A stretch of 64,000 nt of DNA from Owenia fusiformis. Lineage: Eukaryota > Annelida > Polychaeta > Sabellida > Oweniidae. Both the position numbers and the translations under genes were made by a program. The notes beneath the pieces are model-generated. The model had not been told where the DNA came from. It worked only from the letters and a program-made list of their open reading frames with translations, and searched no databases. Below are positions 1-64,000 of the stretch, piece by piece. Where the stretch lies: assembly GCA_903813345.2 (NCBI GenBank), contig CAIIXF020000008.1:36232867-36296866 (forward strand), in the 5' to 3' direction. Each line of letters starts with the position of its first letter. The first letter of the stretch is position 1.

Positions 1-564
1 TGTTATAGATGGACTATGTGTTAATATTCATCCATTTGTGATCATTGTTGTTTCAATGTTACACAAAATTATGTCAATATTTATCTTCAACTTCAGCTCA
101 GTTTTGCTGAGGCATCTGTTTCTTGTTGGGTGGAATACAGCCATATTATACACCCTTCCCCATTGTTGGACTTTGTTTTCCCTCTTTAGATTAGAGATAC
201 CGCTTTGATCAAAATATGTTCTCAAATTCAGAAAATCACTAATCCACGTTTTTGCTATAAAGAGCATTATCCTTTCAAAAAGTTGGATTTCTTAGACTCT
301 TTCAATAAGAGATAATTCTTTCATCGAGCCTTACCAAAGCAGATTACCCTAATTAAAATTGAGCTTGTCGATCAGACCTGCAGTCGCAGAATTATTTCAT
401 TCCTTTCAAAGTAGCTGGCATATATTTCTTATGTAAACTCCTATTAAATACCATTAATGATTCATTTTGGATCATTAAGATTGTAACTCATCAGAACTGT
501 AAATTATCTATCTTAGTAAGAGGACAATAATTCCTACTTGCTCCAGGGCTTCAGGGTATTGGAC

Positions 565-740
565 TTTTCTTGAGCATCACAATTACATTGTAGGAAGTAT
601 TCTGCCATCTCAAGGGAGAACCTTCTCAATCCTCTTATATGTCATCTTTTCTAGGGCATCACAATGACATATCAATTGTTATAAGTATTCTGCTGCTCTG
701 TCAAGGGAGAACATCTCAATCCTCTTATATGTCATCTTTC
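565..740. repeat. Imperfect tandem duplication, ~95 bp x 2
   Basis: Two adjacent copies share the segments 'gcatcacaat', 'gtattctgc', 'caagggagaac' and 'ctcaatcctcttatatgtca', with a few substitutions and small indels. No function is apparent. Confidence 0.7.
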
Positions 741-1246
741 TACTCTCAGGCCAGAGTAATTAGATACTTTGTTTATCATTGATTTCAGTTTTAGTAGGAA
801 AGAAATTAAAGCAATTTTCAAAGCCTCAAAGAGTTGCTTATGTCTAATATGATATGTGCCAAAATATTGCGAATGCAAATATCTAATAATGTATTATCCG
901 TACTGCATAGGCATTATCTATTGAGCTGTTTAAGATTCTCGTAGAAAGTTTAGTAAGGATACACTAAACATATTAGTTATTTATTTTAGCCTTTCATGTC
1001 TTGTTCATGTCTCGGTCTAAGCAGATAGACTATTCAGATGCGATTAAATGTAAGCAGTAAGTCCTAGATTAGGGGAGAGGTCTGTTTTAATTGAAAGTGT
1101 CAAGTCCAAGATTATATTTATAAAGCAGACTGTAGTAGAATATAAAACAGTTCTACTTAGATATGCTTGGATAGTTGATTTAATATTAGATCATGGCCAG
1201 ACTGAATTCTAGATCTTCAAATCTTGCTTCTGTGAACCCCATTTCA

Positions 1247-1520
1247 TGTACATATCTCATGCACTGGCGGATCTTGGGGGCCCCCCCTTAGGTGGGCCCA
1301 GAAAAAAACCGGGCCAAAAAAGCCTTAAGGCCCCAAAAAGTAGGCCTTTTTCATCATTACTGGGCCTTGTAAGGCCTTATTTTTTAATTCCAGGCCAAGT
1401 TTTGAAGAAAATGGGCCTCAAATTTGGGCCCACTTTTGGGTTTTAGGGGCCCAAATCTTTTTTCACGCAATCGCAGGAGTTTTTTTCTCTGACTTGAAAT
1501 TTGGGCCTCTCCCATTGTTG
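1247..1520. mobile_element. GC-rich MITE-like fragment
   Basis: An island rich in 'gggcc' motifs begins 'actggcggatcttgggggc' and ends near 'tttgggcctctccc'. The start resembles the terminal repeats of small non-autonomous DNA elements common in marine invertebrates. I could not find a convincing matching 3' terminus, so it is called a fragment. The 66-residue frame inside it is an artefact. Confidence 0.4.
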
Positions 1521-3575
1521 GTTGGTTCCCAGATTGGCTCCTGCTCACTTCATTCTTTCTATTGATGAAGAAGAAGGATAGTAGAGGGGAGGGGGGTCTA
1601 TTTTTTTTTAATATGTACGTGCTAGGACTAGATGTATATGCAGGGTTGTTTAGAATACATAAAAACCCATGTCTTGAAACTTATGCTTAGATATATTATC
1701 TCAAAAATTGCAGCAATAATACATCAAGTGATCCTCTTCATTTTACCCTCTACCAAATATTCATCTTTCCATCACGTCATTAATTATTAAATCTACAGGA
1801 GAGGACATAATTTTGGTGAATAAACTATAATATGCATTCATTGTATACAGGAAAATCTGTCTAATTATTTCCAGCCAAATGTTTTCAGATTAGCATTCCT
1901 TCACATTTGAAGGGCATTTCTTAAAGGCAGAATCAGATCTATGGGGGTGACAAAATTACAAGCAACATGTACAACTGACCTACCAATCTATTCCTTACTA
2001 TCTCAAATACAATATCTCCCAAAAGATTCATGATATGTAATAATTTGGTGAAGTTATAATGGAATCAAAGTGCAGAATGGGTGAAAAATGTTTAAATTCT
2101 CCTAAATAATAAGAATGGTTAAACGTACCATTCTTATAGAAAAATAATACATTGTTGTAAAAATCTCTAGTTTTCCTGAAATAAAGTATGCACTTGTATG
2201 ATTTTTAAAAATAGACATGAAAAGGAATGCCATAAGCCAGGAATATTCTAAAATTGAAACAATTTTTTGTTCGGCTGCTCGCCAGATCTGATTCTCTCTT
2301 CAATATGAGTGAAAATAACAGGTCAGAGAAAAAGTGTTCACATTGATAGGTGTTCGGAGAGAAGTTTTGATAAACAGGTGTACATCTCCAAGTGCAAAAA
2401 TCCCAATGGTTGCCTTGATCATTCCTGCCAATAGATGGAGCCTCTATTATAAATTACGTTTAGGGACAGCATCAACATATTGACCTGTTTCTCATATAAA
2501 GTTATTATCAGTTCGTATTTTGTTTGGTTTTCTGATATTTTAGCCCACTTGTTATTTCTCATTTCAAATATTTCAGTTTTCAACTCAGTTACAATTTCAT
2601 TTATTGCAATTCGGTATAGAAGATCATATAACATTATAATCACCAGTTGCATTATCCTATTCCAATGATAAAGGTGTTTATGCAATTATGAAATTGTTGG
2701 GATCAGATAAGTAAGTACAAAAATTGAATACTCTGGGGATAAAGTACATAAATCAATTGTAAAATGTATATCAAAAAGATATCTCATTTTTTACATTTAT
2801 TATTTAAGAGATAATTCTTTAGTGTTTTCATTTGAATATATGAATCTATAACTGCCAATTGAAGGAAATTTTTAGACTTTTTTCTCGTCATAAGTTATAC
2901 TTGGCGAATATTGCATAAATGTAGTTCTAAGAGATAGCAGGTGCAGAAATGAGGAAGACGTATTCTGTAATTTGCACATTTGACAAGCCTTGTTAATATA
3001 AAACTTTTATGTTCACGTCATCTTATTCTATGAAAAGACCTTAGGCTGGCAGTATTCCTGATATAGTGATCTGGATCCGGATACGGGATTAACTTAGAAG
3101 TCGAACTTCAATTCATCATCTTCTACAGTGAAGACTATGTATTATTTATATTTGGGATGAAGGAATTCGGTGTATTTATGGTATCATGCTATTTTTATGG
3201 ACTTTTTATTGATGGAAAATTTCATTTGAGTTAACCCTAACATGCCTGAGATATCTTAGTAATTGTATAAATGGATTCTGTCTTGCATAGCGATATGACA
3301 TCTCCACCCTTTTCTATGTTTTTTTTTGCAATTTTCCATTTTGACGTGATGGAAACCTAAAAACTGTCTGTTCATACGGCCATTCATTTGTCCATTGATT
3401 ATTCTGTCCAAAAACGATTCCTGGACACATTAAAGCTGCGATTTATCTGAGCTAATGCTCATGTCTATTTTATAGAGTTCAATTCAATTTATTTCATAAT
3501 TATTTATCATTTATGTTGAGGATGCTAGAATCTGATACTGATCTGATTTGATGTTCCATGTCAGTAAATTACAAC

Positions 3576-3760
3576 ATTCAGTGATCTCCCCAGCATAAAA
3601 GCAAGTGGGTGCAGGACCTACCTGAGATTTTGAAAATAGGCTTGCACCCACCGAAAAATCCATTTGCACCCACTAGAAAATGAGAAAAATCATGAAAAAT
3701 AGGCATACTTTTAGCAATTTTGATCTAAATTGTGGAAATGACACGTTGATCCTGGCTACA
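3576..3760. mobile_element. Dispersed repeat, copy 1 (3'-truncated)
   Basis: This copy shares long segments with 49219-49426, including 'cagtgatctcc', 'aaagcaagtggg', 'cctgagattttgaaaa' and 'aatccatttgcacccact'. The similarity fades after about 3760, so the copy appears truncated. It is a small non-autonomous element with no coding capacity. Confidence 0.65.
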
Positions 3761-4827
3761 TTTTGGCTCATTTGGGAGATATTGGCTCATTTTCAGTATA
3801 TGAATACATTGGATGGTACCATTTTTAAAAAAGTCACGCTAAACTATCTTTTAACCTATGGAGCCTATGTTAACCTATAGATCAGTTCTTTGATAGAATC
3901 CAAGGTCAGGGCATTAGCATACACTGGATAACCTGAACTTAGTTGAGCAAAAAAACAATAATAACAAAAGTCGAGGTAAACAGACAATTTTAAGTCAGAA
4001 TTAGTTATGTAATATGAGGTTAACATACAAGAAGTATATTTATCCCAGAGGAACATACTAAAGTATGTTTTTTAAGATGTGGTTTAACAGACATGTTAAC
4101 AGACCCTACCTACTAATTTATAGAGAAGAGAGGATGAATTTGATTAAAGAGCAATTATAAGTACCCTTTATCCCCAGCTAGTCATGCTACACTCTGTTTA
4201 CAACAAGTGATTCCAGAGTTAAAATGGCATCTTAAGAATCTCAAATGGAATTTCAATGCATTTTTGAATGTGATATGAATCCTGGCTACTTATAGGCAGA
4301 AATTGGTTTTCTGACTGTACAATCTGATAGGTTATAGGCTGCTGGATCAAAGAATTAACTCAACTTCTAAGAGCTTAGCTGAACAGTTTTTTTTATTAAA
4401 TAGTATAGATGAGGTGGAAGACTGGAAACATATTATTGATGCTGGTCTGGCTACAGAGATGTTATTCTGTAAGGGAGGAAGCTTGTTGATTGATTTTGGA
4501 GAAGCTAACCACTAATCTGGAATATTGGTTCCCTTCATGCTAGGCATATTGAACAATCTTAGCCTTGGCCTGTAGATAAAAGATCAAAGTGCGTAACATT
4601 CTTTGGTGTTTACAGGCCAAACATTGGCCATTAATATGCATTAACAAAAACCATCTGACAATGAAACCTTACACGCTCCATTTGAAAATCAAGGGAATTG
4701 TTTATAGAATGAAGTATATTATAGGCATAATGGATATATTTGGCTGTATTCATGGCTATATATCTTAAGGATCTGCTAATTAAATAATACTATGGCATTT
4801 TCTGATTATCTTTGTACCCTGACTGAT

Positions 4828-5455
4828 GAATAGTAATATGATTATTCTCATACTCTTAATGATATTAACTGATTATTCTATTACTCTATATGATATTAAC
4901 TGATTATTTTCATACTCTATATGATATTAAGTGATTATTTTCATACACTAAATGATATTAACTGATTATTCTCATACTCTATATGATATAAACTTATTAT
5001 TTTCATACTCTATTTGATACTAAGTGATTATTCTCATACTCTAAATGATATTAACTGAGTATTCTCATAGTCTATATGATATTAACTGATTATTCTCATA
5101 GTCTATATGATATTAACTGATTATTCTCATATTCTAAATGATATTAACTGATTATTCTCATACTCTATATGATATTTACTGATTATTCTCATACTATATA
5201 TGATATTAACTGATTATTCTCATACTCTATATGATATTAACTGATTATTCTCATACTCCATATGATATTAACTGATTATTCTCTTACTCTAAATGATATT
5301 AACTGATTATTCTCATACTCTATATGATATTTACTGATTATTCTCATACTATATATGATATTAACTGATTATTCTCATACTCTATATGGTATTAACTGAT
5401 TATACTCATGCTCTATATATTTTCTGATTATTCTCATACTGTAAATTATATTGAC
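4828..5455. repeat. 31-bp minisatellite
   Basis: About 20 copies of a unit close to 'atgatattaactgattatt' plus 'ctcatactctat' run head to tail. It lies about 200 bp upstream of PLC-beta exon 1 and shares no sequence with that exon. Confidence 0.9.
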
Positions 5456-5489
5456 CTGATTATTTTCTGATTATTCTCATGAAGTTTAT

Positions 5490-5560
5490 AAAGTTCTCAT
5501 AATATCTTTTTTATTTCTTCATTTTTGATATATTCAAGAAGAAGATACTATGAGAACTTT
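5490..5560. repeat. Inverted repeat / hairpin
   Basis: The left arm 'aaagttctcataatatctt' is matched at 18 of 19 positions by the reverse complement of the right arm 'aagatactatgagaacttt', with a loop of about 33 nt. It sits in the intron about 90 bp upstream of exon 1. Confidence 0.75.
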
Positions 5561-5648
5561 CTGATCTCCCCTCGTATACATATATGAGCTCCTTTTATAC
5601 ATTTAGACACTTATATACATTGAGACACTTATTTGATTCTATTTTTAG

Positions 5649-5728
5649 GTTTGGATTGATGCCTTGAGGTTGATAACACATAACCACAAAGCCAACAATG
5701 TGTGTCCAATGCAGTGTCTCAAGAAACA
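5649..5728 (+). CDS. PLCB4-like: PLC-beta exon 1: end of PH domain
   Basis: Acceptor 'ctatttttag' and donor 'gtaagt'. It reads from V-W-I-D-A-L-R to ANNVCPMQCLKK plus two bases of a His codon (phase 0 in, phase 2 out). This matches the last PH-domain helix and the following linker of PLC-beta proteins, which carry a W-x-x-x-L-R motif and a CLKKHWMKL junction. The next exon is 7.4 kb downstream and begins exactly at W-M-K-L, which supports the join. It is the most upstream exon I can find. Confidence 0.88.
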
Positions 5729-6162
5729 GTAAGTCATAGAATGTGTGTCTATGTGTTTTTGTGTCTAGTTGTGAGATAATACAGAGCCTTTCATGATTTC
5801 TGTGTGTGGATTGGGAGTGTACAATGTTAAAACCAGATGTGCTTATGAAGGAAATAATCAGGCTATAATCTTGCAAATAAGGTTATAAAGAAGGGCACAT
5901 AAAAAATATTGCCAAAAACATGACGTTAATTATGGGAGAGTGGGAGTAAATAAGATAGCAGGTAAAAGATTTGTTCTTATCTGAGCAGAATCTTAATTAA
6001 CTCTTTGAAGACATTCTGCTCTAACATTTATATCTTGATTCAATCTTGAATGCTATAGATTCTGGCCATAGAAGGTTTATATTGTATTCTTTGTTCTAAA
6101 GGTCACCATGATAACCATCTTCTCCCTACTTTTCAAGAAATAAAAGACAAACATATTAAAAG

Positions 6163-7222
6163 ATTTGATGCGTAAAGGCCAATTTGTAGTGAGTGAAGGC
6201 CAAGGTGTGATGTCTAAAGGCCAATTTGTAGTGAGTGAAGGCGAAGGTGTGATGATTAAAGGCCAATTTGTAGTGAGTGAAGGCCAAGGTGTGATGATTA
6301 AAGGCCAATTTGTAGTGAGTGAAGGCCAAGGTGTGATGACTAAAGGCCAATTTGTAGTGAGTGAAGGCCAAGGTGTGATGACTAAAGGCTAATTTGTAGT
6401 GAGTGAAGGCCAAGGTGTGATGATTAAAGGCCAATTTGTAGTGAGTGAAGGCCAAGGTGTGATGATTAAAGGCCAATTTGTAGTGAGTGAAGGCCAAGGT
6501 GTGATGACTAAAGGCCAATTTGTAGTGAGTGAAGGCCAAGGTGTGATGACTAAAGGCTAATTTGTAGTGAGTGAAGAGTAAGGTGTGATTACTAAAGGTC
6601 AATTTGTAGTGAGTGAAGGCCAAGGTGTGATGACTAAAGGCCAATTTGTAGTGAGTGAAGGCCAAGGTGTGATGACAAAAGGCTAATTTGTAGTGAGTGA
6701 AGGCCAAGGTGTGATGACTAAAGGCCAATTTGTAGTGAGTGAAGGCCAAGGTGTGATGACTAAAGGCTAATTTGTAGTGAGTGAAGGCCAAGGTGTGATG
6801 ACTAAAGGCCAATTTGCAGTGAGTGAAGGCCAAGGTATGATGACTAAAGCCAATTTGTAGTGAGTGAAGGCTAAGGTGTGATGACTAAAGGTCAATTTGT
6901 AGTGAGTGAAGGCCAAGGTGTGATGACTAAAGGCCAATTTGTAGTGAGTGAAGGCCAAGGTGTGATGACTAAAGGCTAATTTGTAGTGAGTGAAGGCCAA
7001 GGTGTGATGACTAAAGGCCAATTTGTAGTGAGTGAAGGCCAAGGTGTGATGACTAAAGGCTAATTTGTAGTGAGTGAAGGCCAAGGTGGGATGTCTAAAG
7101 GCCAATTTGTAGTGAGTGAAGGCCAAGGTGTGATGACTAAAGGCTAATTTGTAGTGAGTGAAGGCCAAGGTGTGATGTCTAAAGGCCAATTTGTAGTGAG
7201 TGAAGGCCAAGGTGTGATGACT
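6163..7222. repeat. 42-bp minisatellite (two 21-bp half units)
   Basis: About 25 copies of a 42-bp unit. Each unit consists of two related 21-mers, 'gtagtgagtgaaggccaagg'(t) and 'gtgatgactaaaggccaatt'(t), so it is a higher-order repeat. Because 42 is a multiple of three, the minus strand stays open over long stretches (14-residue period LAFTHYKLAFSHHT). These frames are repeat artefacts. A stray partial copy lies near 7313-7340. Confidence 0.93.
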
Positions 7223-7739
7223 AGTGACCAGTAATATTGTGTTTGGCTAAGATGTGAAGAATAAAGGATTAAGGATATGATAAGCAAAGAGCAATATTTA
7301 TATGATGAATGAAGGCCAAGGTGTGATGACTAAAGGTCAAGTAACTACTAGTGAAGTAATTATGAACATTCTGCAGAAGTTTAAAGCAACATGAAACTGG
7401 TTTAAGATCTATTTTAGGATTCACTGGGGATATCAGGGTCTCATCATCCAATATGAGCATACAAACCGGCTGTTGAAATTAATAAATATTAGTGACATAG
7501 ACGAACATCCCAAAGGACTAGGTCAGGGTTATTTGGTTTTCAGGGCTAAGGCTTGTATTAAAGGGGCTATTAGCTAGTAAAATCTATGTATCCATTCTGA
7601 ACACAGTAACAAAGACTCTCTAATCCGAACAATTCTCAATATGTGAACACTTTCCATCCAATTTTTTAATCTACCATTGATAAGCATTGTTGAAATGTAA
7701 ACATTGAATGTGAACACTTGAACACTTTTAGCCTAAGTC

Positions 7740-8055
7740 CCAGTGGCATTTGAATTAGAATATTTAACAAAATCGAATGAAAAGACATTTTTAAATTGTC
7801 CCATTGGCTCCCATGTTAAAAATATGCATTGAAATAAACGATAACTGCTGATCCAAAGTAGCATTCAGAGGAAACACCTTTTTTACTGTATTAATAAATT
7901 AAGCATTTGGACCTTAGGTAGGTTTAACGGTATTGAAAAATAATATATTTTTAAATTGACCCATTGGCTCCCATGTGCTGAGCCAAACAATTTTGCCATA
8001 AGAAGCATTCAGAGCAAACACCTTTTACTGTATTAATAAATTAAGTAGCCGTAAC
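7740..8055. repeat. Duplicated ~150-bp segment
   Basis: Two neighbouring copies share 'cccattggctcccatgt', 'agcattcagag', 'aaacacctttt' and 'tactgtattaataaattaag'. They are diverged and non-coding. The surrounding 7223-8336 is intronic, and I see no exon in it. Confidence 0.7.
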
Positions 8056-8336
8056 TGTCTCCGTCAAGTCACTATCTTAATTAGTATCTTCATTGTCTAT
8101 TTCACAAAGGAAGTCTTCGATTGATATTTATGCTGTTAATAGAGTAAAATGCAACACAGTGTTTCATTATACCTTTATAGCCCTTTATTGAGGTTATATT
8201 GCTCATTTCAGAGACAACTGTATCAAAAACAGTTACATGTGAATCAGTTCCACACTTCAATGTATTTACAAGCAGGCATACATGTACAACTGTTTATGGA
8301 GACTCCACTGACTGTAAACTCTTCTAAGAGGAGGAC

Positions 8337-8546
8337 CAGGCTCGTAGCCAGGGGGGTTCGATAGGTTCGAGCAAACCCCACCCCCCCCCCCCCGGCCAAA
8401 AAATCTTTCAAAATCCTGCAGTTTTTCACCATTTTGAGCACTTCTCAAGTGATTTTCACCATATTTGGGCCAAAATTGTCAAATGTGAACCCCCCTGGCA
8501 TTTTTCAAAAAGTGAACCCCCTTGGCAAATCCTGGCTACGGGCTTG
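8337..8546. mobile_element. MITE-like element with TIRs
   Basis: The left end 'caggctcgtagccagg' is matched at 14 of 16 positions by the reverse complement of the right end 'cctggctacgggcttg'. The interior has a long C-tract and two near copies of 'gtgaaccccc'. About 210 bp, non-coding. Confidence 0.65.
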
Positions 8547-8928
8547 AGAACATACCCCAGAATGCATAGATGAGCCTCTTCATGGAAAGTGAGCCTCTTG
8601 ATGTTCATCTTTACATGAAGATAGATTCATCTATGAATTCTGGGATATTCTCCCCTCTTAAATTCGCTTAGTGCATTTCAGCCCATTCTTTTGAGTACTT
8701 AGCTCTCTCTCCATATGTATATATAAAGAGGCTATATAAATCTATTATGGATGTAAATAGGGTACACCCTTGACATTTTTTCACTAAAGATGTAATAATA
8801 TGAAGTAGCACTCACTCTTTATGACTTGAAAACATTTATCAAGTCATTCTTCAGAAGGAACGGATTCAACTAAAAGATTTCACTAAATGATAAATACATT
8901 CCAACCTATATACACAGCCAATCTCCAA

Positions 8929-9048
8929 TGGTACCGTACGGTACCGTACTTCTACAGTACTGTACGGTACCATACTCTTAAGGTATCATACGGTACCGTT
9001 CACCGTGTACCGTATGGTACCGTGCACCGTGTACCGTACAGTACCGTG
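8929..9048. repeat. Cluster of GGTACC-centred palindromes
   Basis: Repeated self-complementary motifs such as 'ggtaccgtacggtaccgtac' and 'accgtgtaccgta' occur over about 120 bp. The array can fold on itself in many registers. It is intronic and non-coding. Confidence 0.75.
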
Positions 9049-9173
9049 ATTTCAGAGTGCGGATTGGGGGTGTATCTGAACACCATTCTTATCTGAACAC
9101 CTCTTATTGTGAATATATTTTTCTGGTCTCATTAATGTGCAGTAGACTAGCATTGTTAAAAAACCTCCAAAGA

Positions 9174-9467
9174 GGATTGGCTCCCAGAATGCAACATCGA
9201 TATGTTACCATATAGGGCATGTCATGCTTACAAAGTTTGAATTCAAACAGCTGCCATTTTGTTCACTTCAACATTTTAATCGTTGATTTTGGTCTTATTT
9301 CCAAACGAAAAATTCCAAAACTCACAAGAAATGGTTGAGATATTGGTTCGAATCTTTTGGACTGTTTATTTTGAATTTATAGTCAGTTATAAAATCAGAA
9401 AATAATGACATTGTGACATTTTCATTGTTGGAAATTATTGATTTTCGATCCTGGGAGCCAATCATCC
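9174..9467. mobile_element. MITE-like element with TIRs
   Basis: The left end 'ggattggctcccag' is repeated inverted at the right end, 'ctgggagccaatcatcc'. The ends differ by a 3-bp indel and a few substitutions. About 290 bp, AT-rich, non-coding. Confidence 0.6.
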
Positions 9468-9639
9468 TTGATAAATGTGAACACCTGCCAGTCTGGACAC
9501 TTTTGGCTTGTCCCTGCAGTGAATTGTGGGGAAGACAAGTTTTACTGTAATAATAAACTATGTAAGGAATGTATGATCAAAGTGCAGTGTAAGCATCCAT
9601 TCAATTCAAATGCTTATCTGTAATTAATCTGGCTAATTA

Positions 9640-10965
9640 AGTATAAGAGTAATCCGCTAATTAAGTTAGGCTTTATAGAATGAGTATATTGGATGATGAA
9701 TAGGCAGAGTAGAATGAGTAATCTTGCTAATTAAGTTAGGCTGTGTAGAATGAGTGTATTGGATATTTAATGTAGGCAGAGTAGTTAGTTAGGCTGTATA
9801 GAATGAGTATAGTTAATGATTAATGTAGGCAGAGTAGAATGAGAAATCTGGCTAATTAAGTTAGACTGTGTAGAATGAGTGTATTGGATATTTAATGTAG
9901 GCAGAGTAGTTAGTTAGGCTGTATAGAATGAGTATAGTTAATGATTAATGAAGGCAGAGTAGAATGAGTAATCTTGCTAATTAAGTTAGACTGTGTAGAA
10001 TGAGTGTATTGGATATTTAATGTAGGCAGAGTAGTTAGTTAGGCTGTATAGAATGAGTATAGTTAATGATTAATGAAGGCAGAGTAGAATGAGTAATCTT
10101 GCTAATTAAGTTAGGCTGTGTAAAATGAGTGTATTGGATATTTAATGTAGGCAGAGTAGTTAGTTAGGCTGTAAAGAATGAGTATAGTTAATGATTAATG
10201 TAGGCAGAGTAGAATGAGAAATCTGGCTAATTAAGTTAGACTGTGTAGAATGAGTGTATTGGATATTTAATGTAGACAGAGTAGTTAGTTAGGCTGTAAA
10301 GAATGAGTATAGTTAATGATTAATGTAGGCAGAGTAGAATGAGAAATCTGGCTAATTAAGTTAGACTGTGTAGAATGAGTGTATTGGATATTTAATGTAG
10401 GCAGAGTAGTTAGTTAGGCTGTATAGAATGAGTATAGTTAATGATTAATGTAGGCAGAGTAGTTGGTTAGGCTGTATAGAATGAGTATATTGGATGATTA
10501 ATGTAGGCAGAGTAGAATGAGAAATCTGGCTAATTAAGTTAGGCTGTGTAGAATGAGTGTATTGGATATTTAATGTAGGCAGAGTAGTTAGTTAGGCTGT
10601 AAAGAATGAGTATAGTTAATGATTAATGTAGGCAGAGTAGAATGAGAAATCTGGCTAATTAAGTTAGACTGTGTAGAATGAGTGTATTGGATATTTAATG
10701 TAGGCAGAGTAGTTAGTTAGGCTGTACAGAATGAGTATAGTTAATGATTAATATAGGCAGAGTAGAATGAATAATCTTGCTAATTAAGTTAGGCTGTGTA
10801 GAATGAGTGTATTGGATATTTAATGTAGGCAGAGTAGTTAGTTAGGCTGTATAGAATGAGTATAGTTAATGATTAATGTAGGCAGAGTAGTTGGTTAGGC
10901 TGTATAGAATGAGTATATTGGATGATTAATGTAGGCAGAGTAGAATGAGAAATCTGGCTAATAAA
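9640..10965. repeat. 125-bp higher-order minisatellite
   Basis: About ten copies of a unit near 125 bp. It is built from two related sub-blocks that each contain 'gaatgagt', 'taggcagagtag' and 'taagttaggctgt' or 'tagttaggctgt'. Point variants are shared between non-adjacent copies, as expected from unequal exchange. Intronic. Confidence 0.9.
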
Positions 10966-13111
10966 GGTAGGTCTGGCTTAAATATTCTGACTGTAAATAA
11001 ATGATGGTCAACAGATCATTCAACTCAGTTTATCATAGCATCCTATTACACAAACATTATGAAATCACATTATTTTCAGTGCAAATTAATGATTACAATA
11101 AGCAGATTGATTTTCTATAAATAGCGCAATGTATATATTAAAGAAACTTGAGACATTGGTGCAAAGGTGCCTCAAATCGACGTACATACTAACCTATAGC
11201 AATCAATCAACACTGACATTATTTTCTCTTTAGTATGTATTGGAAAACACGATTCTGTGATAAATAAAAGTTGATCAAGTTTGTTTGCATAAAATCTGAT
11301 TCTCAACAGTTATGTAATCAAATTAGGCGGTGATTGACAGATGACCGTACTATATTTAGGGATACATTCCATTAATTACAAGGAAAGTCAGATATATTTG
11401 ATCACATCATGTAAATTCATTTTCATTAGATGGTAAGTTGAAAAACCCTCCAATATTAATTAATAATTATCCCATCGAACAAAGTCCCCGTCTGTGTATC
11501 TATATTTTACAAGACGTCTGTCGTGACAATTACGTAAGTCCATCTTTCTGTACTGTCCGGGTGATAACTTTAATACTGTTTGCCCGATTTTGTTTATATT
11601 TTGTACACATGTGCCCTATGGGAGTACAAGTTTTGCTTAAAAGCCAATTTTCAAAATGGCAGCTCGTTAAAAAATGGCAGCCATTTCAGTGCCGATTTTA
11701 CAGTAATTTAGGTACTGTTTATAAAACTGTAATAGCAATTTGTTTTAACATGTAAATATGGCACACTGTCTTCTGACATATTTGGCAGAAGGCGGACATT
11801 TACATGTACGCGTGTACACATTTTTTAAGATTCTGTATGTGCCTACTTAAAAGCATATTCTTTTTTCTGATGTCAATTTGGCTACTGATCCACCATTTTG
11901 ATAATGGTGGCCTTTCTTATGTTTGTTATTTAACGATATTTGCTAAACATTTAGTCTGTAAAAATGCCAGCCATTGCTGTTCGATGGGATTTGCTATGCT
12001 TTGGCATTGCTGTTGTCTAGTTAATAACATGATCATTAGAAATCTGAGACTTTATCTAGATTACTTTTTCTCTCTGGGAATTGTGCTTCATCGATGATGA
12101 CATGGATATTCTAAGTCACTAATAGGTTATAGACTGTGATAGTGTAGATATGGTGAGAGGGATCTGAAAGCTATTAAGGGTAGGGGCAAAATCGCTTTTT
12201 TTGCTCATGTGAAAAGTATGCCCCTTTTTAGGAAACTATGGCTCTGATTTCCAAATATAATTTTTTTGTGGTTGGCGTTCAGTGTTTGATGGTTGATGAC
12301 ATCTTGCATGACAGTTGCTGTTTAATGATCTAAAAGACAGGACATCATGATAAAAAAGTCTTCCTTTTCATCCTGGATAACCTGTTTTATTCCGAGTAAA
12401 ACACTAACACTACCTTCCATAAGTTACACATATCTTCATATTCTTTGACAACCAAAAGTCCTCTTTTTATTACTTATTAAAGTACGTAGGTTTTGCAATT
12501 TAGAAAAATCATAATATTTGTCATATACTTTCTGAACCGTTGTAATTAAGAAACAAAATCAAGGTTCAAACATTGACAACTTTGAAATGCTATCCAAAGA
12601 AGAGGATTGCTAAATTTATGGAGGGGAGTTAAAGTCAAATCTCTAAAGCAAAACCAAAATTTGTTTACATAGACAGTTCCCCACTAAGCTTGACCAATAT
12701 GCATCAAATGTAAATTGTCATTGTGCAATTGAAATAATTTGAAGTAAAAAATGAAATGAAACTGTGTTCAGGCCTAGAATCTTCCAATGTATTGCTTGTT
12801 TCATTCAGAGTGCAACTATTGATTTTTGACTTGATGTATTGTCCCTAAAGACCACTAAATGCTGTAAGAACATCTCGTTCTGAGCTAAACTTTGAGTTAT
12901 AATTGTTTAATTCGCTCAAATTGATGAGCGCAGTGCAAAAAGTGAAGTCATTTTTTTGTAAAATAAGAATTATGTACCTGTATCTATTAAAATGTAAGAC
13001 ATATTTCAGTCTTCACTGAGTTATAGTAGCAAAAATTTAAAAAAGTATATGTAAGGATTAAGTTTCCCCTTTCTTATGATATCTACGAAGTGTGTCTTTT
13101 TTACATTTCAG
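10966..13111. other. Intronic, no feature seen
   Basis: The end of the 7.4-kb intron between exons 1 and 2. It has short frames near 11438-12097 with no recognisable domain and no good splice signals. A pyrimidine-rich acceptor ('ttttttacatttcag') closes the intron. Confidence 0.6.
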
Positions 13112-13165
13112 CTGGATGAAACTCTGCTATATGGTCAACCCAAATGGAAAAATTCCTGTTCGAAG
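13112..13165 (+). CDS. PLCB4-like: PLC-beta exon 2: start of EF-hand region
   Basis: 54 nt, phase 2 in and phase 2 out, acceptor 'ttacatttcag', donor 'gtatac'. It reads (H)WMKLCYMVNPNGKIPVR(S). This is the conserved opening of the EF-hand lobe, where PLC-beta proteins read HWMKL followed by N-G-K-I-P-V-R. The short length is typical for this exon class. Confidence 0.93.
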
Positions 13166-13409
13166 GTATACATATATTTTTATTGAATATATTCTCTGCC
13201 CCAGTACATATTAGAGTTTTTTAAGAGACTGACCATATCACATGTAAGAGGATAAAAAATGTAATTAGTCAAAGTACAAAACAAGATTGCACATTTTGTG
13301 CCTTGACTACTCTTGTCTACATTCAGTCCCACGCTTTCTCTTGTAGATTATGTTCCATGTTGCTCTCCTTTCATTCTCACATTGGCGGCATGAATTTCCT
13401 GTTTTTCAG

Positions 13410-13491
13410 TATAACTCGTACATTTGCATCAGGGAAGACGGAGAAGATGGTGATGTCCCAGGTTAAAGAAATAGGATTGCCCAGTGGCAAG
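13410..13491 (+). CDS. PLCB4-like: PLC-beta exon 3: EF hands
   Basis: 82 nt, phase 2 in, phase 0 out, acceptor 'gtttttcag', donor 'gtaaca'. It reads [17 protein letters not shown] through [21 protein letters not shown] and GLPSGK are hallmark PLC-beta EF-hand segments. The frame also runs open to the left, but the upstream part does not match the family and is intron. Confidence 0.95.
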
Positions 13492-13792
13492 GTAACAGAT
13501 TGACCATATGGGGACTAACCCCTTTGGAAATGTGGTTCAGGATATCAGTAGAGTTCAAGAACGGTCTCCTGAACTGTTAATGAATTATTACAGAACGTTT
13601 TGTAAGTTCTAGAACATTAATTCTATTAATTGAACATTCAAAGTAGAAAGATTAAACTAGCTGAATACCTGGTGCAGCACCCAACTGAAACTTATAGATT
13701 TGCACCTGCCTGAAAAAAAACATTATTTAACCCTCCTAAAAAGACAAAAAACATGATGCTTTTCTAACTTAAATAATGATTTGTATTTTCAG

Positions 13793-13893
13793 AATGATGA
13801 AATTGATCCTGCAACATTCACATTTGAAAAATTTTACGAACTTTATCACAGAATCTGTCCTCGAAATGATATTGAGGAAGTGTTTAAAGAATT
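13793..13893 (+). CDS. PLCB4-like: PLC-beta exon 4: EF hands
   Basis: 101 nt, phase 0 in, phase 2 out, acceptor 'ttgtattttcag', donor 'gtaagt'. It reads [18 protein letters not shown] then [15 protein letters not shown](L). F-x-x-E-K-F-Y-E-L and the I-C-P-R-x-D-I-E motif are conserved in this lobe. The 300-nt intron that follows shows nothing notable. Confidence 0.95.
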
Positions 13894-14200
13894 GTAAGTA
13901 TTAATGTCTCAAATAAGTCATAAAGCCCTATCACTCCTCCTAAATATCTATACATATTGTAATTAATTTCTTTCACAATTAATACTTGAAAGCGGACAAA
14001 AAATGCCAAAATGCCGCATGATTACGTATTATGTCATGAGAAATATTGTAATGAAATAAACCTATTTTTAAAAAATATTCCTCTAAAATTAGTAAATGTA
14101 CATAAAATGTGTGTTGAATTAATTCATTGACCAACATTTTATGTAATATGTTCAAATGAATATTAAATCTGAAATGTGCATATTTTTCTTTTCTTTTCAG

Positions 14201-14255
14201 ATCAGAAAATAATGATCATCTCACAATGGCAAAATTAATAGAATTTTTTAATGAG
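14201..14255 (+). CDS. PLCB4-like: PLC-beta exon 5: EF hands
   Basis: 55 nt, phase 2 in, phase 0 out, acceptor 'tttcttttcag', donor 'gtaaat'. It reads (L)SENNDHLTMAKLIEFFNE, equivalent to the family's LTVDQLVSFLNE. The exon end and donor are duplicated 33 bp downstream (donor at 14289). Using that copy would add VNRACSLFCNE in frame. Confidence 0.93.
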
Positions 14256-14296
14256 GTAAATAGAGCTTGTTCTTTATTTTGTAATGAGGTAAATAC
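14245..14296 (+). promoter_or_regulatory. Duplicated 5' splice site of exon 5
   Basis: 'taatgaggtaaata' at the exon 5 junction recurs 33 bp downstream ('taatgaggtaaatactg'). The second site is a full donor in the same phase. The 33 bp between them contain no stop, so an 11-residue extension is possible. The first donor is the likely default because it preserves the family's NE-x-QRDPRLNE spacing. Confidence 0.7.
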
Positions 14297-14511
14297 TGAA
14301 CACGAAGCAACAATGAATACTACAAATAACCATGTTTTTACGCATGTTTTTTAAACCTTAAACATATAATTATTATATTAATAGCTCTACATTAAATAGA
14401 AGTTGGAATATCTTAAAATTACAATAAGATAAACAGACCTTGAAATAACTTGTAATTAATAGAACACCTAAATATACAGTTTTAATCCATGCATACTCTC
14501 GTTTTTTTCAG

Positions 14512-14620
14512 AGACAGAGAGATCCAAGACTTAATGAAATTTTATTTCCATTCTTCGATCGGAAACGAGTATTAGAAATTATCAATGATTATGAGGAAAT
14601 TCAGGGGTTTAAAGAAAAAG
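14512..14620 (+). CDS. PLCB4-like: PLC-beta exon 6: end of EF hands
   Basis: 109 nt, phase 0 in, phase 1 out, acceptor 'cgtttttttcag', donor 'gtaaga'. It reads RQRDPRLNEILFPFFD then RKRVLEIINDYEEIQGFKEK. QRDPRLNEILFPF is almost invariant in PLC-beta proteins. A second copy of the phrase 'aaaaaggtaaga' follows at about 14643. Confidence 0.96.
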
Positions 14621-14987
14621 GTAAGAATCTTAAAAAAAGTTAAAAAAGGTAAGAAACGTTATTGCCACAATTAAACATATTGGTATCCAGTCCATTGCCC
14701 AATGGCAACTGGTTGTTTCAACTCAATTGCCAAAAGTGAAAAGCTGTTATCAGTGAGAGTCAAAGCAGCTGTAAGTTTTGAATCTTGTTTAACTAACTTG
14801 AAAACCATGAAAAAATGATATTTTTAGATTTTCAATATCGTGCTTGTAGAAGAAAAAAACTCCACATTATCGTCTAAATATAAAAGATTATATGTCCTAC
14901 TTATTGTATCTTAGAACAGTTCCAATATTGATTCACAATTGCTAAATTAGATACAAAGTAACAAGAATTATTTTTTTGATATTAGGG

Positions 14988-15200
14988 AAGTTAAGCTACA
15001 CTTTTTAAGAGAACTTCCGTGACTATGTAATATTATGAACCCTTGGGAATACTCTCCCCATCTCGATTGTTTTTAAGGACCTAATTACAAGTATTTTTCT
15101 TATACCTTTATTCCCAATCGAACACGTAATAACTACTATTTAGGGGAGAAATAAGCCATTCCACCGTTACTCACGTTTGTGTACAAGTTCTCTTAAAATA
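14988..15200. mobile_element. MITE-like element, family shared with 27462
   Basis: The left end contains 'ttaagctacactttttaag' and 'agagaactt'; the right end 'aagttctcttaaaa' is its inverted counterpart. Ends and interior resemble the element at 27462-27763. The rest of the exon 6-7 intron (to 15731) shows nothing else. Confidence 0.6.
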
Positions 15201-15731
15201 TGTTCCTTATTAATAACCTCACTATTGAATGGAACCTAGATATTAATTAGAAGTTAAATGACAGAATTTTCCATATAATATAATGATACAGTATGAAATT
15301 ACATAATTAGTTCGCTCACTCATGTAAAAATTCTCAATTTGTTGTGTTAATTGGATTAATTAAGAAGAAACATGAATCTCAATGGAACCCTTGTAATTCA
15401 TGTTAAACGAGTAGTAAAGAACAAATGAGTACTTATTAAAAGTATTCAGTTATATTCTGAATTTATGTATTCGAAATGAATAAGAGCATCCTTCTTATAA
15501 GCTGAGATCTCAAATTCATACAGTATATGGGTTCATATATTTCTCTCTTTCAAATGTTGCCACTTGTGCTTTTCAAATGTACTGTACTACAGCATTGAGA
15601 AAAAGTTTGGTATTACTAGTGTTTCCTATTCATGTACTTTTCCTAAACACATTGTCATGAATGAACTACTTTTGCCCACCAACAACATCCAAAAGAAACC
15701 CCTATAAACCATTTATTAACATTTCTTTCAG

Positions 15732-15878
15732 AACAAATGAGTGTAGATGGCTTCTGTCGGTATCTGATGTCTGATGAGAATGCCCCAGTGTTTTTGGATC
15801 GTTTAGAGATCTACCAAGAAATGGACCAACCTCTTGCACATTACTACATCAACTCCTCACATAATACATATCTCATAG
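15732..15878 (+). CDS. PLCB4-like: PLC-beta exon 7: X-box start, catalytic His
   Basis: 147 nt, phase 1 in and out, acceptor 'atttctttcag', donor 'gtaaga'. It reads [20 protein letters not shown] then [19 protein letters not shown] and SSHNTYLI(G). SHNTYL contains the first catalytic histidine of the X box (His311 in PLC-delta1) and the adjacent Asn that helps bind calcium. The exon's last 13 bases plus its donor are the first unit of the 18-bp array that follows. Confidence 0.97.
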
Positions 15879-16610
15879 GTAAGACATATCTCATAGGTAA
15901 TACATATCTCATAGGTAAGACATATCTCATAGGTAAGACATATCTCATAGGTAAGACATATATCAAAGGTAAGACATATCTCATGGGTAATACATATCTC
16001 ATAGGTTAGACATATCTCATAGGTAATACACATCTCATAGGTAATACATATCTCATAGGTTAGACATATCTCATAGGTAACACATATTTCATAGGTAACA
16101 CATATCTCTTAGATTAGACATATCTAATAGGTAAGACATATCTCATAGGTTAGACATATCTCATAGGTAAGACATATCTCATAGATGAGACATATCTCAT
16201 AGGTAAGACATATCTCATAGGTAATACACATCTCATAGGTTAGACATATCTCGTAGGTAACACATATCTCATAGGTTAGACATATCTCTTAGATTAGACA
16301 TATCTCATTGGTTAGACATATCTCATAGGTAAGACATATCTCATAGGTAATACACATCTCATAGGTTAGACATATCTCGTAGGTAACACATATCTCATAG
16401 GTTAGACATATCTCATAGATGAGACATATCTCATAGGTAAGACATATATCATGGGTAATTCATATCTCATGGGTAATTTATGTCTCATAAGTAATACATA
16501 TCTTCTAAGAAATTCATATTTCTTAAGTGAGACATATATCATGGGCAATATATGTCTCATAAATAATACATATCTTCTAAGAAATTCATGTCTTGTAGGC
16601 AATATATTTG
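15862..16610 (+). repeat. 18-bp minisatellite seeded by the exon 7 donor
   Basis: The unit 'acatatctcataggtaag' is copied roughly 40 times. The first copy straddles the exon 7/intron junction, so 'acatatctcatag' is coding and 'gtaag' is the donor. Most copies keep 'ataggtaa'; others have 'ataggttag'. The unit adds six codons (TYLIGK or TYLIGN), and the frame stays open to a TAG at 16007. Downstream donors up to there would therefore lengthen the protein in multiples of six residues. The last copies are strongly decayed. Confidence 0.95.
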
Positions 16611-16981
16611 GGATAACTAATTTCTTGTCTTATATTTGTTTTGAAAAGTTAGAATGACAGAGTTAAAAATTAAAATGATATCCTATGGGGAAAAAGGGTT
16701 TGACCTGGAAACGTTTTGGATGCGTGGTAGGCAATGTTTAATAGACATGGACTCCAAGTGAGTCTTAATGTGTTTATCGTTTCTGCTGAATTGTTATCAT
16801 ATGAAGGATCATTTTCAACTTTTCAGGAACACCATATTTTTTCAATTGATTAGATAACTTCTTTTACATCAATAAATAGCTTTTCCCACGCACTTCCAGA
16901 AAACCCAGCCAACTTGTGACATTTCGCACTCAATGTAATAAAAATACATTTTCACGTACATATATCATATTTTGTTGTTAG

Positions 16982-17045
16982 GTCGACAATTCGGAGGCAA
17001 ATCATCAGTAGAAATGTACAGACAGGTTCTACTATCTGGATGCAG
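16982..17045 (+). CDS. PLCB4-like: PLC-beta exon 8: X box
   Basis: 64 nt, phase 1 in, phase 2 out. It reads (G)[18 protein letters not shown] then GC(R), the conserved X-box helix after the catalytic His loop. The donor 'gttggt' is weak at +3 and +4. It precedes the duplicated exon pair 9A/9B, where a choice of acceptor must be made. Confidence 0.96.
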
Positions 17046-19211
17046 GTTGGTACTGTTTTCTATCTTAACTAATTGAGCCATTTCTTAAATAGGGAACCTT
17101 TCAACATAGCTTAAAGGAACAATATTGTTGTGAACTTAAGAGGGTTAATGGAAGGGAATGTTCCACTTTTTTGCTTCTGCAATTTCCGACAAACCTTTTC
17201 AGTACATTGATTTTATGGGATTTTTCTGGGTATGCAAAAATAGAAAAATTCGAAAGTCGCCTTTTTGATTTTCGGGTACAATATTGTTCACTATGTGCCT
17301 TGTTATATGTAAGACTTCCTATGTCAAGGAATATTGATATTACCTTAAATGTTAAAGACATTTATCTCCTAAATCTTTCATTTCTCTATTATGTGGGAAC
17401 TTCAATTGTTAATATAAGATGAGCAGTGCTAGGCAGTGCCCATGTACCAAACAGTACATTTATTTTGGAACTGATTTCGACAGTTTGATGGCACATATTA
17501 TATTTTTTGTCGAGGGCATGCCACGGCAGATCCCCAAACTGCATAATGTAACATACTTGTATTTTACTCACTCCATCTGTGGGAATATACACAAATTTTG
17601 TGTCACCCACTTCATTGTTAACTATTGTATGTATTATATGAAATAAATAAATAAATAAAAATAAAATAAAAAATAAAAACATTTAACATAAATAGTAAAT
17701 CAGAATTCTGTTCTTGTATTCCTATCATAGATGGTTATCTCAATTAATTGACTGTATTAGCCAGAGAGAGGGCATGCTAACCCTCAATTCCTATTGTTTA
17801 TGTCATAGAGTCTCATGTTCTACTCCCACACAACACAACCTGATTAATGAACAACCTTTCCAAATGTTTGATTTGATGCCTTAAAAAGAGAGCTTCATCT
17901 GCACTATGAGTTAGAGATAATCACTTGATCTAGCCTTAACCAATCAGAATATCAAGAATGGACCAATCAAAATCTAGTTGTACCAGAATCAGAATTACAA
18001 TCACTTAACTTTATCCCTGCATAAGTACCTGTGCATAGTGTCTGTTCAAACTCCTATAAAAGGTCATGAAAGCTACTTTGGGGCGAGGGGGAGGGGGGTC
18101 ATTCTGATCTTATCAACATCAAAACTATATTTATTTGTCCTGTTCTATTTAGAGGATACTGTACTTCTACTTAATTTGGTGCTACTTATTTTGACGGATT
18201 CACTGTTTTGAACACATTTGGCGGCTTCTTAATTTGGCGAACATGCAATATTGAAATGTATATACAATGCATATTTACGATTGAAATATGAAATACTGAA
18301 TTTGGCAGCGACTTAACTTCGTGGACTTCAACAATTTGGTAGATCCGCCAAATTAAAATGGCTACCAAATTAAGTAAAAGAACCATAGTTATAGGCGTTG
18401 TGCCTCAGGGTGCTTAATGCAGGTATCACGATTCACAGATGTAGGGAATTTATGGGGAAATAATCAGATACATCCATGATAATACACAGAGGAATTTAAT
18501 TGAATGAATGATTCCACACGTCTTATTCTGATGTGATTTCAGACCATTCAAGCTGATATTGTCATTAACGAAACTCATCGGGAACAATATTATTTCTTAT
18601 TTATTCAACTAATAAGTTAAGATGGGTTATTTAAGTTGTACAGCTTACGTATGTATTCTATTTTAGGCACCCACCCTTGATTATCCACCATGAGTCATTG
18701 TCACATTCTCATTCAATGACCGTATATTAAAATTATGCGGGGGTTTGCGCTCATTTCAAGCTATATATCTCTTAAATTAAGTTTTAAATACTCTGGAGTA
18801 TTGAAGGTCTATGTAAACCACCTTTTTAATGAAATCACGCATCATATATTATTACATTGTAAAATGTCAAAAACAGGAAAAAATTTAATATGCTCTCATT
18901 TCAAACCATTTGTAGAACCTGACTCATTTTCATCCCACATCTTTTCTGTAATGTGTAAATGTATTTTATGTGAAAATGTACACTCCACTCCATAAGTTTG
19001 GCAACTAGAAGTTGTTTGAAGCTTAATTTTGTTCCCTAATTACAATAAGTTCTGAAATTGATTTATTTTTTTAAATCGCCAAACATAAATAGGCTTTGCT
19101 TAGTGATAAAAAGGGTATGTTGTATCTGATTGCCAAACCTATGAGGGGAAATATATTGTTTATTATTTGTATTTTATAAATTAAATTTAAACTGATATTG
19201 AAAAATCTCAG
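17046..19211. other. Intron 8, with one MITE-like element
   Basis: No exon seen. It contains an AAAT/TAAA microsatellite near 17640-17680 and the element at 18161-18384. Other open frames lack family similarity. Confidence 0.6.
18161..18384. mobile_element. MITE-like element with TIRs
   Basis: The left end 'acttctacttaatttggt' is matched by the reverse complement of the right end 'accaaattaagtaaaagaac'. A second inner pair contains 'aatttggcgg' and 'ccgccaaatt'. About 225 bp, non-coding. Confidence 0.65.
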
Positions 19212-19305
19212 GTGCGTCGAGCTCGATTGTTGGAACGGCAAAGGGGAAGACCAGGAACCAATCATAACACACGGAAAGGCAATGTGTACTGACATACTTT
19301 TTAAG
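19212..19305 (+). CDS. PLCB4-like: PLC-beta exon 9A: catalytic X box, version A
   Basis: 94 nt, phase 2 in, phase 0 out, acceptor 'aaaaatctcag', donor 'gtactc'. It reads (R)[18 protein letters not shown] then [13 protein letters not shown]. The E and D of VELD coordinate catalytic calcium (Glu341/Asp343 in PLC-delta1), and the His of THG is the second catalytic histidine (His356). It differs from 9B at four residues: N/D, G/D, E/N and L/P. A's GKGED and DILFK match vertebrate PLC-beta better, while B has the usual WD. Joining A to B puts TGA at the third codon, so the two should not be used together. Confidence 0.96.
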
Positions 19306-19701
19306 GTACTCCTATTCCCGAGGATAATCTCCTCACTCCAGAGGATTGTGTCCATCCCGAGGATGACCTGTCTTGACATAATCAACAGCTAACCAACACT
19401 GGGATTTGCATTGTTTTCACTAACAGACTGCTAACAAGCACATTTGTGCTATTAATATGGAATAACATGTTTTTGAGATGATTATCTTCTTGTGTTTTCT
19501 GTAGTTTTTTAGCCATTTATTTAAGCTTGTAACAACCTCCGTGGTGACATTTGGGAATTTCAGAATAATATAACTGGGAAAAACAAATTCTATAGAATAT
19601 ACATTATTTCATATGACCAATTGCAATAGTAACAGTGAAACTGCTTTCATAAAACAATTCAATCTTTCATTCTCATCTTGAGTTGGCTTTGTATTTACAG
19701 A

Positions 19702-19771
19702 TATGATCTGGACCCTTAGTTAACATCCTACTGTGTGGGAGGATACGGTTATTCCAAATTTCCAGATCATA
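19702..19771 (+). promoter_or_regulatory. Stem-loop in the intron between exons 9A and 9B
   Basis: An outer 11-bp perfect stem, 'tatgatctgga' with 'tccagatcata', encloses an inner stem of 'atcct' with 'aggat'. It lies about midway between the two alternative exons. It could influence exon choice or could be the remains of a small inverted-repeat element. The sequence alone does not decide. Confidence 0.45.
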
Positions 19772-20167
19772 CCTTTATACACTGGTCAAACAGATAAATG
19801 TTTGGTCAGAGACAATACATAGACTCATATGTTTCATAAAACTACAGTTATATTATTAGCCTGACTGAGCTTAAAACACAGTTTGAAATCCTTGATGATC
19901 CTGCACCTGTTTACAAACATAGGGAGGGGGATGTAGTTTTCAACAGTCCTGTGTTTATACAGTTTATGCTTTTCCTCATTCAAAAACACACCTTGACCAA
20001 GCATTGGGATATCAGTGTTGGCACCACGCAACTGCACAACAGTTTTACACGCTTTAGTTTGTTTTTTGCCGCATTTTCAGATTTCACCCATCCACCCTGT
20101 CCGTTACTGTTGATACGCCCTCATTTCATGAGGCAGGCACACTTGCTTTGTTGAAGGAGAAATGTTT

Positions 20168-20230
20168 ATGTCGATTGTGTTTTTGGAATGTGTTTTGGTG
20201 TGTTGCGTTGAATTAGATTGCTGAATCGTG
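20168..20230 (+). pseudogene. Decayed partial duplicate of exon 9B start
   Basis: 'tggaatgtgttttggtg' followed by 'tgcgttgaattagattgctg' parallels the real acceptor and start of exon 9B ('tggaatgtgttttag', then 'gtgcgttgaactggattgct') about 55 bp downstream. The copy has lost the AG acceptor and has an in-frame TAG. Confidence 0.7.
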
Positions 20231-20249
20231 TTTGTGGAATGTGTTTTAG

Positions 20250-20343
20250 GTGCGTTGAACTGGATTGCTGGGATGGTAAAGACAATGACCAAGAACCAAT
20301 CATCACGCACGGCAAAGCCATGTGTACAGATATCCCTTTTAAG
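20250..20343 (+). CDS. PLCB4-like: PLC-beta exon 9B: catalytic X box, version B
   Basis: 94 nt with the same phases and ends as 9A; acceptor 'gtgttttag', donor 'gtagtc'. It reads (R)[18 protein letters not shown] then [13 protein letters not shown]. All catalytic residues are kept. By my count, 21 of 94 bases differ from 9A over 18 changed codons, of which 14 are synonymous. This is purifying selection on both copies, not a dead duplicate. The Leu-to-Pro change in DIPFK is the most structurally notable difference. Confidence 0.95.
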
Positions 20344-21058
20344 GTAGTCAAACGGCTTCAAATGTTCAGGAGCTGACAGCCTTCAATTCTCATAATTTGT
20401 ATTTCAAATTGTACATTTCTTTAAAAATAAATGTTTGAACAGATTTTGAGCTTTCATTCAACAAGTTAAAAAAATTATCATTTTCTGCATTTAGGCGTTA
20501 ATTTTTGAATTACAATTATGTAGGAATTTTCTGTTTCATGTTTTACAAACCCATATTTGCAAGAATAATACTGCTATGCTATATTTGTTTTTCTCTGACT
20601 ACATACAGTGTATGCATAATTAACATATTCAATTTGTTGAAATAACACTTTTGGTTGACTTTCTGTTTGATTAACCCAATCTGCAATGGTTTTGGTTATA
20701 TATAATATTATTAATATATAACTATACAATATTATCCAATTAAAACATCTCATTTATTCAACTCTCAAGCCTGTATCTCTCATAGAAAGAGAATATAAAT
20801 ATTCATGGATAATTCAAGAACTATTCAAGTGAACGATTATCTAAAAATTACTGAATAAAAGTTATAAAGATACTCTATTGAGATAGCAATTATTTCAAAC
20901 CAAAAACAGACTATTTAAAAACAACAAGGATTTCAAAATGGATATCCCGACAATGAGTATGCCATCTATTATTGTTTGAATGAATTTAAATGTAACTCTC
21001 TATTTTTTGTATTGTTTATTGTTTACATTGTACTTAGCAATCTATTTTTGGTATTTAG
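20344..21058. other. Intron after exon 9B, nothing notable
   Basis: AT-rich intron without recognisable repeats or exons. Confidence 0.6.
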
Positions 21059-21138
21059 GATGTGATTTATGCCATAAGAGATACTGCGTTCGTGACATCA
21101 GATTACCCTGTGATACTATCATTTGAAAACCATTGTAG
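21059..21138 (+). CDS. PLCB4-like: PLC-beta exon 10: X box
   Basis: 80 nt, phase 0 in, phase 2 out, acceptor 'tggtatttag', donor 'gtgaga'. It reads DVIYAIRDTAFVTSDYPV then ILSFENHC(S). The Glu of SFENHCS is the remaining catalytic acid (Glu390 in PLC-delta1). The exon joins in frame to either 9A or 9B. Skipping exon 9 would bring an immediate TGA. Confidence 0.97.
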
Positions 21139-21679
21139 GTGAGAAAGATAGCTTTTTATTTAGTATGGTTTGAGGGAATTTACAGAGAATAGGGAGTTTA
21201 AGCTAGCACTGTTTTTCAAAACCAAAACGCAAACGTAAGTTATTTAAGCAATGTATTTGTATGGGCAATTGGTCATATGTCTGGGTTGGCGTTTTGATTT
21301 TATATTCAAGCTTGAACATCCAAATGTTGAAATGAACAAACAGTGGTGATAAGTATTTCCATGATTTTATGTTTTCACTAGAATTTCTCAAAACAGGCTG
21401 AATAAATGAAAACGATAGGCAAAATTAATGAAACCATAAAAACATAGGAAAAGTTGAAAAGTCTCTAAAAACAACAGGCACTTTTGTGAAAACAATCGGT
21501 GAAAATCGCCTGTTGCCTGCTGCTAATGAAACCTGTCGTGCATTTAATTTAATAACGTTACGAATTAAATACCTAAAGATTAATTGTTTACACTTTATGC
21601 TCTGAATTTTACTGCCACTTTAAAATCACCAAATGATTGCTTTTAAAATGATTCATGTTTTTAATGATTGAATTTTCAG

Positions 21680-21764
21680 TAAACCTCAACAATACAAGAT
21701 AGCCAAATACTGTGAAGAGATATTTGAGGATATGCTCCTAAAATCTCCAATTGCTGGTCACAAT
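21680..21764 (+). CDS. PLCB4-like: PLC-beta exon 11: X box
   Basis: 85 nt, phase 2 in, phase 0 out, acceptor 'gaattttcag', donor 'gtaagc'. It reads (S)KPQQYKIAKYCEEIFEDM then LLKSPIAGHN. Vertebrate orthologues have SKYQQYKMSKYCEDLFGD here. The 541-nt intron before it and the 315-nt intron after it show no features. Confidence 0.96.
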
Positions 21765-22079
21765 GTAAGCATAATGCATAATGTAATATACATGTAGTAT
21801 GTAATATAGTTTACAGTGCATATTGAAATATAGTTTACAGTGCATGGTTAAAATATTAGATACATGTCAGAGTTTACTTTTTAAAGACCTGGTATTAATG
21901 GATAATTGAAAGAAATTGAAGTTAAATTCATGTTTCTTACTGGATAAAAATAAGATCTTTAACCATTTAAAGTGTCATAAAATTATTATATAAACAAATG
22001 TTCAGTATAATGGAGGAATTATATATGATTCGGATTGTATAGTTTCATTAAAAACAACTATTTAATTTCAATATTCCAG

Positions 22080-22170
22080 CTTGAACCAGGGGTTCCCCTT
22101 CCTTCCCCAAGCCAGTTGAAACGAAAAATACTCATCAAGAACAAGCGGTTAAAACCTGAAGTCGAAAAAC
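22080..22170 (+). CDS. PLCB4-like: PLC-beta exon 12: end of X box
   Basis: 91 nt, phase 0 in, phase 1 out, acceptor 'aatattccag', donor 'gtaagt'. It reads [19 protein letters not shown] then [11 protein letters not shown]. [18 protein letters not shown] is the classic closing motif of the X box, with the phosphate-binding lysines. Confidence 0.97.
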
Positions 22171-22403
22171 GTAAGTGACAGAAACTACATGTAGCTACCC
22201 TAAAATTGCAGCATTAAAATCTATTTTCATGTCACCACCAGAAGTCATGACATGTTGTTATAGTCTCCAACTTTTTTTGTGGATGGTGTTCAACGATTGG
22301 TGCTTGGCATCTGTGACAAATGGGAGGTGTTGGAATTTTGCTTCTTCTATGAGATATAGTTTGGCATCTGTTGCAATTGTAACACATTAGTCTAACCTTG
22401 TAG

Positions 22404-22517
22404 GCCAGTTGGAGCTCTATATGAAAGGACAGACCGAAGTATCTGAAGACATTCCAATAGAAGACGCAGATCCTGATCCAGTCGTTGCTGTAGATGGTGA
22501 GGACGGCCCAATGAATG
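22404..22517 (+). CDS. PLCB4-like: PLC-beta exon 13: X-Y linker
   Basis: 114 nt, phase 1 in and out, acceptor 'aaccttgtag', donor 'gtgagt'. It reads RQLELYMKGQTEVSEDIP then an acidic tract IEDADPDPVVAVDGEDGPMN. The QLE start matches the family. The rest is the variable, negatively charged linker that covers the active site in resting PLC-beta enzymes. The position is certain, but the sequence itself is not conserved. Confidence 0.9.
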
Positions 22518-23338
22518 GTGAGTTTTGATTGCCTCACAACACGATTCAAACAAATCAAGACAACATTATTTAAGGAGTTTATTAAAGGCTTATTAGACTC
22601 TATACCTAGTTTAGACCTGTGATTACACTGTTTACAGTTTCTAAGATTTCCCACCTGTTGTACTATTCACATTAATTTTATTGTATTTTATACCTTTTTG
22701 ATGTATGCAGATTTGTGTGTTATATGAATGCATTTAATTCCTCGCATGTGGCCCCCTCTTTGGGTGTGTCATGGTTACATTGGGTGGTTCGCATTGTGCT
22801 ATGACATAGTGCATGTTGGTTCTGGTTTTATGGTTTAAATGGCTTAATTTATAAGGGATCGGGAAAAATATTATTTGTATATATAATAATAAATAAAAGA
22901 TTTATTGTATCAAACCAGTGTATCTACTTTTGATAGATAAAAGGGCTTGCCTGTTTTTACTCTCCTTCGACAACTCATCTAGATCTTTGTCAGCTATAAT
23001 TGTTATCATGCAGGGATATTTTAAGCAAGGGTTTTGTGTTACTAGGTACTCAGGTCCTTATTTGGTCAGCTTTGAATGCATTCACAGGAAGCGCTCTATA
23101 AACGGTTTCGAAACAAGAGGAGCACTTTATACTCACGCTATAATTAAGTCACATGCGCAGTAACACTGCTTAAGAGCCTGCATCACTTTATGCCTTTATT
23201 TTTGCTGCTGCATAGTTTATAGCACTAAACCAGGGCCCGTGAGGTGTTGTACAATAGCAGGTCCGCAGTGAATCATGTGACACACCACAAGTGAATCATG
23301 ACACACCTGATGAAGGTTTTCTCTTTTTACTTTCACAG
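22518..23338. other. Intron 13, nothing notable
   Basis: 821 nt without an exon or a clear repeat. Confidence 0.6.
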
Positions 23339-23446
23339 AATCTTCCTCAGATGATGATTTGGTCCCAGAAATAGTAATGGAAAAAGAAAAATTGTTGGAA
23401 AAAGAAAAATTGGAAAAAGAAAAATTGGCAAAAACCAAGATGTCGG
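23339..23446 (+). CDS. PLCB4-like: PLC-beta exon 14: X-Y linker with EKEKL repeats
   Basis: 108 nt, phase 1 in and out, acceptor 'tactttcacag', donor 'gtacaa'. It reads ESSSDDDLVPEIV, then MEKEKLLEKEKLEKEKLAK and TKMSG. A 15-bp unit, 'gaaaaagaaaaattg', occurs three times in the coding frame. This is a coding minisatellite giving a charged helical stretch. It is assigned by phase and splice signals rather than sequence conservation, so it could be optional: skipping it keeps the frame. Confidence 0.82.
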
Positions 23447-23959
23447 GTACAATTATAATATGGCATTTAATATATGGAGTCCATGTTGTCTCTATTGACA
23501 TTAACAAATAAGGGATCTGGAATGCTTGGCAATGCTACTTTTGATGCTTAAACTGGGCTGTTATATTGTTGTCAGGATTAAACTCAACATTTATTTCTAG
23601 AGAACACTAGCTTTGCATGCTAAATCAATGTTGTAGCATGGTATCATCCTGCACATCATGCATGCTCTATCAACCTCTATATTATGCTTTCTAGAGGCAA
23701 GCTGTACTCTCTAGCAAATACAGGTCTTTATGCCCCCTATTGTCTCAATGTCTCCCAACAGAAAAGCCTCTATTTCCAAAGGGAGCACACAGGTCTCGTA
23801 ATAAGGGAGTCCAATCAGAGACACAGACAGTGGCACATGGAAAGAATCCCCAGAGAGTTCAACACATGAACTTGTACTGCAGAAGAGACAAGATTAACCT
23901 AAATATACCATAGTAAATGAATTATGTTTTTCATTTTCCATGCACGATCGCCTATCTAT

Positions 23960-25195
23960 GTATATACTTTGGACATCTCAACACTGTATTTTGACATCTC
24001 TTCCTATACTCTGGCAGTGTGACACTGTACTTTGATATAAATTTATTTTCTATTCTCTGATAGTTCAATGCTGTACTTTGACATAGAATTTCTATACTCT
24101 GACAGTGTAACACTGTACTCTGATATCTCTCACTATATTCTAACAACTCAACACTCTGCTTTGACATCTCTTACTATACTCTGACAACTCAAAACTCTAC
24201 TTTGACATCTCTTACTATACTCTGACAACTCAAAACTCAACTTTGACATCTTTTAGTATACTCTGGCAACTCAAAACTCTACTTTGACATCTCTTGCTAT
24301 ACTCTGACAACTCAACACTCTACTTTGACATCTCTTACTATACTCTGGCAACTCAAAATTGTACTTTGACATCTCTCAGTATACTCTGACAGCTCAAAAC
24401 TCTAAATTGACATCTCTTACGTGTAGTATACTCTCACAGCACAAAACTCTATTTTGACATCTCATAATAGTGACAGCTCGAAACTCTACATTGACATCTC
24501 ATAATACTGACAGCGCGAAATTCTACTTTCACATCTCATAATACTGACAGCTCGAAATTCTACTTTGACATCTCATAATACTGACAGCTCGAAATTCTAC
24601 TTTGACATCTCATAATACTGACAGCTCGAAATTCTACTTTGACATCTCATAATACTGACAGCGCGATATTCTACTTTGACATCTCATAATACTGACAGCT
24701 CAAACCTCTTCTTTGACATCTCATAATACTGACACCGCGAAATTCTATTTTGACATCTCATAATAGTGACAGCTCGAAACTCTACTTTGACATCACATAA
24801 TACTAACAGCTCAAACCTCTACTTTGACATCTCATAATACTGACAGCTCGAAATTCTACTTTGACATCTCATAATACTGACAGCTCGAAATTCTACTTTG
24901 ACATCTCATAATACTGACAGCTCGAAATTCTACTTTGACATCTCATAATACTGACAGCTCGAAATTCTACTTTGACATCTCATAATACTGACAGCGCGAA
25001 ATTCTACTTTGACATCTCATAATACTGACAGCTCAAACCTCTACTTTGACATCTCATAATACTGACAGCTCGAAACTTTATTTTGACATCTCATAATAGT
25101 GACAGCTCTAAACTCTACTTTGACATCTCATAATACTGACAGCTCAAAACTCTACTTTGACATCTCATAATACTGACAGCTCAATCTTGACATCA
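23960..25195. repeat. 37/41-bp minisatellite
   Basis: More than 25 copies. The left part has 41-bp units ('tttgacatctcttactatac', then 'tctgacaactcaaaactcta'); the right part has 37-bp units ('tttgacatctcataatactg', then 'acagctcgaaattctac'). The change of unit length within one array implies a deletion that then spread. Intronic. Confidence 0.92.
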
Positions 25196-25795
25196 TATAC
25201 AAAATTGTCCCAATGATAATATTTAAAAATATTGTTCTTTTCAGATAATAATTTCTTGATAAAAGCATTGCCAGGTTGTTCCCTCCCTACTGTGGGTGTG
25301 ATCTACCCCCCCCCCCCTCACCCCCCATCCCTTTTTATGCCACTTCTACACACTAACACATTATAACCCAAATTCAATACCTAATCCCAATTTTAAATTA
25401 ATAACATTGTTTGTGGTTGTCATTTTTGTTAGTTGATATGCATTTTGTCAATATTTATAAATCAATTGTGTTGACTATGTGTAATCAAATAAATATATTC
25501 CTTTTACAAACTTAAGTTAAAGACAGGAGATATAATTCAGGTCACATATTATTACTTATGTACATGTACACTACAATATCTGTTTGATCACTTTTTAGTT
25601 TTCTATATTTTGCACATTAAATATTTTGAGGATGTTTAAACGTCATTACTGTCTGTTAGTCCACAACTGTATTCACCTTTGAGAATGACAACTAGCGGCA
25701 ATTTGATATGAACCTTTTTATGGGTGATATCTTAGTAGTTGAAGAATAAATTGTCTTCATGAGCTATTTGGTATTTCATTTGATGCATAAAACTA

Positions 25796-26060
25796 CTGCA
25801 TGGGTGCATGCCAATTGCATGGGTGCATGTAATATTGCATGGGTGCATGCCAATTGCATGGGTGCATGTAATATTGGATGGGTGCATGCCAATTACATGG
25901 GTGCATGTAATATTGGATGGATGCATGTCATTTTGCATGGGTGCATTTCATATTGCATAGGTGCATTCTATGTTGCATGGGTGCATTATTATTTCATGGC
26001 TGAATGACTTGTACATGAGTGAATGTTACTTGTTTGGGTAAATTTGAATATATTGCATGG
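25796..26060. repeat. ~19-bp minisatellite, 'catgggtgcatg'
   Basis: About 13 copies of 'gcatgggtgcatgccaatt' or 'gcatgggtgcatgtaatat'. The alternation of two forms makes a 39-bp higher-order unit in the first half. Intronic. Confidence 0.9.
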
Positions 26061-26519
26061 GTGGCATTGGCTTATATTAGGACTTCTATTGAATATCACT
26101 TACTCAAAGCATGTGAATAAAATGAAATAATATGAAGATTTCCTGGTAACTTTGATATTTAAGAACAGAATATTTCAATAAAAAATATCAACTTTACCAA
26201 TAAACGCTCCTGGGAATGCATCAAGTAAAACACTGTTAATTTCATGATTTGAAATAGATTCAGGAATTTTTAAAGTAAATATAAGATAAATAAATGGGAT
26301 AGCACCACACTGTAGTGGATCATTTATCTAAATGGGATCGCTCAAGATTGAATGAAGTAGCTGGAAAGTGAAATTGATAGCTTAAGCACAGTCAGTATGC
26401 AGTTATAATTTGGGGCAAGCCCATTATGATCCATAACTTCTTCTCTCTAAGTCCAAAACTGCACATTGACTGTGAGCTTAAGTCAAAATGAATAGCTTCT
26501 CGTAGAAGTGAGAAAGGAT

Positions 26520-27120
26520 GCCATGGGAAACCTGGAAATTAAGTAAAACTCATGCTAAAAATCCAATAGGATAGCTAAAAATCAAGTGAAAGTTATGTTA
26601 ACAATGTAATGGGATACTGTACCTAGAAACTAAGTGAAATTCATGTTAAACATTCAATAGGATAGCTAAGACTAAGTGAAAGTCATGTTAAAAATTCAAT
26701 AGGTTAGCTAAAGACTAAGTGAGTCATGTTAAAAATTCAATATGATAGCTCAAAACAAAGAGAAAGTCATGTTAACAATTTAATAGATAGCTAAAAACTA
26801 AGTGAAAGTCATGTTAAAAATTCAATATGATAGCTCAAAACTAACTGAAAGTCATGTAAAAAATTCAATATGATAGCTCAAGCTAAGTGAAAGTCATGTT
26901 AAAAATCCAATAGGATAGCTAAAAACTAAGTGAAAGTCATGTTAAAAATTCAATAGGTTAGCTAAAGATTAAGTGAGTCATGTTAAAAATTCAATAGGTT
27001 AGCTAAAGACTAAGTGTTAAAAATTCATTATGATAGCTAAAAAAAGTCATGTTAAAAATGTAATTGGATAACTAGATACTAAATGGAAGTCAAACAAGTA
27101 ATTTAATGGGATAGCTAGAA
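26520..27120. repeat. ~43-bp minisatellite
   Basis: About 14 diverged copies of 'aaaactaagtgaaagtcatg', 'ttaaaaattcaatagg' and 'atagct', with many indels. Intronic. Confidence 0.85.
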
Positions 27121-27461
27121 ATTAAACTAAGAGAAAATTGTGCTAAAATTGGATTGGACAGGGTAATTCTGCTTATAAATTGGGATACTTTTACATCACA
27201 TGGGCTAATTTAATTGCAAGAAATTTTCACATAATTGAATATAACTGGAGAGAGCATGGTTAACCTACAATAAAGGCATCAAAAATTGTCAATGTTTGTG
27301 ATTCCATGAAAAATTGTGACTGTTGGACCTTCATTGTATTATTAGAGTGCATCTTGCAAATCATATGTGCATGTAGTAGTATGATGTGTGTGGTTTAAAA
27401 TGGTCTGAATATGAGATGATTCATCCATCCTTGTCATGTACATGTTGCCCATAAATAGGGA

Positions 27462-27763
27462 GGTATGGCTACATATTTTTAAGAGAACGGAATGAATGTG
27501 TTATATTATGACCCCCCCCCTCCCAGAGGTCACTGTAACCGTCCCCTCTTAATTGTTTGCATTACACCATATTCCTTATAAAATCTGTATTGCGTACATT
27601 TTTATTCTTATTCCTAATATGTGTCTAGTTCAAATCACAACTATTTTCCTTTTAATGTTATTCTCAATTAGATGAGTAAATACTATAAAGGGGAGGTTAT
27701 TCCCCGAAGGACAATAATTCCACACATTCTCATCCAACTTCTCTTAAAAGTGTGTAGCTAACC
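27462..27763. mobile_element. MITE-like element with TIRs
   Basis: The left end 'gctacatatttttaagagaa' and right end 'ttctcttaaaagtgtgtagc' are near-perfect inverted repeats. It is related to the copy at 14988-15200, and both contain 'aatattatga' or 'tatattatga' shortly inside the left end. About 300 bp, non-coding. The rest of the intron to 28489 is featureless. Confidence 0.7.
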
Positions 27764-28489
27764 TCTTTATTTATTGAAATGGCATGATAGAATGCATGGC
27801 ATGAATATAATATTACCTATACAAGTATATGAGATATACATCAGTTTGTATAATAAAATGATATAACACTAACATTGCAATAACTTCTTGTTTGCAACAC
27901 AGCACATTTCTAACAAAATTTGTATTGCATACATTTCTTTTCTTAGCACGAGGCAATTCTCGTTGTTTGAAATATTGATTTGAAAGATTTAAGTATCCAG
28001 CTAAACAATTATGATTACTGTGTTTCATTGTTTATATGTATTTAATAATCATCTTTGATATGAATAAATATACATTCAGCATGATCAGTTAGTTATTTTC
28101 TTAATGTTCTTTATTCTATAAAATTAGGTTAAACTATTCATTATAGTATCTGGCATTTTAAAGAGCAATGTGCAATAAACATCAAGATATTTTATCAACT
28201 TTTTCAGATTTTGGTATTACTGAACTATTTTAGAAATCTCTGGTCTTATAAGTGTGTGCTCATGTTGAAAGGGGGGGGGGATTTGATATATAAACGGCAC
28301 ATTCGCAAAATGGCTCAAAACATGTTCAATGGAACATTACGAAAATAAAATGCATGTAGTTTCAATTAAAACACAATTCAAATCAGGAGTTATCCAAACC
28401 ATGTCTCTGAAGCGCCGTAACAAGCATACATGTTTGTGTAATCTATGACACATTTAGCTCATCATACTGAATGTTATATATCATTTTAG

Positions 28490-28626
28490 AGATACTGCCA
28501 ACAGTTCGAACGAAACCCGAAGAGGAAGATCCTCATCCTGAGAGCAAGTCTGGCATAAAGGCTGCAGTAGTTGAGCTCATCGCAGAAGTCGTCATAGATT
28601 CGGATCCAGCAACAGTAAAATCTAAA
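28490..28626 (+). CDS. PLCB4-like: PLC-beta exon 15: X-Y linker
   Basis: 137 nt, phase 1 in, phase 0 out, acceptor 'atcattttag', donor 'gtaaca'. It reads EILPTVRTKPEEEDPHPESK then SGIKAAVVELIAEVVI and DSDPATVKSK. This is the last part of the linker before the Y box. An internal GT at 28615 is a poorer donor in the same frame. The intron after it (28627-29151) shows nothing. Confidence 0.85.
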
Positions 28627-29151
28627 GTAACAAAAATTTCATGAATTTCCAAATTCTCATTTTTAGTACAAATCTATTTTTTTTCAATAGTCTGGGTGCC
28701 GGATAATTTAGCTTTTTAAAAAATGTCTCAAATAATTTGTAAAGATATTTGGATCCTTTAACAACTACATGGGGTATTTGATTATTAACATTTGACTTTG
28801 ACATCAACATGGGATATTTGTGATTTCGATGTTTATGACACTTGATGATGGTTGTGATAAAGTAATCTTAATTTCAAAGTGCTGTTATCCCACCCTCCAC
28901 CTTCCATATTGCAAAATTTGAAAATTATGATTTGCTTTTCACTTGAGTTTATCAAAAAATGTATGAACATTCTTCACAAATGAAATAGTAACTTTCCCGA
29001 ACCCTCTAGCAAATAAATGTTAGCGGTTTCCCAACTACTGACATTTGAACACTTGAGTTTAAGAATTTTCAGTAGAGTATGTATTATCCTATGTTAAATA
29101 ACTTTAGTTTAAAATATTGAAGTTTTAAAACAGAGAATTCTTTGTTTCTAG

Positions 29152-29293
29152 GGCAGTCTTACGGCAGATGAAGAAGCTGCGTTAATGTCTAGTTATCACT
29201 ACACTAGCGCCACCACAAACATACACCCATACCTCTCATCTCTCGTCAACTACGCACAACCTGTCAAATTCCAAGGATTTGATATCGCTGAAG
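29152..29293 (+). CDS. PLCB4-like: PLC-beta exon 16: linker end and Y-box entry
   Basis: 142 nt, phase 0 in, phase 1 out, acceptor 'ctttgtttctag', donor 'gtaaca'. It reads [20 protein letters not shown] then [20 protein letters not shown] and [17 protein letters not shown] with [11 protein letters not shown] is diagnostic for PLCB4-class enzymes. Confidence 0.97.
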
Positions 29294-29711
29294 GTAACAT
29301 TTTTTTGTTCAGAAAATCTTTTTAAATTGAAAATGTTTCATTATTTTCTCTTGTAGAAAGGATAATTATTTCAATTTTTGCTGTCCTTAGTTTAAGGATA
29401 ATGAATCCTGAAAATGTGGACATATGGATAAATGAGGATTCAAAATGACCCTCCTCATTTTATAACTTTTGAATATGAATACAATTTTTAAATGTATTTA
29501 ATCTAATAAGCCTATCCTTGAAGCCAAAGCCATTCCATGATACCTTGTATCGCTTATGTTTTCGATTGGTTCATTTAGACCATTGAAAGTAATTAGCATT
29601 AACATTGTCTACAATGTATACGTTAAAAGTCTGTAAAATGTGAATGACTTCATACTGGGTAATTATGTATAAATAATTGTTCATTAATATGCAAATTTTG
29701 TTAATTTTCAG

Positions 29712-29796
29712 AGAGAAATTTCACATTTAATATGTCATCGTTTAACGAGTCAACTGGTCTCGGTTATTTAAAGAATGAGGCTGATAAGTTTGTGAA
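29712..29796 (+). CDS. PLCB4-like: PLC-beta exon 17A: Y box, version A
   Basis: 85 nt, phase 1 in, phase 2 out, acceptor 'ttaattttcag', donor 'gtatcctt'. It reads (E)[18 protein letters not shown] then LKNEADKFV(N). The first Ser-Ser of MSSF includes the phosphate-binding serine of the Y box (Ser522 in PLC-delta1). Its end KFVN followed by YNKRQ fits vertebrate PLCB4 well, so A is closer to the ancestral form at its C-terminal half. The length is not a multiple of three, so A and B cannot both be included. Confidence 0.95.
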
Positions 29797-29934
29797 GTAT
29801 CCTTCATAAGCAGCATGTTCATTAAATATATGTTTGTTTATTGTTAATTTAACATTCCTGCATGTACACATCTACCATTGAGGGTCCAGTTTTGAAACAC
29901 AGTTAAACATGTGAAGTATAATACCTCTTTAAGT

Positions 29935-31450
29935 GGAACATTTTTCAGAGTCACATGTCCAATTGACTTAATGTTAAATGGATCTGGAACACTTTTCAGA
30001 GTCCCATGACCAATTGCCTTAATGTTAAATGGATCTGGAACACTTTTCAGAGTCCCATGTCCAATTGACTTAATGTTAAATGGATCTGGAACACTTTTTG
30101 GAGTCCAACGACCAATTGACTTATTGTTAAATGGATCTGGAACATTTTTTGGAGTCCCATGACCAATTGACTTAATCTTAAATGGATCTGGAACACATTT
30201 TGGAGTCCCATGTCGAATTGACTTAATGTTAAATGGATCTGGAACGCTTTTTGGAGTCCCATGTCCAATTGACTTAATGTTAAATGGATCTGGAACACTT
30301 TTTGGAGTCCCATGACCAATTGACTTATTGTTAAATGGATCTGGAACATTTTTTTGGAGTCCCATGACCAATTGACTTAATGTTAAATGGATCTGGAACA
30401 CTTTTTGGAGTCCCATGACCAACTGACTTAATGTTAAATGGATCTGGAACACTTTTCAGAGTCCCATGACCAATTGACTTATTGTTAAATGGATCTGGAA
30501 AACTTTTTGGAGTCCCATGTCCAATTGACTTAATGTTAAATGGATCTGGAACACTTTTTGGAGTCCCATGACCAATTGACTTATTGTTAAATGGATCTGG
30601 AACATTTTTTAGAGTCCCATGTCCAATTGACGTAATGTTAAATGGATCTGGAACACTTTTCGGAGTCCCATGACCAATTGACTTATTGTTAAATGGATCT
30701 GGAACACTTTTTAGAGTCCCATGTCCAATTGACGTAATGTTAAATGGATGTGGAACACTTTTCAGAGTCCAATGACCAACTGACTTAATGTTAAATGGAT
30801 CTGGAACATTTTTCAGAGTCCCATGTCCAATTGACTTAATGTTAAATGGATCTGCAACACTTTGGAGTCCCATGACCAATTGACTTAATGTTAAATGGAT
30901 CTGGAACATTTTCAGAGTCCCATGTCCAATTGATGTAATGTTAAATGGATCTGGAACACTTTTCGGAGTCCCATGACCAATTGACGTAATGTTAAATGGA
31001 TCTGGAACATTTTTCAGAGTCCCATGTCCAATTGACGTAATGTTAAATGGATCTGGAACACTTTTCGGAGTCCCATGACCAATTGACTTAATGTTAAATG
31101 GATCTGGAACATTTTCAGAGTCCCATGTCCAATTGATGTAATGTTAAATGGATCTGGAACACTTTTCGGAGTCCCATGACCAATTGACGTAATGTTAAAT
31201 GGATCTGGAACATTTTTCAGAGTCCCATGTCCAATTGACGTAATGTTAAATGGATCTGGAACACTTTTCGGAGTCCCATGACCAATTGACTTAATGTTAA
31301 ATGGATCTGGAATACTTTTTGGAGTCCCATGATCAATTGACTTAATGTTAAATGGATCTTGAACACTTTTCAGAGTCCCATGACCAATTGCCTTAATGTT
31401 AAATGGACTTCAATAAGTGGAACACCTACACCTTTAAAGTGGAACACTTT
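29935..31450. repeat. 51-bp minisatellite
   Basis: About 29 copies of a 51-bp unit: 'ggaacacttttcggagtccc', 'atgaccaattgacttaatgt', 'taaatggatct'. Because 51 is a multiple of three, long minus-strand frames with a 17-residue period (PDPFNIKSIGHGT) stay open; these are not genes. It lies between exons 17A and 17B. Confidence 0.94.
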
Positions 31451-31807
31451 TTAGAGGTTCCAAAGTCATAACCTATGAGCCTTGCACAAAGTTTTCCTCA
31501 AATCCACCAATGCTCCTTATCTACAAGTAGAGGTGAGGCATATACAACGGCTTAAAGCAAGATTTTTACATAATAATTCGAGTCATATATCCATATTTAA
31601 ATACAATCTGCTTCATGGAAAATTGTTAAATGGTGATTCAATCAAAACTGGCCCCTGAATTTGAGTATTTGGCAGTATTACACCAGTAACTGAAAGCACA
31701 GATTTCACATCGTGCGAAGGAGAAAACATACTGTAAAAAGACGTTGTCAATATAGAGCTTATTTGCATTTTGTCTGGAAATAATTTTTGCCAAATATTAA
31801 TACAGTA

Positions 31808-32918
31808 CAGTAAAACCTGAGTTAGTGAACACATCTCTCTAGTGAACACCTATTAACAGTGAATGTTTTTATTGGGCAAAACCTTTTTCTCCCATTGACT
31901 CCCATGTTAAAGTGCAATCCTATAGTGAACACCTACCAACTATGAACAGTGAACACTAAACCCTGGGAAAATCAATTGAATTATCCTGTCTCTAGTGAAC
32001 ATTGAATCAGATATAAGATTTCTCGCGGATTTTCTGCAACTGCCTTATCAGAGTTAAGCAGTTTATGTTTATATTACCTGCCAAAAATAATTAAAAGGTC
32101 AATTTGAGATCTTGATCTCTTTTATTGAAACAGGTGTGACTAATTATAATTCTTAATAAGCTTTGTTTTTGTAACACAGGATATGCGTCTGGGATTGATT
32201 GCTTGGAGATAATCTGGCTAACTATTATTACCTCTATCTGCTAAGTCCCAACTTAATCTTTTTTCTCATCCCGTCAATTTAAAAAACGATTGAATCAAAA
32301 TTATAATTCATGATCATTTCACTATTAACTGCATCTATCATGTCCTTTAACTAATTCAATAAAGTCCTTTAACTGACTCAAATGTCTCAAAAATTCCACT
32401 ATTTAAAGGACCATCTTGATGAGATAAAAAGAATTATATAGAGATAAAAATTTGACAATAAAAGGATGAACCATTCAGATGACAGTCAGTCTAAAATAAG
32501 TCAGTTTGTATATAGCATTACAACAAATTAAATACTTAACGCTTGAATGTCATGGGTTAATATGGGTAGAAAATACAATTTAAATTTATTATTCAAATAT
32601 GAATATGTTTTAATTCTTTTTAAGACTCATTTTATTTTAGTTTGATAAAATGTGCTGTTTTAACCAACATGGAATTGTGGATATTTTTCGATTACATGCA
32701 CCTTAATGTAAGAGTGCCACTGTTAAAAAAGTGTATATCTAAATAAATAAATAATTAATAAATGAATAAATAAATATTCCCTCCTCTCTTTAAATAGCTT
32801 GTCTCTTTATATAATATGGCAAAATGCCGCGAAATCAAATCATTGCTGTAGTGAACACCTACTAACAGTGAACATTTTTTCTTGGCAAAAAATTGTTCAC
32901 TATACGCAGGTTTTACTG
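31808..32918. mobile_element. Non-autonomous pogo/Tigger-like DNA element
   Basis: The left end 'cagtaaaacctgagttagtg' pairs with the right end 'cactatacgcaggttttactg' as terminal inverted repeats, and each end is flanked by TA, as expected for a TA target duplication. The interior (1.1 kb) repeats 'gtgaacacctantaacagtgaa' motifs near both ends and has no transposase frame. CAGTAAAACCT ends are typical of pogo-like elements; the family name is inference. Confidence 0.7.
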
Positions 32919-33689
32919 TAAATCCTTTATATACGGGCACCTGAATAAGGAACCACTTTTCTGGTCCCGAATTCCATTCATCTACTCAAGTTAAAAACAT
33001 GAAATATGAACACCTAATAATTTGAATGGGTAAGCCCAGCCAACAGATGTTTCGATACTGTTTTTGATAAACTACAAAAATACACTCAGTTAAGATGTGA
33101 TATAATGCCAATATTTTATAGGTGTATACTGTATACCTTGATGTTGTTTAGATTTACATGCATTTTGCTGCTTAAAGAACCCCCTTTATGTTATGAAGGG
33201 ACCATCTCATATATTTCACTCTAAATCCTACATGCAATTGCTTGTTTAGTGGCTAGATGAGGCTGTTTGAAACTAAATGCAAAAATCATTTTTCAAATAA
33301 TTATATTTTTTTTAAAAATCTCCCTTTTTCTTAAAATGGTTTTGATAACATTAATGGGTGGGTGTATGTATGGGTCCTATATTAAGATAGATTTTAGGGC
33401 AAAGCATTTGAGATGGCCCCTTGGGAAACTTAAGTGACCAAGATCCGTTTGTTGCCTTAACATGAAATAAAAATCTTTAGATCTTTTAAGAGATGAATTG
33501 GATTGAATTTTACAAGTATAAAGTGACAAAGTGACTCTCAATGCAATCATGTAACAACACATACTCATATATAAAATGTATTATATGCTTTGATTTGATA
33601 TTAGTATATTTTATATTTTTGTTCATTATTTTAATTTGATCTTTAGTATTGCCTTTATTTATTTAAAGTAATTTTCTTGCTTTGCAGCT

Positions 33690-34235
33690 TGCAGCACCAT
33701 GCTCCAATGCATTTGAAACATTGTCCATTTTTTTACCCCAATGACCAATGCATTATATATTTTTATACGCTACCCATGCATTGTTAAAATTCTTCCCACA
33801 CTTGCCCATACATTGTTTAAATATTTCCAATGTTTGCACTTTGAACACTGATTATTGTTAGTCAATTTATTATCATTTACATTTTGTGTACAATATAGGT
33901 CACTACATGTAACTGCCTTAATGGCATTATATGGTGGACATATTTTCATGACCCATACATTGTTCAATATTCCCTGTATTTGTACTGCTTCCCATGGATT
34001 CCTGAAATACTGTACTTCCAAATACCATATTCATATAGATGGTGTACATTGACCCATTGATTGTTCAAACGATTTATGTCACACGCTCCCCTCTCTATAT
34101 TAACAGATAACCTATTATATGTTGAATTTTTCCCATACTTTCTGCCCATGAATTGTTCAATGTTCCGGTGTTGACACTCTACCAATGAATTGTTCAATGT
34201 CTCCCATGTACAAACTACCCATGGATTGTTTACAC
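33690..34235. repeat. Degenerate minisatellite before exon 17B
   Basis: Irregular repeats of 'cccatgnattgttcaat' with 'nttccc' spacers continue almost to the exon 17B acceptor. The 32919-33689 stretch before it has no recognisable feature. Confidence 0.6.
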
Positions 34236-34298
34236 GTTCACGATGCATCCATGTTGTCAGTAATGGCTATAATAGTTGCATGCGCATGTGTGTTGTAG

Positions 34299-34383
34299 AA
34301 CGAGATATTGCCTACAATATGTCATCTTTCAACGAGAATGTTGCCCTTGGCCTGCTTAAAAACACAGTCATTGAAATGAATGA
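34299..34383 (+). CDS. PLCB4-like: PLC-beta exon 17B: Y box, version B
   Basis: 85 nt with the same phases as 17A; acceptor 'gtgttgtag', donor 'gtatcctt', identical to 17A's over eight bases. It reads (E)RDIAYNMSSFNENVALGL then LKNTVIEMN(D). NMSSFNE is unchanged, but by my count only 14 of 29 residues are shared with 17A. B keeps the I-x-Y before NMSSF that vertebrates have, whereas A keeps the later part. Splicing A to B would hit a stop within the exon. Confidence 0.93.
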
Positions 34384-35139
34384 GTATCCTTGAATTTCGT
34401 AAAGTTTTGTAGTTCGTGCAGTAGTATCATGACATCACAAAATCATCTCATTGCTCCGTGTCAATCATTGTGATGTCACACTTGCCTCGAATGTAAAAAC
34501 ACATTATGATAGGTTTATTTTGATGCTGAAACGGTCAAAACTGGCTACACAGAAATACATCAATATAATAATATTCATGTTTATCTATTTAATAGAAATC
34601 TAGGATTATGTCTCATGTTCAACAATTGCCTGGTTCTATTTCCAAAAGATGAAATTTGGCAAAAAAGCATGGCATTGTGTTGATGTTGTATACATTGGCA
34701 GTGTTGTAGTAGTTGTAGCATTAGAATTGTTGTTGCTTTATTATAAAAGAAATAAAAGGTGAATATGTATATGTGAATCGTAAGAAAGAAAGGCAATAGC
34801 AAAGCATAGCAAAGTGAAATGTTATCTATTTATTCAGTTCACCTTTCATTTCTTAAATTCTTTTGTTCATTACATATAATTGTTTCTTGCGCATTTTGAA
34901 ATTTTAATTTTTTGCATTTGTTGAGAAAATACTTATCCTGTGCCATTCTGCATGCAAATGAGGCCTAAAGTTGATATTAATGTCATATACAATATACATG
35001 TATGACAGAAATTTGCTCATTTCACAAAATTTCACATTAACATTCACATCAAAATCTAATTGAGGAAGTATTGATTCTACAATTTTCTTTATTCATTTCT
35101 AGTTTTTGTACAGAATTATCACATATTTAAATCTCTGCA
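34384..35139. other. Intron after exon 17B, nothing notable
   Basis: No exon or clear repeat seen before the 21-bp array. Confidence 0.55.
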
Positions 35140-35690
35140 TTGAAAAGATTCATATTGAAATTGATAACATTCATATTCAAATTGACAACATTCATTTTCA
35201 AATTGATAACATTCTTATTGAAATTGATAACACTCATATTGAAATTGATAACACTCATATTGAAATTGAAAACATTCACATTGAAATTGATAACATTCAT
35301 ATTCAAATTGATAACATTCATTTTCAAATTGATAAAATTCTTATTGAAATTGATAACATTCATATTCAAATTGATAACATTCATATTCAAATTGATAACA
35401 TTCTCATTGAAATTGATAACATTCATATTCAAATTGATAACATTCATATTCAAATTGACAACCATCAAATTGATAACATTTATATTCAAATGCACAACCT
35501 TCAAATATCAAATTGATAACCTTCATATTCAAATTGAAAATATTCATATTCAAATTGATTACATCAATATTCAAATTGATAACATTCACATTCAAATTGA
35601 CAATGTTCAAATATCAAATTGATAACATTCATATTCAAATTGATAACATATTCAGCTTTAAAGAGATTATATAATATTCAAATTGATAAT
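35140..35690. repeat. 21-bp minisatellite
   Basis: About 25 copies of 'cattcatattcaaattgata'(a). Several frames stay open on both strands with a seven-residue period because 21 is a multiple of three. The array ends about 50 bp before exon 18. Confidence 0.93.
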
Positions 35691-35737
35691 ACGCTCAATA
35701 GTATCATGCTGTATGTAAATGCTCCTTAACCAGTCAG

Positions 35738-35810
35738 TTATAACAAGAGACAGTTGAGCCGTATCTACCCAAAGGGAGGAAGAGTTGATTCCAGCAATTA
35801 CATGCCTCAG
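35738..35810 (+). CDS. PLCB4-like: PLC-beta exon 18: Y box
   Basis: 73 nt, phase 2 in, phase 0 out, donor 'gtaaga'. It reads [19 protein letters not shown] then NYMPQ. [18 protein letters not shown] is the Y-box core containing the inositol-phosphate-binding Arg and Tyr. A 'cag' four bases earlier (35733) is a competing acceptor that would break the frame. Confidence 0.97.
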
Positions 35811-36021
35811 GTAAGACTCACACTTTCTATGGTTTATGGGGATTTGTGTTGTTTTCTGGTGCTAATCACTGCATTACATAATACACATAAAGCATATTGT
35901 ATATTTTAAAGAATTGTGTAACTTTACTAAGAAGGTACTGCTCATTGAAGTTGAATTTGGCTGGTATTAGCATTTACCTTTGATGTTTGAATATTACCCT
36001 GTATTCAACATATTATACCAA

Positions 36022-36381
<360 letters not shown>

Positions 36382-36531
36382 TAATGTATTTCATATATTT
36401 ATTTCCATATTTGGAGATTCTGACCTCAAAATTAATGCCCATAGGCATTGTTTAGAAAGCTTATTCTTTAAGTGGGTTCTATTTTCCTATACATGCTAAA
36501 AATATTTTTTTCAATTTTCAACTGAAAGTAA

Positions 36532-36954
<423 letters not shown>

Positions 36955-37035
36955 TAAGGGTAGATTTCAAGATGCTGGGATATTTAATTTAGTTTACTTA
37001 CTTGTAGTTGTATGGTTGTAATAGGTTTATATGGA

Positions 37036-37620
37036 ATTGTAGGTTGTACTGCCAAGCTGTGCTACATATTGCAGTGTTGTTTATATTGTAGGTTGTGCTA
37101 CCTGACCTAGCTGTGCTACGTATTGCAGTGTTGTTTATAATTGTAGGTTGTGCTACCTGACATAGCTGTACTACGTATTGCAGTGTTGTTTATATTGTAG
37201 GTTGTGTTACCTGACCTAGCTGTGCTACGTATTGCAGTGTTGTTTATATTTGTAGGTTGTGCTACCTGACCTAGCTGTGCTACATATTGCAGTATTGTTT
37301 ATATTGTAGGTTGTGCTACCTGACCTAGCTGTGCTACGTATTGCAGTGTTGTTTATATTGTAGGTTGTGCTACCTGACCTAGATGTGATACATATTGCAG
37401 TGTTGTTTATATTGTAGGTTGTGCTACCTGACCTAGCTGTGCTACGTATTGCAGTGTTGTTTATATTGTAGGTTGTGCTACCTGACCTAGCTGTGCTACG
37501 TATTGCAGTGTTGTTTATATTGTAGGTTGTGCTACCTGACCTAGCTGTGCTACGTATTGCAGTGTTGTTTATATTGTAGGTTGTGCTACCTGACCTAGCT
37601 GTGCTACGTATTGCAGTATA
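37036..37620 (+). repeat. 52-55-bp minisatellite seeded by the exon 21 acceptor
   Basis: Eleven copies of a unit containing 'attgtag' plus the first coding bases of exon 21 ('gttgtgctacctgacctagc') and on to 'tattgcag', followed by 'tgttgtttat'. The last copy is the real acceptor and exon start; the ten upstream are intronic decoys. Reading from any decoy gives [17 protein letters not shown] then TAG, so only the last copy is productive. The minus-strand frame across the array is an artefact. Confidence 0.96.
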
Positions 37621-37679
37621 TGAAGAGACTGGCAAACTTATAGGACAGCGGATTCTACCTTTGGATGGCCTGCAGGCAG
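37580..37679 (+). CDS. PLCB4-like: PLC-beta exon 21: C2 domain
   Basis: 100 nt, phase 0 in, phase 1 out, donor 'gtaagt'. It reads [19 protein letters not shown] then [14 protein letters not shown](G). I choose the last copy of the repeated acceptor because it alone continues into the conserved A-V-Y-E and [14 protein letters not shown] segments. Confidence 0.97.
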
Positions 37680-37932
37680 GTAAGTCGAATAATAGTTAGT
37701 CGTGCCCTCTTCTGAGATGCTCTTGAAAGTAGACAGATTTTGAGCGTTAAGTTTTTGTTTTCATGCTAAATTGATGTACTTTTTATCTAAAATATTGGTC
37801 ACCTACATGTAACCAGTTTTTATCAAAATCAGATTTTCACGGCAAGGATTTAAGATGGTTTCATTGTGAATTTGGTTTTGAAGTTTGAATCTGTACTTCT
37901 GTAGTATTTTCAAAGTTGGGTTTGATTTCCAG

Positions 37933-38037
37933 GTTACCGTCATATATCTCTTAGAACAGAAGGCAACTTTCCACTTTCTCTACCAACTGTGTTTTGTCGC
38001 ATCATCATACATACATATGTACCAGATCGCTGGGGAG
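37933..38037 (+). CDS. PLCB4-like: PLC-beta exon 22: end of C2 domain
   Basis: 105 nt, phase 1 in and out, acceptor 'tgatttccag', donor 'gtgagt'. It reads [17 protein letters not shown] then [26 protein letters not shown] and the TYVPD motif end the C2 domain in this family. Confidence 0.97.
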
Positions 38038-38166
38038 GTGAGTGATTTTCTTCAGGATATTTACTTAAAGGGCTAATAACCTAATAGCTGTATTCTATGT
38101 AAAATAGATCTGTTTCATAATGATATGTATGGGGTATGTATGGGCGGGCGGCGTCTCACTTTTCAG

Positions 38167-38850
38167 CTTGTCTACAGGTTTCCAGCCAAACCATTTGAGG
38201 GATTCATCTGAAATTTTCAGGGATGTTTCTACATATCAACGTCAAGAATTGATTAGTTTTTGGGCATTCTGGGTAAATTTTAAGGTGGCCATTTTGGATT
38301 TCCTGTCCTAAAATCTTCACTTTCAAGACTTGTCTACAGGTTTTCAGCCAAACCATTTGAAGGATTCATCTGAAATTTTCAGGGATGTTTCTACATATCA
38401 ACGTCAAGAACTGATTAGTTTTTGGACATTCTGGGTAAATTTTAAGGTGGCCATTTTGGATTTTCCGTCCTAAAATCTTTACTTTCAAGACTTGTCTACA
38501 GGTTTCCAGCCAAACCTTTTGAGGGATTCATCTGAAATTTTCAGGGATGTTTCTACATATCAATGTCAAGAACTGATTAGTTTTTGGGCATTCTGGTTAA
38601 ATTTTAAGGTGGCCATTTTGGATTTTCTGTCCTAAAATCTTCACTTTCAAGACTTGTCTACAGATTTTCAGCCAAACCATTTGAGGGATTCATCTGAAAT
38701 TTTCAGGGATGTTTCTACATATCAATGTCAAGAACTGATTGGTTTTCGGGCATTCTGGGTAAATTTTAAGGTGGCCATTTTGGATTTTCCATCCTAAAAT
38801 CTTCACTTTCAAGACTTGTCTACTGGTTTCCAGCCAAACCATTCAAATTT
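38167..38850. repeat. 162-bp tandem repeat, four copies plus a partial
   Basis: Copies start at 38167, 38329, 38491, 38653 and 38814 with 'cttgtctac'. Each holds 'agccaaaccatttgaggg', 'gggatgtttctacatatca' and 'aaggtggccattttgga'. Very similar copies imply recent expansion. No exon sequence is included. Confidence 0.93.
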
Positions 38851-38976
38851 TTACATATGTTACACAGTGATAAGTTCTAGAGCTGATTAACTTTTCTGCG
38901 GCCATCTTGCTTTCTTGGTCAACAAGACCACAATGCTGTGTTTTAGGTACAATATTGTTCACGTCTTTGCCTTGTT

Positions 38977-40160
38977 TATCCCAAACAACTATAAGAGATG
39001 ACTTTATATTTCAGATTTGATGGATGCTCTATTTGATCCCAAACAACTATAAGAGATGACTTGATATTTCAGATTTGGTGGATGCTCTATTTGATCCCAA
39101 ACAACTATAAGAGATGACTTTATATTTCAGATTTGATGGATGCTCTATTTGATCCCAAACAACTATAAGAGATGACTTGATATTTCAGATTTGGTGGATG
39201 CTCTATTTGATCCAAAACAACTATAAGAGATGATTTTATATCTCAGATTTGGTGGATGCTCTATTTGATCCCAAACAACTGTAAGAGATGACTTTATATT
39301 TCAGATTTGGTGGATGCTCTATTTTTTGGTGGATGCTCTATTTGATCCCAAACAACTATAAGAGATGACTTTATATTTCAGATTTGGTGGATGCTCTATT
39401 TGAGCCCAAACAACTATAAGAGATGACTTTATATTTCAGATTTGATGGATGCTCTATTTGATCCCAAACAACTATAAGAGATGACTTGATATTTCAGATT
39501 TGGTGGATGCTCTATTTGATCCCAAACAACAATAAGAGATGACTTTATATTTCAGATTTGGTGGATGCTCTATTTGATCCCAAACAACTATAAGAGATGA
39601 CTTTATATTTCAGATTTGGTGGATGCTCTATTTGATCCCAAACAACTATAAGAAATGACTTTATATTTCAGATTTGGTGGATGCTCTATTTGATCCCAAA
39701 CAACTATAAGAGATGACTTTATATTTCAGATTTGATGGATGCTCTATTTGATCCCAAACAACTATAAGAGATGACTTTATATTTCAGATTTGATGGATGC
39801 TCTATTTGATCCCAAACAACTATAAGAGATGACTTGATATTTCAGATTTGATGGATGCTCTATTTGATCCCAAACAACTATAAGAGATGACTTGATATTT
39901 CAGATTTGGTGGATGCTCTATTTGATCCCAAACAACTATAAGAGATGACTTGATATTTCAGATTTGGTGGATGCTCTATTTGATCCCAAACAACTATAAG
40001 AGATGACTTTATATTTCAGATTTGGTGGATGCTCTATTTGATCCCAAACAACTATAAGAGATGACTTTATATTTCAGATTTGGTGGATGCTCTATTTGAT
40101 CCCAAACAACTATAAGAGATGACTTTATTTTTCAGATTTGGTGGATGCTCTTTTTGATCC
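38977..40160 (+). repeat. 58-bp minisatellite seeded by the exon 23 acceptor
   Basis: About 20 copies of 'tatatttcag' plus 'atttggtggatgctctattt', 'gatcccaaacaa' and 'ctataagagatgactt'. The final copy is the real acceptor and start of exon 23. Every upstream copy keeps a good acceptor, but reading from it gives DLVDALFDPKQL then TAA. One partial unit lies near 39322. Copies differ mainly by 'gatgg' or 'ggtgg' and 'ttgat' or 'tttat'. Confidence 0.96.
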
Positions 40161-40230
40161 CAAACAAGCAGCAGACAGAAGAGCTGAGCAGATGCAAGAG
40201 ATGGGTATTGATAAGAATGATATTAGCGAG
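40136..40230 (+). CDS. PLCB4-like: PLC-beta exon 23: Gq-binding helix-turn-helix
   Basis: 95 nt, phase 1 in, phase 0 out, acceptor 'tttatttttcag', donor 'gtaagg'. It reads DLVDALFDPKQAADRRAEQM then QEMGIDKNDISE. V-x-A-L-x-x-P followed by RAxQM is the proximal C-terminal region just after C2, where PLC-beta proteins bind activated Gq. The last repeat copy is chosen because only it runs on into this segment. Confidence 0.96.
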
Positions 40231-40709
40231 GTAAGGAAAATTTATGTAATTTATTTTAGTTTAATTTTTTTTCCCAAATTAGAATACAAAGAAGTAAACA
40301 CTCAACACATTGATAAGTGCATCAGTTTAGGAAACAAAATACTAATTCTTAGTCAGGTGGAAATAGAAGTTCATGAAATACATACAAATTCATACAATAT
40401 TGTATCAAATGTTTAGTAAAGTATGAGAGATTTTTTGGTGGGAGATAGGTGTTAGACATTGTCTCCTTCAGCGTGAGATTGTAGTTTGCAATGGTATTGA
40501 TTTGGCATCTAGATGGTAGAGAAATTGCCGGGAAAGCGAGGGGATGTGGTTTTGATCCCTACTGGAATAGACGGACTTTTTCACATCAGCCTTTAGCACA
40601 GGATTTCATTCTGTGTTTTCTTTAACCATAGTTTAGGAGTACATGTACATTATTAGTACTTCATCGTCTAACATAACTGTGAAACCTCATTAAATTTTCT
40701 TCATTATAG
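40231..40709. other. Intron 23, nothing notable
   Basis: 479 nt; the open frame of exon 23 runs on into it without conservation. Confidence 0.6.
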
Positions 40710-40860
40710 GTCCCCATACTGCCAAAAACAAAGAAATCTTCAGGAGGCTCAGCAGGCACCAAACCTACTACTCAGAAACAAAATAGCATCCCCAATGCCA
40801 ACAATGGACAGTCCAATGCAAATACTATACAAAACTCTAATGCAGATAAAAACAAAAAAG
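40710..40860 (+). CDS. PLCB4-like: PLC-beta exon 24: CTD linker, Asn-rich
   Basis: 151 nt, phase 0 in, phase 1 out, acceptor 'cttcattatag', donor 'gtacct'. It reads VPILPKTKKSSGGSAGTKP then a low-complexity stretch TTQKQNSIPNANNG to NKK. This is the flexible linker between the proximal and distal C-terminal domains, poorly conserved across animals. Phase continuity with both neighbours supports it. Confidence 0.88.
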
Positions 40861-41166
40861 GTACCTCTTAACAATTTTAGATACAAACTTAATAGAATTC
40901 TATTTCAAGCTAACTAGAAAAATAAGCAAAGTTACACTATTTCTGAATATATTTATACCACAAAAAAATGCATGTATTGTGACATTTTGATATGTTTAAA
41001 ATGAATTTAAAATGTTATATCTTGTGTTCTTGTACGATTCAAAACTTTGAAATTTTCATTTTCAACTGAGTAAAAATCCTGTGCAGTAAAATCTGTTTAG
41101 CAGGTGTTCACATTTCAAGTTTTTTTTTTAGTTGGAGAACTAATTTTGGGACATCTCTTATTCCAG

Positions 41167-41398
41167 ATGATCTAGATCTACCTGCCCTTACCCCTGAATA
41201 TATGAGGTCAGAAAAAGGCTTTCAAAAATTCCTTAAAAAACAAAAGAAAGAAGAAGAAGCGTTAGCGAAAAAACATAACAAAGATGCCATGACAATGCAG
41301 AAATCTCACGCCCTCGTGGTGGACAAACTAGTCGCGTTACATGACCGGGAAAAAGTCAACTCTGAGAAAAATCTAGAAAAGGCTATAAAGAAGAAGGG
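41167..41398 (+). CDS. PLCB4-like: PLC-beta exon 25: distal C-terminal domain
   Basis: 232 nt, phase 1 in, phase 2 out, acceptor 'tcttattccag', donor 'gtaagt'. It reads DDLDLPALTPEYMRSEKGF, then QKFLKKQKKEEEALAKKHN, MTMQKSHALVVDKLVALHD and EKNLEKAIKKKG. It opens the long coiled-coil distal domain that dimerises, binds membrane and contacts Gq. The charged helical pattern and the KxxTMQKxH motif match PLCB4. Confidence 0.96.
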
Positions 41399-42009
41399 GT
41401 AAGTGGTGAACATACTGAACATTGCCCATTTCATGAATTGATTGATGAGGATGATCAGTGGTGTTCTTCCCAGGATTTTATCCTCACTTGGGTGGAGAAT
41501 TCTCATTTGTACAATTCTGACGACAGAGTTGAATCAAAACATCAATTTTTCATGATTTCTTGTCAACTTGTTTTATTCTGGTAAATGCCACTTATCAGTA
41601 AGTGTTACCTAGGTTAAAATAAAGAATAAAATTGATGTTATATTGATGCGATAGTAGCCTGGACTATTTTTTACAAGTTCAGTGTTATTCAACGCCACTA
41701 TTATATCTGAAAACTGAAATAGATTCTTCTATACAACACAAATACAGTGTATATCAATATATTCGTGTATTTTTTTTTATTATTATTATTTTTATCCAGA
41801 GACACATGTAAAAAGCTTCTATGTTAGTTTTTCAATTGCTCTACTTTACATTTGTTGATGAAGGTGAGCAAATTATTTCATCGGTATCCATAGACAGGGT
41901 GTCCGTAAAGTCTCTACAATTACAAAACTGTTTGTGTAAAGAAATGTTATGGACACTCTGTATATCCTGTAATTTTATTGACATAATTTATGCATTAATA
42001 TCTTTTCAG
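41399..42009. other. Intron 25 with a small inverted-repeat element
   Basis: Contains a ~75-bp piece at about 41891-41964 with ends 'tagacagggtgtcc' and 'ggacactctgtata'. The rest is featureless. Confidence 0.5.
41891..41964. mobile_element. Tiny TIR element
   Basis: 'acagggtgtcc' and 'ggacactctgt' form near-perfect inverted ends about 75 bp apart. A similar end, 'acagggtgttccaaaagt', occurs at 63880. Confidence 0.5.
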
Positions 42010-42085
42010 GGAGAGTAATTGCAATGATTTGAAAACCCAAACAGAGGGAAAAGTATCAGCATTAGTCACAACACATAAGTCAAAG
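42010..42085 (+). CDS. PLCB4-like: PLC-beta exon 26: distal C-terminal domain
   Basis: 76 nt, phase 2 in, phase 0 out, acceptor 'atcttttcag', donor 'gtaagc'. It reads (G)ESNCNDLKTQTEGKVSA then LVTTHKSK. SNC at the start and H-K-S-K at the end match PLCB4. Confidence 0.95.
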
Positions 42086-42334
42086 GTAAGCGCTTTAATT
42101 GTTAAAGATTTGCTTCATATTTTTAAATTTCCAATGACCTTGACCTATATAATCTTAGATAGATTAATACATCAATGGAAATTATGTGTAAATGACCTGA
42201 CTTTTGCATGCAGTAAAATGCTTTATAGTAATGCAAAAAAATTGATATCAAATAAAATGAACATAGCATAACTTAATCTGGACAAGTATGAATCAATCAA
42301 GCCCTCGTTTACATACTTTCTGCTTTATATTTAG

Positions 42335-42510
42335 GTGAAGGATTTGGTTGCCCAGCAGACAAAGGAATGGTCAGAAATGAAGGCTCGGCAAATGGCAGAG
42401 AGACATGAACTTCAGAAGGTCCTGGTAAAGGCGCAGAATGAAGCGTTGCAAAAACTCTTACTTGAAGCCCAAGGTTTGCAAATACAGGAACTCAAACTCA
42501 GACAAGACAG
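42335..42510 (+). CDS. PLCB4-like: PLC-beta exon 27: distal C-terminal domain
   Basis: 176 nt, phase 0 in, phase 2 out, acceptor 'tttatatttag', donor 'gtaggt'. It reads VKDLVAQQTKEWSEMKAR, then QMAERHELQKVLVKAQNEAL and ending IQELKLRQD(R). V-A-Q-x-T-K-E-W-S-E-M is a clear family signature. Amphipathic coiled coil throughout. The 353-nt intron that follows shows nothing. Confidence 0.97.
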
Positions 42511-42863
42511 GTAGGTGAAGGCCTGTTACCAGATTTTACAAGGGAGAGTGGTTTTAACATGTGGGAGCTTTTTGACAGGCAGGTTTGGCTAAAGAAATCA
42601 TGTGAAAAGTGCTCAGAATGATGAAAAACTGCATGGTTTTGAAATAATTTCTAATTGATACACACATTGACTATAAGTATCTTAAAACAGTCTAGCAAGT
42701 CACCATTATTGACATTGGAATTGATATGATTAAGCAACCTTAAAGTTTACGTAGGATTGGAGATTTAGACTTTTCTTTGAATTAGCTTCGCAAAGACAAG
42801 CATTAATATTTTGTCCCATTCAGCTGTGTAATATAGTTTCCACATGTGAAATGTTCTTTCCAG

Positions 42864-42965
42864 GGACAACAAAGATCTGAAATCTAGCCAGGCTAAACAG
42901 TCAATGGAGGCCAGCAAGACTGTCATGTCCGACAAATCAATAAAGAATAAAGCTGAGAGAGATAG
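42864..42965 (+). CDS. PLCB4-like: PLC-beta exon 28: distal C-terminal domain
   Basis: 102 nt, phase 2 in and out, acceptor 'ttctttccag', donor 'gttggt'. It reads (R)DNKDLKSSQAKQSMEASK then TVMSDKSIKNKAERD(R). DKSIKNKAER is nearly invariant in this subfamily. Skipping this exon would keep the frame. Confidence 0.96.
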
Positions 42966-43295
42966 GTTGGTAGAAGTGTAGACATTGCCCTGTGTTGACA
43001 AAAGAACTGCCATTTATCTTCAAATTTTCAATATGATCATTTAAAGCACACAAAGGGCAACAATTTCATAAAAAATCATTTAAAATACAACCAAAAATTA
43101 TGTTACATATACTTTAGCATTAAGGAAATTGAATCTATACCTTCGTAGGAAGGACATATCCCTTGATTCCAAGTGATATAAACAATCAATGGTTTTATAA
43201 TGGTCATTGTACATGTGAACAATTTTGGGAGTCTCATATTTTTGTCAATATTAAATTGATAAATTGTTCTTGATATGTGTTCAAATAATTTTCAG

Positions 43296-43440
43296 GCGGA
43301 TACGAGAATTGAACAGTAACAACACTAAAAAATTCATCGAAGAACGAAAAAGAATAGCAATGAAACATTCTCGCCAGATGGACACCTTAAACAAAATCCA
43401 CCAGGAGCAGATGGTCGAAATGGAGAAAGATGCTGTTAAG
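43296..43440 (+). CDS. PLCB4-like: PLC-beta exon 29: distal C-terminal domain
   Basis: 145 nt, phase 2 in, phase 0 out, acceptor 'taattttcag', donor 'gtatac'. It reads (R)[18 protein letters not shown], then [20 protein letters not shown] and [15 protein letters not shown]-x-N-T-K-K-F is diagnostic of PLCB4/norpA. It is the last constitutive exon, and splicing from here chooses the C-terminus. Confidence 0.97.
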
Positions 43441-43984
43441 GTATACAGCTGGGGTCATTTTCTTGAATTCTTTATCAATTTCTTTGTTCAGGTCTTTCAC
43501 AGGGCTTCATAACTGGACCATATTAATGGTAATAGTTTAACTGGGGTGATTTTTCAATTTGCAGGAAAAAAGCTCAATTAAAAGCTGGAAGATTTCTTGG
43601 TTTAAGAGTGCCTTTTTGGAGGCCTCGGCCATGAGTTTACTCAAATTAGAAATATATCTATGAAAATATGAATTAAATATATATAATTAAATACTAAATA
43701 AACTCAAAGAGGAAGTATGTTGTTTTTATGAGCCTTGTGAAAAATTAATATTGTTAACTCTTAGCCGTCTTGATATTTCACTGCAAATGAACCTGTTGTA
43801 TGCTCTACCTTAAAAACATGAGTATACTTGTCGGCAGACACCAGGTGAATTCCAGTTTACTAAATGACGGACTGCTAAGAAGTTCAAAGTTCAAATTATG
43901 TCTTGTTGGCTTATGATTTGCATCGTTGCTTATATTATATGTTCTACGCTTTGCCTGTTGTGTCAGAACAATGTCTTGATAAGT

Positions 43985-44552
43985 GTGAGGGGTGATTTCT
44001 TAGTTACTATCATTTTCCTTTTGCTGGTGTGAGTTATTTTGGGGCGTTTGTTATATTTGCTGATATTTTATTTGCCAATTTTATTTTAATTTTACCATTT
44101 AATGAAATACGAATAGTAAACTATAAACTTCACTCTTTCTCCGGAAAAAAATATGATGATCAAAGTGTGGTTTGTCATCATTTATTTTCAAGTTTTACAA
44201 ATAGAAACAAGTGTGTGAAGTAAATGTATTTTTTAAGCCAATCGTGTCACCATTTTGTTGCATGAATTTCAAGAGACCATCATCCAGGAGTGTGCTCACT
44301 TTTTCAGTATTTCATTTGTTCAATCTTGTGTTTTCGCGTGCTCATTTTGGTCCTTCTGTAATGGCTATCACACCGTTCTTTTGGGAGTTTTTATTGGCTG
44401 TTCCAATGTTGGGCTGTGCTTATTTAGCATGAGCAGGCATCGACAGTAATTTTTGTATTTGTGGAGTTTTGATGATTGGGGTATCACGTTCTTTGATTTT
44501 AATGATTTTGATGTTCTTATGTAAAAAGGTGGCTAATTAATCACCCCTCACC
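43985..44552. mobile_element. MITE-like element with TIRs, ~570 bp
   Basis: The left end 'gtgaggggtgatttcttag' is inverted at the right end as 'ctaattaatcacccctcac'. The interior has two short frames near 44211-44449 without recognisable domains. It lies in the intron before the alternative last exons. Confidence 0.6.
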
Positions 44553-45110
44553 AGTGGAATGCCATCAATGATTAATGATCTTAATAATTGTTATTGTACT
44601 TCTTGTTATGTCTACTTTAATGGGACATTATGGTATCATCAACCACTAGATGGCATGGCAGTGTCAAATATGTCACACACATGGGAAAATTTCATAAACC
44701 AACTAAAGTTGTCATTTATATCTTTCATTAAATTATGTTTTAATTAATGCATGCCATGCCCTCTTGTGGCCAAATAATTTGATCTATGTTGATTAAAATA
44801 CTATAAATAGTAAATGATATTATAAATCATATGTCCCACTATCTAACTATGATTATGATTATTCTATGTTATATTTCATTTTGCAAATGCTACTCTCAAA
44901 GATACTGTGGATACCTTTATTATAGGAGAAATCGTCTGTAATTAGGTTCGGATTTGAGTAGATAATTATGTCCATTCTAAAAGCAGTCGATTTTTGAATA
45001 ATTCTTGTAGTTTCTCCTTTTGCACACTAATATCCTCTTGAAACTTTGGTCAACTTTGAAATGATTCAGGTCTCCAAAAATCTCTTCTCTGGAAGTTTTG
45101 TCTGTCTTGT

Positions 45111-45760
45111 TCAGCGTGATCGCAATGGAAGTTTCCCTGACAGTAAAATTTTCCCCTTACAACATTACTTGCCCTTTCCATGGGACTTAACTCTGGAAGT
45201 TTCCTCGACAGTAAAATTTTCCCCTCGCAATATTATTTGCCCTTTCTATGGGGATTCACAATGGAAGTTTCCCTGACAGTAAAATTTTCCCCTCGCAATA
45301 TTATTTGCCCTTTCTATGGGAATTCACAATGGAAGTTTCCCTGAAAAAAACTTTTCCCTTACAATATTACTTGCCCTTTCCATGGGACTTTACAATGGAA
45401 GTTTCCCTGACAGTAAAATTTTCCCCTTACAATATTACTTGCCCTTTCTATGGGACTTTACAATGGAGGTTTCCCTGAAAATAAAACTTTCCCCTAACAA
45501 TATTACTTGCCCTTTCTATGGGAATTCACAATGGAAGTTTCCCTGACAGTTAAATTTTCCCCTTACAATATTACTTGCCCTTTCAATGGGACTTTACAAT
45601 GGAAGTTTCCCTGACAGTAAAAGTTTCCCCTTACAATATTACTTGCCCTTTCTATGGGAATTCACAATGGAAGTTTCCCTGACAGTAAAATTTTCCCCTT
45701 ACAATATTCCTTGCCCTTTCAATGGGAATTCACAATGGAAGTTTCCACGGACAAAAAAAA
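45111..45760. repeat. 68-bp minisatellite
   Basis: About 9-10 copies of 'acaatggaagtttccctgac', 'agtaaaattttccccttaca', 'atattacttgccctttctat' and 'gggaattc'. Three overlapping plus-strand frames here are repeat artefacts. Intronic; 45761-46457 is otherwise featureless. Confidence 0.92.
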
Positions 45761-46457
45761 GTTAAAAATTATATCCAACAAAAAAAATGTAGCATAAACA
45801 TTGCAGACTAACCAAATCCCTTCAATACAGGCTAAAATAGTGTATATATTAGAGTATACTTGAATTAAAACGATCTGTAGACTTTGGCTGAATAGTGTCA
45901 TGTTGTATATGGTAATCTACATAGTTATCTACATAGAGATATAATGCTGGTCAAAATATCTATCTTCAAAAACCATAAAAATCTCTATGTTATATTATTA
46001 ATGCCTGATCGGTATTTAGGGTACAAAATATGGGGTAGTTACTTGAAAGAAATTGAATTTTGGAGTATAAGGTCTGGGTTAGAGTATCCCTGGGGCAGGA
46101 GAACTCCTGGGTACTTTTAGGTAGAGGAACTCTTTAGGGAATTAAAAAACTCTGGGGTAGAGGAATATTCAATGTTAGGGAAGTCCTGGGTAGGAAACTC
46201 GGGAATAGATTGTTTTAAAGAAAGATTGTAATAGAGAACACTGGGGAAATGAATTTAGGGTTGAGGAGCTCTGCTTTAGAAACCGAGTGAATTCTGGGTA
46301 ACTTTAAAGTAAACCGCTGTGCCAATATTACAAGGACTTCCTGGTGTTTGAAGATGATATTTGACCTCCACGCTATATCACATAGTTAGTGTAGGGTAAT
46401 GTCCACTGTTGAGTCTGCCTATGTTACATGTTGTCTGTACTTTCATGCGCATTACAG

Positions 46458-46535
46458 AGTGTTAAAGATATTGAGGAAGCCTTGTTAGACGAGAAAAGCG
46501 TTGATTTGTTCACCCATCTGGTTCATACACCATAG
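46458..46535 (+). CDS. PLCB4-like: PLC-beta exon 30A: alternative last exon, no PDZ motif
   Basis: 78 nt including TAG at 46533; phase 0 in, acceptor 'catgcgcattacag'. It reads SVKDIEEALLDEKSVDLF then THLVHTP and stop. It joins in frame to exon 29. A strong donor-like 'gtgagt' follows 11 bases after the stop (46547), so it may be a cassette carrying its own stop instead of a true terminal exon. PLCB4 in vertebrates also swaps C-termini at this position. Sequence conservation is weak, hence the lower confidence. Confidence 0.55.
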   Translation, partial: SVKDIEEALLDEKSVDLFTHLVHTP

Positions 46536-48153
46536 GCTATAAGTAGGTGAGTTTGGTGAGTGATGCTGATGGTGTGGTAAGCTGATAATACAGAGGCTCT
46601 TATAGAATACCATTCTTGAAAAATATCACATTCTCATAAAATACCAAATTCTTAGAAATTACCAATTTCTCATAAATTCTCATAAAATACCAAATTCTCA
46701 TAAAATACCATATTTTTAGAAATCCTAAATGTTCTTAAGATGCCACATTGTTAAAGGCCCCAGTTTAAACCACTTTGGCTAATATTGTAGTCTTACCCAA
46801 TGTTATCAAAGTGTGATATGTGAAACTTTTTTTTTAAATTTCAAAAAGTGGTTTTTGATAGACTTTTTGTTACAAAATTTGTGAATTTATTTAAAACCAA
46901 CTTTTAGAGGTCACTCATATCTTCTTATTAGCCACAATTCATATCAATGCATAGCATTCATCCTCCCATGTTTTTTGCCGAAAAAATAAAGAAAATCAGT
47001 TGATAAACAAGCGAGAAATGAACTTATCAGTGCATGAAAATGGTTCTGAGAAAAATGCATTTCAAAATTTTAGTTCTCATAGAAACCAATGGTACAATGA
47101 TATCTAAAACATAATTTATTCTTCCTTTTAATTTGGTTAGACAATCAACATTGGTTTTTATGAAAGTCTAGCATATTTAGAAAAGATTGACATCGAAAAA
47201 AAAATTCAATTTTTTTCAAAAGGTTTTTGTTACCTTAGTGACATCACTAATGTTTCAAAATATTTTTGATAAGCTAAAACATTGGTGTAGCCCATTAAAT
47301 TATGACATTTTATTATTGAAATAGGGTGTCTTTTGTTCAATCTTTGCATTGGTGTTAAAAAGATAATCTTTTTTGAAATGCATTAAGAAATATTTGATGA
47401 TTAAGAAATTTCAACTTTTTTTGAAAAATGGCGGGAAATTTGAATATTTGAGAAATGAAATGCTCACAACTTTTTTTTGAATTTTTTTTTTTTGTTCAAA
47501 AATCTCTAAAATCACATTTTAAGTCCTGACAAATAGTAAATGAATGAAAAAAAAAAAAATTCAAACTTTAGACGGGGACTTTAATACCACTTTCTCATAA
47601 AATACCATATTCTCCTTGTGTTTAGCTTTAAGTCATGATAAAATGAAACCATGAATATAACGTGCTGTGTGAATGATTTCAAATAAGAAGTAGATGATTC
47701 ACTTTGCTAAACTGTTCCACATTAAATGGCTCTCAATTTAATCGAAAATTGTGGAGAAAAAGTGAAAACACCTTTTATTCCTTTTTTACTTTTCTATTAG
47801 CCTAACTTTTGATTCATAGTCCATTTTCTATTATTTTGCTACATTCTTACTGAATTTGTTACAATTAACTATTTGTTTTAATCGCATGCCAGTTAGTTCC
47901 TATATGTTAAAATATATTCATTGATTGGCTCAATATTTAAAGGATAATTGAAAATGTTATAAAGGTTTTGACTTAAAATTTAAATTGTTTGAATAGAAAT
48001 AAAGATATTTGAAATTAGAATTACTAGGTAATTTAATATCCCTCTATGTGGGATTGTATATAATATTTTCATGAACGACCTTCACCTTAATGGTTTACAT
48101 TATCTTTAAATAGATGTCTCTGTTTAGTAAATATTTTTCTTGTCACATTTCAG
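46536..48153. other. Between alternative last exons
   Basis: No exon seen. It has a short run of 'tctcataaaataccaaattc' repeats at about 46630-46750 and poly-A/T-rich sequence at 47180-47570. 'aataaa' at about 46985 could serve as a polyadenylation signal for exon 30A. Confidence 0.5.
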
Positions 48154-48222
48154 TCATTTGCAATGATAGATGTCGTGTACTTAGAAGCAAAACTCGCAGC
48201 GAAACCAGAAACAGTAGTCTAA
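48154..48222 (+). CDS. PLCB4-like: PLC-beta exon 30B: last exon with PDZ-binding end
   Basis: 69 nt including TAA at 48220; phase 0 in, acceptor 'cttgtcacatttcag'. It reads SFAMIDVVYLEAKLAAKP then ETVV and stop. The LEA...P-x-T-V-V end closely follows the C-terminus of one vertebrate PLCB4 isoform. T-V-V is a class I PDZ ligand, which would tether the enzyme to a scaffold, as INAD does for norpA in fly photoreceptors. Confidence 0.9.
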   Translation, partial: SFAMIDVVYLEAKLAAKPETVV

Positions 48223-48265
48223 TTGTAATAGAGAGCAGCACTAAGTCGCTTCAGCATCATAGGAT

Positions 48266-48395
48266 CATGGGATATACCTTCAAATCATGGGATATACCTT
48301 CAAACCATGGGATATACCTTCAAACCATGGGATATACCTTCAAACCATGGGATATACCTTCAAACCATGGGACAAGCCTTCAAATCATAGAATAT
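48266..48395 (+). repeat. 20-bp minisatellite in the probable 3' UTR
   Basis: Six to seven near-identical copies of 'catgggatataccttcaaac' start 44 bp after the exon 30B stop. Unless the transcript ends earlier, they are in the mature mRNA. 'aataaa' at about 48449 is a candidate polyadenylation signal just downstream. Confidence 0.8.
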
Positions 48396-49218
48396 AGTAC
48401 TTCTTTAAGTATTTCTAGCAACCATTAGAAGTATGAAAACACATTTGGAATAAATTATGGAACACACAGGATACCATTTTTACATGTTATTCCATATACG
48501 GTAGATTCATGTTAAAATATGGATACATGTTAAACCATGGATACATGATAATGTATGGATACATGTTAAATTATGGATAGTGTGGACATATATATTAAAC
48601 AATAGATTTATGTTGGGAACCTTGGACATAAATCTGAAATTGAAATCGATATATGAGATACATGTGCTAAAAATAATAATGAAGAAATATGGAGGCATAC
48701 ATTATCACCCATTGAGGTATAGATCGCCACCGATGGAAATATAGATCACCACCCATGTAGGATTGTTGGTATAGACCACCACCCATGGCGGTATTATAAG
48801 ATCACCACCAATGGAGATTTCATCTTTGAATAAAAGGTTGATCTGAGAACAATTATGCAAGTTAAAAGTTGTAGTTAATTATTTTCAATGTCTGAAAAAA
48901 GATAGATCTCAAAATGTATTTGTTTAAGGTAGTCATGTAAGTTCACTCATTCTTAAGGGAAGGATCAAAAATCATTAAGCATTTCTACGGAGAACTAATT
49001 ACGCTTGAGGCAAATCTGCTGTAGGAAATGGGCAATATTTCAATTTATTTATCATATAATTTATGTCATTATGTCAAAATTTGTTTGATGGGACAAAATT
49101 AAATGATTATATGACCTAAAATTATTAGCATACATATTCACTTTGGAACGTATATTTTATTTGATTCATGTACTCAATTTTTGATAAATAGGGAGTTTGC
49201 CACGAATATACATGTATT
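48396..49218. other. Intergenic, degenerate short repeats
   Basis: Imperfect repeats of 'atggatacatgttaaa' (about 48500-48600) and 'tagatcaccacccatgg' (about 48715-48825). No gene seen. Confidence 0.6.
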
Positions 49219-49426
49219 ACAGTGATCTCCCAAGCATTAAAGCAAGTGGGCACAGCACCCACCTGAGATTTTAAAAACAGGCTTGCACCCATCTGAAAAT
49301 CCATTTGCACCCACTTGAAAATAAGAAATAGCAAGAAAAATTGGCATGTTTTGATGAATTTTGGTGTAATTTGTGAAAATGAGAATTTTGCATCCACTGG
49401 AGAAAAAATCCTGTGGAGAACATTGT
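49219..49426. mobile_element. Dispersed repeat, copy 2 (complete)
   Basis: The left end 'acagtgatctcccaag' is imperfectly inverted at the right end, 'cctgtggagaacattgt'. The interior matches the copy at 3576. About 210 bp, non-coding. Confidence 0.65.
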
Positions 49427-49770
49427 ATTAGTCTCTCAAGAAATGTTGGCATTTGACCCGGTCCGTTTTCAGGAGAGTTGCAGCTATGGATTTCATCATA
49501 TTACATTCTAGTCTTATATTTTACTTGATTGGTGATCATCTTCAGATGTTTGTCTGTCAGCCTATCTATGTTGAACTGTCCATGTTAGCATATCTTTGTT
49601 TTCAAGGACTTGTATAGATGGCATAACTATCTTGGGTTGTACCTATCCAATTGGATTGTGGGTAAATATTGCTCCAGTGAAACTTAAAAATACTAATATC
49701 ACTATCTGTCTTCAGAATTATGTTCTCTTGTGTTAAAAGGTTCAGTATCAAATGAATTTCTCTACACATA

Positions 49771-49976
49771 ACTGTCATGGGCGTAGCGCCCGGTACGCTG
49801 GGTACGCACAGGCGTACCAGATGGTTGCAAATTCGCTCCAAATACAGCCAAATTTCAAAATTTTCCTGGGGGAGAACCGCCAGACCCCCCTGAATGCTCG
49901 TTTTTTGATTCATCCAACTCTTGTTCTTGTGGTGGTGGCGTACTTCTTAGAAAAATAGCGCTACGCCCATGACTGT
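49771..49976. mobile_element. MITE-like element with strong TIRs
   Basis: The left end 'actgtcatgggcgtagcgc' and the reverse complement of the right end 'gcgctacgcccatgactgt' match at 18 of 19 bases. 206 bp, GC-richer than its surroundings, non-coding. The short frames across it are artefacts. Confidence 0.75.
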
Positions 49977-51409
49977 GAAGGCTTTAAATAATTTAATGAT
50001 TTGTGCATTAAATTACCAGATTTGCTTTTGATTCTTGACCTGAAACGAGACATTGAATGCTGATATTACATGTATTTTTAACGTTCATATCTACATACTA
50101 CTAGAGCACTATCTGAGAGGAGAATGACTGTTACGTGGAGTCTTAAATTAATGCTATTCTAAGGGGTCTTAGTTAATTCATTCACTTCATTATACGAATG
50201 TATGCTTTGTTTTTGATACGATTTATGTATTGTATTGTTACATTATTAATTAATTTACAGTGTAATATAGTAGCTATAAATGTATAACTAAAGGAAAACA
50301 CTAGGCACCTTTAGTGTCCTAAATTATAAATATTATGATAAACTTAATTATGATTGTAAATTTTAACTTTAATATTACTATTATATTAGTCATGTTATAA
50401 TAATAACCGGTATATTTTTATTCCTGTTGACTATAATGGTTTTAATCTTATGTATGTATGTATGTGTTTTGTGTGTATGAGTGTACCATGTGAAGGGTTC
50501 TTAAGGATGCATTCTTACTGTAGTTAAATGTACATATATGTTATTCTTGAAAAATGCTTCAACATTGAACATAGCTTTTTTACATGAAGTAAAATCAACT
50601 TTTTTACACCTCGATAATATCTCCCTTTTTATTACACTTTGGGAAAGTGCTACGTTTTTGCTTTGTGCTGCTGGGCATGCATCAGGGCTCCAGGTGGCCT
50701 TTCCCTTCTCATCAAAATTGCAGGAAACTGCTTATTTAATTTGTTCAGCTGAATACTCCGTTGTAAGAGCAGACTAGTGCCAAGATCTGATCGGGTTAAG
50801 GACAGGCTGCACAAAGTACATAGTAGCCATTTTGTCTTCAAAGTGTGTTTCGCTTATTTTGCCAAAACTTTATCAAAATTCTTATGTCAGGTCTGGCTGT
50901 CTCTAATCATCAATTTTCTACTGTTCTAAAAAAGTTAGATGAAAACAAGCACTACGAATTGCCCTCTAAATATTGCCAAAACAGTAGATGATGTAATCTC
51001 TTGACTAGGAATGACCCCCCCAATATTTTTTCTGTTTTGACCAATTATTTGAGACTTTGGGTCTAAAATCGGCTACATTTCCTGTCACTTCTCTAATGCG
51101 GAGAGTCACCAATTACATGTAGTATCAAGATTGCTGATTTTAATATTCACTTATTGTACTTCGTTCAAATTTCACAGTTGTGCCAAATTAAATATTGTAC
51201 TTCAAGTTCGTACACGCATACCAGTACATGTTTTAACTTTTCTTCCGATAACTCAATCAGATTTCATGTTATAAACGAATGCCTGTGAACAATGTTTGGA
51301 GCATTTTACTTGAATGTTTGTAGCTGTATTTATTGTTTCAAAACTATTATGGAAATATGTTCCATCATATATGGAGAACACACAATGAAAATTAATTTCA
51401 ACTGAAAGT
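49977..51409. other. Intergenic, nothing notable
   Basis: I see no gene, RNA or clear repeat in this stretch on either strand. Confidence 0.55.
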
Positions 51410-53035
51410 ATGAATAATGAAGTTTAATTGAATGGAATGCTGAATCACAATGTATTGATTTGTTAAATTAAGGTAATTTAGAGCATTGAATAAAGCAGAC
51501 CATTGAGTGGAATAGACCACTGAATTGAATAGACCATTGAATGAAGTTAATAGACCATTGAATAAAACAGACAATTGAGTGGAATAGACCACTGAATTAG
51601 GTTAATAGACCATTGAATGAGGTTAATATACCATTGAGTGGAATAGACCACTGAATTGAATAGACCATTGAATGATGGTTATATACCATTGAAATAAGTT
51701 AATAGACCATTGAGATAAGCAGACCATTGAATGGAATAGACCATTGAATGAAGTTAATAGACCATTGAAAAACAGACCATTGAATTGAATAGACCATTGA
51801 ATAAAGTTAATAGATCATTGAATAAAACACTGTTGAGTGGAAATGAAATTACTAGACCATTGACTTAAACAGACTGATGAGAGTAGAAATGAAATAGATA
51901 GACCATTGATTAAAACAGACAGTTGAGTGGAATAGACCATAATAGACCATTGAAATAAACAGACCATTGAATGGAATAGACCATTGAATGAAGTTAATAG
52001 ATCATTGAATAAAACAATAAGACTGTTGAGTGGAAATGAAATAAATAGACCATTGACTTAAACAGACTGTTGAGTGGAATAGACCATTGAATGGAATAGA
52101 ATGTTGAATGGAATAGACCATTGAAGGAAATTAATAGACTATTGAATAAAACATATTGTTGAGTGGAATAGACCATTGAAGGAAATAGAATGTTGAATGG
52201 AATAGACCATTGAAGGAAATTAATAGACTATTGAATAAAACATATTGTTGAGTGGAATAGACCATTGAATGGAATAGAATGTTGAATGGAATAGACCATT
52301 GAAGGAAATTAATAGACTATTGAATAAAACATATTGTTGAGTGGAATAGACCATTGAAGGAAATAGAATGTTGAATGGAATAGACCATTGAAGGAAATTA
52401 ATAGACTATTGAATAAAACATATTGTTGAGTGGAATAGACCATTGAATGGAATAGAATGTTGAATGGAATAGACCATTGAAGGAAATTAATAGACTATTG
52501 AATAAAACATATTGTTGAGTGGAATAGACCATTGAATGGAATAGAATGTTGAATGGAATAGACCATTGAAGGAAATTAATAGACTATTGAATAAAACATA
52601 TTGTTGAGTGGAATAGACCATTGAATGGAATAGAATGTTGAATGGAATAGACCATTGAAGGAAATTAATAGACTATTGAATAAAACATATTGTTGAGTGG
52701 AATAGACCATTGAATGGAATAGAATGTTGAATGGAATAGACCATTGAAGGAAATTAATAGACTATTGAATAAAACATATTGTTGAGTGGAATAGACCATT
52801 GAATGGAATAGAATGTTGAATGGAATAGACCATTGAAGGAAATTAATAGACTATTGAATAAAACATATTGTTGAGTGGAATAGACCATTGAATGGAATAG
52901 AATGTTGAATGGAATAGACCATTGAATGGAATTAATAGACTAATGAATAAAACAGGCCATTGAATGAAATTAGTAGAATATTGAATAAAATAGACTGTTG
53001 ATTGTAATAGACCATTGAATGGTTAAATGAAATGA
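51410..53035. repeat. 89-bp higher-order minisatellite
   Basis: The basic motif 'aatagaccattgaatgg' varies freely at both edges. From about 52085 to 52930 it has become a regular 89-bp higher-order unit with at least nine near-identical copies, each including 'aaaacatattgttgagtgg'. A homogenised core with decayed flanks is typical of unequal exchange. Confidence 0.92.
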
Positions 53036-54312
53036 CATCCTTCATTATTTAGATAAATCATCGTTAAAGTTACTTCTTATTGTCATACCATGGCAGGGTG
53101 GATTTAGGGATTGTATCAAAAGATCATGTCGGAGGAAGGAGAGAATCAAGACCAGGAATTGGAGTAGTTGTTTCTCCAGATAAAACATCTTTCCCTGTCC
53201 TGGTGCAATCTCTTGATATAATCCCTTAGCAATGTTAGTATTAGAAAATCATGTTTTAGTTGTGTCTGAATTTGGCTTTTGATTAGGCTTTAATTCAAAA
53301 TTATGTACATAAACTCCCCTCTCTGGGTAGATAGTCACAGAATTGTAAATTATTAAAATTGAATTTTATTAAATGTAAAAATATAATAAAAGTGCTTTCA
53401 AAGCAACTTGTAGGAATTTCATTTGTATATGGTGTTATTTTATTGGGGAGGTAAAGCTTCAGTGTAAGGAATTTGCATGTGAACATGTAGAAATATGATC
53501 CTTTAAGGATTATTTCCCCTTCTTGGTATATACTTCCCCGGAGCATAAATGTCTAAGCAAATATGCCAAAGGGAAAGAACCAAAAACAAAAGAACCTAGC
53601 AAGAAAAGCAAACTCTAAAGTGTAAACCTGTTGAAGAAAAATAGACTGTATATATCTCAAAACCTCAACCTCACATGAAAAGAGATAATGTCTAACACCC
53701 TCCCTTCCCCCAAAACAAGAGTCAATACCATAATCCAGGACCAAAACACCAGGGACATTTCATTCATATTGAAGTCATTACAATACATGTCGAAGAAAAA
53801 AATTGATGGCCATTGATAGTATAACATCAAGAGCAGTGGAAGATAATAGCACGCATAAAAGATGCAGTATCCAGTGTCAAATGATGTGGGACAGACTAGA
53901 TCAGTCCCGAAGTCCATAGCCAATTCAAAGGGTCGATCGATCAACATCCATTTATATTACAAAACTGTCGCCATAATCCATAATGCCAAGTGAAAAGAAA
54001 TGTGAGTTCATTGACAATTTCGAATTCTTAAACAATTCCTACATTCTTGTGTATTATAGACGCGAAATTCCAATCGTAAAATGTAATAGTCGCGAAATTC
54101 CAAATAATTATTACCACCTTGCCGGGCCAGTTCTAGGGGTTTTAGTGCTAGTTTAGAAGGCAATCATTTTACTATATCGACCTGAGAAATGTGTGGCGTC
54201 ATAGTTGTGGTCCATATGGACCGGTCTAGAATATATTCTGGACCGGCAATTTTCCCCGGGAAATTAGATATCGTTCAATGCGTAAGATTTTCTTGCTGTT
54301 TCAGTCCTGGTC

Positions 54313-54456
54313 GTTAACGGTGGTAATAATACTAATAACGTCATTTCTGCGAGCAATATGGTGAAATATTGGACCTTGGGCCTTCGGCCCTCGGTCCAAT
54401 ATTTTACTATATTGCCCTTAGAAATGACGTTATTGTACTATTATTTTCGCCCGTTT
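54313..54456. repeat. Long palindrome, ~70-bp arms
   Basis: Centred on 'gggccttcggccc', the arms contain 'taataacgtcatttct' with 'agaaatgacgttatt', and 'aatattggacc' with 'ggtccaatatt'. The near-perfect foldback has almost no loop. This type of foldback is seen dispersed in marine invertebrate genomes and is probably a mobile foldback element. Confidence 0.8.
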
Positions 54457-54657
54457 ACAATATTATTGTTCATTGCTGAACGATAAAAGGTAGGTAGGTA
54501 CTGTTTGATTAAATTAATTTCGGGTTCTAAGATTTCAATTAAAGAAATTAGAAAAAGAAGCTGGACATTTTTTGAGAAGTCACAAATCTGCGAAAATTAA
54601 TAGCCGCAAAAATTCAACGGACCTGAAAATTAGCAAAAATGATAGCCGCGAAACTTC

Positions 54658-54690
54658 AAAAACGTTGTAGTTATTAACTACAACGTTTTT
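54658..54690. repeat. Perfect 15-bp hairpin
   Basis: 'aaaaacgttgtagtt', a three-base loop 'att', then 'aactacaacgttttt'. It lies 270 bp after the long palindrome, in a stretch that also repeats 'cgcgaaa' and 'ttccaa' or 'cttcaa' phrases. Confidence 0.85.
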
Positions 54691-55306
54691 ATTTGCGCAA
54701 TAATGTGTTATTCGAAAACGATCACAAAACATTAAAAAAAATAATACTTAGGCCTAGGCTAAAAACATTAGATGAAATGATGAAATTAAGATGACAATAA
54801 TTTAAGTCACAATAAAAACGCACTTAACATTGATGTCTATAAAACCGGTTTAGTACGGCAATAGCAAGTCCAGAAGGCCCCTGAAGTTAATAATTCATTC
54901 CTAAAGCGGAAACTTAGTTGGTCTGGAACACAAGGCAGGACATTTTATGAGTGACGGTCTTGCCAATTTGTTTGCTTGTCTCTATTTTCAATAATTAAAC
55001 GTTATTGAAAACAAAAAATAGAACAAAATGGCTAAAAATTGCAAAAAACACATTGAAGTCAATTAATGTCAATTATGTCTTACCCTGATCACGCAATACA
55101 ACATAACGTACAGATTTACTGACTGAAATCATGTATCGATTGAGACGCATGCATTAATCAAATTTGATTCTGGTTGCAATACATATAGAGGCCTTATGCT
55201 TATATAATTGTAATACGTGTAGTTAACAGTTTGCGCAAAGTTGCATATGAAAATCGGTGATTTCAGAGGTTTTTTCTTGAGAAGAAGCGAATGAAAAGTT
55301 TCCAAG

Positions 55307-55495
55307 ATGTTAATACAGACTCATCAAGCGAAATATCTTTTACTTATTTTAATTCTATACATCATTGGATTTCTGATATACATGGTACATGATCTAAGAT
55401 ACACTGATTTAATAGATGGATATAATCTATTCCATAAACATGATAAAGCAGATCCTCAACATGAACGCTACATGGTTTACGAATGCAGCGAGCAG
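55307..55495 (+). CDS. Glycosyltransferase gene 1, exon 1: membrane anchor
   Basis: 63 codons from ATG to the donor 'gtttca' after Glu-Gln (phase 0). It reads MLIQTHQAKYLLLILILY then IIGFLIYMVHDLRY and ends RYMVYECSEQ. Residues 9-28 are a signal anchor, so the protein should be a type II Golgi membrane enzyme. The frame runs nine codons past the donor, but joining at Gln to exon 2 (ARACGGLGDR) gives the expected family layout. The donor is weak; the same donor is conserved in the duplicate at 62714. Confidence 0.8.
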
Positions 55496-55804
55496 GTTTC
55501 ATTTTACATTCTTCTTGACAAGTAATTAGACAAACGAGAAGGATCTGTTTGGTGTTTCAAGTTCAATATGTCTTTTTAACGTATGAAGACACGGGATATG
55601 ATGAAATTAAAATGTATATTATAATGTTCAACAGATTTAGTTATAATTTGTAACTTAGAATTTATAAATCGAATTGATCTTTGCTTTGATGTTCAAGTAT
55701 TTATAATTTGAAATTCACTTTTAATTATCTCAAAAAAGAGAATTAATTTAACTAGATTTGTGAAATTGAACAAGTTCAATTTAAGACTCCAGATTTATTT
55801 GACC

Positions 55805-56035
55805 TAGATAGATCAGTAAAGAGCTGAGTAAGTAACTGAGTAATTAGCTGAGTAAGTACCTAAGTAGTAGTTGAGTAAGTAGCTGAGTAAGTAACTGGGT
55901 AAAAAGCTGAGTAGGTAGCTGAGTAAGTAGCTGAGTAAGTACCTGAGTTAGTAGCTGAGTAAGTAGCTAAGTAAGTAATTACTAATTAAGCAATTGAGTA
56001 AGTAGTCAAATAAGTAGCTGAGTAGGTAGGGAGGT
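55805..56035. repeat. 12-bp microsatellite-like array
   Basis: About 18 copies of 'gagtaagtagct' with small variations. Each copy contains GTAAGT, a perfect donor hexamer, about 300 bp after the weak real donor of exon 1. Confidence 0.85.
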
Positions 56036-56094
56036 AAAGTAGGGTATGTAGGAATTCTTGAAAGTTTATTTGATCAATCTGCATCGTGAATACA

Positions 56095-57760
56095 GGCAAG
56101 TGCGAATTTCAAACTTCAAAATGGCTTAGAATCTTAACCTGGGGTCGGATTGCAATTTTAATTTCAGATCCGGATTCCTTAGGAAGTTCTACCCCTAATT
56201 CATAACTCATACGTTAAATTTGGAGAACTTTTTATTTTGACCTACATTTCGATCACCATATCTCAAAAGTGGGTCAAAAAACTTCTTGACGGCAAAAGTT
56301 AACATTATGAGCATACTCTTTGCTACATGTATACAAAATTTCGTAGAATATCATTGAAGTGTAGTGTCCGAATTGCAAAAATAAGAAAAAACTAAGAATT
56401 TGACCTAGATTTTGAACTAGGTATTTTGGTGTCCAAATTTTGAAGGAAAGTAGCTTTTGAGGTCCCCTTCTTTTATTGGCTTTCATTATGTTTAGCTGTA
56501 CTCATTCTATATCTCGTATTTTAACACTTCAAAAAATTATTCGGTCCCATTGATCCCATGGGGCACCAAATTTACCGATTTTTGAGATTTCAAAACGCCA
56601 TAACTTCGGAACAAGAAGTCGGATCGAAATTTGGTTTGCAGATATGGATTCCTGAGAAAATTCTACTCTTAATTCATAACTCACACATTAAATTTTGAAA
56701 GTTTTTAATTTTGACCTACTTTTCGGACACCATATCTCAAAAGTGGGTCAAAATACTTTCTGACGGCAAAAGGCTAACACTATTAGCATACTCTTTGCTA
56801 CCTGTATACAAAATTTTAAAGCAAATCATTTGAATATAGTGTCAGAATCGCAAAAATAAGGAAAAACTATGAATTTGACCTAGATTTTAACCTAGGGATT
56901 TTGGTGTCCAAATTTTCAAGCTAAGTAGCGTTCGAGGTCCCCTTCTTTAATACGCTTTCATTATATTAAGCTGTACTCAGTCTATATCTCGTATTTTACA
57001 CTTCAAAAAAATCTTTTTTCCCATTGACATAACATGGGGCAGCAAATTTAGTGATTTTTGAGCTTTCAAAACGCCATAACTTCCAAACAGGAAGTCGAAT
57101 CGAAATTTGGTTTGCAGATTCGGATTCCTGATAAAATTCTACCCCTAATTCATAACTCATACGTTAAATTTGAAGATTTTTTTATTTTGACCTACATTTG
57201 GGACACCATATCTCAAAAGTGGGTCAAAATACTTTCTGACGGCAAAAGGCTAACACTATTAGCACACTCTTGGCTACATATATACAAAATTTCGAAGAAT
57301 ATAATTAAAGTGTAGTGTCAGAATCGCAAAAATAAGGAAAAACTTTGAATTTGACCTAGATTTTGACCTAGGCATTTTGGTGTCCAAATTTTCAAGCTAG
57401 ATGGCTTTTGAGGTCCCCTCCTTTTAAAAGCTTTCATTATATTTAGCTGAACTCAGTCTATATTTCGTATTTTTCACTTCAAAAAAATCTTTTTTCCCAT
57501 TGACTTAACATGGGCACCAAATTTAGCGATTTTGAGCTTTCAAAACGCCATAACTTCCGAACGGGAAGTCGGATCAAAATTTGGTTTGCAGAATCGGATT
57601 CCTGAGAAAATTCTACTCTTATTTCATAGCTCATATGCTAAATTTGGAGAACCTTTTGGTTTTGACCTACTTTCAGGACGCCATATCTCAAAATCGCTAA
57701 GAGTAATCAAAAAACGGATGGCACACTCTAGATTTGTTTTTTTCTAAGCTACATGTTGAA
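56095..57760. repeat. ~475-bp tandem repeat, 3.5 copies
   Basis: Copies are marked by 'aaaacgccataacttc' at about 56590, 57068 and 57540, and each has 'ggtttgcagat' and 'caccatatctcaaaagtggg'. The first copy is partial on the left. Frames beginning MSFQNAITS in two copies are minor artefacts of the repeat. Confidence 0.9.
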
Positions 57761-58006
57761 ACTAAGATGAAGTAGTTACGACAAACAACAACGAAGATAA
57801 TTGACAGAATGTTGATTTGACCTTGATTTGACCTAGTTCTTGACCTTTGACCTAGATAAAAATTTGACCTAATTTCCCATGAACCCAGGTACTTTCCCTA
57901 GTTGATCATGTAAGCAGCTTAAAGTAAACTCTTCTAGTTAGTGAGAAATCTGGGAAGGAGGAAGATTCTGAAAGAATAATAATAAAAAGAAAACTGGCAA
58001 AAGCAA

Positions 58007-58033
58007 TAGACTCCAGATTTCATCTGGAGTCTA
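58007..58033. repeat. Perfect 12-bp hairpin
   Basis: 'tagactccagat', loop 'ttc', 'atctggagtcta'. It lies where similarity to the paralogous intron resumes, so it marks the right edge of the inserted repeat block. Confidence 0.8.
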
Positions 58034-58355
58034 ATAATAAATGAACTGAAAAAAATTGACTAGACCGAGCTAGAGCCAGCTTTGTTTCAGAGAAACACTA
58101 TTTTATACGCTTGGTGATTTTATTATAATTCAACGATGGAAAATGGCATTAGATCTACTATCATAGAAAATATAAAAGACCCGCGTACGGCTCTGTGCTC
58201 ACACAGGTGTAGAACCTTTAGATGAATGTACATCCTGACTTTCAACCAGAAATATTAATTCGTATTTTGAGAAATTTGAGAAACTTAGATAGCCCATTTT
58301 GTGACCTAGTTTGATGACATTGACCTTGAAAATTTTACTTTTTCAGATAAAGCTA

Positions 58356-58847
58356 ACACCCCAGACACATTTGTCGTACGGAGGCCGTGCGTCGACCGCA
58401 GATCAATTAAATCAGTGTATTTCTGCGGCGAGCGTATAGGAAAACTACGCTCGCCTTGCGGCCTCCGTACGGCGTATCCAGTTTTTTACAGGCCGCAGGG
58501 TCGCCGTAGAAATTATAACTCGGAGTTATAATATTTGTTCATTTCTGAGGTCCCCGTAGAAATCAACTGGCTCAACAAGATTGAATCATTATTTGTCAAT
58601 GTTTCACGATCACTTCATTTGATATTACATCCTAACACTATGAATAACATTTATAAATTGTCCCGATGTAAATAAAATGAAAAACGTATTATTTATCAAC
58701 AGAAATTTAAAATTCGCCGTGCGGCTGCCGTGGAAAATGTGACTGCAAAAGTATGAGAGCGCAGAAATTCCACGGCGAGCGTGGAAATGTTACTGGCCGC
58801 AGAAATGATAGACCGCAAGGTCGCCGTAGGAAATGTGACTGGGGTGT
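58356..58847. mobile_element. MITE-like element, ~490 bp
   Basis: The left end 'acaccccagacacatttg' and right end 'aaatgtgactggggtgt' are inverted repeats. The interior holds further inverted GC-rich phrases ('cgtacggaggccg' with 'gcggcctccgtacg') and several 'gaccgca', 'cgccgtaga' blocks. No transposase frame. Confidence 0.75.
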
Positions 58848-59017
58848 AACGAAAATTTGAATCAAAAAAATCTTACCCAAAACTTTTTGGCCAACTTTGG
58901 ATTAGTGGGAACGCGTAGATGATTTTTAAATAATTTGGTCTTGTACCGTTTTTGACGTCAAATATCTCATTTTATTCGCCGTGTATTCTTTCTGTTATTC
59001 TAAATGGGTCTTTTCAG

Positions 59018-59944
59018 GCACGTGCATGTGGAGGCCTAGGAGACAGAATCAAAGGAATAACAATAACGTACATCTGGGCATTACTGACCAATCGAAGTTT
59101 CATCATACGTCATTCAGTACCATGTGACCTGGAGAAGTTCCTCATCCCAAATAAAATACAATGGAACGTCCAACTCCCAGTAGATGTTAAAGAACAACGA
59201 ATGGCAGTCAGGTCCCCAGCCATGGTCAAAGGTTACAAAACTGAGGACCTTATACCAGATGACGAACATATCAGAGAAAAATATAAGGATTACGACAGAA
59301 TTGCATTTTTAGGACCTAACACTATTGGTCACTTCTCCCGATTTTCAAAATTACCAATATATAAAGCCCAGCTGAAACAATTTCCATTTCAAATTGGCAC
59401 AAATAAATGTTCCATGTATAAAACTGTTTTTGAAAGGCTATTCAAGTTAACTCCAAGATTAGAAAAGAAATTTCAAAAATTAGCAGCTAAGGCCAAGCCA
59501 ACTAAGGATCATAAGCTAATATGTGCTCAAATTAGAACTGGGCCAAATCCATCAATACCACGCGACACTGGTGGAACGCGAACAGCTAAAAAGGATATCG
59601 TAAAATTTTGGTCGTTCTTAAAATCAAACATTACACGCAACAAAACAACAGTTTTTGTCACAGGCGATTCAGCCGAAATCCAAAAAACAGCGAGGGATAC
59701 ATTTGGTCAATTTTTTATGGAAGTAGAGGGCGAGATTACACACACTTCAAGGAGCAAATTCGATAAGGCCTGCTCAGGTATGGACAAAGTTATTTTAGAT
59801 TTTCATATGCTCGCGTTGTGTGATGTTGCCATGGTGAGTCGGAGTGGTTTCGGCTGGTTAAGCCAATGTATGAATAAGAACAAAGATGCCATCGTATACA
59901 GGATGAATAACGCTGGAGATGTTTATCTCTGGGATAACAGATAA
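59018..59944 (+). CDS. Glycosyltransferase gene 1, exon 2: catalytic domain (GGLGDR type)
   Basis: 308 codons plus stop; with exon 1 the protein has 371 residues. Acceptor 'gggtcttttcag', phase 0. It opens ARACGGLGDRIKGITITYIW; C-G-G-L-G-D-R begins a nucleotide-sugar-binding fold in fucosyltransferase-like enzymes. Further motifs are ICAQIRTG (~231-238), VFVTGDSAEI (~275-284) and SRSGFGWLSQC (~337-347), arranged as in GT-B fucosyltransferases. N-glycosylation sequons NRS, NIT and NKT fit a Golgi lumenal domain. The ATG at 58952 lies in the intron and is not used. Sugar donor and acceptor cannot be told from sequence. Confidence 0.85.
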   Translation, partial: ARACGGLGDRIKGITITYIWALLTNRSFIIRHSVPCDLEKFLIPNKIQWNVQLPVDVKEQRMAVRSPAMVKGYKTEDLIPDDEHIREKYKDYDRIAFLGPNTIGHFSRFSKLPIYKAQLKQFPFQIGTNKCSMYKTVFERLFKLTPRLEKKFQKLAAKAKPTKDHKLICAQIRTGPNPSIPRDTGGTRTAKKDIVKFWSFLKSNITRNKTTVFVTGDSAEIQKTARDTFGQFFMEVEGEITHTSRSKFDKACSGMDKVILDFHMLALCDVAMVSRSGFGWLSQCMNKNKDAIVYRMNNAGDVYLWDNR

Positions 59945-60692
59945 GAACAATGTATTTAAACATACTTACAAAATGTCAGTATGTAATGTGTAGACAAGCG
60001 GGTATTGACTCTAAAGACTTCCATTTGCAGATTCTGCCTAAAATGTTGAACGCCAATCACAAAAATGGTGGCTATTTGGGTAACCAAGAACTGTTTCTCC
60101 AACATATACAGACACATTTTGCATATTTAGATATGCATATCACTTAAATTTTTTAAATATTTACAAATACACACATATGGCGATACCAGGGGCCTATGTG
60201 ACATAGCTTCGAATATTTGGATTGTCTAAGAACAGGTGTGAAAGAAATTATGGTCCCCAGGGATTATGGTCCCCCTTCTTAACGGCCCTTACTGGCCCTA
60301 ATTGTGTATAAGATAATAAGGGAAAGAGGTCACCATATAAATCAATGGAGATTGAAATGGTTTATCAACTTTGAAAGTTTAATTATTTTTGAAAATGTGA
60401 CTTCTAGTTCATGTAGTTCGGGTTGATTCCCAATATACCCCATGTTATAAAACGTCACCTAAGGTGAAATATCTTTTTTTTGTATTGGACAGATAACATT
60501 TTCTTTTACTGGACATATTTTAATTTGCATTACTATTATTAAATACACCCATACTCTTTTCCCAGTTTGATTTTCGATGGAAGTTGTAAGATTTTCAGAA
60601 ATTGCATGTTTTATAAACTCCTGGTCCAACCTAACCCACTTTTTAAATGAAACCAATCCTCGATCCGATTCATATTTTAGTGCTTACCGAGG

Positions 60693-61030
60693 CTACACTC
60701 TTAAAAATGAATTACTTGAGTATTTCCCAAGTATTTCCCAAGTATAAAAATTACTTAAAGTTAAATACTTAGTTTTACTTCATTTTACTTAGGTTTAACT
60801 TATATTGTCATTTTGAGTTTTTTAATTGCTTAATTATGTAAATGAGTATTACAATTACTACAGTAAATATTTCAATTTCTCTCCTTGCATTAGTAAATTC
60901 ACCATAAATGAATTACTTAAAAATTACTTAAAATTTATTCAGTAGTTCAAGCTTAAGTAATTTTTGACTTAAAATGAGTAGTACAGTTTCTCAATATAAG
61001 GAAATCCAAGTAATAATTTTAAGAGTGTAG
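60693..61030. mobile_element. MITE-like element with TIRs
   Basis: The left end 'ctacactcttaaaa' is perfectly inverted at the right end, 'ttttaagagtgtag'. The interior is rich in 'attacttaa' and 'aagtattt' phrases. About 340 bp, non-coding. Confidence 0.75.
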
Positions 61031-61270
61031 TTTTAATTTTATGGATTACATCTGGTTTATCTAGCAAATATTAGTTAATATTGTGAAATAATTCACCAGC
61101 ATCTCACGTTTACATATTGAAAGTCAAAATAATTGTCTGTTTTACATAATACTTAGTCAAGCGATTTATAACATTTATAAAGCAACAGATAGCTGGATAT
61201 ATAGTGATGTATGCAACTCTAGTTTCCTGCATTTTCGAATTCTAAAATGAAGTTTCATCATTCGTACAGT

Positions 61271-61298
61271 CAGAGACATATACATCTATATGTCTCTG
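61271..61298. repeat. Perfect 12-bp hairpin
   Basis: 'cagagacatata', loop 'catc', 'tatatgtctctg'. No T-run follows, and its role is unknown. Confidence 0.8.
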
Positions 61299-62537
61299 GT
61301 ACAGTGTACATACTATGATATAAATTTGGTGAACCTTTACAAAAGATTAATACATACATTGGTCACCAAGGCCCCTATCTAATAATATTAAAAAAATATA
61401 TACATTATTTACCAAGGCCCCTATCTTGTAATTATTAAACCACGCATTCAGAACTATACGTAATTATTTGTCATCATCATATAGATATAAATGTGGGGTA
61501 TACATCTATAGTAGTGAAATAAAATTATTTACGTTATGGTTTAACAGTAAATATTTTACCTATTGAACTGATTTGTTCGTAGTAGCGAGATGTAACAACA
61601 TCTTAACACAGTGTTCAACAGACGGCAATAGTCATACGCGCAATAAGCATAATCAACTGATAATTTCATTGGGATAATCATATGCACTGATTAAGATAGG
61701 AAGATTTGTCTGTTATTGAGGATCATCTCGAAACCAATATAACCCCTCCTCCTCTCTGCTCTTTGGTTTACGCCCATTTGATTGATTCGAGAAATAACAA
61801 TGGTCCATGTTTGACAATTTTATGTAACAAAGCGTGTGAGTGGTAAAGTTCTATACAAAAATATATTTTTCAGATGTTTCGACTAAAACTTGAAGTGAAG
61901 TTTAAAGATTTGCCCGATCTTATATTTTTGCCTCGCTAATGCCTTGGTCACATTGCTCCGATTTTCACTACGGCGCCCGGCCGATTGAGTATTTTTGCCT
62001 TTCCAAGTCCACGTGATCAGTGGTTGACTGTAGCGTTCTACTAAAATGTATGAATGGATACAAAATTAAAGAAGGAGAATAAAACTGAAAACTAAGAATC
62101 CAATGACAACAGTAACTTTACAAGGTCGTGATGAAAGCGTGTTTAACCATTTACCATGATGAAAATCATGGGGTTTCAATTTCTATTGAATGCATGGGCA
62201 ATGCCCATGTGAAAATGCACACAAAAACATAACATCGTCAGTCTTTATTTTTACTCGTCTAACCTTGATCACACAATATATTCAACATAACATACATATT
62301 TACTGACTGAAATCATGTATCGATTGAGACGCATGTATTAATCAAATTTGATTCTGGTTAAAATACATATAGAGGCCTTATGCTTACACGTACGTATGAA
62401 TGTATACGGGAGAGATTAAAGTAGTCTTACTATAATTGTAATACGTGTAGTTAACAGTTTGCGCAAAGTTGCTGCATATGAAAATCAGTGATTTCAGAGG
62501 ATTTTTCTTGAAAAGAAGCGAATGAAAAATTTCCAAG

Positions 62538-62714
62538 ATGTTTATACAGACTCATCAAGCGAAATATCTTTTACTTATTTTAACTCTATACATTATTGGA
62601 TTTCTGATATACATGGTACAAGATCTGAGATACACTGATTTAATAGAGGGATATCTATTCCATAAAGCAGATCCTCAACATCAACGCTACATGGTTTACG
62701 AATGCAGCCAACAG
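62538..62714 (+). CDS. Glycosyltransferase gene 2, exon 1 (3'-partial gene)
   Basis: 59 codons, MFIQTHQAKYLLLILTLY then IIGFLIYMVQDLRY and ending RYMVYECSQQ, donor 'gtttca'. It is highly similar to 55307-55495 but four residues shorter around GYLFHKADPQ. It must be exon 1 of a tandem paralogue whose catalytic exon lies right of the window. Substitutions keep the frame, the anchor and the splice donor, so it looks functional. Confidence 0.78.
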
Positions 62715-64000
62715 GTTTCATTTTACATTCTTCTTTGACAAGTAATTAAACAAACTAAAAGAATCTGTTTGGTGTTTCAAATTCAATATGTGTTTTAACA
62801 TATGAAGACATGATATGTATTTAATGAAATTAAAATGTATACAAAGAAGTTATTCACCAGGAGATACATGTATGGGAAATATCACAAGGATGATATTAAT
62901 ATTTCCAGAGGGAACGCAGTGACAGAGGGAAATATTGATATCAACCGAGGGATATTCGTCATATCATCCCGACAGGAAAATAACAAATTTATACCATGTT
63001 TAAGAGCAATATCTACCTCAAATCCCCTGTTTAATGATAGAAAAATTCTGTAAAAATGATATACCGGGTATACCATGATGTTGCTCTGACTATGGTATAA
63101 TAGAATTCACCAAATCGACCATGGTATAATAGAATTCACCAAATCGAATTATTGATCTTTGCTTTGATGTTCGAGATATTATTTATGATTGAAATTCACT
63201 TAGTACTGTCACTTTAAACTGTCATCTCAAAACAACTCTTCTCACAAGAGAATTAATTAATGTAATAAATGAACTGGAAAAAATTGACTAGACCGAGCGA
63301 GCTAGAGGAACTTTTTGTTTCAAAGAAACACTATTTCACGCATTCTGATACTCAAAGCATCTTTCTGTTTCACCTGAAACAGGGCTGAGAAGATTTGATA
63401 TGTCATGGTTTATCATGATATATTTCATGCACTTGGTGATTCTATTATAATTCAATGCAACAAACAATATGGATGATGACATTAGAGAATAAATATAATA
63501 GAAAATAAAACATGTATAAAACATTTTGGAGCAAGATTCTGCCACTTGAAAAGGTTTTATTCTATGATCTCCGAAAAGATACTTGAATAGCAAGGGAATG
63601 TGTAAAATGTGATAATAATACAAGATCAGAAACAGTTTGCAAATCACCCTTTGATGATATTCATTATGGCAATCTATCGTGTCAATTCCAAATTATACAT
63701 TGAATTAAAATAAATTTCATATGAAGTATCGATTATCATAATCTAGGCTAGTGTTGGATAGTTCATCATTTTCAATATTATTTGCAAGCGCATGGACCTG
63801 ACACACAGTGAAATCTATGGCACATAACTCTATTGACACATACATCTATCTATCATGTCTATTGGGCCACTTTCCACATACAGGGTGTTCCAAAAGTAGC
63901 AGGACTGGTGCTGGCATTTTGTCAATTCTGCACCGAGTGTGTTCCAATTTTCACAAATTGTACTTTGACGTAGTGCAACTAAAATTGATAAGTTTCAGAA
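62715..64000. other. Intron of glycosyltransferase gene 2
   Basis: Similar to the gene 1 intron in blocks, but lacking the 12-bp and 475-bp repeats. It includes a 2-copy repeat of 'tatggtataatagaattcac' near 63090-63145. At 63877 the sequence 'acatacagggtgttccaaaa' looks like the start of a TIR element cut by the window end. Confidence 0.6.

What the first reader, a model, noticed from the sequence alone, without database searches (positions are those of the whole stretch)
14201..40230. Six exon-edge duplications in one gene suggest a recurring mechanism
Donors of exons 5 and 7 and acceptors of exons 9B, 19, 21 and 23 have all been tandemly duplicated with adjoining coding bases. They range from two-copy (33 bp, 55 bp, 129 bp) to long arrays (18, 52 and 58 bp). 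Chance placement of minisatellites across more than 40 kb of mostly intron would rarely hit exon edges so often. Possible causes are a repair or replication process that favours splice-site sequence, or selection that keeps one intact copy and lets extra copies build up on the intron side. I know of no described class of this kind.
Basis: inference. Interest (0 to 1): 0.85.

Follow-up and report, generated by a model that had tools for sequence, protein, structure and literature searches.

The report
Tandem-repeated exon edges, called "mirages"
In this animal's phospholipase C-beta gene several exon ends have been copied head to tail into the neighbouring introns; the same is seen in other sampled genes of the genome, and it matches a little-known phenomenon described before in amphioxus rather than a new class.

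Summary
The gene is a PLC-beta with an open frame. All six named exon edges have duplicates that include coding bases and the splice site: three long arrays (exon 7 donor 18 bp, exon 21 acceptor 54 bp rather than 52, exon 23 acceptor 58 bp) and three two-copy duplications (exon 5 donor, exon 9B and 19 acceptors). Homology to solved PLC-beta runs without a gap across the junctions, so the outermost copy is probably the one used. The class is described: "mirages" in amphioxus. New here are the host (12 large contigs, 33% GC; fits the annelid Owenia, not proven) and a measured rate: 17 of 380 exon edges in 68 sampled loci. "Intron side" follows by itself if splicing uses the outermost site. "Chance would rarely do this" is overstated: arrays cover 24% of the window, and the gene's excess is 7 edges against 2.8, or 4 against 2.3, depending on the cut-off. 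Elsewhere edges are duplicated about 2 to 2.5 times as often as matched intron points, but the small second sample does not show it and slower decay of the conserved copy explains part. Best reading: ordinary tandem duplication tolerated because splicing removes it, with at most a modest bias to exon edges.

The parts
5649..46535 (+). PLC-beta gene (its first exons lie upstream of 5649), 30 exons plus alternates
   Evidence: open frame to stop with GT/AG ends; PDB matches PLC-beta 3qr0 (E 7e-211), 3qr1 and PLC-beta-3
14201..14255 (+). exon 5; its last 13 coding bases and donor (14243-14262) recur at 14276-14295 (offset 33)
   Evidence: 19 of 20 identical, 0 of 1000 shuffles
14512..14620 (+). 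exon 6; possible decayed copy of its donor at 14636-14661
   Evidence: 3 of 1000 shuffles reach the score
15862..16575 (+). 18-bp array spanning the exon 7 donor (exon end 15878); 17 coding bases inside
   Evidence: TRF 39.7 copies, 84% match; 8 decoy donors identical over 9 bases to the authentic one
20150..20257 (+). two-copy duplication of the exon 9B acceptor (exon start 20250)
   Evidence: 0 of 1000 shuffles; offset 51
35996..36230 (+). decayed, gapped two-copy duplication of the exon 19 acceptor (exon start 36157), offset about 130
   Evidence: 75 identities in 112 columns, 0 of 1000 shuffles
37055..37617 (+). 54-bp array spanning the exon 21 acceptor (exon start 37580); 38 coding bases inside
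   Evidence: TRF 10.4 copies, 95% match; four upstream 54-base copies identical to the functional one
38978..40167 (+). 58-bp array spanning the exon 23 acceptor (exon start 40136); 32 coding bases inside
   Evidence: TRF rows of 58 bp, 95-97% match; 12 upstream acceptors within 2 bits of the authentic one, each leading to a stop
38156..38843 (+). 162-bp array wholly inside intron 22 (no exon edge)
   Evidence: TRF 4.3 copies: example of the intronic arrays that form the background

Best explanation
Ordinary tandem duplication (slippage or unequal exchange), very frequent in this genome, sometimes takes a segment that straddles an exon edge. If the spliceosome keeps using the outermost copy (first donor, last acceptor), the extra copies are removed with the intron, so the duplication is nearly neutral and can grow into a minisatellite. 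Duplications inside exons are lost because they change the protein. The result is the class known as 'mirages'. Shown: the arrays, their coding content, their recurrence in other genes. Inferred: which site is spliced, the mutational process, near-neutrality.
For: Tandem arrays cover 23.6% of the window and 10.3% and 5.7% of two gene samples. Edge-spanning arrays were read in TCP1/Cpn60, kinesin, myosin, ABC-transporter and tRNA-synthetase genes. 17 of 380 sampled edges duplicated. The PLC-beta protein built with the outermost sites aligns without a gap to two solved PLC-beta proteins at all six duplicated edges. All 9 strong upstream acceptors of exon 21 and all 12 of exon 23 would bring in a stop; read-through at exon 7 allows 7 in-frame decoys of 6 aa each and then a stop. 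In amphioxus the Adh3 data and globin RT-PCR suggest regular splicing (PMC3087553, passages).
Against: If duplication were uniform, edges should be hit as often as intron points; in the wider sample they are hit about 2 to 2.5 times as often, and in the window 1.7 to 2.5 times. Four upstream copies of exon 21 are identical to the functional copy, so local site strength cannot tell them apart; no RNA was available to show which is used.
Confidence: 0.68

Rival explanations
1. A duplication process biased to exon edges. For example, in a highly polymorphic outbreeding animal, exons are islands of conserved homology, so recombination and its unequal products would start there and end in the intron.
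For: 17 of 380 edges against 6.7 expected, P 0.0003; 14 of 377 against 6.6 without any hand-set edge, P 0.0065, and 12 of 68 loci against 5.9, P 0.006; gapped test 17 or 18 of 380 against 7.3 to 8.7, P 0.0005 to 0.003, with window 7 of 63 against 2.8 at its loosest cut-off; seed model 15 spanning arrays against 6.2, P 0.0003; array ends 14 within 5-100 bases inside exons against 13 in the first 200 intron bases, P 0.027.
Against: No excess in sample 2 (1 of 95 against 1.2) and none clear in the window at strict cut-offs (4 of 63 against 2.3); 11 of 443 against 6.8, P 0.08, for perfect copies. The functional copy at an edge is conserved, so its duplicates stay recognisable longer. Heterozygosity was not measured.
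Confidence: 0.25
2. Selection favours extra splice-site copies, for instance as splicing enhancers, as regulated decoys, or as a source of in-frame protein length variants (exon 7 units add 6 aa each).
For: Exon 7 decoys are in frame for 7 copies; 11 of 22 clearly measured units are multiples of 3 (my tally), P 0.08.
Against: At exons 21 and 23 each strong decoy leads to a stop; half of those 22 units are not multiples of 3; 39 of 54 arrays in the samples were not counted as edge-spanning.
Confidence: 0.04
3. Intron gain by tandem duplication (Rogers model): the introns beside the arrays were born from these duplications.
For: The amphioxus authors propose mirages as a route to new introns (PMC3087553, passages); fission yeast and potato cases are described (PMC4974935, passages).
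Against: Units here hold intron sequence and one splice site of an existing junction, not an exonic AGGT segment alone. Intron age was not tested.
Confidence: 0.03

Closest known systems
'Mirages' of amphioxus (Adh3, troponin C, globins BflGb6 and BflGb9, PGBD5; PMC3087553 and PMC3902484, passages read)
   Same: Minisatellite-like tandem repeats spanning donor or acceptor edges with coding bases; many copies keep GT/AG; units of tens to over a hundred bases; several genes; protein apparently not interrupted.
   Different: Other genome: 12 large contigs hold 477 of 498 Mb and the window has 33% GC, against 19 chromosomes in Branchiostoma lanceolatum (PMC9673378, passage). Units up to about 260-290 bp and up to about 40 copies; a rate over a gene sample is given here. 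Splicing and length instability were studied in amphioxus, not here.
[quoted passage not shown] ATP2A1, potato RdRp; PMC4974935, passages read)
   Same: Tandem duplication makes extra splice sites whose product can be spliced out.
   Different: There a new intron is made; here copies of an edge accumulate inside a flanking intron.
Ordinary intronic minisatellites
   Same: Same kind of array; 39 of 54 arrays in the samples were not counted as edge-spanning, three of these touching an edge with 5 or fewer coding bases.
   Different: Here the unit includes coding sequence and the splice site.

Membership tests
Mirage (exon-intron boundary minisatellite) | Tandem repeat unit spans an exon-intron boundary and includes coding bases | tested here: met
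   Exons 7, 21, 23, exons 5, 9B, 19; 17-139 coding bases inside 18 arrays
Mirage (exon-intron boundary minisatellite) | Both 5' and 3' splice boundaries are affected | tested here: met
   8 donors and 13 acceptors among 21 hits in 443 edges
Mirage (exon-intron boundary minisatellite) | Occurs in several genes of the genome | tested here: met
   12 to 14 of 68 other loci, plus the kinesin array at L024
Mirage (exon-intron boundary minisatellite) | Regular splicing is not disturbed | not testable with these tools
   No RNA; protein continuity across the junctions fits
Mirage (exon-intron boundary minisatellite) | Copy number unstable between haplotypes or cells | not testable with these tools
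   One assembly only
Rogers-type intron gain | Duplicated unit is an exonic segment with AGGT that supplies both splice sites of a new intron | tested here: not met
   Units contain intron sequence and one splice site of an existing junction
Rogers-type intron gain | Intron is young | not tested

The most novel reading that the evidence does not exclude
Exon edges are preferred birthplaces of tandem duplications in this genome, about two-fold over introns, perhaps because conserved exons act as islands of homology for recombination between divergent haplotypes; several percent of all splice sites then sit beside ladders of decoy sites, some identical to the real one, and are still spliced correctly by position.
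Probability: 0.26. Interest if true: 0.72.

Novelty: new member of a known kind. Interest (0 to 1): 0.5.

Why it matters
It suggests that mirages are not an amphioxus oddity but can touch about 4% of exon edges in another animal genome. Arrays in which decoy and real splice sites are identical over dozens of bases are natural experiments on how the spliceosome chooses by position (exon definition). They also confuse gene annotation and offer raw material for intron change.

Tried and rejected
Rejected: overlap of arrays with edges by raw coverage as a test of excess (15 of 64 expected, 3 found; in the gapped version 21 of 64 expected at score 28, 10 found). It counts every copy, so first-copy nulls were used instead. 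Rejected: base composition as the cause (arrays not spanning an edge 34.8% GC, non-array noncoding 33.6%, edge-spanning arrays 38.9%, coding 41.9%). Not counted as edge-spanning after reading: L018 39-bp array (starts after the donor), L025, L061, L059, L006, L032 17-bp, L004 18-bp, L038; L030 34-bp with only 4 coding bases. Of 474 possible edges in 68 loci 94 had no splice-site call and were dropped; 9 edges were set by hand after looking at arrays, at the outermost copy, which favours hits and intron-sidedness; hence the automatic repeat, in which 2 of 377 edges (L018 and L030 donors) had copies on both sides because an inner copy was called. In the gapped test one edge (L066) also had a weak exon-side match. 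The 15 spanning arrays are a hand-read list. L024 was left out of the counts because its array had drawn attention. Searches for a published class; their listings showed nothing on annelids or on a genome-wide rate. Subscription papers are not held, and the original Adh3 and troponin C papers were not read.

Full report
What is there. The window is animal DNA, 64 kb of a 498-Mb assembly. A PLC-beta gene runs from before 5649 to 46535 on the + strand; I placed 30 exons and the alternates of exons 9 and 17, with GT/AG ends, and the joined frame is open to a stop. The best solved relatives are PLC-beta 3qr0 and 3qr1 (cephalopod, as I recall) and PLC-beta-3.

The six duplications. Three are two-copy: exon 19 acceptor, exon 9B acceptor and exon 5 donor. 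None of 1000 dinucleotide shuffles reached the score in any of them, though exon 5 (36 against a shuffle maximum of 35) and exon 9B (49 against 44) are close. Exon 6 donor is a possible seventh (3 of 1000).

Which copy is used. No RNA was available. The protein obtained with the first donor and the last acceptor aligns to the two best solved PLC-beta proteins without a gap at the six duplicated edges. Four upstream copies at exon 21 are identical to the functional copy over 54 bases. The strong upstream acceptors of exon 21 (9) and exon 23 (12) would each introduce a stop. At exon 7 the first seven decoys add 6 aa each in frame before a stop; nine of 37 downstream GT sites score as high as the authentic donor. 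The choice must therefore be by position, which fits exon definition (general knowledge).

Is it more than chance in this gene? Not clearly. Arrays cover 23.6% of the window; 3 of 64 edges lie in them against 15 by coverage. Coverage counts all copies, so I compared with the chance that a random intron junction lies in the first copy of a duplication. Gapless: 4 of 63 edges against 2.33, P 0.21. Gapped, which sees all seven: 7 against 2.79 (P 0.02), 6 against 2.66 (0.05), 5 against 2.53 (0.11), 4 against 2.28 (0.19) as the cut-off rises. A seed-length model gives 3 against 1.1 to 1.7, P 0.09 to 0.23. The window was chosen for this feature, so the lower P values flatter it.

Other genes. Exons were located with five Pfam families (PF00063, PF00225, PF00118, PF00133, PF00664) and 69 stretches were fetched. 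Reading the sequence showed clear cases: TCP1/Cpn60 genes L003, L004, L005, L007 and L008 (two donors and one acceptor); kinesins L010, L011, L018 (acceptor and donor), L019, L024 (18 copies of 159 bp) and L026; myosins L030 (acceptor, decayed), L031 and L032; ABC transporter L047; tRNA synthetase L066. In the uniform gapless test 17 of 380 edges were duplicated on the intron side, expected 6.7, P 0.0003. By sample: 16 of 285 against 5.5 in the first, 1 of 95 against 1.2 in the second. With the window: 21 of 443 (4.7%, interval 3.0 to 7.2%) against 9.0, P 0.0003; for perfect copies 11 against 6.8, P 0.08. The gapped test gives 17 or 18 of 380 against 7.3 to 8.7, P 0.0005 to 0.003. With no hand-set edge: 14 of 377 against 6.6, P 0.0065; 12 of 68 loci against 5.9.

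Side of the copies. With nine edges set by hand at the outermost copy, 0 of 443 edges had an exon-side copy. With automatic edges 2 of 377 had copies on both sides, L018 and L030 donors, where an inner copy had been called; the gapped test adds a weak exon-side match at L066. A tandem copy of exon end plus intron start leaves two candidate sites. Using the outer one puts the copy in the intron; using the inner one inserts the unit into the protein. So intron-sidedness is what purifying selection and splice choice give by themselves.

Reading of the excess. It is about two-fold, and the second, small sample does not show it. A bias works in its favour: at an edge one copy is held by selection, so old duplications remain visible longer; the ratio falls from 2.3 to 1.6 when only perfect copies are counted. 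Composition is not the cause. I keep an edge-preferring mechanism as a live rival, not as the best explanation.

Known class. Tandem repeats over exon-intron boundaries are called mirages in amphioxus: Adh3, troponin C, globin genes, PGBD5 (PMC3087553 passages; PMC3902484 passages). The globin paper reports that they seem not to disturb regular splicing, are unstable in length, may explain intron gain, and may be general in cephalochordates. I know of no earlier report outside amphioxus, and the listings of my searches showed none. The genome here has 12 large contigs summing to 477 of 498 Mb and 33% GC in the window. Branchiostoma lanceolatum has 19 chromosomes (passage). Owenia fusiformis has 505.8 Mb and 12 chromosome-scale scaffolds (PMC9977687 passages), which fits, but the species is not proven.

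Verdict. Real and recurrent, but a member of a described class and largely what dense tandem duplication plus splicing tolerance would give. The open, testable point is whether exon edges are preferred.

Noticed in passing
29712-29796, 34299-34383 and 35738: Alternate 85-bp exons 17A and 17B (51% identical in DNA) both end at GTATCCTT, and the shared downstream acceptor follows TCCTTAAC: signals typical of a U12-type (minor spliceosome) intron (motifs recalled), here with two alternative donors.
   Followed up: partly
19212-19305 and 20250-20343: Alternate 94-bp exons 9A and 9B in the catalytic X domain, 78% identical, probably mutually exclusive.
   Followed up: partly
G000:C9:37986009-37994334 (- strand): Twelve matches to about positions 18-84 of the myosin head within 8.3 kb of one myosin gene: perhaps a large cluster of alternative exons.
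   Followed up: no
L024:1213-4056 (oriented), G000:C2:23266359-23269174: Kinesin exon start repeated 18 times with 159-bp period including 114 bases that match the kinesin profile.
   Followed up: partly
L018:6755-7501, L030:2402-2537 (oriented): Arrays that begin at or just after a donor with no or about 4 coding bases: edge-abutting rather than edge-spanning.
   Followed up: partly
window and samples: 11 of 22 clearly measured edge-spanning units (my tally; ambiguous ones left out) are multiples of 3, P 0.08: a weak hint that inner sites are sometimes tolerated.
   Followed up: partly
56144-57693: 476-bp unit repeated 3.3 times downstream of the gene.
   Followed up: no
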